Shown here: positions 1 through 64,000 of the stretch, piece by piece
Layout of the letters: each line of letters starts with the position of its first letter
Position numbering within the stretch: position 1 is the first letter of the stretch
From: Nephrocerus scutellatus
Taxonomy: Eukaryota; Arthropoda; Insecta; Diptera; Pipunculidae
Length of the DNA: 64,000 nucleotides
Assembly (NCBI GenBank): GCA_947095585.1
Contig: OX352763.1
Location: forward strand, 61,041,016-61,105,015
Reading direction: 5' to 3'
The notes under the pieces: model-generated
Databases searched by the model: none
What the model was told of the DNA's origin: nothing
What the model saw: the letters and a program-made list of their open reading frames with translations, nothing else
Position numbers and translations under genes: made by a program

Positions 1-1
1 A

Positions 2-844
2 CTTCCGGCTATTAAGATCCCATGCTTTGGTGGCGATTATGAAAGTTGGCCTGAATTTAGCAATTTATTCAGAAGCATTGTTCATGACAATGGGTCTTTA
101 ACCAAGGTACAGAAACTGCACTATTTAAAGGCCAATGTTAGTGACGAAGCCGCGCGTCTTCTGCAACACTTGGTCATTAATGAGAAAAATTATGATTCAG
201 CTTGGACAATTCTCACTACGCGATACGAGCACAAACGCTTGCTAGTAAATTGTCAACTGAGACTCTTCTGCAACCAAGCCAAAATCCATAACGAAAACGT
301 TGGGAGCATAAATGCTTTGCTGGACACAAGCAACGAATGTGTCCAATCATTAAAAAAATTGGAAGTACCGGTGCATCAGTGGGATGCCAAAATTATTTAC
401 TTGATTGTTCAGAAACTTTCGTCGCAAACTCAGGGTCTTTGGGAGGAACACCTCGGTTCTTCCAAAGCACTTCCTGATTTCTCAGACTTTACTGAATTTC
501 TGACAAATAGATATCGAACGTTAGAAGCCATTGGTCAAATATCTAAGACTGGCCAAAACAACGTGAAGAGCATTTCATTACACACAAGAGAAAGTGACAA
601 TTCATGCATCCTATGCAATGGACCACACTCCATTCGTAAATGTAGTAAATTACTATCGGCTGACCCAAAGAGACGACAGGAAATCGTGCGTCAACACAAT
701 TTATGTTTCAATTGCCTAGCAAAGGGACACGATAAAAACAATTGTTCAAGTCAGTACAAGTGCGCTGAGTGCCAACGACGGCACCACACCTTACTGCATT
801 TTCAAGCAAATCATATAAGGGGTCCCCCACCACCACATTCCTAA
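2..844 (+). pseudogene. BEL/Pao retrotransposon gag, 5' end outside the window
   Basis: The reading frame is open from base 2, so the protein begins upstream of the window. The first residues (IPCFGGDYESWPEF and onward) resemble the N-terminal capsid region of BEL/Pao Gag. The C-terminal third carries cysteine/histidine knuckles: C-x2-C-x4-H-x4-C at about 604-645 (CILCNGPHSIRKC), a second at about 709-753 (CFNCLAKGHDKNNC), and a partial third ending in HTLLHF. This is the usual BEL arrangement of several knuckles before the protease. A stop follows at 842-844. The capsid packages element RNA in the cytoplasm. In a complete element gag-pol is one frame, so the stop, together with later frameshifts, marks this as a dead copy. 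Family assignment is firm; the full length cannot be judged. Confidence 0.85.
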
Positions 845-916
845 CCTAGTCGAAATGGTCAACAAACACACCGACAGAGAGAATATCAACTTTCAACGTC
901 ACAAAACTGCAACGCA

Positions 917-1500
917 TACGTGATGGAAGCATCTCAGGCAACAGTGTTGGACAAGGAGAATTATCAGAAACCTAAGTCAACTGCCGTACTCTTGGGAACA
1001 ATGCTTGTAAGAGCGATTGACAAATCAGGTCAGTCAATAATATTGCGCGCGCTGATGGATCCCGGATCCGAAGTATCATACATAACTGAGTCAGCGGCTC
1101 AGTTATTAAAATTGAAGAAAATAAAACAAGTAACTGAGATTGGAGGAATCGGTCGGTGAATAATTGTTGTTCAAGAGCAAGCGCTCTTGTTAATTTACAT
1201 CCATTGACGAATAATGATCTCAGCATTCTGACTCAGGCTTTAATACTGTCCAATTTGACGGCATAGCTTCCAAGTAAGAGAATGAATAGAGCACTATGAC
1301 CGCACATCTCCGGACTCGCACTAGCCGACCCCCAATTTAATCAGCCAAACAGAATCGATATCTTGTTGGGTAGTGATGTATACCCACAAATAGTGCTCCA
1401 GGGCATAATCAAAGGAGAAGTTGGGACACCAATTGCACAACAAACAGTGTTCGGATGGGTATTAATCGGTCCAGTCTTTGAGAGTAATTGTTTCACGAAT
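917..1500 (+). pseudogene. BEL/Pao aspartic protease, frame-broken
   Basis: The frame at 920-1159 contains ALMDPGSEVSYIT, the active-site region of a BEL retropepsin, in which DPGS stands where many families have D-S/T-G. The frame stops at about 1157. A second frame from 1363 continues with LLGSDVYPQIVL and TPIAQQTVFGWVL, the typical C-terminal half of the BEL protease domain. The two halves lie in separate frames with about 200 bp of disrupted sequence between them, so no active enzyme can be made. In an intact element this protease cleaves the Gag-Pol polyprotein. It sits directly between gag and the RT remnant, as expected for BEL order gag-PR-RT-RH-IN. Confidence 0.8.
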
Positions 1501-2355
1501 TCATTCTATACAAAGATAGAAAATGTTGAGGGGATCCTGCAGAGATTTTGGGAAATTGAACAGGACCCTCAAAAGATGGTATACACTCGCGAGGAAGAAG
1601 ATTGTGAATCACATTTTTGCGGAACTCATGAACGCATGTTAGATGGACGGTACAAGGTTTCATTGCCGTTTAAAGAAGGACATCGTCCAGAGCTAGGAAT
1701 GTCCTATAATTCTGCACTAGCTCGTTTTCTACAGCTTGACGCTTCAAAACAAATTCAGAATTCGCGCAAAAATACAAACAAGGTATGGAAGAGTATTTTG
1801 ATTTTGATTTTTTGATCGAAGAAGTTTCGAATTTCCAATTGACCGGTAACCGTTAATGTTATTATTTACCACATCATGCTGTGTTGAAGGAATCTAGTAC
1901 AACAACGAAACTTCGAATTGTTTTCGATGCATCCTGTCCTACGTCGGACGGATCATCCCTCAATGATCACTTGCTGACTGGACCAAAGCAACAAGACGAC
2001 ATAATTGATCATATACTGCGTTTTCGCAAGCATCGAGTTGCGTATGTAGCTGATATCAACAAAATGTATAGACAAATTTGGATTGCTGACCAAGACGGTA
2101 TGTACCAACTAATTTTGTGGAGGAGAAGAGACGATCAAGCGGTAAAAACATTTCATTTGAAGACGGTGACGTTCGGAACGGCAGCTGCTCCTTTTCGAGC
2201 GATAATGACACTGCTACAATTGACAGCAACCATTGCCAAAAACACCACCAAAAACAACAACAACAGAGAAGAACTCATGAAAATTATGTCGCTAGGCGGT
2301 TTTCCTCTACGCAAGTGGGCTAGCAATTCAAACAAATTTTTAAAAACCATTCCAG
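1501..2355 (+). pseudogene. BEL/Pao reverse transcriptase fragment
   Basis: From about 1530 the frame reads ILQRFWEIEQ, the linker that opens BEL reverse transcriptase. It is interrupted near 1815. A new frame from 1881 gives KLRIVFDAS, SLNDHLLTGP, VAYVADINKMYRQI and DQDGMYQLILW, all typical of the BEL fingers and palm. The region that should contain the YVDD catalytic box is missing: after FGTAAAPF the reading frame passes through a short low-complexity stretch (2220-2270) and resumes at the later BEL motif SLGGFPLRKWASNS. The catalytic core is therefore deleted. At about 2355 BEL similarity ends and a LINE C-terminus continues in the same frame. Confidence 0.8.
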
Positions 2356-2860
2356 CTGAGTTCCGTGAAGTAGAATTCCATCTGAATTTTATTCCACATA
2401 GAGAAGATCTTCCAATTATTTGCACCCTATGTAATCTTGGTGAAAGGGAAGATGTTCTACATTTCCTTGGAAGGTGCCCGATGTTGAAGGAAACGAGAAG
2501 ACACTTTTACGGAACTGATTTTATACCGGACGTCGAAGTACTAGGATGCTTAAACAAGCCTAATGTGTCACAACTGTATCGCTATTGCAAAGTTGCTCTG
2601 GCGTATCGAAATCAAATTATTACGCTCAACTTCTAAAGTAATCCCTCTTTCCTTCGTAAATTAAATTCTTTATATTTTTTTTTTAATTTCAATATTTATT
2701 TGTATTTTTATTTTACTAAATCAAAGTGGTAAAACTTGTAAATTATTATACAGAATTAATTGTCAATCGGCAGACGGCAATGCCATGCTTTTTTGATTTT
2801 GTAATATTTCAAACGAATGTTAATAAAAATCTAAATCTAAATCTATCTAAATCTAATGTT
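2356..2860 (+). mobile_element. 3' end of a non-LTR retrotransposon (LINE), 5'-truncated
   Basis: The frame continuing from the BEL fragment changes character near 2355 and contains a C-x2-C ... H-x4-C cluster (CTLCNLGEREDVLHFLGRC), the knuckle found at the C-terminus of many LINE ORF2 proteins, then a stop at 2634-2636. An AT-rich 3' region follows and ends in a short AAATCT repeat at about 2826-2857, a typical simple-repeat LINE tail. Only the last 80 or so codons are present. The tail is also read, on the other strand, as the tail of the errantivirus env frame, so the LINE 3' end marks the truncation point of that provirus. The clade is not determined. Confidence 0.65.
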
Positions 2861-3448
2861 AATATGCTTTTAGCTAGACTGTCTTGTTTTATTTCTGTGG
2901 AATTGATAAAGTTCCTTAATACATACTGGTGTTTGTTTATACGGTCTGCCATTGTTTCTAAATCTGTTTGGAATTGTGTATTCATACCTACTTGTTTATT
3001 TAATTCTGTCATAGCATTTATATTATTTTCTTCTATTATTTTTAGATGATTCTCAATCTCTAATCTTTCATCATTATCCATCACTCCAAAAAGAAAATGG
3101 AGTGCGTTTCCTCCTATGTTTATTAATCCTCTCCTTTGTCTCGAATAAGGAAGTATACTTTGTAATTTTGATTTAGAATCTCCTAAAGCTTTTGTCATTA
3201 ATCTTTTTAATCTTAAGTCTTGAAAATTGTTATAGCCTGTTTCTATATCAAATTCAATTTGTTTAATAACTTCATTATAAGTTTCTAAATTAATTAGGTA
3301 TGTGGAGTATTTTATCATATTTTTCAATTAATTCAATGGGTTCTTGTTTTATAGTTATGTATCCTGCTTGATTGTGAATTTCTTGTAATAAGAATTCTGA
3401 TTTCAATATGGTTAAAGTGAATAATGTAATTATATTTAAGGTTTTCAT
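2809..3448 (-). pseudogene. Errantivirus envelope (baculovirus F-like), truncated and frameshifted
   Basis: A start with a short hydrophobic leader lies at 3446-3448 on the minus strand. It loses frame near 3300-3327, and the rest is carried by a second frame down to 2809. That second frame has a basic cleavage motif R-Q-R-R at about residues 63-66 (3141-3130), followed by a glycine/hydrophobic stretch, the hallmark of the F-like fusion proteins of errantiviruses and baculoviruses. A heptad-like region follows. The C-terminal residues are not env: they are the translation of the AAATCT-repeat LINE tail, so the transmembrane anchor is gone. In intact relatives this protein mediates membrane fusion; this copy is broken at both ends. 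Confidence 0.75.
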
Positions 3449-3715
3449 AGCACCAGCTTTTACGTAAACGTCTTTATTTAAGACTGGTTCAATTAAATCA
3501 TTTTTATTTGATTTCTTTTATTAATATTATCTTCTTTAATTTTTTGAATCCTTTTTCCTATCTCTTCTACTTCTTCTACTTTTATTTTGTTTTGAATAAA
3601 ATCTATAGGTTTTCTTAATAATGTTGAATGAATTGTACAATTATATATACTAACTGCTCTTATTACTTTTTCTCTTAAGTTATGTTCTTTTTCTCTTCTT
3701 GTGCTTTATATATTC

Positions 3716-4242
3716 TTATATGTTCATTGAGTGTGTACCATGCACTCTTTCTACATCTGAGTTTCCCTTCTTATGATTTGGGGTTATGAGTTTTATTTTA
3801 ATTCTTTCTTCATTGCAATATTCTTTAAATGCTAGGCTATTAAATTCATTATCGCATATTATTTCTTGGGGTTTGCCTAATATTGAATTTCTAAGCTTAA
3901 GTTGCTCAATAATTTTATGAGTGTTTCTACTAGCTAGGGGAAAGGCTGTCAAATGTTTAGTAAATTCGTCTATAATTGTTAAAAAGTAAATATCTTTACT
4001 TGGGATATAAATGTCCATGTGTATAAGCTCGTTTGGCTTAAGTGCAGTTTTATTATTATTTCAAATTTCATTATTTCTGGACTTCTATCATGTTTTGCTG
4101 TTTGACATACAGTACAATTGTTAATGTATCTTCTAATTAATTCTCTTAATTTTGGAAAATAATATTCACTTTTAATTTCAAGATATGTTTCTTGTATTCC
4201 TCTGTGATTAAATTGTTCATAAATCCTTTGAATGAGATTCAA
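3716..4242 (-). pseudogene. Errantivirus integrase, frameshifted
   Basis: The upstream frame (4242-3979) holds the N-terminal zinc-binding HHCC domain: H-R-G-I, then CTVC. The next frame (4018-3716) holds the catalytic core, with the first aspartate in MDIYIPS, the second in IICDNEF and the glutamate in GNSDVERVH, so all three acidic residues of the DDE triad are visible. The two frames overlap by about 40 bp and differ by a frameshift. The C-terminal domain continues only as disrupted sequence toward the env start. Integrase inserts the cDNA into host chromosomes; this copy cannot encode it as one chain. Confidence 0.85.
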
Positions 4243-4728
4243 CGCATCGTTTGTATTACTTAAATCGTTTAAAAGAGTAATGCATCTTAGTAATATTAGT
4301 TTACTTTGATTGCTGTAAAGCTCAACATATTTTTCCTGAATTTTGCAAAATTAAGTATCACTTGGACAATATACTGCCACTTTTCCGTGATCGGGTAAAA
4401 ATTCCCTTAATGCTTCAGTAAAATATTCGCCTACATCTTTTGATTTAATAGTGAGTCTTCTTATACCTTTATATAGATAATTTATATTTTTACCTTCATC
4501 TTCTGACTCTATAACTTCTATTTGATGCTTGAAAATATTTGTAGGTAATTCTGAAATTCCTATGTGATCATTTCTTTCTTCTATTCCACTTTTCTTCTAT
4601 TCCACTATGATTTGTGGCTAACGATGAATCTTCATTTCCATTGACTGCGTTTACTTCGAGTCTACTAAGATAATCTGCTACGCGATTTTCTTTTCCTTTT
4701 AAATATTCGATATCAAAATAATATTCAT

Positions 4729-5655
4729 TTAAACTAATTTTCCATCTTGGAGTTTTGAATTTGGTTCTTTAAGGTTACTTAACCAAACTAAAGGTCTTTG
4801 GTCAGTTTGTATTTTAAATTTGCGACCGTAAAAATATGGTCTGAAATATTTTGTTGACCAAACAATACTTATTAACTCTTTTTCAACAGTGCTATATCTG
4901 CGTTCATGTTCATTGAGTGTGCGAGATGCATAGCATAATGGGTGATTTGATTGTGAAAGAACTGATCCGATTGCATAATTTGATGCATCCGTTGTTAAGA
5001 CGAATTCCTTTGTATAGTCAGGATATTTAAGAAGGGGGTCATTAGATATGAGTAATTTAAGTTCTTCAAAAGCTGTTATATATTCTGGGTCTTTAATGTT
5101 TATCTTTGTTCCTTTCTTGAGATATTTGGTCATAGGTACTGCTACCTTTGAATAATTCTTAATAAACTTTCTGTAACAACCTGTTAGACCTAGAAAAGAT
5201 TTTATTTGTTTTGTTGTACAAGGAATGGGTATCTTTTCAATTGCTGTTATTTTTTCTGGGCTTGGCTTTATTCCGTTTGTAGTAATTACGTGCCCTAAAT
5301 ATTCTGTTTCTTTTCTAAGAAATTTACATTTATCTATTTGTATTTTTAAGTTGTGCTGGTTAAGTTTTTTAAATACTTTATCAATTGAGCAAATATGTTC
5401 CTCTAATGATGTACTGAATATGAGAATGTCATCTAAATAGACAACACATATTTTTCCTACAAGTTCTTCTAATACGTAATTAATCATTCGCTGAAAAGTA
5501 GCGGGGGCATTTTTTAGTCCAAATGGCATCCGATTAAATTCGTAATGACCATTTGCTGTTGAGAAAGCAGTTTTGTACTTGTCTTTAGGATTCACCAATA
5601 TCTGGTGGAAGCCTTTCGCTAAATCAAGAGTGGTAAAATATTGGGCTCTTCCCAA
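4729..5655 (-). pseudogene. Errantivirus reverse transcriptase/RNase H fragment
   Basis: A 308-codon open frame contains the RT palm motifs [28 protein letters not shown] and the catalytic box [10 protein letters not shown], with both aspartates intact. The thumb ([17 protein letters not shown]) and the start of RNase H ([19 protein letters not shown]) follow. RNase H continues to about 4740, where the frame changes. The N-terminal fingers lie upstream of 5655 in another frame. This is the best preserved part of the provirus. Its spacing to protease and integrase matches Ty3/gypsy pol. Confidence 0.9.
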
Positions 5656-5963
5656 TTTACTGAATATATTGGTTTATCACTTTTAGTTTCAATTTAATGC
5701 GTTACTTCCTTTACGTTAGTTAAAATGTCTCCTTCTCTATAGAATAATTGTTTATTATTTTTTAATATTTGATTCAGAGCTATCTCTTCTTCTCTGTTCA
5801 TATAAGGTTAAGTTAAGTTGATAATTCTGTAATGTAACTATCTAAAGGGTATTCCTTGGGTTTTGTGAGCAATGGGATATTAGTATTTTTAATCTTCAAT
5901 GTATGAGTATAATATGATATTTTGGCTTCTAATGGTATAAGGATATTATTTCCTAAAATTCCG

Positions 5964-6509
5964 TCAAATGGTAATAGGTTTGTCTAATTTACTTTCAAAA
6001 TGTCTTGGGAATATATTTTCTTTTAAAATAGATGTAGCTGCTCCTGTGTCTACTAAAAATCTGAGTTTTTTATTAAGAGTATGAACATCTATGCAGGGTA
6101 ATGGTCTGTTGAGGTAGGTGTTTGAATTTGCTGTATTTTGAGAAAGGTTATCTACTTCCATTGGTTCTGGATCATTTTTTTTATTTTGTGTTGCAAATGG
6201 GTTACTTAGAAAAATTCCCACATCTATTTGGTTGCCTATAATTTTGTTCATTTTGGTTCCTATAGTTTTGATTATTGTTTTTTTGATTATTGTTTCTATA
6301 AAAGTTCTGACCTTTTTTATTGAAATTCCTATTGTTATTTGAATTTCTTGGTTCGTTTTTATAATCTCTATTATTTCCTTGATTTTTATTATAGTTATTA
6401 TATTGTTTATAATTTTTGTCATTAAAATTTTTATTGTTATTTCTAAAACTTCGAAAATTTCTATCATTATTCTTATTATTCTCTTCCTTTGTCCAATGAC
6501 AAGCTTCAC
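5964..6509 (-). pseudogene. Errantivirus gag C-terminus and protease
   Basis: The first two thirds of the frame are isoleucine/lysine/asparagine-rich low-complexity sequence, probably the degenerate nucleocapsid part of Gag read in a drifted frame. From about 6170 the translation becomes convincing: DPEPMEVDNLSQ, then CIDVHTLNKKLRFLVDTGAATS. DTGA is the active site of a retropepsin. Protease similarity ends at the frame's stop near 5964. RT begins about 300 bp downstream, in the expected order. The first part is uncertain; the protease call is firm. Confidence 0.75.
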
Positions 6510-6614
6510 TTAAAGTTTTTATGTTATGATTAATTATAATTGAACTAGCATTTGGTGGAATTTTTTCGCAAAATTAAGCTAGTAATGATGCATCATTATT
6601 GCTAGAATTATATT

Positions 6615-7200
6615 TTATTGGGTTATCTTTCGATAGATAATATTTATTATTTTATCTGCAAAGAATGTCGAATATGAATTATAAAGCTGAGTTATATTCT
6701 TAGTATAAACTCTATCTGCTTGTTCTTTTAATTTTAAAAAGGATTCTTTCTCTCCGAAATTTCTAACTAATATATTCTTTACTTCTTGCCAGCTATTTTG
6801 GTCACCACCCCGTAATATTACTTCTAATGCATAATCTGTGATTTTAGATTTTATTTCACAAACTATAAATTCTTTTTTCATCTTGTTCTTTTTTCTTTGT
6901 TCATTGTGTAAACTGACTGTACTCATTATAAAGTCTGACTTTTTTATAAATATAATTAAATTACAGGTTTTACCATTGAAGTTTGGTAAATTCTTCACTA
7001 ATTGTAGTGGATCAATAGTTATGGTTGCCATTGTTACCTTATTTTTTGAATTTGTTGGTTGCTCGAGATTTTCTTCAATTGATTCTTCTTTTAGTTGTTG
7101 GATCGCTGCTGGATCTGTTGATTGTTTTGATTCTATAGTTGAAATATCACTTTCCTTTCTGTCAAATTTTTAATGCAGCTGGTATTTTGTATGGTTTGAA
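6615..7200 (-). pseudogene. Errantivirus gag, N-terminal to middle part
   Basis: The frame at 7031-6615 starts MATITIDPLQLVKNLPNFNG and continues with YALEVILRGGDQNSWQEVKNILVRNFGEKESFLKLKEQ (quoted in part), which resembles the capsid region of 17.6/297-type Gag. A weaker open stretch extends upstream to about 7200. Several frameshifts separate this piece from the protease frame. It is the first coding block after the leader and primer-binding site. Gag forms the particle shell that holds the element RNA. Confidence 0.7.
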
Positions 7201-7740
7201 TTTATTTTTTGAACACGTTGGGGCTTTCGACATTGATATTTTCTGCCACGTAAAGTTGTTCTTCCTTCTTTAGGCCTCTTCGCATTCTTTCTTTTTTATT
7301 TTTATTAAAATTACAATTTTATTTAATTTTATTTATTTCGTCGGAGTTGTTGTCTTCTTAACTTTTCTTGAATTGATTTAAAATGTTCTTTAAAATCAGC
7401 TGCTCCTTCGTCGTCTATCCAACTTTGTGAGTTTTGTTCCATGTGTGGTTCTTCTACTTGCGGTGCATCTGCTCCCTTTTGAATTTTTATTTTTTCTGGT
7501 AGCATTTAAAATGTTCGATTTAATTGTTTTCAGTTAAACATTCCCTCTACGAGATTTTGTGAAATTGTCTTTTATAGATCCTGATTCACTATGTTTTTAC
7601 TTTCTAAATGTATATGTTTTTTTTATTGTTGTCCTATAATACCGTTTTGTAATTTTACTTTACCGGCAAACTATTTTATTTAGTTAAAGGACGATCCCGA
7701 ATTAAACTTTAAATAAAGTAAGATACATTGATCTTTCGAG

Positions 7741-7758
7741 ATCCTACCGACTGCGCCA
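7741..7758 (-). other. Errantivirus primer-binding site (tRNA-Ser type)
   Basis: On the minus strand the bases read TGGCGCAGTCGGTAGGAT, the primer site shared by 17.6/297-type errantiviruses and complementary to a tRNA-Ser 3' end. It directly follows the 5' LTR. Confidence 0.85.
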
Positions 7759-8171
7759 GTTTCGTTTCCGATTCTTATTTTTAAAAAAAAATATATTTTG
7801 TGTTTTCAAATGAAAACACCACAACTAAATTAAACGTTTTTCTTTTAATTTCTAAAAAGAACTCTTTATTAAATTTCTTAATTAAACTGATAACTTAAAA
7901 CTCTTATGTCCAACGAATAATACTGATTTCTAAATTGAACTGCACTTCTTAAATCTCTGGATACAACTGTAGTGATTAGTATGATTTGCATACGGCTTAT
8001 ATACTATTTGTGTGCCGTCCAACTTCTTTGTTAGCTTTTGGACTTTGATCTTGTCCTTGAATTTAGGAAGACTTAAACATGTTTATTTCATGCGCAATTG
8101 AAGATCTGGCTGGCCTTGAAACATGTTGATCTCTAGATCAGAATTAAAGATAAGGATTAAAATGCGTCACT
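7758..8171 (-). repeat. Errantivirus 5' LTR (about 414 bp)
   Basis: On the minus strand the segment starts AGTGACGCATT and ends in ACT at the primer site, matching the AGT...ACT ends of 17.6/297 LTRs and their usual length. The matching 3' LTR is missing because the other end of the provirus is truncated. The left flank beyond 8171 is about 70 bp of unassigned DNA before a BEL fragment. Confidence 0.75.
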
Positions 8172-8239
8172 CTTATATTGTCCAGCAGGACTGTGCACTT
8201 GTTGTATTATGAATAATATTATGAAAAAATATTATGATT

Positions 8240-8670
8240 TTATAAAGTGATGTGAGGGTGTTCTAGGAATGTAACCACGCGCGCTGTAGGAAGCTGCCCC
8301 ATCAATGGCATGACTGGCTTAGCTCTTAAGATTTTGCACATACAACATCTTGATTTAATTTTCTGCACTACGGCTTGAAAGGTTACAATACATGCGCTCT
8401 CCCGAATATTGGAAATCAGCAAAGCTATGCCAAAGTGTAAGTTTTGTTCGTGGTGATGCTGCACGAAAACATCGACTAGTGGATGATTCATTGGCAGATA
8501 GCGGGATTGCGAGAGGCATAACTCGCCAATGCCTTTTGAGCCCTTGATCCCAAACGGATTGTTCCTTTTTTATCTCGGGACGGAGAAAGACTACGGATAG
8601 AACTTGAACTGTCCACTACGTTTTTCACAGTCAACGATTTTATTTCGTTCGGAAAAGCACCTTGTTGCAT
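8240..8670 (-). pseudogene. BEL/Pao integrase N-terminal region, second element
   Basis: The frame at 8670-8488 contains SSSIRSLSPSRDKKGTIRLGSR, the conserved stretch just before BEL integrase. The frame at 8491-8240 follows with NHPLVDVFVQHHHEQNLHFG and then CCMCKILRAKPVMPLMGQLP, which is the HHCC zinc-binding domain, and ends before the DDE core. The two frames overlap by 4 bp in different phases. This is the 3' limit of the second BEL element; about 70 bp further left the errantivirus LTR starts. Confidence 0.85.
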
Positions 8671-8799
8671 CTTTCTAAACAGCCAGTCTTCAACACGATT
8701 GAACTCGTTGCGAGTAATAAAAGCTTCTTTATAGCAAGGTCTCTTGCGGCAAACGTCTTTTAGGAGGAGAAGGAAGGCGATGACCCTGACAGAAGAACT

Positions 8800-9300
8800 C
8801 TATCTTGCCTTAAACCTTGCTGATAAGTCGTCGTAAACGAAGTATGAAATGTCCTGATTGTAATGAAACAAAAGGAAAAGGTCATTATCTTCTGGCATAA
8901 CTTCAGGTTCTGAAGGCAGGCCCCTTAAACCATCTCGAATTAGAATCTCCCATATACGAGTAGCTCCATCTAGTTGCATCATCGGCCACATTGTCGGCTG
9001 ACTTGATATAGTACCATTGACGAGAAGTAGAGGAATCTAGAATTTCTCCAACTCTTGATGCCACAAACGATGGGAATTTGTACTTGGTGAAGCCTATCCA
9101 AGAGAGCACAGTTTTCGAGTCCGAAAGGAAGATCGTCTTGTGTATCGGCAAAGTATGCGACTGCTTGGTCGTCGTTGCTAATCGGACACCAAGCACTGCT
9201 GCTTGCAGCTCTAAACGAGGGACCGATAATTTTTTGACTGGGGCAATATTTGCTTTTGCCATGACCAGAAAACACTGCGCACCTCCTTGTTTTTGAAAAC
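8800..9300 (-). pseudogene. BEL/Pao RNase H region, second element
   Basis: The frame at 9262-8903 reads MAKANIAPVKKLSVPRLELQAAVLG, then FLSDSKTVLSWI and YIKSADNVADDATR, the signature of BEL RNase H. After that the frame shifts and the continuation (8991-8800) carries on toward the integrase. A parallel frame (9275-8979) is only a shadow of this one. A segment of RT-RH linker with a frame change lies between this and the next piece at 9300-9410. Confidence 0.85.
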
Positions 9301-9409
9301 TAAAGAAAGCTACTGCGGCAAAAGCCTTTTCCGAAGCGTCAGTAAAAATGACAAGGCTTACCTTTGAAATCGATAAAGTCCATAGGTACCAGCGAGGTAT
9401 CTCTATTTT

Positions 9410-10010
9410 TCAATGTTTTTTTAACTCCATGCTGGAAGTGGCCCATTGAGTCTTCAATTCGTTGGAAAGCGCTTCATCCCAGTCGTACCATTCTCGCCAT
9501 ATATCTTGCAACAAGATACGTCCACGTATAACGAAATGAGAAATCAGATCAAGTGGATCAAAAAGTCTCATAATAGCTCTGAAAATTTTCCTTTTTGAAA
9601 TCGTAGCATCTGCATACGTTAACCGATCAAAGACATCATCGACTGAAATTTTGTAAAATAATTTGTCACGCTTTGGGTGCCAATACATCCTCAGAATTTT
9701 AGAGGTGACCACGGCGCATTCGTTCGGATTCACACTAACCAGTATTGGATTTGCATGACTTGCAGGTATTTGCGACAGCATCTCGTGACAGTTCGACTGC
9801 ACCCCAACCAACTCGAAACTCATTGATTTGCAGATTCCAAAGCTGCTTTAGTTACATCAACAGCTGCTTTCACGGTGTCATGACTGTTGAAATAATCGTC
9901 AACATATGTTCACTTTGTTAGTCAACCGCCTCCGGAAAATCGTCTCGAAAAAGTTTGGCGTGGCTTAATAAACTAAGAGCATGACGGATATGATCTTGGT
10001 CCCAACATCA
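9410..10010 (-). pseudogene. BEL/Pao reverse transcriptase C-terminal part, second element
   Basis: The catalytic box is visible in one frame at about 9888-9908 on the minus strand as YVDDYFNSHDT, but stops lie around it. The following frame at 9823-9410 contains KILRMYWHPKRDKLFY and KRKIFRAIMRLFDPLDLI, the conserved RT-to-RNase H linker of BEL elements. The fingers and the first half of the palm are missing: at about 10015 the sequence jumps to gag. The element has therefore lost protease and most RT by an internal deletion. Confidence 0.85.
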
Positions 10011-10019
10011 TCACTTCCA

Positions 10020-10380
10020 TTATGTAGACTGAAGGTTCTCTGGAACAATCACAATTCTCTCCACAAAACTTCTACATCTTTTTGAGCAGCTGCAGCTTGA
10101 GCAATGACTTAATCGAAAGACGCATTCGCTTCGTCCTCTCGAGGCTTTTGAGCAGCAACAGAAGGTTTTTTTTCCGTAAATCGGATTCCTCCTTGCAGTT
10201 GGCTTTTCCGCAAAACCACGGGTCAGCAGTGCTGAATAAATCTTGGTTAAAATCCGCGCAGTCGTAATGCCACCAGCGACTGCACCTCTCGCATTGCACC
10301 ATATGGTCGTCACCAGCCATTTTACAATTTTTGGCCATGCAAGAAAAATTTCTTTCTTTCATCTTCACAAGTTTCGAGAC
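10020..10380 (-). pseudogene. BEL/Pao gag N-terminus with PHD-like finger
   Basis: The start is probably a Met at about 10362 (MKERNFSC) or 10321 (MAGDDHMVQC). The protein shows a C-x2-C (CERC), then WWHYDC, then PWFCGKANC, the spacing of a PHD/zinc finger. Some BEL/Pao Gag proteins carry such a finger, where it may bind histone tails or nucleic acid. The frame shifts near 10150, and a second frame continues to 10020. Directly downstream on the minus strand the RT remnant begins, so the capsid and protease are deleted. The region 10380-10780 is probably its leader/LTR; I cannot set the LTR ends. Confidence 0.65.
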
Positions 10381-10779
10381 GAAAGAATGGAATTCTAAAA
10401 AATGGATATTATTTCCTAAAGAAACAAATAAAATAATTTTGAATTCACAATCAATTATTTCAATGCTTACTTTCGTGCAACACCACCTCAGGCCAACGAT
10501 CAAACAGCAAACTGCGCGAGACCAACGATTCTGCAACGATGCAAGCAGAGAAAATACTTCTTTCTTAAGTGTTCGCGAATTTTGCACCGCTCTTTCGTAA
10601 GCTAACAAAGGTCAATTCTGCATGCTCTTCGGTCGTTACCCCAAGGTAAGGTAGTTTTACAGAAAGTTTAATTTAACCCTTTTACGGCTTTCAAGTACAT
10701 TTAAATTTAAGATAGAACATTTTAGATTATTAAAAGTTACTAGATACAAATTACATATTAGGTTTGGCTCGATGACAGT

Positions 10780-11420
10780 AGGACAAAGATACGACTATAA
10801 GACTTGTTCTTTTGGAAATTCTGGAATATGGTCATTATGGTCTGGAGTTTTTGGAACAAAGTAATTTCTAAAGCGGTTCTAGTGAAATTCGGTATGTAGG
10901 ACTAAGATGCGACTATAAGACCTGTTCCTATGGAATTCTGGAATATGGTCATTGTGGTGTGCAATTTCGGGCACAAAGCAATTTCTCAAGCGATTGGCAT
11001 GAAATTCGGTATGTAGGAATAAGATGCGATCACAAGACTTGTTCCCATGAAAATTCTGTAGTATTGTCATTATGGTCTGGAATTTCAGGAACAAAGCAAT
11101 TTCTCAAGTGATTCGCATTAAATTCGGTATATAGGCCTAAGATGCGATTACAAGACTTATTCTTATAGAAAGTCTGGAATTCTGTTCATTATGGTCTGGA
11201 ATTTCGGGAATAAAGCAATTTCTTCGCATGAAATTCGGTATGTAGGACTAAGATGCGATTATAAGACTTGTTCCTATGGAAATTCTGGAATATGGTCATT
11301 ATGGTATGGATTTTCGGGAACAAAGCAATTTTCAAGCTATTCTCATGAAATTTGTTATGTAGGACTAAGATGCGATTATAAGACTTGTTCCTATAAAAAT
11401 TCTGGAATACGGGTCTTTGT
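10780..11420 (+). repeat. Satellite of about 117 bp, six diverged units
   Basis: About six tandem units of 110-118 bp can be aligned by the phrases GGTATGTAGGACTAAGATGC, AAGACTTGTTCCTATGG and TCATTATGGTCTGGA. Unit starts lie near 10780, 10891, 11007, 11124, 11237 and 11355. Units differ by scattered substitutions and small indels. Open frames across it are by-products of the repeat. Related copies occur at 51361-51557 and 56452-56660. Confidence 0.85.
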
Positions 11421-11761
11421 AAAAATTGGGTTTATATTGTCCCAACGAGCACCGATGTTCCTTAATTGGACCTCAACTAGTCTTGGCTATCGCGCCTTTG
11501 ACTTTAACCTTTAGGCTGTTTCCTGCACCCAAGGTGGGATTCCAATATTTCTTTAGGAGCTAAAAGAGAATGTTCCCGTTGCGTAAGGCTCGCAAGCCCA
11601 ATAAAACGTTCAGTTCAACTGCCGAGATCGTAGTCATCTTTATTATGAAATCGGGGTCTTATTTAAAGTCCAAAGACTCTAATACGTGTGAATAATACAA
11701 TGTGAATATCTATTAATACATAAAAATCGTACAATACTAAAATCTACCAATGTACACAAGT
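11421..11761. other. Unassigned intergenic sequence
   Basis: No coding region or known repeat is recognised. The text around 11600 (AATAAAACGTTCAG) could be the polyadenylation region of an old LTR, but there is no partner copy to prove it. Confidence 0.3.
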
Positions 11762-12160
11762 CTGTATCGCTTCTGACCTATACTCCACATTGTATTGTGC
11801 CTTGTCAGCATTTTTGCATTAGTACTTTGGGCAATAATCCGCATACTATAAGCTTTCGGTCGTTTGCCTATTTGGCTGATGTGACATATGACATAAACAA
11901 ACGACCTAATTTATATATCCGTACTTTTATTGCATGCTCAATCAGCGCAATGCGTTGTGAGGGTAAATGATCGACAGCGTTTAACGATCAGTGATCGCTT
12001 ATTTATTATGCATAATAAGCATATATGTCATAAACAAACGTCCGCTGATCGCGCCTCGTTGCGTTGTAATTACTTTGTATTTATTGTGTGGTTCATATGC
12101 AGAAGGCATTGCGAGGATTACTTTGAATTATTTGTGTGGTTTATATTGGCATCCTTTCAC
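11762..12160 (+). repeat. Dispersed repeat R400, copy 1
   Basis: This segment of about 400 bp recurs at 51011-51360 with many substitutions and indels but clear colinearity, from CTGTATCGCTTCTGACC to TTTATATTGGCATCC. The phrase CATAAACAAACG occurs twice inside it. No coding capacity. In both places it lies close to the 117-bp satellite, which suggests that the two belong to one compound repeat, perhaps an LTR or a non-autonomous transposon. Confidence 0.75.
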
Positions 12161-12524
12161 ACCACCTTTACTGGGGGAATAATAAGGAATCAGGACACAT
12201 CTTCAGGATTTCTTCTTTTTAGGCGCCACTTGTGTATTGATTTCTGGTTTGATTATCTTTCCTCTTTATAATATCTTTGATATTAATATTTTGTTTTGTT
12301 GTAAAAATTGTTACGTTAATTTGGAGGAGTACAAATCGTAAACAAAATTTTGTTGTTATTTTAGATATTATAATATTTCTCTTAAAAAAAACTTTTAAAA
12401 CTATGTTGTAAGTCTAGAAATTATTATTTTTAAACTATCTATATATTTTTTTAAATGCTATATATTGTTTTTCCCTAAATTATACATATTTTAATGGAAA
12501 TTATACATGTATTTTTCTTAAATT
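12161..12524. other. AT-rich flank of the array, ending in AATT target duplication
   Basis: No gene seen. The last four bases, AATT at 12521-12524, match the AATT at 48805-48808 on the other side of the 36-kb array and are read as its target-site duplication. Confidence 0.6.
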
Positions 12525-13567
12525 TGTAACAGTCTTTTGCTCGGGTGACGCTCGCCGGTCACTCAGGGTTCTTTCTCCTTCTCGCTCGTCGTTACAAATT
12601 AAAAGATGGTTGGTTTTCGATATAAAATTACAATTTTTATTTCTTGATCTCTTAGTCTATACGTACTTACATATAAATATACTTAAATAAACTTACGATA
12701 CGTTGGTTTGTACGTACTCGGTACGGGGAAAACCAGGGGAACTTGATTGCAGCCGAGAGTATTCGACTGCGGAAAAGGGGGTTGATGGGCGGCTTCTGCT
12801 CTTTAAGTGGTTGCTACTAGAGCACACGAGCAGCGTTCTACGGAACAGCGCGGTATAGTGAATTACTATACGAGTAAGCAAGCGAGGTCCGGGGGATAGC
12901 TACCACACTGGGAGCAAGCGGACTGCTTAGTGTCTTGTAAATTACAATATAGCGATACTACCTGGTTTTACAACCTCGATCGTTCGCTATACTGCAATAG
13001 ACACAGTAAGTATGGGTGTACAACACAACAAAATTAGCCCGGTTTTACAACCTTGACAATTTTGTTATATTGACCTAGAAAAAGAAAGTACGAGTATATA
13101 ATGCAGCACAGTTGTCTGGTTTTGCAACCTCGGCAACGTGTTACATTAATATGACTCGGCTAGCCTTGTCACCAAAAAAAGGGGCTGTTCGTGGAGAACA
13201 GTAGTCAGCGAAAAGCTGTCGGTAAAGGGGGAATTTGCTGTGAACCACAACGCTTTCTTCCCTTTGAGTAGGTATAGCTGCCTTGCCGCAGTATAGTCTA
13301 CTCTCGAATAGATTTTACTACCGTGCCGTAGTATGTTCTATTCTAATTTTTGTTGATTGATTGGAGCATATAAGTGTGTCTTAATAGTTGAATTCCTTGG
13401 GAATTTTGTTTTCACCCTTTTTGGAAAAATTATTTGATTATAAATAATATCATTGATAAATTTCTATCATTCATTGGGCGAAAAACCCTTTTCCCGCAAA
13501 AAATAACTGCATACCGACCGAGTACACTCGTATTGCGCTAAATTGATATAATGCAAAATAGGTTAAT
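12525..13567 (-). repeat. Array LTR 1 (right end truncated)
   Basis: Starts TGTAACAGTC right after the AATT duplication. It lacks its U3 end: after GGTTAAT at 13567 the sequence jumps to the GGGG-T(n) tract, deleting the last 100 bp or so and the polypurine tract. It is the outermost 3' LTR of the array. Confidence 0.9.
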
Positions 13568-14361
13568 GGGGGTTTTTTTTTTTTTTTTTTTTTTATATAC
13601 TGGTTGGATAAGTATAACTTATAACTATTATCGGTTTGTTTATATATCTATATATGTATATGTATATATCTGGTATTTTAAAGTAAAAAATGTTTATACA
13701 TAAAAAAATTTTCTCATATGGTGTGGTCACTTATTTTTTTCTGGTATATTTGGGGTGGTCTGCGACCTTTATTGTCTCGTGCCGACACCTATATGAGTTA
13801 CAAAAAGATGTGTGTGTATTTCAAAAAAACTGTGGGTGGGTTTATTTTTTTCTTTCTTTCTTTTTTTTCCCCCATTTAATAGTAATATGCTTAAGTTTAT
13901 GTCTAGTGATAATAGTTCCATTTATACAGGGTTTCTCTTTTTTTTTTGTGTGTGTGTTTTGTTGTGTTTTTTTTTTCTTTGTGTTTTTCTTTTCTGTGGT
14001 TTTGTATTTTTTTTTTTTTTTGTCTTTTTTTTTTTGAGCAAAAGTAACAATCGGTAATAAGTAGTTTAATAGTTTAATAAGTATGATAATAGTAATAAGT
14101 GTGATAATAGTAGTAAGTATTGTAATTTATAATAGTAATAAGTAGGTTTAATTAATAGTAATAAGTATAATAGTAGTAAGTAGAAAAATATATAGTAGTA
14201 ATAAGTATGATAATAGTATAAGTAGAAATAATAAGTAGAGTAATAAGTAATAAGTATGATAATAACAAAAAGATTTTATAATAAAAATATATGAACAGAA
14301 GGAATGCTGTCTTCTAATTGCTGTCTTTTAATTGTTGTTAATATTGCTGGGCTGGTGGGCG
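13568..14361 (-). other. Unit 1 low-complexity 3' region
   Basis: Non-coding. It has long T runs (13574-13594 and several at 13850-14040), a TATATG stretch, and from 14050 a degenerate TAATAAGTATGATAATAG repeat of about 230 bp. No protease, RT or integrase motif in any frame. Plus-strand frames of about 115 aa here are driven by T runs and are not called. Confidence 0.7.
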
Positions 14362-15567
14362 TCATCTTGGATGATACGATGGTGTGACATTGCTGGTGTG
14401 CGACGGGTATAAATGTGTTACATCGCTGGCCACTGGTTGATACGATGGTGTGACATTGCTGGTGTGCGACGGGTATATTGTATTATTTGCCATTAGATCT
14501 AGTGGCAGAATTGGTCGAGCGGACTGGATGGGCAGATGCTGTGATGTGGCTACGGGTTGCGGTGCTGGTTGACTGTATTGTACTTGTGGACGAAATGGCA
14601 GTGCGGTAGAACGAAATGGTGGAACGGTGGGACGGAGTGGCAATGGCCGATTTTGCGGTTGAGTGAGTCGTGAGACAGGTTGTTCTGCCATTAAACATTC
14701 GAAATCTTCGATCAGGATGGTTAACTCGGACAACGTGCTGAACTCCCTTCGCTTGATGTAATGCCGGTAGTCGGGTCGCAGATTGTCATAAATTCTATCG
14801 AGTTTCTCTTCAGCGGTCATGGTGGTATGCCATCGCATCAGGGCTTGAATCGATGTGAGAAATTCTTTGCCCTTTTCTCGGTGGTTTTGTGTACGACTCC
14901 GAATGCGATCCAGTAGTTGGGTGTAGAAACGTGGTGGTAAAAAAAAGCGGCGCAGTTCTTCGCTAAATGCTTTCCAATTAACTAATAGCTCTTTGCTATT
15001 CCGGTACCACACCAACGCGTTCCCTTTCAGCAACTCGGGAAGAGTCCGGACGATGCGATCGAGAGGTACTTGATAACACTCGGCCAATTCTTCAACACGT
15101 TCCAAGAACTCCAGTGCATTATTTGTACCGCCGTCGTACCTCACATTCCATTTTCGTAATTTGTCCATTATGTCTGCGTCGGATAATCGGTATGCGAAAG
15201 TTGGTGAAGAGCGCGCATCTACTGCTTGTGCGGTACTTGCATCTACTTCTGCGTACATCCTGGGCGAGGTTTCGTAAATCTGACTAGTCGGCTGTGCTAC
15301 GCGCAATTCCTCTTTCATTTCGGTTTTCTTCTGTGAAGTACCTGTATCTACTTCTGGGTAGATGATGGCCGGTATTTCGCTTCCTTTTTTGGTCGGGGTT
15401 AATTTTTCGGTTGGTTTCGTTGTTTTGATCTCAGCGCTTAACCTTTTCCGTAGTTCATCAACAGTGCCTGTGGAGTCGATGCCACGACGCTCCAACTCGT
15501 TGACTAGTTCTTCTTTGCGGAGAGAGTACACCGCAGAGGCATTAATCTCAGGCTCTAGTGTAGCCAT
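14362..15567 (-). CDS. SAP-domain Gag protein, unit 1
   Basis: Intact 401-codon ORF with ATG at 15567. Domains: residues 14-47 form a SAP motif (LRKEELVNELERRGIDSTG..VDELRKRL pattern), a helix-turn-helix that binds AT-rich DNA or RNA in host proteins. Residues 48-130 are a charged linker with two related YxEVDxxTxQ phrases. Residues 139-290 resemble the capsid core of Ty3/gypsy Gag (WNVRYDGG, FLERVEELA, NALVWYRNS, RRFFLPPRF, RTQNHREKGKEFL). Residues 295-350 are proline/arginine/glutamine-rich. The tail has two copies of a 22-residue repeat (YPSHTSNVTPSY). There is no CCHC knuckle and no pol behind it. Carries S95 and A151, shared only with unit 5. It probably forms particles around the element RNA; nucleic-acid binding may be done by SAP and the basic tail. 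Function is inferred from domain likeness. Confidence 0.85.
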   Translation of the reverse strand: MATLEPEINASAVYSLRKEELVNELERRGIDSTGTVDELRKRLSAEIKTTKPTEKLTPTKKGSEIPAIIYPEVDTGTSQKKTEMKEELRVAQPTSQIYETSPRMYAEVDASTAQAVDARSSPTFAYRLSDADIMDKLRKWNVRYDGGTNNALEFLERVEELAECYQVPLDRIVRTLPELLKGNALVWYRNSKELLVNWKAFSEELRRFFLPPRFYTQLLDRIRSRTQNHREKGKEFLTSIQALMRWHTTMTAEEKLDRIYDNLRPDYRHYIKRREFSTLSELTILIEDFECLMAEQPVSRLTQPQNRPLPLRPTVPPFRSTALPFRPQVQYSQPAPQPVATSQHLPIQSARPILPLDLMANNTIYPSHTSNVTPSYQPVASDVTHLYPSHTSNVTPSYHPR

Positions 15568-15973
15568 TTGAAAGGTAGATGTGTTTAATTTCTGAATTTG
15601 GACACTCCCCGGTTGGTGTTCAGTCTATTGTCAGTGGTGACGCCTTCACCAATAAATTGTTACACCAATCTACTTTCAGCTACCTGGTGGGTGTCTCGGT
15701 TATCGGGTTGTCGGCTCGGGTATATATATATATATTTTATATGCTTAAATAGTTTCCAGTAGACGGTAATACGATTTTTTTTTCTAATCGTATGGTATTT
15801 TAGGCTTGTCTAGCTGCTGGTTGGACGGTGATACAACTATTCTAGTTGTCTGGTATTATATGCTTATCTAATACATATGCTTATCTAATTTCTGGTCGGA
15901 CGGTGATACGACTATTCTAGTCGTCCCTGCTCGGGCGCCAAATTTGTAACAGTCCCTGCTCGGGCGCCAAATT
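15568..15973 (-). promoter_or_regulatory. Unit 1 leader with three stem-loops and two primer-binding sites
   Basis: Primer site TGGCGCCCGAGCAGGGAC (tRNA-Lys type) occurs at 15952-15969 and again at 15923-15940 on the minus strand, 29 bp apart; the repeated 29 bp includes the LTR end CTGTTACA and AATT. The leader then has perfect inverted repeats: ACGACTA/TAGTCGT (15908-15914/15918-15924), ACAACTA/TAGTTGT (15833-15839/15843-15849) and ATACGATT/AATCGTAT (15769-15776/15786-15793), each beside an ACGGT(g/a)AT phrase on the plus strand. A structured packaging or translation signal is possible. Confidence 0.8.
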
Positions 15974-17112
15974 TGTAACAGTCTTTTGCTCGGGTGACGC
16001 TCGCCGGTCACCCAGGGTTCTTTCTCCTTCTCGCTCGTCATTACAAATTAAAAGATGGTTGGTTTTCGATATAAAATTACAATTTTTATTTCTTGATCTC
16101 TAAGTCTATACGTACTTACATATAAATATACTTAAATAAACTTACGATACGTTGGTTTGTACGTACTCGGTACGGGGAAAACCAGGGGAACTTGATTGCA
16201 GCCGAGAGTATTCGACTGCGGAAAAGGGGGTTGATGGGCGGCTTCTGCTCTTTAAGTGGTTGCTACTAGAGCACACGAGCAGCGTTCTACGGAACAGCGC
16301 GGTATAGTGAATTACTATACGAGTAAGCAAGCGAGATCCGGGGGATAGCTACCACACTGGGAGCAAGCGGACTGCTTAGTGTCTTGTAAATTACAATATA
16401 GCGATACTGCCTGGTTTTACAACCTCGATCGTTCGCTATACTGCAATAGACACAGTAAGTATGGGTGTACAACACAACAAAATTAGCCCGGTTTTACAAC
16501 CTTGACAATTTTGTTATATTGACCTAGACAAAGAAAGTACGAGTATATAATGCAGCACAGTTGTCTGGTTTTGCAACCTCGGCAACGTGTTACATTAATA
16601 TGACTCGGCTAGCCTTGTCACCAAAAAAAGGGGCTGTTCGTGGAGAACAGTAGTCAGCGAAAAGCTGTCGGTAAAGGGGGAATTTGCTGTGAACCACAAC
16701 GCTTTCTTCCCTTTGAGTAGGTATAGCTGCCTTGCCGCAGTATAGTCTACTCTCGAATAGATTTTACTACCGTGCCGTAGTATGTTCTATTCTAATTTTT
16801 GTTGATTGATTGGAGCATATAAGTGTGTCTTAATAGTTGAATTCCTTGGGAATTTTGTTTTCACCCTTTTTGGAAAAATTATTTGATTATAAATAATATC
16901 ATTGATAAATTTCTATCATTCATTGGGCGAAAAACCCTTTTCCCGCAAAAAATAACTGCATACCGACCGAGTACACTCGTATTGCGCTAACTTGATATAA
17001 TGCAAAATAGGTTAATTTTGCATTATATATCGAGTGACTGGGTTTTTTTTGTATAGCAATTACTTTAGACATATGGTTTGTAGCGAAGTGGTATTTAACC
17101 AACTACGTTACA
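15974..17112 (-). repeat. Array LTR 2 (1139 bp, reference copy for hairpins)
   Basis: Ends TGTAAC...GTTACA. On the minus strand AATAAA lies at 16090-16085, about 110 nt before the LTR end, and the polypurine tract GAAGTAGGGGGGGAA lies outside at 17127-17113. Inverted repeats (plus coordinates): 15992-15998/16007-16013; 16302-16308/16314-16320; 16397-16404/16433-16440; 16476-16484/16507-16515; 16556-16563/16583-16589; 16634-16639/16645-16650; 16715-16720/16747-16752; 16755-16761/16786-16792; 16840-16845/16849-16854; 16995-17008/17015-17028. Confidence 0.9.
16397..16589 (-). promoter_or_regulatory. Three phased LTR stem-loops with GNRA-type caps
   Basis: On the minus strand each unit has an inner GGTT-AACC stem closing a tetraloop: GTAA, GTAA and GCAA, all fitting GNRA in RNA. 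The inner stems start at 16413, 16490 and 16567 on the plus strand, exactly 77 bp apart. Outer stems differ in sequence but pair: TATAGCGA/TCGCTATA with 8x8 internal loop, AACAAAATT/AATTTTGTT with 5x5 loop, and CACAGTTG/CAACGTG with one bulged base. The set occurs in all ten LTRs. Units 5, 6 and 9 type LTRs carry G-to-A in the first stem. Role unknown; RNA structure is an inference from pairing. Confidence 0.7.
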
Positions 17113-17961
17113 TTCCCCCCCTACTTCGGGGTGCGAAAAAGTATAAGACACACTTATTGGCTAGCAATGGGGTTTTTTTTTTTTTTTTGTATATACTGGT
17201 TGGATAAGTATAACTTATAACTATTATCGGTTTGTTTATATATCTATATATGTATATGTATATATCTGGTATTTTAAAGTAAAAAATGTTTATACATAAA
17301 AAAAATTTCTCATATGGTGTGGTCACTTATTTTTTTCTGGTATATTTGGGGTGGTCTGCGACCTTTATTGTCTCGTGCCGACACCTATATGAGTTACAAA
17401 AAGATGTGTGTGTGTTTCAAAAAAACTGTGGGTGGGTTTATTTTTTTCTTTCTTTCTTTTTTTTTTCCCATTTAATAGTAATATGCTTAAGTTTATGTCT
17501 AGTGATAATAGTTCCATTTATACAGGGTTTCTCTTTTTTTTTTTGTGTGTGTGTTTTGTTGTGTTTTTTTTTTCTTTGTGTTTTTCTTTTCTGTGGTTTT
17601 GTATTTTTTTTTTTTTTTTTTTGTCTTTTTTTTTTGAGCAAAAGTAACAATCGGTAATAAGTAGTTTAATAGTTTAATAAGTATGATAATAGTAATAAGT
17701 GTGATAATAGTAGTAAGTATTGTAATTTATAATAGTAATAAGTAGGTTTAATTAATAGTAATAAGTATAATAGTAGTAAGTAGAAAAATATATAGTAGTA
17801 ATAAGTATGATAATAGTATAAGTAGAATTAATAAGTAGAGTAATAAGTAATAAGTATGATAATAACAAAAAGATTTTATAATAAAAATATATGAACAGAA
17901 GGAATGCTGTCTTCTAATTGCTGTCTTTTAATTGTTGTTAATGTTGCTGGGCTGGTGGGCG
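17113..17961 (-). other. Unit 2 low-complexity 3' region with polypurine tract
   Basis: Begins at the LTR with the polypurine tract (17113-17127), then T runs, TATATG repeats, and the TAATAAGTA-type repeat at about 17650-17870. No pol motifs. Confidence 0.7.
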
Positions 17962-19167
17962 TCATCTTGGATGATACGATGGTGTGACATTGCTGGTGTG
18001 CGACGGGTATAAATGTGTTACATCGCTGGCCACTGGTTGATACGATGGTGTGACATTGCTGGTGTGCGACGGGTATATTGTATTATTTGCCATTAGATCT
18101 AGTGGCAGAATTGGTCGAGCGGACTGGATGGGCAGATGCTGTGATGTGGCTACGGGTTGCGGTGCTGGTTGACTGTATTGTACTTGTGGACGAAATGGCA
18201 GTGCGGTAGAACGAAATGGTGGAACGGTGGGACGGAGTGGCAATGACCGATTTTGCGGTTGAGTGAGTCGTGAGACAGGTTGTTCTGCCATTAAACATTC
18301 GAAATCTTCGATCAGGATGGTTAACTCGGACAACGTGCTGAACTCCCTTCGCTTGATGTAATGCCGGTAGTCGGGTCGCAGATTGTCATAAATTCTATCG
18401 AGTTTCTCTTCAGCGGTCATGGTGGTATGCCATCGCATCAGGGCTTGAATCGATGTGAGAAATTCTTTGCCCTTTTCTCGGTGGTTTTGTGTACGACTCC
18501 GAATGCGATCCAGTAGTTGGGTGTAGAAACGTGGTGGTAAAAAAAAGCGGCGCAGTTCTTCGCTAAATGCTTTCCAATTAACTAATAGCTCTTTGCTATT
18601 CCGGTACCACACCAACGCGTTCCCTTTCAGCAACTCGGGAAGAGTCCGGACGATGCGATCGAGAGGTACTTGATAACACTCGGCCAATTCTTCAACACGT
18701 TCCAAGAACTCCAGTGGATTATTTGTACCGCCGTCGTACCTCACATTCCATTTTCGTAATTTGTCCATTATGTCTGCGTCGGATAATCGGTATGCGAAAG
18801 TTGGTGAAGAGCGCGCATCTACTGCTTGTGCGGTACTTGCATCTACTTCTGCGTACATCCTGGGCAAGGTTTCGTAAATCTGACCAGTCGGCTGTGCTAC
18901 GCGCAATTCCTCTTTCATTTCGGTTTTCTTCTGTGAAGTACCTGTATCTACTTCTGGGTAGATGATGGCCGGTATTTCGCTTCCTTTTTTGGTCGGGGTT
19001 AATTTTTCGGTTGGTTTCGTTGTTTTGATCTCAGCGCTTAACCTTTTCCGTAGTTCATCAACAGTGCCTGTGGAGTCGATGCCACGACGCTCCAACTCGT
19101 TGACTAGTTCTTCTTTGCGGAGAGAGTACACCGAAGAGGCATTAATCTCAGGCTCTAGTGTAGCCAT
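17962..19167 (-). CDS. SAP-domain Gag protein, unit 2
   Basis: Intact 401-codon ORF of the same architecture as unit 1 (SAP at 14-47, capsid core 139-290, proline-rich region, two 22-residue tail repeats). It has private changes A12S in front of the SAP motif, S101L, and P-to-S in the proline-rich region (QNRSLPL), and carries the common G95 and P151. It lies between LTR 2 (its 3' LTR) and LTR 3 (its 5' LTR, shortened by 386 bp). All differences are substitutions that keep the frame open, which fits either recency or selection for function. Confidence 0.85.
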   Translation of the reverse strand: MATLEPEINASSVYSLRKEELVNELERRGIDSTGTVDELRKRLSAEIKTTKPTEKLTPTKKGSEIPAIIYPEVDTGTSQKKTEMKEELRVAQPTGQIYETLPRMYAEVDASTAQAVDARSSPTFAYRLSDADIMDKLRKWNVRYDGGTNNPLEFLERVEELAECYQVPLDRIVRTLPELLKGNALVWYRNSKELLVNWKAFSEELRRFFLPPRFYTQLLDRIRSRTQNHREKGKEFLTSIQALMRWHTTMTAEEKLDRIYDNLRPDYRHYIKRREFSTLSELTILIEDFECLMAEQPVSRLTQPQNRSLPLRPTVPPFRSTALPFRPQVQYSQPAPQPVATSQHLPIQSARPILPLDLMANNTIYPSHTSNVTPSYQPVASDVTHLYPSHTSNVTPSYHPR

Positions 19168-19602
19168 TTGAAAGGTAGATGTGTTTAATTTCTGAATTTG
19201 GACACTCCCCGGTTGGTGTTCAGTCTATTGTCAGTGGTGACGCCTTCACCAATAAATTGTTACACCAATCTACTTTCAGCTACCTGGTGGGTGTCTCGGT
19301 TATCGGGTTGTCGGCTCGGGTATATATATATATATTTTATATGCTTAAATAGTTTCCAGTAGACGGTAATACGATTTTTTTTTCTAATCGTATGGTATTT
19401 TAGGCTTGTCTAGCTGCTGGTTGGACGGTGATACAACTATTCTAGTTGTCTGGTATTATATGCTTATCTAATACATATGCTTATCTAATTTCTGGTCGGA
19501 CGGTGATACGACTATTCTAGTCGTCCCTGCTCGGGCGCCAAATTTGTAACAGTCCCTGCTCGGGCGCCAAATTTGTAACAGTCCCTGCTCGGGCGCCAAA
19601 TT
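19168..19602 (-). promoter_or_regulatory. Unit 2 leader, three primer-binding sites
   Basis: Same three leader stem-loops as unit 1. The 29-bp block with the primer site is present three times (18-nt sites at 19523-19540, 19552-19569 and 19581-19598). Confidence 0.8.
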
Positions 19603-20355
19603 TGTAACAGTCTTTTGCTCGGGTGACGCTCGCCGGTCACCCAGAATTCTTTCTCCTTCTCGCTCGTCATTACAAATTAAAAGATGGTTGGTTTTCGATA
19701 TAAAATTACAATTTTTATTTCTTGATCTCTTAGTCTATACGTACTTACATATAAATATACTTAAATAAACTTACGATACGTTGGTTTGTACGTACTCGGT
19801 ACGGGGAAAACCAGGGGAACTTGATTGCAGCCGAGAGTATTCGACTGCGGAAAAGGGGGTTGATGGGCGGCTTCTGCTCTTTAAGTGGTTGCTACTAGAG
19901 CACACGAGCAGCGTTCTACGGAACAGCGCGGTATAGTGAATTACTATACGAGTAAGCAAGCGAGGTCCGGGGGATAGCTACCACACTGGGAGCAAGCGGA
20001 CTGCTTAGTGTCTTGTAAATTACAATATAGCGATACTACCTGGTTTTACAACCTCGATCGTTCGCTATACTGCAATAGACACAGTAAGTATGGGTGTACA
20101 ACACAACAAAATTAGCCCGGTTTTACAACCTTGACAATTTTGTTATATTGACCTAGACAAAGAAAGTACGAGTATATAATGCAGCACAGTTGTCTGGTTT
20201 TGCAACCTCGGCAACGTGTTACATTAATATGACTCGGCTAGCCTTGTCACCAAAAAAAGGGGCTGTTCGTGGAGAACAGTAGTCAGTTTTTTTGTATAGC
20301 AATTACTTTAGACATATGGTTTGTAGCGAAGTGGTATTTAACCAACTTCGTTACA
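19603..20355 (-). repeat. Array LTR 3 with 386-bp internal deletion
   Basis: Matches LTR 2 up to AGTCAG at 20286, then jumps to TTTTTTTGTATAGC, deleting 386 bp including the hairpin pair and the 14-bp palindrome. Carries CAGAATTC near its start, shared with LTRs 4 and 8. The same deletion is found in LTR 7. Confidence 0.9.
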
Positions 20356-21060
20356 TTCCCCCCCTACTTCGGGGTGCGAAAAAGTATAAGACACACTTAT
20401 TGGCTAGCAATGGGGGGTTTTTTTTTTTTTTTTTTATATACTGGTTGGATAAGTATAACTTATAACTATTATCGGTTTGTTTATATATCTATATATGTAT
20501 GTAACATAGACACAGTCATCAGTAGTGGTCAGCAGTAGTTAGTCGTTAGCAGTAGGCAGTAGTCATCAAGTAGTCGTTACAAGTAGTCAACAGTCAGTCA
20601 TCGGCAGTAGTCAGACATCGGCAGACAGCAGTATTGAGTAGTGAGCAGTAATCAGTCGTGAGCAGTGTTCAATCGTCGCCAGTCGTGTGGATCATCATCT
20701 CAACATCATCATTATCATCTTTGTGGTTACTCTTGTGCTAGCTTTTCACTTTGTCAATTTATTTTTTAATTAACCATCTTTGGTTAAACCTATGATTAAT
20801 AATCTACTTGATTATAGTAATAAAATATAAGGGTAGTTAAACCCTATCATTTTTACATTTGGGGGCTCAACCGCTTCAACTCATACGCATTCAATTGTCC
20901 TCTCGGAGATTGGCAGAAAGGCCGTCGCGATTCGTTAAAGCAATTACAAAATGCAAACATTTTTGTGAAATTCACGCTGAAATTGGTGGCTAAAAAACGA
21001 AATCGTTAGTAACGGGCATTCAACAAGCCGTTATACAAAGATAAAATACGCAGTTAGTTC

Positions 21061-21785
21061 ATGAGTGAAAAAATTAAGTCGCTTAGAACCACCGCAAAAA
21101 GTAAGCAGCTTTCACCATCAGTGCAAGCGAGACGTATATGCAATACGCGGTCGGCAAAACAGAAAAATACAAAGATGTATGATTCAAAGGAGGATCTGGA
21201 AAACGGGCAGCAGCAGCAGCAGTCGACATCAAAAAACAACAACGAGCAAGGAAGAGATGAACAAAAGGAAGAGAAAGATAATAAAATTGCCGAAAACAAT
21301 GCAATGTTACAACAGTTAGTTCAATTGCTGACGCTAAAAATTCAGGCTGATGAAGTAAGCAAAAATGATTCGAATTGGTTGTGGAGAATTTTGCTAAAAT
21401 AATTCCTGATTTCGACGGAGAAGATACGCAAGTGCGGCAGTGGTTTGCGAATTTCGAACTTAATGCTGATGCATATGGACTAAACGAAAAGCAAAAATAC
21501 GTACAAGCCCGTGCCAAGATGACGCGAACAGCCCAGTTGTTCTTGGAAGCAACAAAAGAATACGAATATAAAGAACTGCGTCATTTAGTAATAGAAGAGT
21601 TCGAACGTGAGTACGTTTGCAGTGCCGAGTTACATAAAGAGCTGAATGCACGCAGGAAACAAAAAGACGAAAGTTTTCACCAGTACATTCTTCATATGAA
21701 ACGAATCGCAGCACGCGGCATTATTGACACAGAGTCAGTAATTAGATACATCGTGAGTGGTTTGAATCTTCAAACTGAAAACTAC
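21061..21785 (+). pseudogene. gag of the nested gypsy-type element, frameshifted
   Basis: The first frame (21061-21402) starts with ATG and is basic, then glutamine/asparagine-rich with a coiled-coil-like stretch (NAMLQQLVQLLTLKIQADEV). The second frame (from 21375) continues as a capsid region: IIPDFDGEDTQVRQWF, KMTRTAQLFLEA, EEFEREY, ELHKELNARRKQKDESFHQY. The frame change lies between about 21365 and 21400. Spacing and order match Ty3/gypsy Gag of the type whose capsid starts with FDG. The protein ends by fusion with out-of-frame integrase at about 21785, so no nucleocapsid remains. Confidence 0.75.
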
Positions 21786-21986
21786 ACACATTGCATTTTG
21801 ACCACCTTGGCCCTATGGATGCCACCGCAAAACAGTATAAGTACATCTTCGCCATGGTGGACGGATTTACAAAGTTTGTATGGTTATACCCGACAAAGAT
21901 GGTAAGCTGCGAAGAGGTGCTCAGAAAGCTGGCAGAATGGGCTGCAATTTTTGGCAACGCAGTTCGAATTGTAAGCGATCGATCGA
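21786..21986 (+). pseudogene. Integrase fragment of the nested gypsy-type element
   Basis: One frame reads HFDHLGPM, YKYIFAMVDGFTKFVWLYPTK and FGNAVRIVSDR, the part of a Ty3/gypsy integrase core that spans the first two catalytic aspartates. It is cut just after the second, where the shortened 3' LTR begins with GATCGATCGATCGG. It is in a different phase from the gag part. The junction with gag is at about 21785-21790, pointing to a large internal deletion. Confidence 0.8.
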
Positions 21987-22243
21987 TCGGCAGTAGTCAG
22001 ACATCGGCAGACAGCAGTATTGAGTAGTGAGCAGTAATCAGTCGTGAGCAGTGTTCAATCGTCGCCAGTCGTGTGGATCATCATCTCAACATCATCATTA
22101 TCATCTTTGTGGTTACTCTTGTGCTAGCTTTTCACTTTGTCAATTTATTTTTTAATTAACCATCTTTGGTTAAACCTATGATTAATAATCTACTTGATTA
22201 TAGTAATAAAATATAAGGGTAGTTAAACCCTATCATTTTTACA

Positions 22244-23065
22244 TGTATATGTATATATCTGGTAATGGCAATGGGGTTTTTTTTTTTTTTTTTTATATAC
22301 TGGTTGGATAAGTATAACTTATAACTATTATCGGTTTGTTTATATATCTATATATGTATAAGTATATATCTGGTATTTTAAAGTAAAAAATGTTTATACA
22401 TAAAAAAATTTTCTCATATGGTGTGGTCACTTATTTTTTTCTGGTATATTTGGGGTGGTCTGCGACCTTTATTGTCTCGTGCCGACACCTATATGAGTTA
22501 CAAAAAGATGTGTGTGTGTTTCAAAAAAACTGTGGGTGGGTTTATTTTTTTCTTTCTTTCTTTTTTTTTCCCATTTAATAGTAATATGCTTAAGTTTATG
22601 TCTACTGATAATAGTTCCATTTATACAGGGTTTCTCTTTTTTTTTTGTGTGTGTGTTTTGTTGTGTTTTTTTTTTCTTTGTGTTTTTCTTTTCTGTGGTT
22701 TTGTATTTTTTTTTTTTTTTTTTTGTCTTTTTTTTTTTTGAGCAAAAGTAACAATCGGTAATAAGTAGTTTAATAGTTTAATAAGTATGATAATAGTAAT
22801 AAGTGTGATAATAGTAGTAAGTATTGTAATTTATAATAGTAATAAGTAGGTTTAATTAATAGTAATAAGTATAATAGTAGTAAGTAGAAAAATATATAGT
22901 AGTAATAAGTATGATAATAGTATAAGTAGAATTAATAAGTAGAGTAATAAGTAATAAGTATGATAATAACAAAAAGATTTTATAATAAAAATATATGAAC
23001 AGAAGGAATGCTGTCTTCTAATTGCTGTCTTTTAAATGTTGTTAATGTTGCTGGGCTGGTGGGCG
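22244..23065 (-). other. Unit 3 low-complexity 3' region
   Basis: Continuation of the array 3' region interrupted by the nested element (its first part with the polypurine tract is 20356-20499). Contains the duplicated T-run segment at about 22266-22375, long T runs, and the TAATAAGTA-type repeat. No pol motifs. Confidence 0.7.
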
Positions 23066-24271
23066 TCATCTTGGATGATACGATGGTGTGACATTGCTGG
23101 TGTGCGACGGGTATAAATGTGTTACATCGCTGGCCACTGGTTCATACGATGGTGTGACATTGCTGGTGTGCGACGGGTATATTGTATTATTTGCCATTAG
23201 ATCTAGTGGCAGAATTGGTCGAGCGGACTGGATGGACAGATGCTGTGATGTGGCTACGGGTTGCGGTGCTGGTTGACTGTATTGTACTTGTGGACGAAAT
23301 GGCAGTGCGGTAGAACGAAATGGTGGAACGGTGGGACGGAGTGGCAATGGCCGATTTTGCGGTTGAGTGAGTCGTGAGACAGGTTGTTCTGCCATTAAAC
23401 ATTCGAAATCTTCGATCAGGATGGTTAACTCGGACAACGTGCTGAACTCCCTTCGCTTGATGTAATGCCGGTAGTCGGGTCACAGATTGTCATAAATTCT
23501 ATCGAGTTTCTCTTCAGCGGTCATGGTGGTATGCCATCGCATCAGGGCTTGAATCGATGTGAGAAATTCTTTGCCCTTTTCTCGGTGGTTTTGTGTACGA
23601 CTCCGAATGCGATCCAGTAGTTGGGTGTAGAAACGTGGTGGTAAAAAAAAGCGGCGCAGTTCTTCGCTAAATGCTTTCCAATTAACTAATAGCTCTTTGC
23701 TATTCCGGTACCACACCAACGCGTTCCCTTTCAGCAACTCGGGAAGAGTCCGGACGATGCGATCGAGAGGTACTTGATAACACTCGGCCAATTCTTCAAC
23801 ACGTTCCAAGAACTCCAGTGGATTATTTGTACCGCCGTCGTACCTCACATTCCATTTTCGTAATTTGTCCATTATGTCTGCGTCGGATAATCGGTATGCG
23901 AAAGTTGGTGAAGAGCGCGCATCTACTGCTTGTGCGGTACTTGCATCTACTTCTGCGTACATCCTGGGCGAGGTTTCGTAAATCTGACCAGTCGGCTGTG
24001 CTACGCGCAATTCCTCTTTCATTTCGGTTTTCTTCTGTGAAGTACCTGTATCTACTTCTGGGTAGATGATGGCCGGTATTTCGCTTCCTTTTTTGGTCGG
24101 GGTTAATTTTTCGGTTGGTTTCGTTGTTTTGATCTCAGCGCTTAACCTTTTCCGTAGTTCATCAACAGTGCCTGTGGAGTCGATGCCACGACGCTCCAAC
24201 TCGTTGACTAGTTCTTCTTTGCGGAGAGAGTACACCGCAGAGGCATTAATCTCAGGCTCTAGTGTAGCCAT
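23066..24271 (-). pseudogene. SAP-domain Gag, unit 3, with premature stop
   Basis: Full-length relative of the array gag, but codon 264 is TGA instead of CGA (arginine in NLRPD). The first frame therefore ends after 263 residues, inside the capsid core, and the rest stays open to the normal end at 23066. Further changes are P-to-S in SQHLSIQ and Q-to-E in SYEPVAS of the tail. Unit 7 has exactly the same stop and changes, so both derive from one copy. The product would keep SAP and part of the capsid. Confidence 0.85.
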
Positions 24272-24706
24272 TTGAAAGGTAGATGTGTTTAATTTCTGAA
24301 TTTGGACACTCCCCGGTTGGTGTTCAGTCTATTGTCAGTGGTGACGCCTTCACCAATAAATTGTTACACCAATCTACTTTCAGCTACCTGGTGGGTGTCT
24401 CGGTTATCGGGTTGTCGGCTCGGGTATATATATATATATATTATATGCTTAAATAGTTTCCAGTAGACGGTAATACGATTTTTTTTTCTAATCGTATGGT
24501 ATTTTAGGCTTGTCTAGCTGCTGGTTGGACGGTGATACAACTATTCTAGTTGTCTGGTATTATATGCTTATCTAATACATATGCTTATCTAATTTCTGGT
24601 CGGACGGTGATACGACTATTCTAGTCGTCCCTGCTCGGGCGCCAAATTTGTAACAGTCCCTGCTCGGGCGCCAAATTTGTAACAGTCCCTGCTCGGGCGC
24701 CAAATT
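24272..24706 (-). promoter_or_regulatory. Unit 3 leader, three primer-binding sites
   Basis: Three leader stem-loops as in unit 1. Primer sites at 24627-24644, 24656-24673 and 24685-24702. Confidence 0.8.
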
Positions 24707-25846
24707 TGTAACAGTCTTTTGCTCGGGTGACGCTCGCCGGTCACCCAGAATTCTTTCTCCTTCTCGCTCGTCATTACAAATTAAAAGATGGTTGGTTTTC
24801 GATATAAAATTACAATTTTTATTTCTTGATCTCTTAGTCTATACGTACCTACATATAAATATACTTAAATAAACTTACGATACGTTGGTTTGTACGTACT
24901 CGGTACGGGGAAAACCAGGGGAACTTGATTGCAGCCGAGAGTATTCGACTGCGGAAAAGGGGGTTGATGGGCGGCTTCTGCTCTTTTAGTGGTTGCTACT
25001 AGAGCACACGAGCAGCGTTCTACGGAACAGCGCGGTATAGTGAATTACTATACGAGTAAGCAAGCGAGGTCCGGGGGATAGCTACCACACTGGGAGCAAG
25101 CGGACTGCTTAGTGTCTTGTAAATTACAATATAGCGATACTACCTGGTTTTACAACCTCGATCGTTCGCTATACTGCAATAGACACAGTAAGTATGGGTG
25201 TACAACACAACAAAATTAGCCCGGTTTTACAACCTTGACAATTTTGTTATATTGACCTAGACAAAGAAAGTACGAGTATATAATGCAGCACAGTTGTCTG
25301 GTTTTGCAACCTCGGCAACGTGTTACATTAATATGACTCGGCTAGCCTTGTCACCAAAAAAAGGGGCTGTTCGTGGAGAACAGTAGTCAGCGAAAAGCTG
25401 TCGGTAAAGGGGGAATTTGCTGTGAACCACGACGCTTTCTTCCCTTTGAGTAGGTATAGCTGCCTTGCCGCAGTATAGTCTACTCTCGAATAGATTTTAC
25501 TACCGTGCCGTAGTATGTTCTATTCTAATTTTTGTTGATTGATTGGAGCATATAAGTGTGTCTTAATAGTTGAATTCCTTGGGAATTTTGTTTTCACCCT
25601 TTTTGGAAAAATTATTTGATTATAAATAATATCATTGATAAATTTCTATCATTCATTGGGCGAAAAACCCTTTTCCCGCAAAAAATAACTGCATACCGAC
25701 CGAGTACACTCGTATTGCGCTAAATTGATATAATGCAAAATAGGTTAATTTTGCATTATATATCGAGTGACTGGGTTTTTTTTTGTATAGCAATTACTTT
25801 AGACATATGGTTTGTAGCGAAGTGGTATTTAACCAACTTCGTTACA
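24707..25846 (-). repeat. Array LTR 4 (1140 bp)
   Basis: Full-length. Marked by CAGAATTC near the start, CTTTTAGTGG in place of CTTTAAGTGG, and CCACGACGC in place of CCACAACGC. Confidence 0.9.
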
Positions 25847-26690
25847 TTCCCCCCCTACTTCGGGGTGCGAAAAAGTATAAGACACACTTATTGGCTAGCA
25901 ATGGGGTTTTTTTTTTTTTTTTTATATACTGGTTGGATAAGTATAACTTATAACTATTATCGGTTTGTTTATATATCTATATATGTATATGTATATATCT
26001 GGTATTTTAAAGTAAAAAATGTTTATACATAAAAAAAATTTCTCATATGGTGTGGTCACTTATTTTTTTCTGGTATATTTGGGGTGGTCTGCGACCTTTA
26101 TTGTCTCGTGCCGACACCTATATGAGTTACAAAAAGATGTGTGTGTGTTTCAAAAAAACTGTGGGTGGGTTTATTTTTTTCTTTCTTTCTTTTTTTTTTC
26201 CCCATTTAATAGTAATATGCTTAAGTTTATGTCTAGTGATAATAGTTCCATTTATACAGGGTTTCTCTTTTTTTTTTGTGTGTGTGTTTTGTTGTGTTTT
26301 TTTTTTCTTTGTGTTTTTCTTTTCTGTGGTTTTGTATTTTTTTTTTTTTTTGTCTTTTTTTTTTGAGCAAAAGTAACAATCGGTAATAAGTAGTTTAATA
26401 GTTTAATAAGTATGATAATAGTAATAAGTGTGATAATAGTAGTAAGTATTGTAATTTATAATAGTAATAAGTAGGTTTAATTAATAGTAATAAGTATAAT
26501 AGTAGTAAGTAGACAAATATATAGTAGTAATAAGTATGATAATAGTATAAGTAGAATTAATAAGTAGAGTAATAAGTAATAAGTATGATAATAACAAAAA
26601 GATTTTATAATAAAAATATATGAACAGAAGGAATGCTGTCTTCTAATTGCTGTCTTTTAATTGTTGTTAATGTTGCTGGGCTGGTGGGCG
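25847..26690 (-). other. Unit 4 low-complexity 3' region with polypurine tract
   Basis: Same content as in unit 2. Has AGACAAATATATAG where units 1-3 have AGAAAAATATATAG, a mark shared with units 6 and 8. Confidence 0.7.
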
Positions 26691-27896
26691 TCATCTTGGA
26701 TGATACGATGGTGTGACATTGCTGGTGTGCGACGGGTATAAATGTGTTACATCGCTGGCCACTGGTTGATACGATGGTGTGACATTGCTGGTGTGCGACG
26801 GGTATATTGTATTATTTGCCATTAGATCTAGTGGCAGAATTGGTCGAGCGGACTGGATGGGCAGATGCTGTGATGTGGCTACGGGTTGCGGTGCTGGTTG
26901 ACTGTATTGTACTTGTGGACGAAATGGCAGTGCGGTAGAACGAAATGGTGGAACGGTGGGACGGAGTGGCAATGGCCGATTTTGCGGTTGAGTGAGTCGT
27001 GAGACAGGTTGTTCTGCCATTAAACATTCGAAATCTTCGATCAGGATGGTTAACTCGGACAACGTGCTGAACTCCCTTCGCTTGATGTAATGCCGGTAGT
27101 CGGGTCGCAGATTGTCATAAATTCTATCGAGTTTCTCTTCAGCGGTCATGGTGGTATGCCATCGCATCAGGGCTTGAATCGATGTGAGAAATTCTTTGCC
27201 CTTTTCTCGGTGGTTTTGTGTACGACTCCGAATGCGATCCAGTAGTTGGGTGTAGAAACGTGGTGGTAAAAAAAAGCGGCGCAGTTCTTCGCTAAATGCT
27301 TTCCAATTAACTAATAGCTCTTTGCTATTCCGGTACCACACCAACGCGTTCCCTTTCAGCAACTCGGGAAGAGTCCGGACGATGCGATCGAGAGGTACTT
27401 GATAACACTCGGCCAATTCTTCAACACGTTCCAAGAACTCCAGTGGATTATTTGTACCGCCGTCGTACCTCACATTCCATTTTCGTAATTTGTCCATTAT
27501 GTCTGCGTCGGATAATCGGTATGCGAAAGTTGGTGAAGAGCGCGCATCTACTGCTTGTGCGGTACTTGCATCTACTTCTGCGTACATCCTGGGCGAGGTT
27601 TCGTAAATCTGACCAGTCGGCTGTGCTACGCGCAATTCCTCTTTCATTTCGGTTTTCTTCTGTGAAGTACCTGTATCTACTTCTGGGTAGATGATGGCCG
27701 GTATTTCGCTTCCTTTTTTGGTCGGGGTTAATTTTTCGGTTGGTTTCGTTGTTTTGATCTCAGCGCTTAACCTTTTCCGTAGTTCATCAACAGTGCCTGT
27801 GGAGTCGATGCCACGACGCTCCAACTCGTTGACTAGTTCTTCTTTGCGGAGAGAGTACACCGCAGAGGCATTAATCTCAGGCTCTAGTGTAGCCAT
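26691..27896 (-). CDS. SAP-domain Gag protein, unit 4
   Basis: Intact 401-codon ORF with the consensus sequence of the array (G95, P151, SQHLPIQ, two tail repeats). Its translation is identical to units 6 and 8. It lies between LTR 4 and LTR 5. The identity of three copies points to recent exchange within the array. As in the other units no protease or RT follows the TGA stop, so any movement would need enzymes from another element. Confidence 0.85.
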   Translation of the reverse strand: MATLEPEINASAVYSLRKEELVNELERRGIDSTGTVDELRKRLSAEIKTTKPTEKLTPTKKGSEIPAIIYPEVDTGTSQKKTEMKEELRVAQPTGQIYETSPRMYAEVDASTAQAVDARSSPTFAYRLSDADIMDKLRKWNVRYDGGTNNPLEFLERVEELAECYQVPLDRIVRTLPELLKGNALVWYRNSKELLVNWKAFSEELRRFFLPPRFYTQLLDRIRSRTQNHREKGKEFLTSIQALMRWHTTMTAEEKLDRIYDNLRPDYRHYIKRREFSTLSELTILIEDFECLMAEQPVSRLTQPQNRPLPLRPTVPPFRSTALPFRPQVQYSQPAPQPVATSQHLPIQSARPILPLDLMANNTIYPSHTSNVTPSYQPVASDVTHLYPSHTSNVTPSYHPR

Positions 27897-28301
27897 TTGA
27901 AAGGTAGATGTGTTTAATTTCTGAATTTGGACACTCCCCGGTTGGTGTTCAGTCTATTGTCAGTGGTGACGCCTTCACCAATAAATTGTTACACCAATCT
28001 ACTTTCAGCTACCTGGTGGGTGTCTCGGTTATCGGGTTGTCGGCTCGGGTATATATATATATATTTTATATGCTTAAATAGTTTCCAGTAGACGGTAATA
28101 CGATTTTTTTTCTAATCGTATGGTATTTTAGGCTTGTCTAGCTGCTGGTTGGACGGTGATACAACTATTCTAGTTGTCTGGTATTATATACTTATCTAAT
28201 ACATATGCTTATCTAATTTCTGGTCGGACGGTGATACGACTATTCTAGTCGTCCCTGCTCGGGCGCCAAATTTGTAACAGTCCCTGCTCGGGCGCCAAAT
28301 T
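27897..28301 (-). promoter_or_regulatory. Unit 4 leader, two primer-binding sites
   Basis: Leader stem-loops as in unit 1, with a shorter T run in the loop of the gag-proximal one. Primer sites at 28251-28268 and 28280-28297. Confidence 0.8.
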
Positions 28302-29443
28302 TGTAACGGTCTTTTGCTCGGGTGACGCTCGCCGGTCACCCAGGGTTCTTTCTCCTTCTCGCTCGTCATTACAAATTAAAAGATGGTTGGTTTTCGATAT
28401 AAAATTACAATTTTTATTTCTTGATCTCTTAGTCTATACGTACTTACATATAAATATACTTAAATAAACTTACGATACGTTGGTTTGTACGTACTCGGTA
28501 CGGGGAAAACCAGGGGAACTTGATTGCAGCCGAGAGTATTCGACTGCGGAAAAGGGGGTTGATGGGCGGCTTCTGCTCTTTAAGTGGTTGCTACTAGAGC
28601 ACACGAGCAGCGTTCTACGGAACAGCGCGGTATAGTGAATTACTATACGAGTAAGCAAGCGAGGTCCGGGGGATAGCTACCACACTGGGAGCAAGCGGAC
28701 TGCTTAGTGTCTTGTAAATTACAATATAGCAATACTACCTGGTTTTACAACCTCGATCGTTCGCTATACTGCAATAGACACAGTAAGTATGGGTGTACAA
28801 CACAACAAAATTAGCCCGGTTTTACAACCTTGACAATTTTGTTATATTGACCTAGACAAAGAAAGTACGAGTATATAATGCAGCACAGTTGTCTGGTTTT
28901 GCAACCTCGGCAACGTGTTACATTAATATGACTCGGCTAGCCTTGTCACCAAAAAAAGGGGCTGTTCGTGGAGAACAGTAGTCAGCGAAAAGCTGTCGGT
29001 AAAGGGGGAATTTGCTGTGAACCACAACGCTTTCTTCCCTTTGAGTATGTATATAACTGCCTTGCCGCAGTATAGTCTACTCTCGAATAGATTTTACTAC
29101 CGTGCCGTAGTATGTTCTATTCTAATTTTTGTTGATTGATTGGAGCATATAAGTGTGTCTTAATAGTTGAATTCCTTGGGAATTTTGTTTTCACCCTTTT
29201 TGGAAAAATTATTTGATTATAAATAATATCATTGATAAATTTCTATCATTCATTGGGCGAAAAACCCTTTTCCCGCAAAAAATAACTGCATACCGACCGA
29301 GTACACTCGTATTGCGCTAAATTGATATAATGCAAAATAGGTTAATTTTGCATTATATATCGAGTGACTGGGTTTTTTTTTGTATAGCAATTACTTTAGA
29401 CATATGGTTTGTAGCGAAGTGGTATTTAACCAACTTCGTTACA
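28302..29443 (-). repeat. Array LTR 5 (1142 bp)
   Basis: Starts TGTAACGGTC instead of TGTAACAGTC. Has TATAGCAATAC in the first phased hairpin and GAGTATGTATATAACTG in the hairpin pair region. Shares all of these with LTR 9. Confidence 0.9.
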
Positions 29444-30290
29444 TTCCCCCCCTACTTCGGGGTGCGAAAAAGTATAAGACACACTTATTGGCTAGCAATG
29501 GGGTTTTTTTTTTTTTTTTTTTATATACTGGTTGGATAAGTATAACTTATAACTATTATCGGTTTGTTTATATATCTATATATGTATATGTATATATCTG
29601 GTATTTTAAAGTAAAAAATGTTTATACATAAAAACATTTTCTCATATGGTGTGGTCACTTATTTTTTTCTGGTATATTTGGGGTGGTCTGCGACCTTTAT
29701 TGTCTCGTGCCGACACCTATATGAGTTACAAAAAGATGTGTGTGTGTTTCAAAAAAACTGTGGGTGGGTTTATTTTTTTCTTTCTTTCTTTTTTTTTTCC
29801 CATTTAATAGTAATATGCTTAAGTTTATGTCTAGTGATAATAGTTCCATTTATACAGGGTTTCTCTTTTTTTTTTGTGTGTGTGTTTTGTTGTGTATTTT
29901 TTTCTTTGTGTTTTTCTTTTCTGTGGTTTTGTATTTTTTTTTTTTTTTTTGTCTTTTTTTTTTTGAGCAAAAGTAACAATCGGTAATAAGTAGTTTAATA
30001 GTTTAATAAGTATGATAATAGTAATAAGTGTGATAATAGTAGTAAGTATTGTAATTTATAATAGTAATAAGTAGGTTTAATTAATAGTAATAAGTATAAT
30101 AGTAGTAAGTAGAAAAATATATAGTAGTAATAAGTATGATAATAGTATAAGTAGAATTAATAAGTAGAGTAATAAGTAATAAGTATGATAATAACAAAAA
30201 GATTTTATAATAAAAATATATGAACAGAAGGAATGCTGTCTTCTAATTGCTGTCTTTTAATTGTTGTTAATGTTGCTGGGCTGGTGGGCG
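29444..30290 (-). other. Unit 5 low-complexity 3' region with polypurine tract
   Basis: Same content as other units, with TGTATTTTTTTC in place of the longer T run near 29895. No pol motifs. Confidence 0.7.
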
Positions 30291-31430
30291 TCATCTTGGA
30301 TGATACGATGGTGTGACATTGCTGGTGTGCGACGGGTATATTGTATTATTTGGCATTAGATCTAGTGGCAGAATTGGTCGAGCGGACTGGATGGGCAGAT
30401 GCTGTGATGTGGCTACGGGTTGCGGTGCTGGTTGACTGTATTGTACTTGTGGACGAAATGGCAGTGCGGTAGAACGAAATGGTGGAACGGTGGGACGGAG
30501 TGGCAATGGCCGATTTTGCGGTTGAGTGAGTCGTGAGACAGGTTGTTCTGCCATTAAACATTCGAAATCTTCGATCAGGATAGTTAACTCGGACAACGTG
30601 CTGAACTCCCTTCGCTTGATGTAATGCCGGTAGTCGGGTCGCAGATTGTCATAAATTCTATCGAGTTTCTCTTCAGCGGTCATGGTAGTATGCCATCGCA
30701 TCAGGGCTTGAATCGATGTGAGAAATTCTTTGCCCTTTTCTCGGTGGTTTTGTGTACGACTCCGAATGCGATCCAGTAGTTGGGTGTAGAAACGTGGTGG
30801 TAAAAAAAAGCGGCGCAGTTCTTCGCTAAATGCTTTCCAATTAACTAATAGCTCTTTGCTATTCCGGTACCACACCAACGCGTTCCCTTTCAGCAACTCG
30901 GGAAGAGTCCGGACGATGCGATCGAGAGGTACTTGATAACACTCGGCCAATTCTTCAACACGTTCCAAGAACTCCAGTGCATTATTTGTACCGCCGTCGT
31001 ACCTCACATTCCATTTTCGTAATTTGTCCATTATGTCTGCGTCGGATAATCGGTATGCGAAAGTTGGTGAAGAGCGCGCATCTACTGCTTGTGCGGTACT
31101 TGCATCTACTTCTGCGTACATCCTGGGCGAGGTTTCGTAAATCTGACTAGTCGGCTGTGCTACGCGCAATTCCTCTTTCATTTCGGTTTTCTTCTGTGAA
31201 GTACCTGTATCTACTTCTGGGTAGATGATGGCCGGTATTTCGCTTCCTTTTTTGGTCGGGGTTAATTTTTCGGTTGGTTTCGTTGTTTTGATCTCAGCGC
31301 TTAACCTTTTCCGTAGTTCATCAACAGTGCCTGTGGAGTCGATGCCACGACGCTCCAACTCGTTGACTAGTTCTTCTTTGCGGAGAGAGTACACCGCAGA
31401 GGCATTAATCTCAGGCTCTAGTGTAGCCAT
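30291..31430 (-). CDS. SAP-domain Gag protein, unit 5 (379 aa, one tail repeat)
   Basis: Intact ORF of 379 codons. It lacks one of the two 22-residue tail repeats (66 bp), probably by slippage or exchange between the repeats, and has A-to-P in LDLMPNNT. Its N-terminal half carries S95 and A151, otherwise found only in unit 1, whereas its C-terminal half is shared with unit 9, so this gene looks recombinant with the joint between about 30690 and 30979. Confidence 0.85.
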   Translation of the reverse strand: MATLEPEINASAVYSLRKEELVNELERRGIDSTGTVDELRKRLSAEIKTTKPTEKLTPTKKGSEIPAIIYPEVDTGTSQKKTEMKEELRVAQPTSQIYETSPRMYAEVDASTAQAVDARSSPTFAYRLSDADIMDKLRKWNVRYDGGTNNALEFLERVEELAECYQVPLDRIVRTLPELLKGNALVWYRNSKELLVNWKAFSEELRRFFLPPRFYTQLLDRIRSRTQNHREKGKEFLTSIQALMRWHTTMTAEEKLDRIYDNLRPDYRHYIKRREFSTLSELTILIEDFECLMAEQPVSRLTQPQNRPLPLRPTVPPFRSTALPFRPQVQYSQPAPQPVATSQHLPIQSARPILPLDLMPNNTIYPSHTSNVTPSYHPR

Positions 31431-31836
31431 TTGAAAGGTAGATGTGTTTAATTTCTGAATTTGGACACTCCCCGGTTGGTGTTCAGTCTATTGTCAGTGG
31501 TGACGCCTTCACCAATAAATTGTTACACCAATCTACTTTCAGCTACCTGGTGGGTGTCTCGGTTATCGGGTTGTCGGCTCGGGTATATATATATATATTT
31601 TATATGCTTAAATAGTTTCCAGTAGACGGTAATACGATTTTTTTTTCTAATCGTATGGTATTTTAGGCTTGTCTAGCTGCTGGTTGGACGGTGATACAAC
31701 TATTCTAGTTGTCTGGTATTATATGCTTATCTAATACATATGCTTATCTAATTTCTGGTCGGACGGTGATACGACTATTCTAGTCGTCCCTGCTCGGGCG
31801 CCAAATTTGTAACAGTCCCTGCTCGGGCGCCAAATT
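31431..31836 (-). promoter_or_regulatory. Unit 5 leader, two primer-binding sites
   Basis: Leader stem-loops as in unit 1. Primer sites at 31786-31803 and 31815-31832. Confidence 0.8.
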
Positions 31837-32976
31837 TGTAACAGTCTTTTGCTCGGGTGACGCTCGCCGGTCACCCAGGGTTCTTTCTCCTTCTCGCTCG
31901 TCATTACAAATTAAAAGATGGTTGGTTTTCGATATAAAATTACAATTTTTATTTCTTGATCTCTTAGTCTATACGTACTTACATATAAATATACTTAAAT
32001 AAACTTACGATACGTTGGTTTGTACGTACTCGGTACGGGGAAAACCAGGGGAACTTGATTGCAGCCGAGAGTATTCGACTGCGGAAAAGGGGGTTGATGG
32101 GCGGCTTCTGCTCTTTAAGTGGTTGCTACTAGAGCACACGAGCAGCGTTCTACGGAACAGCGCGGTATAGTGAATTACTATACGAGTAAGCAAGCGAGGT
32201 CCGGGGGATAGCTACCACACTGGGAGCAAGCGGACTGCTTAGTGTCTTGTAAATTACAATATAGCAATACTACCTGGTTTTACAACCTCGATCGTTCGCT
32301 ATACTGCAATAGACACAGTAAGTATGGGTGTACAACACAACAAAATTAGCCCGGTTTTACAACCTTGACAATTTTGTTATATTGACCTAGACAAAGAAAG
32401 TACGAGTATATAATGCAGCACAGTTGTCTGGTTTTGCAACCTCGGCAACGTGTTACATTAATATGACTCGGCTAGCCTTGTCACCAAAAAAAGGGGCTGT
32501 TCGTGGAGAACAGTAGTCAGCGAAAAGCTGTCGGTAAAGGGGGAATTTGCTGTGAACCACGACGCTTTCTTCCCTTTGAGTAGGTATAGCTGCCTTGCCG
32601 CAGTATAGTCTACTCTCGAATAGATTTTACTACCGTGCCGTAGTATGTTCTATTCTAATTTTTGTTGATTGATTGGAGCATATAAGTGTGTCTTAATAGT
32701 TGAATTCCTTGGGAATTTTGTTTTCACCCTTTTTGGAAAAATTATTTGATTATAAATAATATCATTGATAAATTTCTATCATTCATTGGGCGAAAAACCC
32801 TTTTCCCGCAAAAAATAACTGCATACCGACCGAGTACACTCGTATTGCGCTAAATTGATATAATGCAAAATAGGTTAATTTTGCATTATATATCGAGTGA
32901 CTGGGTTTTTTTTTGTATAGCAATTACTTTAGACATATGGTTTGTAGCGAAGTGGTATTTAACCAACTTCGTTACA
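31837..32976 (-). repeat. Array LTR 6 (1140 bp, recombinant)
   Basis: Left part has TATAGCAATAC as in LTRs 5 and 9; right part has CCACGACGC as in LTRs 4 and 8. The switch lies between about 32270 and 32555, so this LTR is probably a product of exchange. Confidence 0.9.
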
Positions 32977-33820
32977 TTCCCCCCCTACTTCGGGGTGCGA
33001 AAAAGTATAAGACACACTTATTGGCTAGCAATGGGGTTTTTTTTTTTTTTTTTATATACTGGTTGGATAAGTATAACTTATAACTATTATCGGTTTGTTT
33101 ATATATCTATATATGTATATGTATATATCTGGTATTTTAAAGTAAAAAATGTTTATACATAAAAAAAATTTCTCATATGGTGTGGTCACTTATTTTTTTC
33201 TGGTATATTTGGGGTGGTCTGCGACCTTTATTGTCTCGTGCCGACACCTATATGAGTTACAAAAAGATGTGTGTGTGTTTCAAAAAAACTGTGGGTGGGT
33301 TTATTTTTTTCTTTCTTTCTTTTTTTTTTCCCCATTTAATAGTAATATGCTTAAGTTTATGTCTAGTGATAATAGTTCCATTTATACAGGGTTTCTCTTT
33401 TTTTTTTGTGTGTGTGTTTTGTTGTGTTTTTTTTTTCTTTGTGTTTTTCTTTTCTGTGGTTTTGTATTTTTTTTTTTTTTTGTCTTTTTTTTTTGAGCAA
33501 AAGTAACAATCGGTAATAAGTAGTTTAATAGTTTAATAAGTATGATAATAGTAATAAGTGTGATAATAGTAGTAAGTATTGTAATTTATAATAGTAATAA
33601 GTAGGTTTAATTAATAGTAATAAGTATAATAGTAGTAAGTAGACAAATATATAGTAGTAATAAGTATGATAATAGTATAAGTAGAATTAATAAGTAGAGT
33701 AATAAGTAATAAGTATGATAATAACAAAAAGATTTTATAATAAAAATATATGAACAGAAGGAATGCTGTCTTCTAATTGCTGTCTTTTAATTGTTGTTAA
33801 TGTTGCTGGGCTGGTGGGCG
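32977..33820 (-). other. Unit 6 low-complexity 3' region with polypurine tract
   Basis: Matches unit 4 at an offset of 7130 bp, including AGACAAATATATAG. Confidence 0.7.
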
Positions 33821-35026
33821 TCATCTTGGATGATACGATGGTGTGACATTGCTGGTGTGCGACGGGTATAAATGTGTTACATCGCTGGCCACTGGTTGAT
33901 ACGATGGTGTGACATTGCTGGTGTGCGACGGGTATATTGTATTATTTGCCATTAGATCTAGTGGCAGAATTGGTCGAGCGGACTGGATGGGCAGATGCTG
34001 TGATGTGGCTACGGGTTGCGGTGCTGGTTGACTGTATTGTACTTGTGGACGAAATGGCAGTGCGGTAGAACGAAATGGTGGAACGGTGGGACGGAGTGGC
34101 AATGGCCGATTTTGCGGTTGAGTGAGTCGTGAGACAGGTTGTTCTGCCATTAAACATTCGAAATCTTCGATCAGGATGGTTAACTCGGACAACGTGCTGA
34201 ACTCCCTTCGCTTGATGTAATGCCGGTAGTCGGGTCGCAGATTGTCATAAATTCTATCGAGTTTCTCTTCAGCGGTCATGGTGGTATGCCATCGCATCAG
34301 GGCTTGAATCGATGTGAGAAATTCTTTGCCCTTTTCTCGGTGGTTTTGTGTACGACTCCGAATGCGATCCAGTAGTTGGGTGTAGAAACGTGGTGGTAAA
34401 AAAAAGCGGCGCAGTTCTTCGCTAAATGCTTTCCAATTAACTAATAGCTCTTTGCTATTCCGGTACCACACCAACGCGTTCCCTTTCAGCAACTCGGGAA
34501 GAGTCCGGACGATGCGATCGAGAGGTACTTGATAACACTCGGCCAATTCTTCAACACGTTCCAAGAACTCCAGTGGATTATTTGTACCGCCGTCGTACCT
34601 CACATTCCATTTTCGTAATTTGTCCATTATGTCTGCGTCGGATAATCGGTATGCGAAAGTTGGTGAAGAGCGCGCATCTACTGCTTGTGCGGTACTTGCA
34701 TCTACTTCTGCGTACATCCTGGGCGAGGTTTCGTAAATCTGACCAGTCGGCTGTGCTACGCGCAATTCCTCTTTCATTTCGGTTTTCTTCTGTGAAGTAC
34801 CTGTATCTACTTCTGGGTAGATGATGGCCGGTATTTCGCTTCCTTTTTTGGTCGGGGTTAATTTTTCGGTTGGTTTCGTTGTTTTGATCTCAGCGCTTAA
34901 CCTTTTCCGTAGTTCATCAACAGTGCCTGTGGAGTCGATGCCACGACGCTCCAACTCGTTGACTAGTTCTTCTTTGCGGAGAGAGTACACCGCAGAGGCA
35001 TTAATCTCAGGCTCTAGTGTAGCCAT
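33821..35026 (-). CDS. SAP-domain Gag protein, unit 6
   Basis: Intact 401-codon ORF, translation identical to units 4 and 8. It lies exactly 7130 bp from unit 4, the length of two units, and so do the right half of LTR 6 and the left half of LTR 7 relative to LTRs 4 and 5. This is what one crossover between LTRs two units apart would leave. Confidence 0.85.
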   Translation of the reverse strand: MATLEPEINASAVYSLRKEELVNELERRGIDSTGTVDELRKRLSAEIKTTKPTEKLTPTKKGSEIPAIIYPEVDTGTSQKKTEMKEELRVAQPTGQIYETSPRMYAEVDASTAQAVDARSSPTFAYRLSDADIMDKLRKWNVRYDGGTNNPLEFLERVEELAECYQVPLDRIVRTLPELLKGNALVWYRNSKELLVNWKAFSEELRRFFLPPRFYTQLLDRIRSRTQNHREKGKEFLTSIQALMRWHTTMTAEEKLDRIYDNLRPDYRHYIKRREFSTLSELTILIEDFECLMAEQPVSRLTQPQNRPLPLRPTVPPFRSTALPFRPQVQYSQPAPQPVATSQHLPIQSARPILPLDLMANNTIYPSHTSNVTPSYQPVASDVTHLYPSHTSNVTPSYHPR

Positions 35027-35431
35027 TTGAAAGGTAGATGTGTTTAATTTCTGAATTTGGACACTCCCCGGTTGGTGTTCAGTCTATTGTCAGTGGTGAC
35101 GCCTTCACCAATAAATTGTTACACCAATCTACTTTCAGCTACCTGGTGGGTGTCTCGGTTATCGGGTTGTCGGCTCGGGTATATATATATATATTTTATA
35201 TGCTTAAATAGTTTCCAGTAGACGGTAATACGATTTTTTTTCTAATCGTATGGTATTTTAGGCTTGTCTAGCTGCTGGTTGGACGGTGATACAACTATTC
35301 TAGTTGTCTGGTATTATATACTTATCTAATACATATGCTTATCTAATTTCTGGTCGGACGGTGATACGACTATTCTAGTCGTCCCTGCTCGGGCGCCAAA
35401 TTTGTAACAGTCCCTGCTCGGGCGCCAAATT
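35027..35431 (-). promoter_or_regulatory. Unit 6 leader, two primer-binding sites
   Basis: As unit 4. Primer sites at 35381-35398 and 35410-35427. Confidence 0.8.
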
Positions 35432-36184
35432 TGTAACGGTCTTTTGCTCGGGTGACGCTCGCCGGTCACCCAGGGTTCTTTCTCCTTCTCGCTCGTCATT
35501 ACAAATTAAAAGATGGTTGGTTTTCGATATAAAATTACAATTTTTATTTCTTGATCTCTTAGTCTATACGTACTTACATATAAATATACTTAAATAAACT
35601 TACGATACGTTGGTTTGTACGTACTCGGTACGGGGAAAACCAGGGGAACTTGATTGCAGCCGAGAGTATTCGACTGCGGAAAAGGGGGTTGATGGGCGGC
35701 TTCTGCTCTTTAAGTGGTTGCTACTAGAGCACACGAGCAGCGTTCTACGGAACAGCGCGGTATAGTGAATTACTATACGAGTAAGCAAGCGAGGTCCGGG
35801 GGATAGCTACCACACTGGGAGCAAGCGGACTGCTTAGTGTCTTGTAAATTACAATATAGCGATACTACCTGGTTTTACAACCTCGATCGTTCGCTATACT
35901 GCAATAGACACAGTAAGTATGGGTGTACAACACAACAAAATTAGCCCGGTTTTACAACCTTGACAATTTTGTTATATTGACCTAGACAAAGAAAGTACGA
36001 GTATATAATGCAGCACAGTTGTCTGGTTTTGCAACCTCGGCAACGTGTTACATTAATATGACTCGGCTAGCCTTGTCACCAAAAAAAGGGGCTGTTCGTG
36101 GAGAACAGTAGTCAGTTTTTTTGTATAGCAATTACTTTAGACATATGGTTTGTAGCGAAGTGGTATTTAACCAACTTCGTTACA
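35432..36184 (-). repeat. Array LTR 7 (753 bp, recombinant, deleted)
   Basis: Starts TGTAACGGTC and has CAGGGTTC as in LTR 5, but has the first hairpin and the 386-bp deletion of LTR 3. The switch lies before the deletion joint at about 36115. Confidence 0.9.
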
Positions 36185-36889
36185 TTCCCCCCCTACTTCG
36201 GGGTGCGAAAAAGTATAAGACACACTTATTGGCTAGCAATGGGGGGTTTTTTTTTTTTTTTTTTATATACTGGTTGGATAAGTATAACTTATAACTATTA
36301 TCGGTTTGTTTATATATCTATATATGTATGTAACATAGACACAGTCATCAGTAGTGGTCAGCAGTAGTTAGTCGTTAGCAGTAGGCAGTAGTCATCAAGT
36401 AGTCGTTACAAGTAGTCAACAGTCAGTCATCGGCAGTAGTCAGACATCGGCAGACAGCAGTATTGAGTAGTGAGCAGTAATCAGTCGTGAGCAGTGTTCA
36501 ATCGTCGCCAGTCGTGTGGATCATCATCTCAACATCATCATTATCATCTTTGTGGTTACTCTTGTGCTAGCTTTTCACTTTGTCAATTTATTTTTTAATT
36601 AACCATCTTTGGTTAAACCTATGATTAATAATCTACTTGATTATAGTAATAAAATATAAGGGTAGTTAAACCCTATCATTTTTACATTTGGGGGCTCAAC
36701 CGCTTCAACTCATACGCATTCAATTGTCCTCTCGGAGATTGGCAGAAAGGCCGTCGCGATTCGTTAAAGCAATTACAAAATGCAAACATTTTTGTGAAAT
36801 TCACGCTGAAATTGGTGGCTAAAAAACGAAATCGTTAGTAACGGGCATTCAACAAGCCGTTATACAAAGATAAAATACGCAGTTAGTTC

Positions 36890-37614
36890 ATGAGTGAAAA
36901 AATTAAGTCGCTTAGAACCACCGCAAAAAGTAAGCAGCTTTCACCATCAGTGCAAGCGAGACGTATATGCAATACGCGGTCGGCAAAACAGAAAAATACA
37001 AAGATGTATGATTCAAAGGAGGATCTGGAAAACGGGCAGCAGCAGCAGCAGTCGACATCAAAAAACAACAACGAGCAAGGAAGAGATGAACAAAAGGAAG
37101 AGAAAGATAATAAAATTGCCGAAAACAATGCAATGTTACAACAGTTAGTTCAATTGCTGACGCTAAAAATTCAGGCTGATGAAGTAAGCAAAAATGATTC
37201 GAATTGGTTGTGGAGAATTTTGCTAAAATAATTCCTGATTTCGACGGAGAAGATACGCAAGTGCGGCAGTGGTTTGCGAATTTCGAACTTAATGCTGATG
37301 CATATGGACTAAACGAAAAGCAAAAATACGTACAAGCCCGTGCCAAGATGACGCGAACAGCCCAGTTGTTCTTGGAAGCAACAAAAGAATACGAATATAA
37401 AGAACTGCGTCATTTAGTAATAGAAGAGTTCGAACGTGAGTACGTTTGCAGTGCCGAGTTACATAAAGAGCTGAATGCACGCAGGAAACAAAAAGACGAA
37501 AGTTTTCACCAGTACATTCTTCATATGAAACGAATCGCAGCACGCGGCATTATTGACACAGAGTCAGTAATTAGATACATCGTGAGTGGTTTGAATCTTC
37601 AAACTGAAAACTAC
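36890..37614 (+). pseudogene. gag of the second nested gypsy-type element, frameshifted
   Basis: Same two frames as in the first copy (36890-37231 and from 37204) with the same translations, the same frame change and the same fusion point to integrase. The shared defects show that they predate the duplication of this part of the array. Confidence 0.75.
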
Positions 37615-37815
37615 ACACATTGCATTTTGACCACCTTGGCCCTATGGATGCCACCGCAAAACAGTATAAGTACATCTTCGCCATGGTGGACGGATTTACA
37701 AAGTTTGTATGGTTATACCCGACAAAGATGGTAAGCTGCGAAGAGGTGCTCAGAAAGCTGGCAGAATGGGCTGCAATTTTTGGCAACGCAGTTCGAATTG
37801 TAAGCGATCGATCGA
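37615..37815 (+). pseudogene. Integrase fragment of the second nested element
   Basis: Repeats the fragment at 21786-21986, with the first two catalytic aspartates and truncation just after VSDR. Confidence 0.8.
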
Positions 37816-38072
37816 TCGGCAGTAGTCAGACATCGGCAGACAGCAGTATTGAGTAGTGAGCAGTAATCAGTCGTGAGCAGTGTTCAATCGTCGCCAGTCG
37901 TGTGGATCATCATCTCAACATCATCATTATCATCTTTGTGGTTACTCTTGTGCTAGCTTTTCACTTTGTCAATTTATTTTTTAATTAACCATCTTTGGTT
38001 AAACCTATGATTAATAATCTACTTGATTATAGTAATAAAATATAAGGGTAGTTAAACCCTATCATTTTTACA

Positions 38073-38893
38073 TGTATATGTATATATCTGGTAATGGCAA
38101 TGGGGTTTTTTTTTTTTTTTTTATATACTGGTTGGATAAGTATAACTTATAACTATTATCGGTTTGTTTATATATCTATATATGTATAAGTATATATCTG
38201 GTATTTTAAAGTAAAAAATGTTTATACATAAAAAAATTTTCTCATATGGTGTGGTCACTTATTTTTTTCTGGTATATTTGGGGTGGTCTGCGACCTTTAT
38301 TGTCTCGTGCCGACACCTATATGAGTTACAAAAAGATGTGTGTGTGTTTCAAAAAAACTGTGGGTGGGTTTATTTTTTTCTTTCTTTCTTTTTTTTTCCC
38401 ATTTAATAGTAATATGCTTAAGTTTATGTCTACTGATAATAGTTCCATTTATACAGGGTTTCTCTTTTTTTTTTGTGTGTGTGTTTTGTTGTGTTTTTTT
38501 TTTCTTTGTGTTTTTCTTTTCTGTGGTTTTGTATTTTTTTTTTTTTTTTTTTGTCTTTTTTTTTTTTGAGCAAAAGTAACAATCGGTAATAAGTAGTTTA
38601 ATAGTTTAATAAGTATGATAATAGTAATAAGTGTGATAATAGTAGTAAGTATTGTAATTTATAATAGTAATAAGTAGGTTTAATTAATAGTAATAAGTAT
38701 AATAGTAGTAAGTAGAAAAATATATAGTAGTAATAAGTATGATAATAGTATAAGTAGAATTAATAAGTAGAGTAATAAGTAATAAGTATGATAATAACAA
38801 AAAGATTTTATAATAAAAATATATGAACAGAAGGAATGCTGTCTTCTAATTGCTGTCTTTTAAATGTTGTTAATGTTGCTGGGCTGGTGGGCG
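38073..38893 (-). other. Unit 7 low-complexity 3' region
   Basis: Same as unit 3, including the duplicated T-run segment after the nested element; one T fewer in a run shifts the offset from 15829 to 15828. The part with the polypurine tract is 36185-36328. Confidence 0.7.
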
Positions 38894-40099
38894 TCATCTT
38901 GGATGATACGATGGTGTGACATTGCTGGTGTGCGACGGGTATAAATGTGTTACATCGCTGGCCACTGGTTCATACGATGGTGTGACATTGCTGGTGTGCG
39001 ACGGGTATATTGTATTATTTGCCATTAGATCTAGTGGCAGAATTGGTCGAGCGGACTGGATGGACAGATGCTGTGATGTGGCTACGGGTTGCGGTGCTGG
39101 TTGACTGTATTGTACTTGTGGACGAAATGGCAGTGCGGTAGAACGAAATGGTGGAACGGTGGGACGGAGTGGCAATGGCCGATTTTGCGGTTGAGTGAGT
39201 CGTGAGACAGGTTGTTCTGCCATTAAACATTCGAAATCTTCGATCAGGATGGTTAACTCGGACAACGTGCTGAACTCCCTTCGCTTGATGTAATGCCGGT
39301 AGTCGGGTCACAGATTGTCATAAATTCTATCGAGTTTCTCTTCAGCGGTCATGGTGGTATGCCATCGCATCAGGGCTTGAATCGATGTGAGAAATTCTTT
39401 GCCCTTTTCTCGGTGGTTTTGTGTACGACTCCGAATGCGATCCAGTAGTTGGGTGTAGAAACGTGGTGGTAAAAAAAAGCGGCGCAGTTCTTCGCTAAAT
39501 GCTTTCCAATTAACTAATAGCTCTTTGCTATTCCGGTACCACACCAACGCGTTCCCTTTCAGCAACTCGGGAAGAGTCCGGACGATGCGATCGAGAGGTA
39601 CTTGATAACACTCGGCCAATTCTTCAACACGTTCCAAGAACTCCAGTGGATTATTTGTACCGCCGTCGTACCTCACATTCCATTTTCGTAATTTGTCCAT
39701 TATGTCTGCGTCGGATAATCGGTATGCGAAAGTTGGTGAAGAGCGCGCATCTACTGCTTGTGCGGTACTTGCATCTACTTCTGCGTACATCCTGGGCGAG
39801 GTTTCGTAAATCTGACCAGTCGGCTGTGCTACGCGCAATTCCTCTTTCATTTCGGTTTTCTTCTGTGAAGTACCTGTATCTACTTCTGGGTAGATGATGG
39901 CCGGTATTTCGCTTCCTTTTTTGGTCGGGGTTAATTTTTCGGTTGGTTTCGTTGTTTTGATCTCAGCGCTTAACCTTTTCCGTAGTTCATCAACAGTGCC
40001 TGTGGAGTCGATGCCACGACGCTCCAACTCGTTGACTAGTTCTTCTTTGCGGAGAGAGTACACCGCAGAGGCATTAATCTCAGGCTCTAGTGTAGCCAT
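38894..40099 (-). pseudogene. SAP-domain Gag, unit 7, with premature stop
   Basis: Identical in translation to unit 3, with TGA at codon 264 and the same tail changes. The frame is cut after 263 residues and reopens to the normal end. It is the downstream partner of unit 3 in the 15.83-kb repeat. Confidence 0.85.
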
Positions 40100-40534
40100 T
40101 TGAAAGGTAGATGTGTTTAATTTCTGAATTTGGACACTCCCCGGTTGGTGTTCAGTCTATTGTCAGTGGTGACGCCTTCACCAATAAATTGTTACACCAA
40201 TCTACTTTCAGCTACCTGGTGGGTGTCTCGGTTATCGGGTTGTCGGCTCGGGTATATATATATATATATTATATGCTTAAATAGTTTCCAGTAGACGGTA
40301 ATACGATTTTTTTTTCTAATCGTATGGTATTTTAGGCTTGTCTAGCTGCTGGTTGGACGGTGATACAACTATTCTAGTTGTCTGGTATTATATGCTTATC
40401 TAATACATATGCTTATCTAATTTCTGGTCGGACGGTGATACGACTATTCTAGTCGTCCCTGCTCGGGCGCCAAATTTGTAACAGTCCCTGCTCGGGCGCC
40501 AAATTTGTAACAGTCCCTGCTCGGGCGCCAAATT
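40100..40534 (-). promoter_or_regulatory. Unit 7 leader, three primer-binding sites
   Basis: As unit 3. Primer sites at 40455-40472, 40484-40501 and 40513-40530. Confidence 0.8.
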
Positions 40535-41674
40535 TGTAACAGTCTTTTGCTCGGGTGACGCTCGCCGGTCACCCAGAATTCTTTCTCCTTCTCGCTCGTC
40601 ATTACAAATTAAAAGATGGTTGGTTTTCGATATAAAATTACAATTTTTATTTCTTGATCTCTTAGTCTATACGTACCTACATATAAATATACTTAAATAA
40701 ACTTACGATACGTTGGTTTGTACGTACTCGGTACGGGGAAAACCAGGGGAACTTGATTGCAGCCGAGAGTATTCGACTGCGGAAAAGGGGGTTGATGGGC
40801 GGCTTCTGCTCTTTTAGTGGTTGCTACTAGAGCACACGAGCAGCGTTCTACGGAACAGCGCGGTATAGTGAATTACTATACGAGTAAGCAAGCGAGGTCC
40901 GGGGGATAGCTACCACACTGGGAGCAAGCGGACTGCTTAGTGTCTTGTAAATTACAATATAGCGATACTACCTGGTTTTACAACCTCGATCGTTCGCTAT
41001 ACTGCAATAGACACAGTAAGTATGGGTGTACAACACAACAAAATTAGCCCGGTTTTACAACCTTGACAATTTTGTTATATTGACCTAGACAAAGAAAGTA
41101 CGAGTATATAATGCAGCACAGTTGTCTGGTTTTGCAACCTCGGCAACGTGTTACATTAATATGACTCGGCTAGCCTTGTCACCAAAAAAAGGGGCTGTTC
41201 GTGGAGAACAGTAGTCAGCGAAAAGCTGTCGGTAAAGGGGGAATTTGCTGTGAACCACGACGCTTTCTTCCCTTTGAGTAGGTATAGCTGCCTTGCCGCA
41301 GTATAGTCTACTCTCGAATAGATTTTACTACCGTGCCGTAGTATGTTCTATTCTAATTTTTGTTGATTGATTGGAGCATATAAGTGTGTCTTAATAGTTG
41401 AATTCCTTGGGAATTTTGTTTTCACCCTTTTTGGAAAAATTATTTGATTATAAATAATATCATTGATAAATTTCTATCATTCATTGGGCGAAAAACCCTT
41501 TTCCCGCAAAAAATAACTGCATACCGACCGAGTACACTCGTATTGCGCTAAATTGATATAATGCAAAATAGGTTAATTTTGCATTATATATCGAGTGACT
41601 GGGTTTTTTTTTGTATAGCAATTACTTTAGACATATGGTTTGTAGCGAAGTGGTATTTAACCAACTTCGTTACA
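40535..41674 (-). repeat. Array LTR 8 (1140 bp)
   Basis: Shares all marks of LTR 4 (CAGAATTC, CTTTTAGTGG, CCACGACGC) at an offset of 15828 bp. Confidence 0.9.
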
Positions 41675-42518
41675 TTCCCCCCCTACTTCGGGGTGCGAAA
41701 AAGTATAAGACACACTTATTGGCTAGCAATGGGGTTTTTTTTTTTTTTTTTATATACTGGTTGGATAAGTATAACTTATAACTATTATCGGTTTGTTTAT
41801 ATATCTATATATGTATATGTATATATCTGGTATTTTAAAGTAAAAAATGTTTATACATAAAAAAAATTTCTCATATGGTGTGGTCACTTATTTTTTTCTG
41901 GTATATTTGGGGTGGTCTGCGACCTTTATTGTCTCGTGCCGACACCTATATGAGTTACAAAAAGATGTGTGTGTGTTTCAAAAAAACTGTGGGTGGGTTT
42001 ATTTTTTTCTTTCTTTCTTTTTTTTTTCCCCATTTAATAGTAATATGCTTAAGTTTATGTCTAGTGATAATAGTTCCATTTATACAGGGTTTCTCTTTTT
42101 TTTTTGTGTGTGTGTTTTGTTGTGTTTTTTTTTTCTTTGTGTTTTTCTTTTCTGTGGTTTTGTATTTTTTTTTTTTTTTGTCTTTTTTTTTTGAGCAAAA
42201 GTAACAATCGGTAATAAGTAGTTTAATAGTTTAATAAGTATGATAATAGTAATAAGTGTGATAATAGTAGTAAGTATTGTAATTTATAATAGTAATAAGT
42301 AGGTTTAATTAATAGTAATAAGTATAATAGTAGTAAGTAGACAAATATATAGTAGTAATAAGTATGATAATAGTATAAGTAGAATTAATAAGTAGAGTAA
42401 TAAGTAATAAGTATGATAATAACAAAAAGATTTTATAATAAAAATATATGAACAGAAGGAATGCTGTCTTCTAATTGCTGTCTTTTAATTGTTGTTAATG
42501 TTGCTGGGCTGGTGGGCG
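41675..42518 (-). other. Unit 8 low-complexity 3' region with polypurine tract
   Basis: Matches unit 4, including AGACAAATATATAG. No pol motifs. Confidence 0.7.
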
Positions 42519-43724
42519 TCATCTTGGATGATACGATGGTGTGACATTGCTGGTGTGCGACGGGTATAAATGTGTTACATCGCTGGCCACTGGTTGATAC
42601 GATGGTGTGACATTGCTGGTGTGCGACGGGTATATTGTATTATTTGCCATTAGATCTAGTGGCAGAATTGGTCGAGCGGACTGGATGGGCAGATGCTGTG
42701 ATGTGGCTACGGGTTGCGGTGCTGGTTGACTGTATTGTACTTGTGGACGAAATGGCAGTGCGGTAGAACGAAATGGTGGAACGGTGGGACGGAGTGGCAA
42801 TGGCCGATTTTGCGGTTGAGTGAGTCGTGAGACAGGTTGTTCTGCCATTAAACATTCGAAATCTTCGATCAGGATGGTTAACTCGGACAACGTGCTGAAC
42901 TCCCTTCGCTTGATGTAATGCCGGTAGTCGGGTCGCAGATTGTCATAAATTCTATCGAGTTTCTCTTCAGCGGTCATGGTGGTATGCCATCGCATCAGGG
43001 CTTGAATCGATGTGAGAAATTCTTTGCCCTTTTCTCGGTGGTTTTGTGTACGACTCCGAATGCGATCCAGTAGTTGGGTGTAGAAACGTGGTGGTAAAAA
43101 AAAGCGGCGCAGTTCTTCGCTAAATGCTTTCCAATTAACTAATAGCTCTTTGCTATTCCGGTACCACACCAACGCGTTCCCTTTCAGCAACTCGGGAAGA
43201 GTCCGGACGATGCGATCGAGAGGTACTTGATAACACTCGGCCAATTCTTCAACACGTTCCAAGAACTCCAGTGGATTATTTGTACCGCCGTCGTACCTCA
43301 CATTCCATTTTCGTAATTTGTCCATTATGTCTGCGTCGGATAATCGGTATGCGAAAGTTGGTGAAGAGCGCGCATCTACTGCTTGTGCGGTACTTGCATC
43401 TACTTCTGCGTACATCCTGGGCGAGGTTTCGTAAATCTGACCAGTCGGCTGTGCTACGCGCAATTCCTCTTTCATTTCGGTTTTCTTCTGTGAAGTACCT
43501 GTATCTACTTCTGGGTAGATGATGGCCGGTATTTCGCTTCCTTTTTTGGTCGGGGTTAATTTTTCGGTTGGTTTCGTTGTTTTGATCTCAGCGCTTAACC
43601 TTTTCCGTAGTTCATCAACAGTGCCTGTGGAGTCGATGCCACGACGCTCCAACTCGTTGACTAGTTCTTCTTTGCGGAGAGAGTACACCGCAGAGGCATT
43701 AATCTCAGGCTCTAGTGTAGCCAT
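42519..43724 (-). CDS. SAP-domain Gag protein, unit 8
   Basis: Intact 401-codon ORF, translation identical to units 4 and 6, at an offset of 15828 bp from unit 4. It has SAP domain, capsid core and both tail repeats. It lies between LTR 8 and LTR 9. Confidence 0.85.
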   Translation of the reverse strand: MATLEPEINASAVYSLRKEELVNELERRGIDSTGTVDELRKRLSAEIKTTKPTEKLTPTKKGSEIPAIIYPEVDTGTSQKKTEMKEELRVAQPTGQIYETSPRMYAEVDASTAQAVDARSSPTFAYRLSDADIMDKLRKWNVRYDGGTNNPLEFLERVEELAECYQVPLDRIVRTLPELLKGNALVWYRNSKELLVNWKAFSEELRRFFLPPRFYTQLLDRIRSRTQNHREKGKEFLTSIQALMRWHTTMTAEEKLDRIYDNLRPDYRHYIKRREFSTLSELTILIEDFECLMAEQPVSRLTQPQNRPLPLRPTVPPFRSTALPFRPQVQYSQPAPQPVATSQHLPIQSARPILPLDLMANNTIYPSHTSNVTPSYQPVASDVTHLYPSHTSNVTPSYHPR

Positions 43725-44129
43725 TTGAAAGGTAGATGTGTTTAATTTCTGAATTTGGACACTCCCCGGTTGGTGTTCAGTCTATTGTCAGTGGTGACGC
43801 CTTCACCAATAAATTGTTACACCAATCTACTTTCAGCTACCTGGTGGGTGTCTCGGTTATCGGGTTGTCGGCTCGGGTATATATATATATATTTTATATG
43901 CTTAAATAGTTTCCAGTAGACGGTAATACGATTTTTTTTCTAATCGTATGGTATTTTAGGCTTGTCTAGCTGCTGGTTGGACGGTGATACAACTATTCTA
44001 GTTGTCTGGTATTATATACTTATCTAATACATATGCTTATCTAATTTCTGGTCGGACGGTGATACGACTATTCTAGTCGTCCCTGCTCGGGCGCCAAATT
44101 TGTAACAGTCCCTGCTCGGGCGCCAAATT
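43725..44129 (-). promoter_or_regulatory. Unit 8 leader, two primer-binding sites
   Basis: As unit 4. Primer sites at 44079-44096 and 44108-44125. Confidence 0.8.
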
Positions 44130-45271
44130 TGTAACGGTCTTTTGCTCGGGTGACGCTCGCCGGTCACCCAGGGTTCTTTCTCCTTCTCGCTCGTCATTAC
44201 AAATTAAAAGATGGTTGGTTTTCGATATAAAATTACAATTTTTATTTCTTGATCTCTTAGTCTATACGTACTTACATATAAATATACTTAAATAAACTTA
44301 CGATACGTTGGTTTGTACGTACTCGGTACGGGGAAAACCAGGGGAACTTGATTGCAGCCGAGAGTATTCGACTGCGGAAAAGGGGGTTGATGGGCGGCTT
44401 CTGCTCTTTAAGTGGTTGCTACTAGAGCACACGAGCAGCGTTCTACGGAACAGCGCGGTATAGTGAATTACTATACGAGTAAGCAAGCGAGGTCCGGGGG
44501 ATAGCTACCACACTGGGAGCAAGCGGACTGCTTAGTGTCTTGTAAATTACAATATAGCAATACTACCTGGTTTTACAACCTCGATCGTTCGCTATACTGC
44601 AATAGACACAGTAAGTATGGGTGTACAACACAACAAAATTAGCCCGGTTTTACAACCTTGACAATTTTGTTATATTGACCTAGACAAAGAAAGTACGAGT
44701 ATATAATGCAGCACAGTTGTCTGGTTTTGCAACCTCGGCAACGTGTTACATTAATATGACTCGGCTAGCCTTGTCACCAAAAAAAGGGGCTGTTCGTGGA
44801 GAACAGTAGTCAGCGAAAAGCTGTCGGTAAAGGGGGAATTTGCTGTGAACCACAACGCTTTCTTCCCTTTGAGTATGTATATAACTGCCTTGCCGCAGTA
44901 TAGTCTACTCTCGAATAGATTTTACTACCGTGCCGTAGTATGTTCTATTCTAATTTTTGTTGATTGATTGGAGCATATAAGTGTGTCTTAATAGTTGAAT
45001 TCCTTGGGAATTTTGTTTTCACCCTTTTTGGAAAAATTATTTGATTATAAATAATATCATTGATAAATTTCTATCATTCATTGGGCGAAAAACCCTTTTC
45101 CCGCAAAAAATAACTGCATACCGACCGAGTACACTCGTATTGCGCTAAATTGATATAATGCAAAATAGGTTAATTTTGCATTATATATCGAGTGACTGGG
45201 TTTTTTTTTGTATAGCAATTACTTTAGACATATGGTTTGTAGCGAAGTGGTATTTAACCAACTTCGTTACA
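44130..45271 (-). repeat. Array LTR 9 (1142 bp)
   Basis: Shares TGTAACGGTC, TATAGCAATAC and GAGTATGTATATAACTG with LTR 5 at an offset of 15828 bp. Confidence 0.9.
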
Positions 45272-46118
45272 TTCCCCCCCTACTTCGGGGTGCGAAAAAG
45301 TATAAGACACACTTATTGGCTAGCAATGGGGTTTTTTTTTTTTTTTTTTTATATACTGGTTGGATAAGTATAACTTATAACTATTATCGGTTTGTTTATA
45401 TATCTATATATGTATATGTATATATCTGGTATTTTAAAGTAAAAAATGTTTATACATAAAAACATTTTCTCATATGGTGTGGTCACTTATTTTTTTCTGG
45501 TATATTTGGGGTGGTCTGCGACCTTTATTGTCTCGTGCCGACACCTATATGAGTTACAAAAAGATGTGTGTGTGTTTCAAAAAAACTGTGGGTGGGTTTA
45601 TTTTTTTCTTTCTTTCTTTTTTTTTTCCCATTTAATAGTAATATGCTTAAGTTTATGTCTAGTGATAATAGTTCCATTTATACAGGGTTTCTCTTTTTTT
45701 TTTGTGTGTGTGTTTTGTTGTGTATTTTTTTCTTTGTGTTTTTCTTTTCTGTGGTTTTGTATTTTTTTTTTTTTTTTTGTCTTTTTTTTTTTGAGCAAAA
45801 GTAACAATCGGTAATAAGTAGTTTAATAGTTTAATAAGTATGATAATAGTAATAAGTGTGATAATAGTAGTAAGTATTGTAATTTATAATAGTAATAAGT
45901 AGGTTTAATTAATAGTAATAAGTATAATAGTAGTAAGTAGAAAAATATATAGTAGTAATAAGTATGATAATAGTATAAGTAGAATTAATAAGTAGAGTAA
46001 TAAGTAATAAGTATGATAATAACAAAAAGATTTTATAATAAAAATATATGAACAGAAGGAATGCTGTCTTCTAATTGCTGTCTTTTAATTGTTGTTAATG
46101 TTGCTGGGCTGGTGGGCG
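45272..46118 (-). other. Unit 9 low-complexity 3' region with polypurine tract
   Basis: Matches unit 5, including TGTATTTTTTTC. No pol motifs. Confidence 0.7.
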
Positions 46119-47262
46119 TCATCTTGGATGATACGATGGTGTGACATTGCTGGTGTGCGACGGGTATATTGTATTATTTGGCATTAGATCTAGTGGCAGA
46201 ATTGGTCGAGCGGACTGGATGGGCAGATGCTGTGATGTGGCTACGGGTTGCGGTGCTGGTTGACTGTATTGTACTTGTGGACGAAATGGCAGTGCGGTAG
46301 AACGAAATGGTGGAACGGTGGGACGGAGTGGCAATGGCCGATTTTGCGGTTGAGTGAGTCGTGAGACAGGTTGTTCTGCCATTAAACATTCGAAATCTTC
46401 GATCAGGATAGTTAACTCGGACAACGTGCTGAACTCCCTTCGCTTGATGTAATGCCGGTAGTCGGGTCGCAGATTGTCATAAATTCTATCGAGTTTCTCT
46501 TCAGCGGTCATGGTAGTATGCCATCGCATCAGGGCTTGAATCGATGTGAGAAATTCTTTGCCCTTTTCTCGGTGGTTTTGTGTACGACTCCGAATGCGAT
46601 CCAGTAGTTGGGTGTAGAAACGTGGTGGTAAAAAAAAGCGGCGCAGTTCTTCGCTAAATGCTTTCCAATTAACTAATAGCTCTTTGCTATTCCGGTACCA
46701 CACCAACGCGTTCCCTTTCAGCAACTCGGGAAGAGTCCGGACGATGCGATCGAGAGGTACTTGATAACACTCGGCCAATTCTTCAACACGTTCCAAGAAC
46801 TCCAGTGGATTATTTGTACCGCCGTCGTACCTCACATTCCATTTTCGTAATTTGTCCATTATGTCTGCGTCGGATAATCGGTATGCGAAAGTTGGTGAAG
46901 AGCGCGCATCTACTGCTTGTGCGGTACTTGCATCTACTTCTGCGTACATCCTGGGCGAGGTTTCGTAAATCTGACCAGTCGGCTGTGCTACGCGCAATTC
47001 CTCTTTCATTTCGGTTTTCTTCTGTGAAGTACCTGTATCTACTTCTGGGTAGATGATGGCCGGTATTTCGCTTCCTTTTTTGGTCGGGGTTAATTTTTCG
47101 GTTGGTTTCGTTGTTTTGATCTCAGCGCTTAACCTTTTCCGTAGTTCATCAACAGTGCCTGTGGAGTCGATGCCACGACGCTCCAACTCGTTGACTAGTT
47201 CTTCTTTGCGGAGAGAGTACACCGCAGAGGCATTAATCTCAGGCTCTAGTGTAGCCATTTGA
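46119..47262 (-). CDS. SAP-domain Gag protein, unit 9 (one tail repeat)
   Basis: Intact ORF. I take the ATG at 47262, which gives 380 codons with one tail repeat as in unit 5; an upstream extension would need a TTG start created by a single A-to-G change and is not credible in a eukaryote. The C-terminal half equals unit 5 (LDLMPNNT, 66-bp deletion), while the N-terminal half has G95 and P151 like units 2-4, so the two halves have different histories. It is the unit nearest the 5' end of the array. Confidence 0.85.
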
Positions 47263-47664
47263 AAGGTAGATGTGTTCAATTTCTAAATTTGGACACTCCC
47301 CGGTTGGTGTTCAGTCTATTGTCAATGGTGACGCCTTCACCAATAAATTGTTACACCAATCTACTTTCAGCTACCTGGTGGGTGTCTCGGTTATCGGGTT
47401 GTCGGCTCGGGTATATATATATATATTTTATATGCTTAAATAGTTTCCAGTAGACGGTAATACGATTTTTTTTTCTAATCGTATGGTATTTTAGGCTTGT
47501 CTAGCTGCTGGTTGGACGGTGATACAACTATTCTAGTTGTCTGGTATTATATGCTTATCTAATACATATGCTTATCTAATTTCTGGTCGGACGGTGATAC
47601 GACTATTCTAGTCGTCCCTGCTCGGGCGCCAAATTTGTAACAGTCCCTGCTCGGGCGCCAAATT
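47263..47664 (-). promoter_or_regulatory. Unit 9 leader, two primer-binding sites
   Basis: Leader stem-loops as in unit 1, with a few private changes (TTCTAAATTTGG, GTCAATGGTGAC). Primer sites at 47614-47631 and 47643-47660. Confidence 0.8.
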
Positions 47665-48804
47665 TGTAACAGTCTTTTGCTCGGGTGACGCTCGCCGGTC
47701 ACCCAGGGTTCTTTCTCCTTCTCGCTCGTCATTACAAATTAAAAGATGGTTGGTTTTCGATATAAAATTACAATTTTTATTTCTTGATCTCTTAGTCTAT
47801 ACGTACTTACATATAAATATACTTAAATAAACTTACGATACGTTGGTTTGTACGTACTCGGTACGGGGAAAACCAGGGGAACTTGATTGCAGCCGAGAGT
47901 ATTCGACTGCGGAAAAGGGGGTTGATGGGCGGCTTCTGCTCTTTAAGTGGTTGCTACTAGAGCACACGAGCAGCGTTCTACGGAACAGCGCGGTATAGTG
48001 AATTACTATACGAGTAAGCAAGCGAGGTCCGGGGGATAGCTACCACACTGGGAGCAAGCGGACTGCTTAGTGTCTTGTAAATTACAATATAGCGATACTA
48101 CCTGGTTTTACAACCTCGATCGTTCGCTATACTGCAACAGACACAGTAAGTATGGGTGTACAACACAACAAAATTAGCCCGGTTTTACAACCTTGACAAT
48201 TTTGTTATATTGACCTAGACAAAGAAAGTACGAGTATATAATGCAGCACAGTTGTCTGGTTTTGCAACCTCGGCAACGTGTTACATTAATATGACTCGGC
48301 TAGCCTTGTCACCAAAAAAAGGGGCTGTTCGTGGAGAACAGTAGTCAGCGAAAAGCTGTCGGTAAAGGGGGAATTTGCTGTGAACCACAACGCTTTCTTC
48401 CCTTTGAGTAGGTATAGCTGCCTTGCCGCAGTATAGTCTACTCTCGAATAGATTTTACTACCGTGCCGTAGTATGTTCTATTCTAATTTTTGTTGATTGA
48501 TTGGAGCATATAAGTGTGTCTTAATAGTTGAATTCCTTGGGAATTTTGTTTTCACCCTTTTTGAAAAAATTATTTGATTATAAATAATATCATTGATAAA
48601 TTTCTATCATTCATTGGGCGAAAAACCCTTTTCCCGCAAAAAATAACTGCATACCGACCGAGTACACTCGTATTGCGCTAAATTGATATAATGCAAAATA
48701 GGTTAATTTTGCATTATATATCGAGTGACTGGGTTTTTTTTTGTATAGCAATTACTTTAGACATATGGTTTGTAGCGAAGTGGTATTTAACCAACTTCGT
48801 TACA
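47665..48804 (-). repeat. Array LTR 10 (1140 bp, outermost 5' LTR)
   Basis: Full-length, ends CTTCGTTACA at 48804, directly followed by AATT (48805-48808). Carries private changes such as TTTTGAAAAAAT and CTGCAACAGACAC. Being the outermost 5' LTR it would drive a transcript of the whole array. Confidence 0.9.
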
Positions 48805-49485
48805 AATTATATATATTTTTTTAAACTATATGTTGTATAGATATTTTCCTTAAATTATATTTTTCTTAAGTGATATGTTGTATATATATTTTCATTAAAT
48901 TATCAATATATATTTGTCTTTTGTTATGCTATTTTTATATATTTTTTTAAAATTATATATTTTTTTATACAACGTTTTCTTAATAGGCCAATTCTAATTT
49001 TCTTATTTTTTTCTTAACTTTAATTCTATTTTTACTTACTTTGTTCTTTAAGTATTCGCTTGTTTTGTTTATATATATAAATATTTATTTACACTGTTGT
49101 GATGCACTTCGTTACCTCATGTTTTTTTATAATTTCCTTTATATATATATATATATATATTGGATCTTTGTCCCATATATATTGGATCTAGTTTCTTTTT
49201 AGCCTCATTTCTCAATAAAACTAGACTTCATATTTCAAAGTTTTTACTCTTTGTGTTACCATACGATATATCTTTCTTTCTAGCATTTTTCTTTCTTATT
49301 AAAGTTTCTCGAGCATCCCTATGAGCTGTTAGAGTTTGTATATTGTATGTACACTGTGAACGAGCCTTACGCTCTAATTTTACATTTCAGTTCTATTACC
49401 GCATGAACACACTTTGTTGTTGATTGACTCTTCTCTTGTTGTTTAAGTAAAACATTAAAAAGTTTATTCTTTTATAATTTAATCA
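48805..49485 (+). other. AT-rich flank, probably containing a copia-type LTR
   Basis: Begins with the AATT target duplication. Very AT-rich, with TA repeats at 49141-49160. Because a copia-type primer site follows at 49486, the last few hundred bases are probably its LTR; the LTR start cannot be fixed without a second copy. Confidence 0.4.
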
Positions 49486-49499
49486 GGTTATGGGCCCAG
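49486..49499 (+). other. Copia-type primer-binding site
   Basis: GGTTATGGGCCCAG is the site complementary to an internal part of initiator tRNA-Met used by Drosophila copia. Confidence 0.75.
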
Positions 49500-50110
49500 A
49501 GAAGAGTGAATTAATTTCGACAATTAATATGGCAAAAAGACATTTGTACAGCGATTATGAAATCATTTTTGATTTGCTTAAATTGAATCGTTTTTCTTAA
49601 AACAAACAATTGCGGACAGTTATACAATTATCAAGATTCAAAAATTCGATGGAATGGATGGATGGATGGAACACGCAAAATCATTTAAAGCAGAATCAAC
49701 GATAAAAGCGTGCACAGCACGTGACGTAGCCCAAATGAAGTTCGTGTTGGATTCTGGTGCGAAGCAGCGCATGGTGAATAACAAACGATACTTTGATCAT
49801 TTGGAGAACGTCGATGAAATCTAAATTTCAATTACAAAGAAGAGTCAATGCATTTCTGCCAAACAATAAGGAGAAATTGCTGTGAAGACATTTAATGATG
49901 GTGATTTTTGGAAAAAAAACAATTCAAAATGTTTTGTTAGTTGCAATTAGATGTCGATTCGAAGCTTGACAAAGAAAGGCTATCACATAGTTTTTGAAGG
50001 CGATTATGCTTATGCATAGGTCAAAGGCAAAACACAATTTGTGGCGCATACAAAAGGCAGATTGTACGCAGTCATGATGTTAATGATGTGTACGAAATCA
50101 TGATGTTTTT
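49500..50110 (+). pseudogene. Copia-type gag/protease remnant
   Basis: After the primer site, the frame at about 49636-49823 starts IQKFDGMDGW, which looks like the N-terminus of copia Gag, and passes with an internal deletion into MKFVLDSGAKQRMVNNKRYF, the aspartic protease active site (D-S-G). A stop follows. Downstream pieces in other frames (SLTKKGYHIVFEGD and KGKTQFVAH, 49950-50070) match the protease-to-integrase linker of copia elements. Capsid, integrase core and RT are missing. Dead copy. Confidence 0.65.
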
Positions 50111-50357
50111 GCTGTTTTCTCAGGTGAGAACAACTTAAAAAGAATCTTGATCCGCAGAGTTTTTGCACATCCCTCGACAATATTTTGCCAAATGCTGCCG
50201 ATTCGGTTGTAGTGCTTTCCTTGAATTACTTTTTTTCTTCTTTTGTAATGTATAATTTATTAATAGTCAGCAGATGCGATGCACCACCCTCGACAGCAAA
50301 TCGAAAAATGCTGTCGATTGGGCTGTAGTACCATCCTTCTTAGGAGTATGCAATTCT

Positions 50358-50684
50358 TCATTGGGATGTATGTTGGATTGCTGCTGCAACAGAACTCAAT
50401 TGATTGGGAATATCATTCTGTGGATTTTTTGGCATCAATTGTTGTATTAGGCTAGGTTGTATTGATAGTTCATTGCCTGTAGCATCAAATAGGCGCGTCA
50501 TATATCTTTCGTGCGGTAAAGTTTGATTGCCTTCTTTACGCAACTCATTTAAGAAGAGATGTGCATAAGCCTTGAGTGCTGTAATTCGAGGCTTGGCGTA
50601 TACTCAAGTAGTAGGTTCTTCTCTAGTAGGCAGATTCTTGTTGTCCTTAGCAAATAAGGTTGTCCTCGGGTGGTCATTCTCCAT
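50358..50684 (-). pseudogene. Unidentified ORF with one in-frame stop
   Basis: On the minus strand an ATG at 50684 opens a frame of about 109 codons, interrupted once by TGA at about codon 26. The residues read plausibly as protein: a stretch [20 protein letters not shown], then [19 protein letters not shown], then a glutamine-rich end. Composition is unlike the AT-rich surroundings. I do not recognise the family. It may be a host exon, a retrocopy or part of a transposon. No splice sites are evident at its ends. Confidence 0.35.
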
Positions 50685-51010
50685 GCGTCGTTATTTATCT
50701 TCATTTTTATTATATTAGTTGTTTTTCCGGAATAATTTCAATTTATTTTCTCAGAGTTCTCTCTGATTCATTGAAAAAGCAATACGAAAAAAAAGAAAAA
50801 AAACACGAAAAACTAAAACGACGCAAGTCCAAGTGCTTTCATCAATGAATCATGGTCAGGGAAAACTACAAAAAACCAAGAAAATATTACAAATTTTAAA
50901 AATAATGTAAATAATATTGATAAACAATTTGTTAAAAATAAATATTTCACAATCAATAAATGGCTTATGAGCACTTCATCCTTCATCTTCATTCTTCAGG
51001 AAGTTGTATT
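50685..51010. other. Unassigned AT-rich sequence
   Basis: No gene or repeat recognised. A lysine-rich plus-strand frame is due to A runs. Confidence 0.3.
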
Positions 51011-51360
51011 CTGTATCGCTTCTGACCAATACTCCACATTGTATTGTGCCTTGTTTGCATTAGAACTTTGGGCAATAGTCTGCATACTATGAGCTTTCGG
51101 TCGTTTGCCTATTTTGCTAATGTGACATATTCATTACCATAAGCAAACGACTTAATTTATATATCCGTACTTTTATTGCATACTCAATCAGCGCAATGCG
51201 TTGTAAGGGTAAATGATTGACAGCGTTTAACAATCAGTGATCGCTTATCTATTATGCATAATAAGCATATATGTCATAAACAAACGACCGCTGATCAAGT
51301 CTCGCTGCATTATAATTACTTTGCGTTAGTTGTGTGGTTTATATTGGCATCCCTTCACAT
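51011..51360 (+). repeat. Dispersed repeat R400, copy 2
   Basis: Diverged copy of 11762-12160 in the same orientation, shorter by a few deletions. Its end joins the 117-bp satellite without a gap. Confidence 0.75.
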
Positions 51361-51557
51361 CATTATGTTATGGATTTTCGCGAACAAATCAATTTTTCAA
51401 GCGATTCTCTTGAAATTCGGTATATAGGACTAAGATGCGATTATAAGACTTGTTCCTATGGAAATTATGGAATATGGTTATTATGGTCTGGAATTTCGGA
51501 AACAAAGCAATTTCTCAAGTAATTGGCCTGAAATTCGGTATGTAGAACTAAGATGCT
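51361..51557 (+). repeat. 117-bp satellite, about 1.7 units
   Basis: Matches the units at 10780-11420: GGTATATAGGACTAAGATGC, AAGACTTGTTCCTATGG and TATGGTCTGGAATTTCGG are present in the same order and spacing. Confidence 0.8.
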
Positions 51558-51650
51558 ATTCGTATATATAGATATCCGCACTTTTATTGCATCCTTAATC
51601 AGCGCAATGCGTTTAACGATCAGTGATCGTTTATCTATTATGCAAGTTAA
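51558..51650 (+). repeat. Partial R400 copy after the satellite
   Basis: Matches the centre of R400 (ATATCCGCACTTTTATTGC, ATCAGCGCAATGCG, TTTAACGATCAGTGATCG). R400 thus lies on both sides of the satellite here. Confidence 0.7.
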
Positions 51651-51937
51651 CTCCAACAAAATTACCAAAAATACACGATTTCCGCTACACTGATGACACT
51701 GCAGTTCACACGAACAAAGTCAACACAGGTGAACGATCGTCGACAGTGGGATTGCAACGTCAACTTATACTGACGTCGCGTCTGGTGGCAGCAGAAGTTA
51801 GGTTTTAAGCTTATTATTAGTAATTATTGTAATTCAGTTGCGTTTTAGAGTTTGAAAAGTGAAGTTGAATGAATTAATAAATAAAGAATCAAAAGAAAAA
51901 CATTTTTTTATCTAATGAAAACGTAGAAAACAATATC
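51651..51937 (+). repeat. Probable LTR 3' part of a gypsy-type element
   Basis: Lies immediately before a primer-binding site and contains AATAAA at about 51881. The start is not certain; it could begin near AGTTAACTCC at 51645. The partner LTR is not in the window. Confidence 0.5.
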
Positions 51938-51951
51938 TGGCGCCGACGTTG
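51938..51951 (+). other. Gypsy-type primer-binding site
   Basis: TGGCGCCGACGTTG follows the probable LTR, as expected for a Ty3/gypsy element. I do not assign the tRNA. Confidence 0.5.
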
Positions 51952-52620
51952 TTAGTCTCAGAAAACTACGCAAAATAAAAAGTCGACCTAAAGTAGCTCG
52001 CCGAGTATGTTTAATTGGTGTTCTAACTTCATGCTTAAAAAGGCAAAAGGAGAAAAAATAAATCTGAAGCAAATAAAAACTCCGCAATTCAAGTTGACTT
52101 CAAGTAGTTCTCCGCGTGTGTGAAATTTGTAACAGAACTTTGATCCTGCTGAAAGCAAAAAAAAGGAAATCGGAACCCAAAAATAATTCTGAGCAGCACC
52201 CGCTGAGGACTTGTAGTTGATCAGAAGAAAAACTATACCACGAGGGAGTGTAGGACAGCTTCCACAGTAGTACATTGCAAAACGGAAAAAAGTATCCTAC
52301 CAGCGTGGAATGTTCCCAAAAATATTATTGTAAGCTTTAGATTTAATTTTTTTTAATAATTTAATAAAGTAATTTATTTAAGTAAACATTTTAAAGTAAA
52401 GTAAAATTTGGAAAGAAATTTAATCAAGAGAATAAATCTCTATAATCTATATATATAATAATTTGAACCTAATTATTTATCATTAGTACCATAGTGAACC
52501 TTATTAAATATTAAATTAAAGAAGAAAGACAAGGAAAAATTGATTCATTTAAACATTTTATACTAAAAAGAATTAAAAATTCCTAAATCAAAGAAAGAAA
52601 AAAAGAACAGGAAGCGAACC
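51952..52620 (+). other. Leader of the gypsy-type element
   Basis: AT-rich, no ORF of note, between the primer site and the gag start. Purine-rich near 52530-52620. Confidence 0.5.
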
Positions 52621-52800
52621 ATGGCCACTACTTCCGACACCTTCGATATTAGACCCATTCCTTTCCCTATCAATTTTAATATACCTCCATCAACCGAAAA
52701 TTCGGCTAATAACCAAGTAACCGCTTCACCAGAACTCGAAGCTCTTGTAACAAGCATTGTTGCAAGAGTATGCAATGAGCAGGGAACGGATTTTGTTGAC
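52621..52800 (+). pseudogene. Gypsy-type gag, N-terminal piece
   Basis: ATG at 52621 begins MATTSDTFDIRPIPFPINFN, followed by ELEALVTSIVARVCNEQGTDF, a plausible Ty3/gypsy Gag N-terminus about 670 bp behind the primer site. The frame is lost at 52800 in a run of T-rich GCCTTTTT repeats where a foreign insertion starts. The C-terminal part of the same gag resumes at about 54510; the capsid region between is missing. Confidence 0.6.
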
Positions 52801-53950
52801 ATTGCCTTTTTTTTTGCCTTTTTTTTTTTAACCAACTTTGCCTTTTTTGCCTTTTTTTTTGTGTCTATACAATTTCAGCAAAAAAGAATTTACCTGCACT
52901 CGTTGTACGCACACTAGTGCGCAGCAAATTGAAATGAAATTTCCGTTTTTTATCGCAACAGCATTTGCAAACTTTTCATCTAACTTCAAATTCTTTCACA
53001 GACCAATCTTAGCAGTCTGTTGTTTTCGTTTCGTGCAACAAAAAACCACTTGCAATTTAAAACATTTAATTTTCTCACTGATTTCCCGGTTTTGGTTGTA
53101 ATTAAAGTGAATATGCCCAAGGACGCGAGCAAAGATTCAATTAGATTGCAAAATTTCGTGGTAAAGTTTGGAAAAGATGACTTTTCCACCGATGGAAAGC
53201 GACAAAAATGAATTTTACACAGATCTGGTATGTTGTTGGCCTGTGACATACCTTTGCACAAGGTAAATCTTCCACAATTCAAAATGTTTTTTGAAAAGTA
53301 TGTACTAAAGAAAGTTCCAGACGAGTCTACGCTTCGGAAAAACTATGTTCAGGATTGTTATGTCGAAGTTCTTCAACGAATCCGAGCTGAAGTGGACGAA
53401 GACAACATATTCGTATCAATAGATGAAACGACGACAAGGCCGACCGCTGCGTAACGAATGTTACTGTCGGGCCTTTGCGTGAGAATGGACGTGGTTATTT
53501 GTTGACTTTTGAGGTTTTGGAAAAGGTGAATGCGACGACAATAGCAACGCTTTTGACGATTCATTGCGATTGCTGTGGCCTGATGGACTTAAGCGCGATA
53601 AAGTATTGCTATTTGTTACGGAAGCTGCCCCATACATGAAGAAAATCGGAAAACCGCTAAGAATTCTGTATGCCAAAATGATACATGTTACTTGCGTCGC
53701 TCACGGTGTACATAGGGTTTGTGAAACCATCCAGTCGCTTTCCGAAAGTTGATGCCTTAGTTTCAAGTATAGAAAATATTTTTTTAAAAAGCGCCTCACG
53801 AATTGCTTTTTTTAAGGAGAAGGAAATTGAGCTGACACTACCACCTCAGTCCGTAAGTTTAAACTATAAAAATATAATTTGAATTTGATTTTAAGTTTAT
53901 ATTTTTAATTTAAACAGGTTTTGATTCGATTTTTAGTTGACCCGAAAGAG
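52801..53950 (+). pseudogene. hAT-type transposase fragment
   Basis: Several frames give a recognisable chain: MPKDASKDSIRLQNFVVKFG, then DIPLHKVNLPQFKMFFEKYV, VSIDETTT with the first acidic residues of the RNase H-like core, a broken middle, then LLWPDGLKRDKVLLFVTEAA, KMIHVTCVAHGVHRV, and FPKVDALVSSIENIFLK. This matches the group of insect hAT-like proteins whose N-terminus resembles CGG-binding protein 1. At least three frame changes are present, and an intron-like GTAAG...ACAG lies at about 53852-53918. The catalytic C-terminal half is missing. Terminal inverted repeats were not found. It interrupts the gypsy-type gag. Confidence 0.65.
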
Positions 53951-53952
53951 CA

Positions 53953-54376
53953 TATCTATATATATAAAAGTGAAACTTTGTATGTATGTATGTCCGGTAT
54001 GGACTGCCAAACCCTTCAACCGATCGCGTTCTAACTTTGCGTATGGGTTTTCTACCATAATAGGCACTTAATAGTCATATTTTAAAAGTGGTCAGACTCC
54101 TAGGTCAAGGGGTCACCATACGAATTTCTATTATTGTTTCTACAAATTGCATGTTTTTATGAACTAATCGCGCTCAAACTTACTTTTGTTGGTGGGTTGG
54201 TCAGTTGGTGCGATTTCAGTGGGTGGGGGTGGTCAGTGAGTGGGTGGTCATCAGAGGTCCGTGGGCGGGGGTTCAGTGGGCGCGAGGTCAGTTGGTGTAG
54301 TGACAGCGGGCGGGTGTTAACTTGGTAGGGGTCAGTGGGATGGGGCAGCCGGGAAACGCCGGGTATTTCCGCTAGT
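53953..54376 (+). mobile_element. Helentron/Helitron-like non-autonomous element
   Basis: Starts with TCTATATATATAAAAGTGAA and ends with CCGGGTATTTCCGCTAGT, the kind of termini seen in insect Helentron-associated elements. About 420 bp, with a GGTCAGTGGG-rich part at 54190-54340 and no ORF. Without a second copy the exact ends are approximate. Confidence 0.55.
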
Positions 54377-54500
54377 ATTAAATAGTTTGCAAACAATTGG
54401 TGATTTCAAGTGTGCGTTTTAATTTGAAATTTGAAAGTTGAAAATTTTTAATGAAATATTTAGGAAGGCCAACTGAAATTTTTTTGAATAAAATCGAGAA
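54377..54500. other. Short unassigned AT-rich stretch
   Basis: Lies between the Helentron-like element and resumed gag; may be the remaining end of the hAT insertion. Confidence 0.3.
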
Positions 54501-54504
54501 TAAA

Positions 54505-55243
54505 TTGCAGAAACGAAAGGGCTAGTTCTGGATATCTTTATCCGAGGCCTAAGAGGTGACTTATCTAGACTTCTAGGTATAAGGGAACCCGCAGATCTTC
54601 CACAAGATCTGTACCTATGCCAAAAGCTCGAAAATCAAGGCTTCCGCTCACAACATGCTAATAATCCTTATATTCCTAATAGGAAACCAGCCCCAATACC
54701 ACCACCTCGCAAGCCAAATCATTTTGAACAACATCCACATCCCTTTTATCCTTTTCAACAACAGAGACAATACATTCCTCCTCGACCACTAGGTCCAAAA
54801 CCATTCGTACCTAATAGACCCAAACCGATGGAAATCGATCAAAGCCTACGCTTTAGAGGAATAAATTACGTGAATAGACCAAAACCTCACAACCATTTAT
54901 TCGGAAAAAGACCGATAGATCAGAATATTCCTTCTCCATCGATGCAAGTACATCCAAGCAAAATGCAAAGAAACTTTCATGTATCAACAACACCAACTAC
55001 CTCTAATCCCTATCCCGAACCAATCAATTATCCAAACTCAAGCAAAACAAATGAACAAATGAATGCCACCTCAAATAATTTCAATCAATATGCGTACCAT
55101 AACCAGTCTGACATCGATGCTTATAGCACCTTAATAGATTCTATAAATACAGTGGACATCGGAGACGAGTCGTTAAATACTATCTTTCAAATCAAAACGA
55201 CCACGATGACCAACATAACGATTACGAAGACATTAATTTTTTA
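54505..55243 (+). pseudogene. Gypsy-type gag, C-terminal part
   Basis: The frame from about 54505 reads GLVLDIFIRGLRGDLSRLLG, then DLYLCQKLENQGFR, a typical Ty3/gypsy capsid C-terminus, and continues as a long proline/asparagine-rich basic domain (KPMEIDQSLRFRGINYVN and onward) to a stop at 55242-55244. There is no CCHC knuckle; several gypsy lineages use such a basic proline-rich tail instead. The start of the piece is lost to the insertion at 52801-54500. Confidence 0.75.
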
Positions 55244-55249
55244 GGCTAA

Positions 55250-55468
55250 CTAGCTCGTCCTTACCATACTTTAAATGTAAGACGAGCGACGGCAAAATTT
55301 TAAAATTCCTAGTCGACACAGGCTCAAACAAGAATTATATTCAACAAAACCCCAATTCCTAACAATCAATATTTTTATGCAAACTCGGTCGAAGTCGGCG
55401 GCAAAGTCGAACTAAGCCATTCCACGATGATAAATCTTTTTGGTATTAAATCCGTTAAAATACAATTT
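55250..55468 (+). pseudogene. Gypsy-type protease, interrupted
   Basis: SSLPYFKCKTSDGKILKFLV is followed by DTGSNKNYI, the retropepsin active site. A frameshift follows, then SVEVGGKVELSHSTMINLFG and IKSVKIQF, the rest of the domain, until the TIR element starts at 55469. The RT linker resumes after that element. Confidence 0.75.
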
Positions 55469-56746
55469 TTGAAGTGAAACTTTTTTACGGAGGGAGCAAC
55501 AATTTTTACAGCGTTACACTGTTATTACTCTGTTGTACACATTGCTCTGTTGTTCACTTTTGTTAATTGTATGCCTCGTTTTCTATAGTTATAGCTTTTG
55601 GTTTCAACTTATAAGAAGTTCGAGTAGGTTTAAAATAAATTGAAGAGAAATGAAATTAGAAAAGAGTAGAATGTCGCTTTGAAGCATGCAGGCGAATTAT
55701 TCATCATTAAATTTCTTTTGCATGGTTCTCTCCCTTCTGTAATTGATCACAGAGTTTACTTTAGTTACTGTAAACACGAGTAAGGATAAGATAAGCGAAA
55801 AGATAAGGAAATAGTTGCAAGAAAGCTTGCAGGTTTTCATATTTATATGCCTCTTTTTTGTAACTTATAGTAGTATTTGTTTTTCTGTAAGACGACCAGT
55901 ACGAGAGCACTGTATCATTTTATGCAATGGGGATAGAACAAGCAGAGCAGAGCACCGATAGAAAATGAACAGAGACTATACTATCACTACGGCTGCGGTA
56001 AAGAATTAAGTAGATGCGCAGCTTGTGCTGCACAAAAAATGGCAGGCAGTCGGTATACTGTATACACGAAACATTTTAAACCGACTTACAGTCTGCTTGT
56101 AGGGCTACAATTTGACATTTACATTTTGCTATTTGCATCCAATCCAAGTGGCTGCGTAAACTGCGCAGTCGATTTATCTTTACTGTATTGGCTGGAAAAG
56201 TGAATTTTTAACCAACATGCAGCATAAAGAGGCTGAATTCTTGACCGCAGCCTACTACTGCATATGTTAGTTTTGTTCTGCTCAAGCTATGAGCTTGATT
56301 GTGTTATTGAAATCACATACATCATCATAAATCACATCAAGTACAACAGAACAAATAATTTATAAGCTGATCTAAATGTTCATAACAATTTATTGTGAGG
56401 TGGGTGCATATTGCATATTGGATATTGCATATCACTGCCCAAACACAGGAATGGTCTGGAGTTTTGGGAACCAAGCCATTTCTGAAGCGATTCGTATGAA
56501 ACACGGAATGTAGGACTAATATGCGATTATAAGATTTGTTCCTATGGAACAAGCCATTTCTCAAGCGATTCGTATGAAACTTGGTCCTATGGAAATTCTG
56601 TTCTGGGATCTGGACAATATGGTCTGGAATTTTTTGGAACTAAGCCATTTCACATCGTCATCTCATCTAATTTTTAATCGTTTTCACTTGGCAGTTAATT
56701 TAAATATAAAAAAATCGGCCACAACATCAAAAAAGTTTCACTTCAA
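55469..56746. mobile_element. Non-autonomous TIR element of 1278 bp inside gypsy pol
   Basis: Terminal inverted repeats TTGAAGTGAAACTTTTTT at 55469-55486 and its complement at 56729-56746 match over 18 bp. Gypsy protease lies on one side and the protease-RT linker on the other, so the element clearly splits pol. It has no transposase ORF. No clear target duplication is visible (flanks ATACAATT and TCGCGCAT). It contains two partial units of the 117-bp satellite. The superfamily is not assigned. Confidence 0.75.
56452..56660 (+). repeat. 117-bp satellite, about two partial units inside the TIR element
   Basis: Shares ATGGTCTGGA, AGCGATTCGTATGAAAC, TGTAGGACTAATATGCGATT and TTGTTCCTATGG with the two other loci. 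Units are more diverged and shortened. Confidence 0.75.
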
Positions 56747-56749
56747 TCG

Positions 56750-57910
56750 CGCATAAAACTTACACGCACTCTTTTTTTATCCTACCGACACTTAAATCCT
56801 TCTATGGAATCTTAGGCAACGACAATCTAAAAGACCTGTCAGCTGTTATCTCCACAAAAGAAAACTATATGCTAATCAAAAACAAGCTTAAAATTCGACT
56901 AAAGCAACAAATATCAGAGTCAATAAATTCTGTCACCATCAGGGATAGCCACATGTCAAAAGACCAAACAGCCGAACTCCGTAAACTAACAGAAATATAC
57001 TCAAATCTATTTGCCGAACCAGATGAAAAATTAACTTTTACCACAAAAGTTAAAGGCAGAATTACAACATCAAATGAAGAACCCATCTATACTAGATCTT
57101 ATCCATACCCGATGTCTTTAAAAAACGAAGTGTATTAACAAATAAACTAACTTTTAAAAGACGGCATTATAAGTAAGACCTTCACGGTCTCCGTACAATG
57201 CACCAATATGGGTCGTACCCAAAAAAGCTGATGCTGCAGGTGAAAAGAAATATCGATTAGTTATCGATTATAGAAAATTAGCTCTGTTACTATCTCCGAT
57301 CGCTACCCGATCCCCGAGATTAACGAGGTTCTATTCCAGCTCGGTCAGAATAGAATTTTATCGGTAATTGATTTAAAAAGTGGTTTTCACCAAATCCAAC
57401 TGCACGAAAATGACATTGAGAAGACAGCCTTCTCAGTTAACAATGGAAAGTACGCATTAATTCGATTTCCATTGGGGCTAAAGAATGCACCAATATTTCA
57501 AAGAGCACTGGACGACATTCTACGAGAACATATAGGCAAAAGAACGAGGATTCTTACTTTCGCAATCTATCCACGATTTTCAAAACCCTTCAAGTTGCAA
57601 ATCTAAAAATTCAGATTGATAAATGCGAATTTTTAAAAGACAATATAGAATTTTTAGGTTTCATTATATCTTCCAAAGGTATAAAGACAAATCCGAGCAA
57701 AGTAGAGGCAATAACCAAATTCCCATGCTCAAAGACACTTAAGGACTTGCGATCTTTCTTAGGCCTATTCAATTATTCATTAAGGACTATGCAAAATTGT
57801 CAAAACCTCTGACAGTCCTTTTAAGAGGGGAAGATGGACGGACGTCCAAACAATCCTCTAGCAAAAAAGTTATCAATTTAGATAACGAAGCCTTAGAGCA
57901 TTTCATAAAA
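56750..57910 (+). pseudogene. Gypsy-type reverse transcriptase lacking its catalytic box
   Basis: The frame at 56869-57138 and just before it is the protease-RT linker (FYGILGNDNLKDL, LRKLTEIYSNLFAEPDEKL). RT follows in several frames: [60 protein letters not shown]. At about 57541, where the YVDD box should come, the sequence jumps from HIGK to the thumb (KIQIDKCEFLKDNIEFLGFI, DLRSFLGLFNY). The deletion removes both catalytic aspartates. RNase H and integrase are absent; similarity ends at about 57910. Confidence 0.8.
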
Positions 57911-58225
57911 TCAAAAATTTGTAGTTGTTTTTGCCAAAACATTAATAAATAAAAACCAACTACTTTTCATTTTATAAAAAGATTCATTACACGTTAGATT
58001 TATTTTAGTTTTAATAAATAACTTAATGTTAAATAAAAGTGAACCGATCTATGAGTTGCGCTCGACTCAACTGAGAACTTAGAACTAACTTATTGAAAAG
58101 GAATAATCGAATCGAATAGTGCGAATTAAAAAGGGTGGTAGCATATTCATGTGAATTGCGTTGGGTGCCATCTCACTCCTTTTTCGTGCTTTCCAATTAA
58201 TGCTTTACAGATAGCAGAAATAATG
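57911..58225. other. AT-rich sequence between gypsy and LINE remnants
   Basis: No gene seen. Contains GTAGTTG...CAACTAC (57921-57963) and several AATAAA-like words. The right part is probably the 3' untranslated end of the LINE on the minus strand. Confidence 0.35.
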
Positions 58226-58942
58226 TCAAATATATATAGGGTGTTGGTGGGGTACACTGATAAAACTAAATTTGTTATTAGTGCAGACACCATAAATTCT
58301 CTTGTTTCCGAGGACGTAATTCTCACTTTTCCAGATTTCAAAAAAGGAGTTCCACCTCATGACACACGCTTCAGGCGCTGTCTTAGAACAAGATAACAAT
58401 CTATGTTGATTAGACCTTAAACGAGTGTATACGTTGCTTACAAAAGGAACTAGGGAACGGGTTTCTAAAGCACATCTACCGTAGTAAAATTTGAAGAAAA
58501 CAGATAAAGCTCCTACATTTCGTCTGTGCTCCAAAGTATCAAGAGACAAATTAATGGTTACATCGTTTATCAAACGGATAACTCTATTCTGAATTCCATC
58601 AAGATAAACCAAATGCGATTTCGGAGCCCCACCCCACACATATGAATTAAATTCTAAAATTGGTCTAACAAAAGATTTATATAATCTTAATACTTCAGAG
58701 GGAGTGAAGTAGAAGTTACACCATCTTATGAAGCCCAAACATTGGCTAGCTCTTTTTGATGTTTTATAAATATGTTCCTTCCAGGAAAGATCACTTGATA
58801 CTTTTAAACCTAACAACTTAAGTGAATCTGATCTCACAATATGTGCACCATAAATAACAGGTGGAACGTAATGTTGAATTGTCTTCTGAGAAAAAAGACA
58901 AGACTGGAATTTATTTGGGTTAAATTTTACTCTATTAGACAA
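58226..58942 (-). pseudogene. LINE ORF2 C-terminal part
   Basis: A 238-codon frame with VKFNPNKFQSCLFSQK, LKLLGLKVSSDLSWKEHIYK, CLGFIRWCNFYFTPSEVLRL and YKSFVRPILEFNSYVWGGAP, the thumb and post-RT region common to Jockey/CR1-like ORF2 proteins, and RSNQHRLLSCSKTAPEACVM near the end. It follows the RT palm at 59221-58949 after a frame change. The stop at 58226 is probably the natural end of ORF2. Confidence 0.85.
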
Positions 58943-58948
58943 GTCAAG

Positions 58949-60369
58949 TCATCGAGAATGACTTGAATATTTGACAGAATAGTCAAATTCATTAACACAC
59001 GCGAGAATTGCATTCTTTTTTACCAATGGATGAAGTGTTGTATCATCAGCAAATGAATGGATATCACATGTTGTAGAAGACAACAGGTCGTTGATATATA
59101 TCAAGAAGAGCGTGGGCGACAAGGATGAACCTTGAGGCACGCCAGCATTGATCCCATGTGAAGCTGAAGATATACCATTTAATACAACTTTTATTTTACG
59201 GTTCAACAAATAATCCTCCATCCATGCAATGAGTGAGGAGTGTAAGTTAAGCCTACGAATCTTATTAATAAGACAATCATGCCATACTCTATCAAAAGCT
59301 CTTAGGAAACAACACTTGATTCACCTAGGTTTTTAATGCTTCCCTCCAAACAATGAGTTCACCTGAAGAACGAATTTTACGAAATCCATACTGCACGTCG
59401 GATAAAAGAACATTCGGATCCAGATAGCTCATTAGTCTGAAATTAACGATATATTCCATTACCTTCGATAGAACCGACAACAAAGCAATAGGACGGCAGT
59501 TCGTAGGTGCCGAATTATCACCTTTTTTCGGAACGGGTTGAATATTTGCTATTTTCCAAATTGATGGAAAAACACTTGACTTCATTGAGAGATGAAACAA
59601 TTTGCTAAGCGGTTTTGCGAAATTATGTTGACATCTTTTCAATACTAATGGCAGAATACCGTCGGGGCCAGTCACTTTATTGGGATCAAGTTCTTTAAGA
59701 ATCTTTGAAACAACCCGTGGCCGGAAATAGATTTTAGACAAACCTGGGCCTAGATTCGGAGGAATTAAGTTAAAGGAAGGGTAGACGCACCAGCGAAATG
59801 ATAAGCTAAGAGATTAGCTTTTTCAATATCAGTTCTATAATGAAAAACATTAAAAAAAAAGAAGTAATAGACGAAGTATTTTCTGCAAAGTTTCTTTCAA
59901 CCAATGCAGCAAACGACCAAAAGCTTCGACTGTTTTAATCAGAATCCAAAATTTTTCGCATGCAATCTCGAATCTTAAGGTCATATATTATTTTGGTCGT
60001 TTTTTATATAGTGTTTGATCAGTTTCTAGCTATTCGAAACTTTACAAGGTTTTCTTCAGAAGTGCAATTAACGTAGTCCAAATTTTTTTTTTACACTCGA
60101 CTGCAGACCTGCAATTTTCGTTCAACCATTTATTCTTACGAGTATTGTTTTTTTTTTAAAAATGAAGAAGGAATGCAATTTTTTATTCCTAGCAAAATAG
60201 TTGACGTGATAAGTTGTGATGCTTCATCAGCATTATTGCTGGTAAAGCAGGTTGACCAATCAAATGAGCTATAAAATTGGTTCAGTAGCTCCCAGTTAGC
60301 ATTTTTATAGTGCCAGAGTAGCCTTTTATGAGTAGGCTCTATAAGTGCTGGTGTTATTGAAAATATCAA
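58949..60369 (-). pseudogene. LINE RT, second (downstream) copy of the duplicated block
   Basis: Pieces in order on the minus strand: 60369-60136 (linker HKRLLWHYKNANWELL), 59741-59325 (RT fingers and palm: KVTGPDGILPLVLKRC, FPSIWKIANIQPVPKKGD, NCRPIALLSVLSKVME, LSDVQYGFRK), 59221-58949 (palm: GINAGVPQGSSLSPTLFLIY, then HSFADDTTLH with the catalytic FADD box). Pieces are in different frames. Apart from small indels it matches the copy at 60644-62359. Confidence 0.85.
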
Positions 60370-60643
60370 AGCATGGTCAGAAAGTCCTAATGAAGCAGAT
60401 ACATCAATTGAATTATCTCTGGCATAGTAGTTAGAAATAAATCTAAAAGGTGAAGTGATTGTCCATTAGTATCGGGATACCTAGTTGGCTTATCAACCAG
60501 TAATATTTGAAAATAGTTCTGCGGTTTTACCAGAATTATATCTACCATTCGAATAGGTCAACCATTAATCATTGTGGACATTAAAATCGCCCTAGACAAC
60601 CAATTCTGATAATGGTGAGGATTGGTAAATTTTGTCTATAGGT

Positions 60644-62083
60644 TCATCGAGAATGACTTGAATATTTGACAGAATAGTCAAATTCATTAACACACGCGAG
60701 AATTGCATTCTTTTTGACCAATGGATGAAGTGTTGTATCATCAGCAAATGAATGGATATCACATGTTGTAGAAGACAACAGGTCGTTGATATATATCAAG
60801 AAGAGCGTGGGCGACAAGGATGAACCTTGAGGCACGCCAGCATTGATCCCATGTGAAGCTGAAGATATACCATTTAATACAACTTTTATTTTACGGTTCA
60901 ATAAATAATCCTCCATCCATACAATGAGTACACTCCTCACTCATTGTATGGATGGAGTTAAGCCCACGAATCTTATTAATAAGACAATCATGCCATACTC
61001 TATCAAAAGCTCTTAGGAAACAACACTTGATTCACCTAGGTTTTTAATGCTTCCCTCCAAACAATGAGTTCACCTGAAGAACGAATTTTACGAAATCCAT
61101 ACTGCACGTCGGATAAAAGAACATTCGGATCCAGATAGCTCATTAGTCTGAAATTAACGATATATTCCATTACCTTCGATAGAACCGACAACAAAGCAAT
61201 AGGACGGCAGTTCGTAGGTGCCGAATTATCACCTTTTTTCGGAACGGGTTGAATGTTTGCTATTTTCCAAATTGATGGAAAAACACTTGACTTCATTGAG
61301 AGATGAAACAATTTGCTAAGCGGTTTTGCGAAATTATGTTGACATCTTTTCAATACTAATGGCAGAATACCGTCGGGGCCAGTCACTTTAATGGGATCAA
61401 GTTCTTTAAGAATCTTTGAAACAACCCGTGGCCGGAAATAGATTTTAGACAAACCTGGGCCTAGATTCGGGAGAATTAAGTTAAAGGAAGGGTAGACGCA
61501 CCAGCGAAATGAGAAGCTAAGAGATTAGCTTTTTCAATATCAGTTCTATAATGAAAAACATTAAAAAAAAAGAAGGAATAGACGAAGTATTTTCTGCAAA
61601 GTTTCTTTTAACCAATGCAGCAAACGACCAAAAGCTTCGACTGTTTTAATCAGAATCCAAAATTTTTCGCATGCAATCTCGAATCTTAAGGTCATATATT
61701 ATTTTGGTCGTTTTTTATATAGTGTTTGATCAGTTTCTAGCTATTCGAAACTTTACAAGGTTTTCTTCAGAAGTGCAATTAACGTAGTCCAAATGGGCTG
61801 CTTTTTTACACTCGACTGCAGACCTGCAATTTTCGTTCAACCATTTATTCTTACGAGTATTGTTTTTTTTTTTAAATGAAGAAGGAATGCAATTTTTCAT
61901 TCCTAGCAAAATGGTTGACGTGATAAGTTGTGATGCTTCATCAGCATTATTGCTGGTAAAGCAGGTTGACCAATCAAATGAGCTATAAAATTGGTTCAGT
62001 AGCTCCCAGTTAGCATTTTTATAGTGCCAGAGTAGCCTTTTATGAGTAGGCTCTATAAGTGCTGGTGTTATTGAAAATATCAA
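60644..62083 (-). pseudogene. LINE RT, first (upstream) copy of the duplicated block
   Basis: Same order as the other copy: 62083-61730 (linker), 61452-61036 (RT fingers and palm), 60940-60644 (GVPQGSS motif and FADD box). The linker frame here is longer (117 codons) because it lacks a frameshift present in the other copy. A 19-bp palindrome at 60911-60957 lies between the last two pieces and disrupts the frame. Confidence 0.85.
60911..60957. repeat. 19-bp perfect palindrome with 9-nt loop
   Basis: CTCCATCCATACAATGAGT (60911-60929) and its exact complement (60939-60957) flank ACACTCCTC. The other block copy has the plain sequence without the inverted part, so this is an added foldback. Confidence 0.9.
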
Positions 62084-62305
62084 AGCATGGTCAGAAAGTC
62101 CTAATGAAGCAGATACATCAATTGAATTATCTCTGGCATAGTAGTTAGAAATAAATCTAAAAGGTGAAGTGATTGTCCATTAGTATCGGGATACCTAGTT
62201 GGCTTATCAACCAGTAATATTTGAAAATAGTTCTGCGGTTTTACCAGAATTATCTCTACCATTCGAATAGGTCAACCATTAATCATTGTGGACATTAAAA
62301 TCGCC

Positions 62306-62863
62306 CTAGACAACCAATTCTGATAATGGTAAGGATTGGTAAATTTTGTCTATAGGTTCCGATAAGTAATTAAACTCAATATTAGTGTCATCAGATGACA
62401 AATTAGGACTACGATAAAGGGAACAAATAAACATCGAATGGTTTGAAATTTTAATTTCAATCCATATCGTATTGAGCATGGGGTTGCAGTTTGGAATATT
62501 AAATTTAGGTACACTAAAACAGATGTCATCTCGAATAAACAGAATAGCCCCACGATGTGGAACCAAATAGTCGACACGAGAATACCTCTGACATTGAAAA
62601 TTATTTGGGGTACCCATATAAGAGGCCTGCGTTTCACATAAACTTAGAACCGCAGGTTTATTCGCGTCAAGATGTGCTACGATCGAGTTGAAATTACTTT
62701 TAATGCCGCGAATATTTGTGAAATGAATTTCAAAATATGAATTCATTTCACAACGTAAAAATACCGAACCCGGCAAGACGTATAATAGATTTTTAAAAAA
62801 GTATAACAAACAACAATTAATAATAAAAATAATAAGAAGAATTTTTAAAAACCAAGAGCTCAA
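62306..62863 (-). pseudogene. LINE endonuclease (APE-like) domain
   Basis: Within the 185-codon frame, the probable Met near residue 41 starts MNSYFEIHFTNIRGIKSNFN, followed by LDANKPAVLSLCETQASYMG, the N-terminal part of an apurinic-endonuclease-like domain with the catalytic asparagine (TNIRG) and glutamate (CETQ). IFICSLYRSPNL-type sequence follows near the end. The C-terminal half with the catalytic SDH motif is not seen, because the frame is lost at 62306. This domain nicks target DNA in LINE retrotransposition. Confidence 0.8.
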
Positions 62864-63397
62864 CGGAAAAACGCAATAGCTTTGCTTGTAGTACCAGGCC
62901 TTACAATCGGAAAAGTCCCAAAAAATTCAACTTTTTTTTTACTTGTGTTTCGACGGCTCAGAATCTTTTACCTTATTTGTGGACTGTATGTGCTTTCCAA
63001 AATATGTATTTCGTGAAATCAAGAAAACGTTGCCGTACACGGCACTGCGGCTTGTTGCTTTATTTCGGTTGCCCTCGAGAGAAATAAGAACAACGCACTA
63101 TTGCTTATTTTTTTATTTTAATTTTTATTGTTTGTTTTTAATGCAGAAATTTATAATTTTTAATTAGAAATTTTTTGTAACAAATTAATTTTTAATAGCA
63201 CGAGGAAATGTAAAACACATCGATCTGCTTATTCGTTTTCTTGTCGAGAGAATATTGAATCAAACACGCCAATCAACCAGAGCGACAGCATATAACAACA
63301 CGGTAACCTAAGCGACAGCATATAACAGTACAATTAACTAAGCAACAGCACAGTTTTACAAGTCCCATCAAGCATGGATGGTGCTTAGGCAGGGACG
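62864..63397. other. Unassigned sequence with a short tandem repeat
   Basis: No gene recognised. At 63278-63350 AGCGACAGCATATAACA occurs twice and a shortened AGCAACAGCACAG a third time, about 30 bp apart. The right part probably belongs to the 3' end of the BEL element. Confidence 0.4.
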
Positions 63398-64000
63398 TCA
63401 ACAATTGTGTTTTGAACTTACAACCACCATTGGGAATAGACACAATTTTTGTACTGGGCGCTCTAGTGGCTCTCTTTTCTTCCTTTTCCCACCAAATTCC
63501 CAATCTGATGTTGCCACCTTCAAACTAACATTACGCACCAGACCATCCAGACCATCCAGACCATCCAGACCATCCACACGTGGGATCACATCGGTTTTCC
63601 ATAATGATGGCGGTATGTTATCTTCGTGCAAAAAAACTAGATCGCCGATTTTCAGGTTAGGTTGCGCGCTTTGCCATTTTGGACGCTGTTGTAGGTAATC
63701 TCTCGACCAAGCTCTCCATAAAGACTGCGTCATTTTCTGGATTTGTGCTGCCAATTTTCGTTTATTGTCTGGAATCTCCTGTACATTCGCACCAAACGGT
63801 TAAATAATGGGCTCGCCAATAAGGAAATATGCTTGCGTTAGAAACGACAAGTCTTCGGGATCTTCTGACTGTGCGGATAAAGGTCGCGAGTTAATTACCG
63901 CGCATGTTTGAGCTAGAATTACCCTGAAGGCACTGATTTTCAAATTATGTGGGCCGACGATTCTTTTTAAATGGTATTTCATAGATTTAACCGCGGCTTC
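63398..64000 (-). pseudogene. BEL/Pao integrase C-terminal region, third element
   Basis: The frame at 63982-63800 reads LAQTCAVINSRPLSAQSEDP, the end of the BEL integrase core. After a frame change the frame at 63754-63398 reads MTQSLWRAWSRDYLQQRPKW and LKIGDLVFLHEDNIPPSLWK, the DUF5641 domain typical of BEL/Pao integrases. A run of GLD tripeptides (9-bp repeat AGACCATCC at about 63539-63577) expands a loop where relatives usually have one DGL. The element runs off the right edge of the window toward its 5' end. Confidence 0.85.

Follow-up and report, generated by a model that had tools for sequence, protein, structure and literature searches.

Tandem array of a pol-less Ty3-type LTR retrotransposon in Nephrocerus scutellatus: probable growth in place by unequal exchange between LTRs

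Structure of the array

The window analysed here is a stretch of 64,000 nucleotides from the pipunculid fly Nephrocerus scutellatus (assembly GCA_947095585.1, contig OX352763.1, positions 61,041,016 to 61,105,015). Ten LTRs and nine internal regions alternate within it in a single orientation (Table 1), which confirms the head-to-tail array of the original prediction, with corrections. That the element is encoded on the minus strand is evident from the PBS, which comes after the LTR, and from gag, an open reading frame of that strand. Successive units measure 3449, 3629, 5104, 3595, 3535, 3595, 5103, 3595 and 3535 bp. The order of unit types (delta-epsilon-gamma-alpha-beta-alpha-gamma-alpha-beta) contains a higher-order repeat of four units. 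Chance is excluded by the identity of the aligned unit stretches (about 99%) and by a repeat of 13,425 bp at 99.90%. A search of the window against Rfam gave no match at the gathering threshold.

Seven of the ten LTRs are full-length, LTR1, LTR3 and LTR7 being incomplete. In LTR1, one simple deletion has removed LTR positions 1044–1140 together with ~55 bp of adjoining internal sequence, including the polypurine tract; it extends as far as the internal region's own G/T run. The reading of LTR1 as ending in a foreign G/T run was rejected, the run belonging to the internal region itself. Units 3 and 7 hold the same nested LTR element (5' LTR at 20500–20857 and 3' LTR fragment at 21986–22243 in unit 3; unit 7 copy at 36329–38072), and in internal region 3 the segment spanning internal positions 52 to ~163 is repeated.

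Both outer ends of the array carry AATT, as originally described, and no target-site duplication is found inside, where each LTR is bordered by a PBS and, at its opposite end, by internal sequence. AATT is also the usual LTR-PBS spacer of this family, so the left copy alone proves nothing; the matching right copy counts as evidence because, of 12 dispersed single copies examined, 11 are flanked by perfect duplications of 4 bp that vary in sequence.

Table 1. Features of the array (forward-strand coordinates within the window)
Feature	Position	Strand	Remark
Left outer target-site duplication AATT	12521..12524	.	4-bp duplication is the family rule
Right outer target-site duplication AATT	48805..48808	.	
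LTR1 (outer 3' LTR)	12525..13567	-	U3 start truncated
LTR2	15974..17112	-	
LTR3	19603..20355	-	Without LTR positions 685-1071
LTR4	24707..25846	-	
LTR5	28302..29443	-	
LTR6	31837..32976	-	Mosaic (LTR allele table)
LTR7	35432..36184	-	Mosaic; without LTR positions 685-1071
LTR8	40535..41674	-	Identical to LTR4
LTR9	44130..45271	-	Identical to LTR5
LTR10 (outer 5' LTR)	47665..48804	-	Full length, 1140 bp
Internal region 1 (delta)	13568..15973	-	Start missing; gag ORF 14362-15624
Internal region 2 (epsilon)	17113..19602	-	gag ORF 17962-19224; PBS/LTR 29-mer in ~3.1 copies
Internal region 3 (gamma)	20356..24706	-	Nested element; gag stop at codon 264; 29-mer in ~3.1 copies
Internal region 4 (alpha)	25847..28301	-	gag ORF 26691-27953
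Internal region 5 (beta)	29444..31836	-	One 66-bp gag repeat fewer; gag ORF 30291-31487
Internal region 6 (alpha)	32977..35431	-	gag ORF 33821-35083
Internal region 7 (gamma copy)	36185..40534	-	Nested element; 29-mer in ~3.1 copies
Internal region 8 (alpha copy)	41675..44129	-	gag ORF 42519-43781
Internal region 9 (beta copy)	45272..47664	-	gag ORF 46119-47282
Unit 1 pol-deletion junction	14363..14392	-	Same 30-mer at 17963, 23067, 26692, 30292, 33822, 38895, 42520, 46120
29-bp tandem duplication spanning LTR end, AATT spacer and PBS	15923..15983	-	At 9/9 array PBS junctions
Nested internally deleted LTR element (unit 3)	20500..22243	+	gag-like ORF; TSD TGTA
Latest block duplication	19647..30979	.	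Copy at 35476-46807: one T-run indel, zero substitutions

The pol-less derivative and its family

The units were predicted to be gag-only, and they do have LTRs, a PBS and gag, pol having been deleted relative to full-length copies; each is a pol-less derivative of an ~8.9-kb element, with TGAT shared at the deletion breakpoint. The pol-deletion junction has 12 matches in the 613-Mb genome, at three sites that differ in target-site duplication and hold one unit (AACC), two units (GTGT) and nine units (AATT). The family is young, with identical LTRs in 8 of the 10 single copies in which both LTRs were compared. Its LTRs, 1140 bp long in the array and ~1180 bp in dispersed young copies, fall within the ~1–2 kb of the Osvaldo lineage. 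The array PBS, read directly, is presumably of the tRNA-Lys type expected of that lineage. Copy L014 has the pol domains PR, RT, RNase H and IN; among the 120 relatives of its RT part listed, of 5124, identity reaches 69% in Rhagoletis, 67% in D. ficusphila and 65–66% in Musca, and the best E-values among the matches listed belong to fish and arachnid proteins at 45%.

In the portion of the source used here, Osvaldo-lineage Ty3 elements of Diptera have LTRs of 997–2055 bp and mostly 4-bp duplications, together with a rearrangement at the LTR/PBS boundary involving a conserved stretch of 29–30 nt (PMC3286476). The array family resembles this lineage, as there described, in LTR length, 4-bp duplications and rearrangement of the LTR/PBS boundary; it has a 29-bp PBS duplication, unlike cqgypsy_1, for which the same source gives a tRNA-dimer insertion (PMC3286476).

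Coding state of gag

Homologues of gag were found in 14 proteins, the five named ones being four dipteran proteins and one from a beetle, and at least one (P0005) also has pol domains. The gag frame is open from its ATG in seven of the nine array units. Stops lie at codon 264 in units 3 and 7, at codon 96 in L030 and at codon 300 in L029, the two-unit sister locus. The three lineages with the array's pol deletion have accumulated 13 replacement and 3 silent private changes, in addition to these three independent stops, against 1 replacement and 5 silent changes in five full-length copies compared with a sixth. L027, which is pol-less by another deletion, has an open gag with 3 silent and 2 replacement private changes. 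These codon counts exclude copies with a gag of different length (L010, L014, L015, L025 and both L022 units). A first count gave 3 silent and 12 replacement changes against 5 and 1 (Fisher p 0.014), or against 10 and 4 with L027 added (p 0.009); a recount with a real copy as the yardstick gave a pooled 9 and 17 against 5 and 1 (p 0.064). The silent/replacement contrast is thus suggestive, and the three stops weigh more; to judge from these changes, gag seems unconstrained in the array's pol-less lineages.

Probable growth of the array in place

Several marks within the array bear on its history. LTR6 resembles LTR10 on its U5 side and LTR4 on its U3 side, with a crossover within LTR columns 294–738 and one mismatch to these predicted parents, at column 443, which fits neither. 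LTR7 follows LTR5 and LTR9 over its first 44 columns and LTR3 over the remainder, including the 684/1072 junction; read as LTR5 joined to LTR3, it has zero mismatches in an automatic mosaic search. Because LTR1, LTR3 and LTR7 are incomplete, this search is confounded, and only the parents of LTR7 and the identities of LTR8 with LTR4 and of LTR9 with LTR5 were taken from it, LTR6 being read from the allele table. Column 67 is G in LTR1 and in all 33 dispersed LTRs aligned, and A in LTR2 to LTR10. A 37-bp LTR deletion has eight matches in the genome (≤2 mismatches), all eight inside this array; as it is private to the array, other copies in this assembly donated no units. Between the end of gag and the PBS, 14 of the 16 variable unit columns have derived states that are absent from all 17 dispersed young copies aligned, two of these states being present in one of two older copies.

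The sequence shows one duplication at the outer ends, marks shared among units and private to the array, a mosaic LTR at each of the two novel adjacencies, and an order of divergence; together these make a single AATT insertion of the pol-less derivative, later enlarged by unequal exchange between LTRs, the probable history of the locus. The founder, derived from a Ty3-type insect LTR retrotransposon by loss of pol and non-autonomous yet mobile, would have inserted once at an AATT site, with enzymes presumably supplied in trans by full-length copies of the same family. Units would then have been added by unequal exchange between LTRs, presumably of sister chromatids or of homologues, giving an early series of some five different units (delta, epsilon, gamma, alpha and beta), the route from one to five being conjectural. 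In one exchange, the LTR following beta would have recombined with that preceding alpha to produce the beta/alpha junction, LTR6; in a final one, the LTR following alpha would have recombined with that preceding gamma to produce the alpha/gamma junction, LTR7, and the total of nine units. LTR6 and LTR7 mark the two adjacencies that such a five-unit ancestor would not have had, and both are mosaics of the expected parents.

The A at column 67 would have arisen in the 5' LTR after insertion, because reverse transcription would make the outer LTRs alike, and its apparent spread with the PBS-side half is what LTR exchange predicts. Substitution counts (0/3595 between alpha units 4 and 8, 3/5103 between gamma units 3 and 7, 5/3595 between alpha units 4 and 6, 24/3448 between units 1 and 2) fit the proposed order of exchanges, and 11.3 kb of the latest gamma-alpha-beta block are free of substitutions. 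The outer LTRs differ at 5/1043 positions, the oldest units (1 and 2) being at least as divergent. Gene conversion also acts, given the orphan base at column 443 of LTR6 and a U1-like tract in unit U5, and individual diagnostic sites could be its product.

Other tandems of the family

The exchange signature was sought at four other tandem places (L029, C3:50.83, C2:113.47 and L027; C2:36.15 was left out), with LTR regions alone compared at C3:50.83 and C2:113.47. One shows it, and three are uninformative or lean the opposite way. At L029, the middle LTR shares a derived T (column 1104, U3 end) with the 3' LTR, the internal regions have zero substitutions and 2 gap columns, and the outer LTRs differ at two sites; as far as its sequence goes, this locus shows the mirror signature of the array's LTR exchange. 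Neither at C3:50.83 nor at C2:113.47 do the LTRs share a derived base in either direction; at C2:113.47 the outer LTRs are identical, and only the middle LTR has a 22-bp deletion. L027 has 6 substitutions between internal regions and 1 between outer LTRs, with no shared derived base. These three places could have been born as tandems. C2:51.97, taken for a tandem from its junction spacing, is actually one element in which a PBS/LTR fragment sits at the pol deletion, and its removal reduced the tandem clusters from seven to six. A further tandem may lie at C3:89.14 Mb, where 6.4 kb separate two gag matches.

Alternative explanations

Some of the nine units might be an assembly artefact, produced for instance by the joining of two alleles at an LTR. 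Judged from the assembled sequence, the substitution-free gamma-alpha-beta repeat is compatible with this explanation, and a two-allele join in the last block would leave the same mosaic LTR7. It is nevertheless unlikely, as delta, epsilon, gamma, alpha, beta and the second alpha have private substitutions and indels, such that at least five or six units stand, and this assembly also contains further tandems of the family.

The original prediction also considered a pre-formed multimer, which would have been built before integration as a multi-unit read-through RNA or a one-LTR-circle concatemer and inserted once, its units diverging by mutation and conversion. Multi-unit transcripts have been reported for Cassandra, in the part of the study drawn on here (PMC7215508), and such a multimer would leave one outer AATT pair with none inside. 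The divergence of units 1 and 2, if anything greater than that of the outer LTRs, points to several units soon after insertion; the identical outer LTRs of C2:113.47 and the L027 internal regions, more divergent than its outer LTRs, are also in favour of a multimer. However, reverse transcription copies both outer U5 ends from one template, and the derived base of column 67, present in the other nine LTRs but not in LTR1, argues against a ready-made multimer; the nested insertion, confined to units 3 and 7, and the substitution-free block indicate later growth. A multimer is thus improbable for the array as a whole, although several units may have existed early, and it is the expansion of a single insertion, the other possibility raised, that is supported by the mosaic LTR6 and LTR7, the private 37-bp deletion and the derived base of LTR2 to LTR10.

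Units of yeast Ty1 multimers are added by recombination of cDNA with a resident copy. Repeated recombination of this kind is very unlikely here: cDNA is probably made, given the youth of the family, but the marks of a donor are missing (the 37-bp deletion is found nowhere else in the genome, and the 17 dispersed young copies aligned lack most of the unit variants), and cDNA would not yield a duplicated multi-unit block that includes a shared nested element. The earlier suggestion of a tandem gene family, retained for its Gag protein, is scarcely credible: gag is open in most units and in L027, but it seems unconstrained in the array's pol-less lineages, which collect replacements and stops.

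Comparison with known systems

TR-GAG elements of plants have LTRs, a PBS and a gag ORF but no pol, and their dispersed copies imply help in trans. The array derivative shares this composition and has its own target-site duplication at each of three sites; unlike TR-GAG, it is a recent deletion derivative in an insect, with three insertions and a gag that is not maintained, with a stop at two sites and, at the third, in two of the nine units.

Tandem LTR-retrotransposon arrays are a known kind of structure. In rice, 10 of 28 selected tandems have perfect outer target-site duplications, according to the part of the survey used here (Morales-Diaz et al. 2025, PMC11899658). Like these plant tandems, the array alternates LTRs and internal regions, with an LTR at both ends, shared inner LTRs and one outer duplication. 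The rice locus TLI2 comprises three LTRs alternating with two internal regions, whereas nine pol-less units with a higher-order repeat are found here, and all 28 selected rice tandems contain protein domains, whereas the array units lack pol (PMC11899658). The survey, in the same part, calls the origin of tandem LTR arrays open, its authors being undecided between complex insertion and recombination (PMC11899658); the LTRs of the present array retain marks of crossover.

Cassandra TRIM arrays of plants reach 12 units, in a PCR fragment of ~6 kb, as the portion consulted of that study reports (Kalendar et al. 2020, PMC7215508). The expectation that such tandems usually have two or three units agrees with the in-silico Cassandra arrays, which tended to ~three LTRs, but not with the 12 units in the same paper. 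Both systems are non-autonomous LTR elements arranged head to tail; as described there, Cassandra has no gag and has a 5S RNA sequence in its LTRs, whereas the array units bear gag, and its authors saw no differences between units, whereas those of the array, 3.4–5.1 kb long, differ enough to permit a history (PMC7215508).

Dimers of transposable elements have been proposed as seeds of satellites, LTR exchange being one listed route (McGurk and Barbash 2018, as partly described in PMC7214746). Relative to such seeds, the array has nine units and a four-unit higher-order repeat, with no evidence of satellite-scale copy number. The label of a satellite in the making is compatible with the head-to-tail arrangement and higher-order repeat, but is descriptive and implies no function, and nine units with the gag frame open in seven are neither numerous nor non-coding.

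It is conceivable, if doubtful, that loss of pol predisposes an LTR element to tandem arrays: with LTRs ~2.4 kb apart, exchange might outpace solo-LTR loss, and pol-less derivatives might pass from dispersed copies (one unit) through dimers (two) to satellite-like arrays with higher-order repeats (five, nine units), within the time needed for ~0.5% divergence. The locus is young enough to show two exchanges in order, with crossover intervals within named LTRs, and sister insertions of the same deletion derivative hold one and two units; the steps by which a mobile element might turn into a satellite-like array are thereby directly testable in an animal.

Architecture of the array and its unit types

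In the array, ten LTRs are interleaved head to tail with nine internal regions, and the outer flank of the whole is AATT on both sides. The element is oriented on the minus strand, in which a PBS follows the LTR and a gag frame lies behind it (420 codons from stop to stop in five units); an AATT spacer and PBS adjoin the U5 end of every array LTR except the outer left one. The frame of unit 1 has a Pfam match to Retrotrans_gag and none to pol domains. A G-run beside the LTR resembles a polypurine tract (AGTAGGGGGGGAA in element sense); by BLAST, the internal-region start bearing it is present in regions 2-9 and absent from region 1, and LTR1, the outer 3' LTR, lacks the start of U3 and hence the adjoining tract. 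A full-length array LTR measures 1140 bp; positions 685-1071 are absent from LTR3 and LTR7.

Five types of internal region can be told apart by sequence; along the array they run delta (3449 bp per unit), epsilon (3629), gamma (5104), alpha (3595), beta (3535), alpha (3595), gamma (5103), alpha (3595) and beta (3535). Both gamma units contain the same nested LTR element, with the same deletions and 4-bp duplication (TGTA), and are thus copies of one event. The nested element has a gag-like frame, scoring under the Pfam cut-off for Retrotrans_gag, and an integrase-like remnant recognised by eye.

Features of the window and comparisons between array units; the alignment underlying the unit-to-unit substitution counts takes in low-complexity stretches
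Feature	Position	Copy	Observation
LTR/internal-region alternation	12525-48804		10 LTRs, 9 internal regions
Higher-order block	19552-32976	35381-48804	13 differences
Part of block	19647-30979	its copy	0 substitutions, one T-run indel
Units 5 and 9, otherwise near-identical	31449-31497	47277-47325	3 substitutions clustered within 49 bp
Nested LTR element	20500-22243	36329-38072	LTR 358 bp; itself internally deleted
alpha4-alpha8			0/3595 substitutions
alpha4-alpha6			5/3595 substitutions
gamma3-gamma7			3/5103 substitutions
beta5-beta9			5/3535 substitutions
U1-U2			24/3448 substitutions
U2-U4			17/3593 substitutions
RT/RNase H remnant beside array	4729-5673
Pao peptidase remnant beside array	8903-9409
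117-bp tandem repeat	10778-11409		5.4 copies; 1.1 kb from array
1.7-kb stretch duplicated in tandem	58949-62359		97.5% identity; RT-like frames, RVT_1 below Pfam cut-off; probably a non-LTR element

A mobile pol-less derivative

The source assembly (613 Mb, 9 contigs) contains 119 PBS-LTR junctions at up to 2 mismatches, and the 100 listed fall at 86 places, seven with more than one junction inside 10 kb. One of these, C2:51.97 Mb, was rejected as a tandem because only one element is present there, leaving six tandem places among the junctions listed. The fetched sample comprised twenty stretches from 19 places, the leading plus-strand places of C1 and C2. In eight (L009, L013-L017, L025, L028) the copy measures about 8.9-9.2 kb and its LTRs about 1180 bp, at about 98% identity; the remainder hold older, deleted, interrupted or tandem copies. 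The 4-bp duplications flanking single copies vary in sequence and are perfect in 11/12. The pol frame of the full-length copy L014 is open over 1271 codons (protease, RT, RNase H and integrase domains), and its gag is frameshifted. In L010, L014, L015 and L025 alike, gag is short by one base over the region compared, which puts it out of frame; the cause could be mutation or sequencing error. The gag relatives that carry names come from Diptera (four proteins) and a beetle (one). Among the relatives of the RT part listed, those above 60% identity bearing organism names are from insects, and fish and arachnid proteins (45% identity) have the best E-values. These relatives point to a fly as host. 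At C3:89.14 Mb, two gag matches lie 6.4 kb apart on one strand with a PBS-LTR junction nearby, possibly another tandem.

Relative to full-length copies, about 4.1 kb is missing from the array unit, between the 22-codon repeats of gag and a point near the end of pol, and TGAT is common to both breakpoints. A search with the 30-mer spanning this junction (up to 2 mismatches) gave 12 genome matches, all exact: nine in the array, two at C4:57.37 Mb (L029, a two-unit tandem with duplication GTGT) and one at C3:50.245 Mb (L030, a single element with duplication AACC). These matches and the element structures thus place one deletion derivative at three places, at two of them in tandem; the unit is a mobile pol-less derivative of the full-length element.

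The tandems at C2:78.81 (L027) and C2:36.15 (L021/L022) are pol-less through different deletions. L027 lacks a matching outer duplication and borders on a further LTR fragment at its right. C2:36.15 has five junctions; in three of its units gag runs straight into the inner PBS portion, and two have other internal deletions and the 29-mer duplication described below. Full-length spacing of junctions (7.9 and 7.7 kb; spacing only, with the LTR regions read) is seen at C2:113.47 (flanks ATAT/ATAT) and C3:50.83 (AATT/AGTT), which makes pol-less tandems four out of six; both tandem places among the 19 fetched are pol-less. Known pol-less singles are C3:50.245, C2:51.97 and, partly, L024. The C2:51.97 element (L037) has identical LTRs and the duplication ACTT, and its deletion junction contains a small PBS and U5-end fragment, like a template jump in reverse transcription.

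A 29-mer at the PBS/LTR junction, made up of 7 nt from the LTR end, AATT and 18 PBS nucleotides, occurs in two or three copies at 9/9 array PBS junctions. Among the 20 fetched stretches, L014 and two L022 junctions also have it repeated, and it is single-copy in 17. The repeat may plausibly stem from mis-annealing of plus-strand strong-stop DNA during second-strand transfer, since the repeat boundary is the PBS end and GAC precedes both copies.

The gag frame is open from its ATG in seven of the nine array units; stops lie at codon 264 in units 3 and 7, codon 96 in L030 and codon 300 in both L029 units. Private gag changes in the three lineages with the window's pol deletion number 13 replacement and 3 silent, against 1 and 5 in five full-length copies compared with a sixth (p = 0.064 pooled; 0.014 in a previous tally of private changes; small numbers). 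The gag of L027 has 2 replacement and 3 silent changes and an open frame. Nothing in these small numbers suggests a maintained Gag protein in the array. Outer LTRs differ at 5/1043 positions in the window, 2/1178 in L029 and 5/1181 in L030, and the LTR pair is identical in 8/10 single copies; there is no simple relation between age and unit number.

Probable growth by LTR exchange

Tandem LTR elements are known from plants and, as cited there, from Drosophila and kangaroos (PMC11899658); the Discussion of that paper leaves their origin open. Cassandra arrays are described with up to 12 units (PMC7215508). A narrow literature search, which says little, returned no paper on a gag-only LTR retrotransposon of insects.

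The favoured reading of the array is a single insertion followed by LTR exchange. A 37-bp stretch of the dispersed young LTRs compared is absent from the array LTRs, and all eight genome occurrences of the LTR form without it lie in this array. Of the 16 variable columns between gag and PBS, 14 show derived states unseen in 17 dispersed young copies, two of which recur in one of two older copies; the exceptions are a T-run column and a site common to L025. At LTR column 67, G is found in LTR1 and 33/33 dispersed LTRs, and A in LTR2-10. Both outer LTRs of a new insertion are made from one template, so the A would have arisen after insertion, on the 5' side. Its presence in every PBS-adjacent LTR is the pattern that unequal LTR exchange would produce.

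If the older array was delta-epsilon-gamma-alpha-beta, the novel adjacencies would be beta-alpha (LTR6) and alpha-gamma (LTR7). LTR6 is predicted to derive its PBS side from LTR10, the outer 5' LTR, and its U3 side from LTR4. It matches LTR10 and differs from LTR4 at columns 147 and 294, matches LTR4 and differs from LTR10 at columns 487, 738 and 918, and matches neither at column 443; at 487 and 918 the LTR10 base occurs in no other LTR, so LTR10 could have acquired it later. LTR7, predicted to follow LTR5 and then LTR3, matches LTR5 at columns 7, 43 and 44 and LTR3 at column 443 and the 684/1072 junction, with no mismatches. Gene conversion also acts, because unit 5 contains a U1-like tract. 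The last duplication, which is without substitutions, could alternatively be two alleles joined, but the other unit types would stay even then.

A similar signature is seen in L029, whose internal regions show no substitutions and two gap columns over about 2.4 kb and whose outer LTRs differ at two sites. At column 1104, a site at the end of U3, the middle and 3' LTRs have a derived base in common; at column 261, the middle LTR agrees with the 5' LTR and the family. This mirrors column 67 of the window and fits one crossover between columns 261 and 1104. L027 fits exchange less well, with six substitutions between internal regions, one between outer LTRs and three private to the middle LTR. 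The LTRs at C3:50.83 have private bases only (6 left, 3 middle, 2 right), and those at C2:113.47 differ only by a 22-bp deletion in the middle LTR. Judged from these sequence patterns, L027, C3:50.83 and C2:113.47 may have arisen by exchange or been inserted as tandems, and exchange is indicated for the window array and its two-unit sister.
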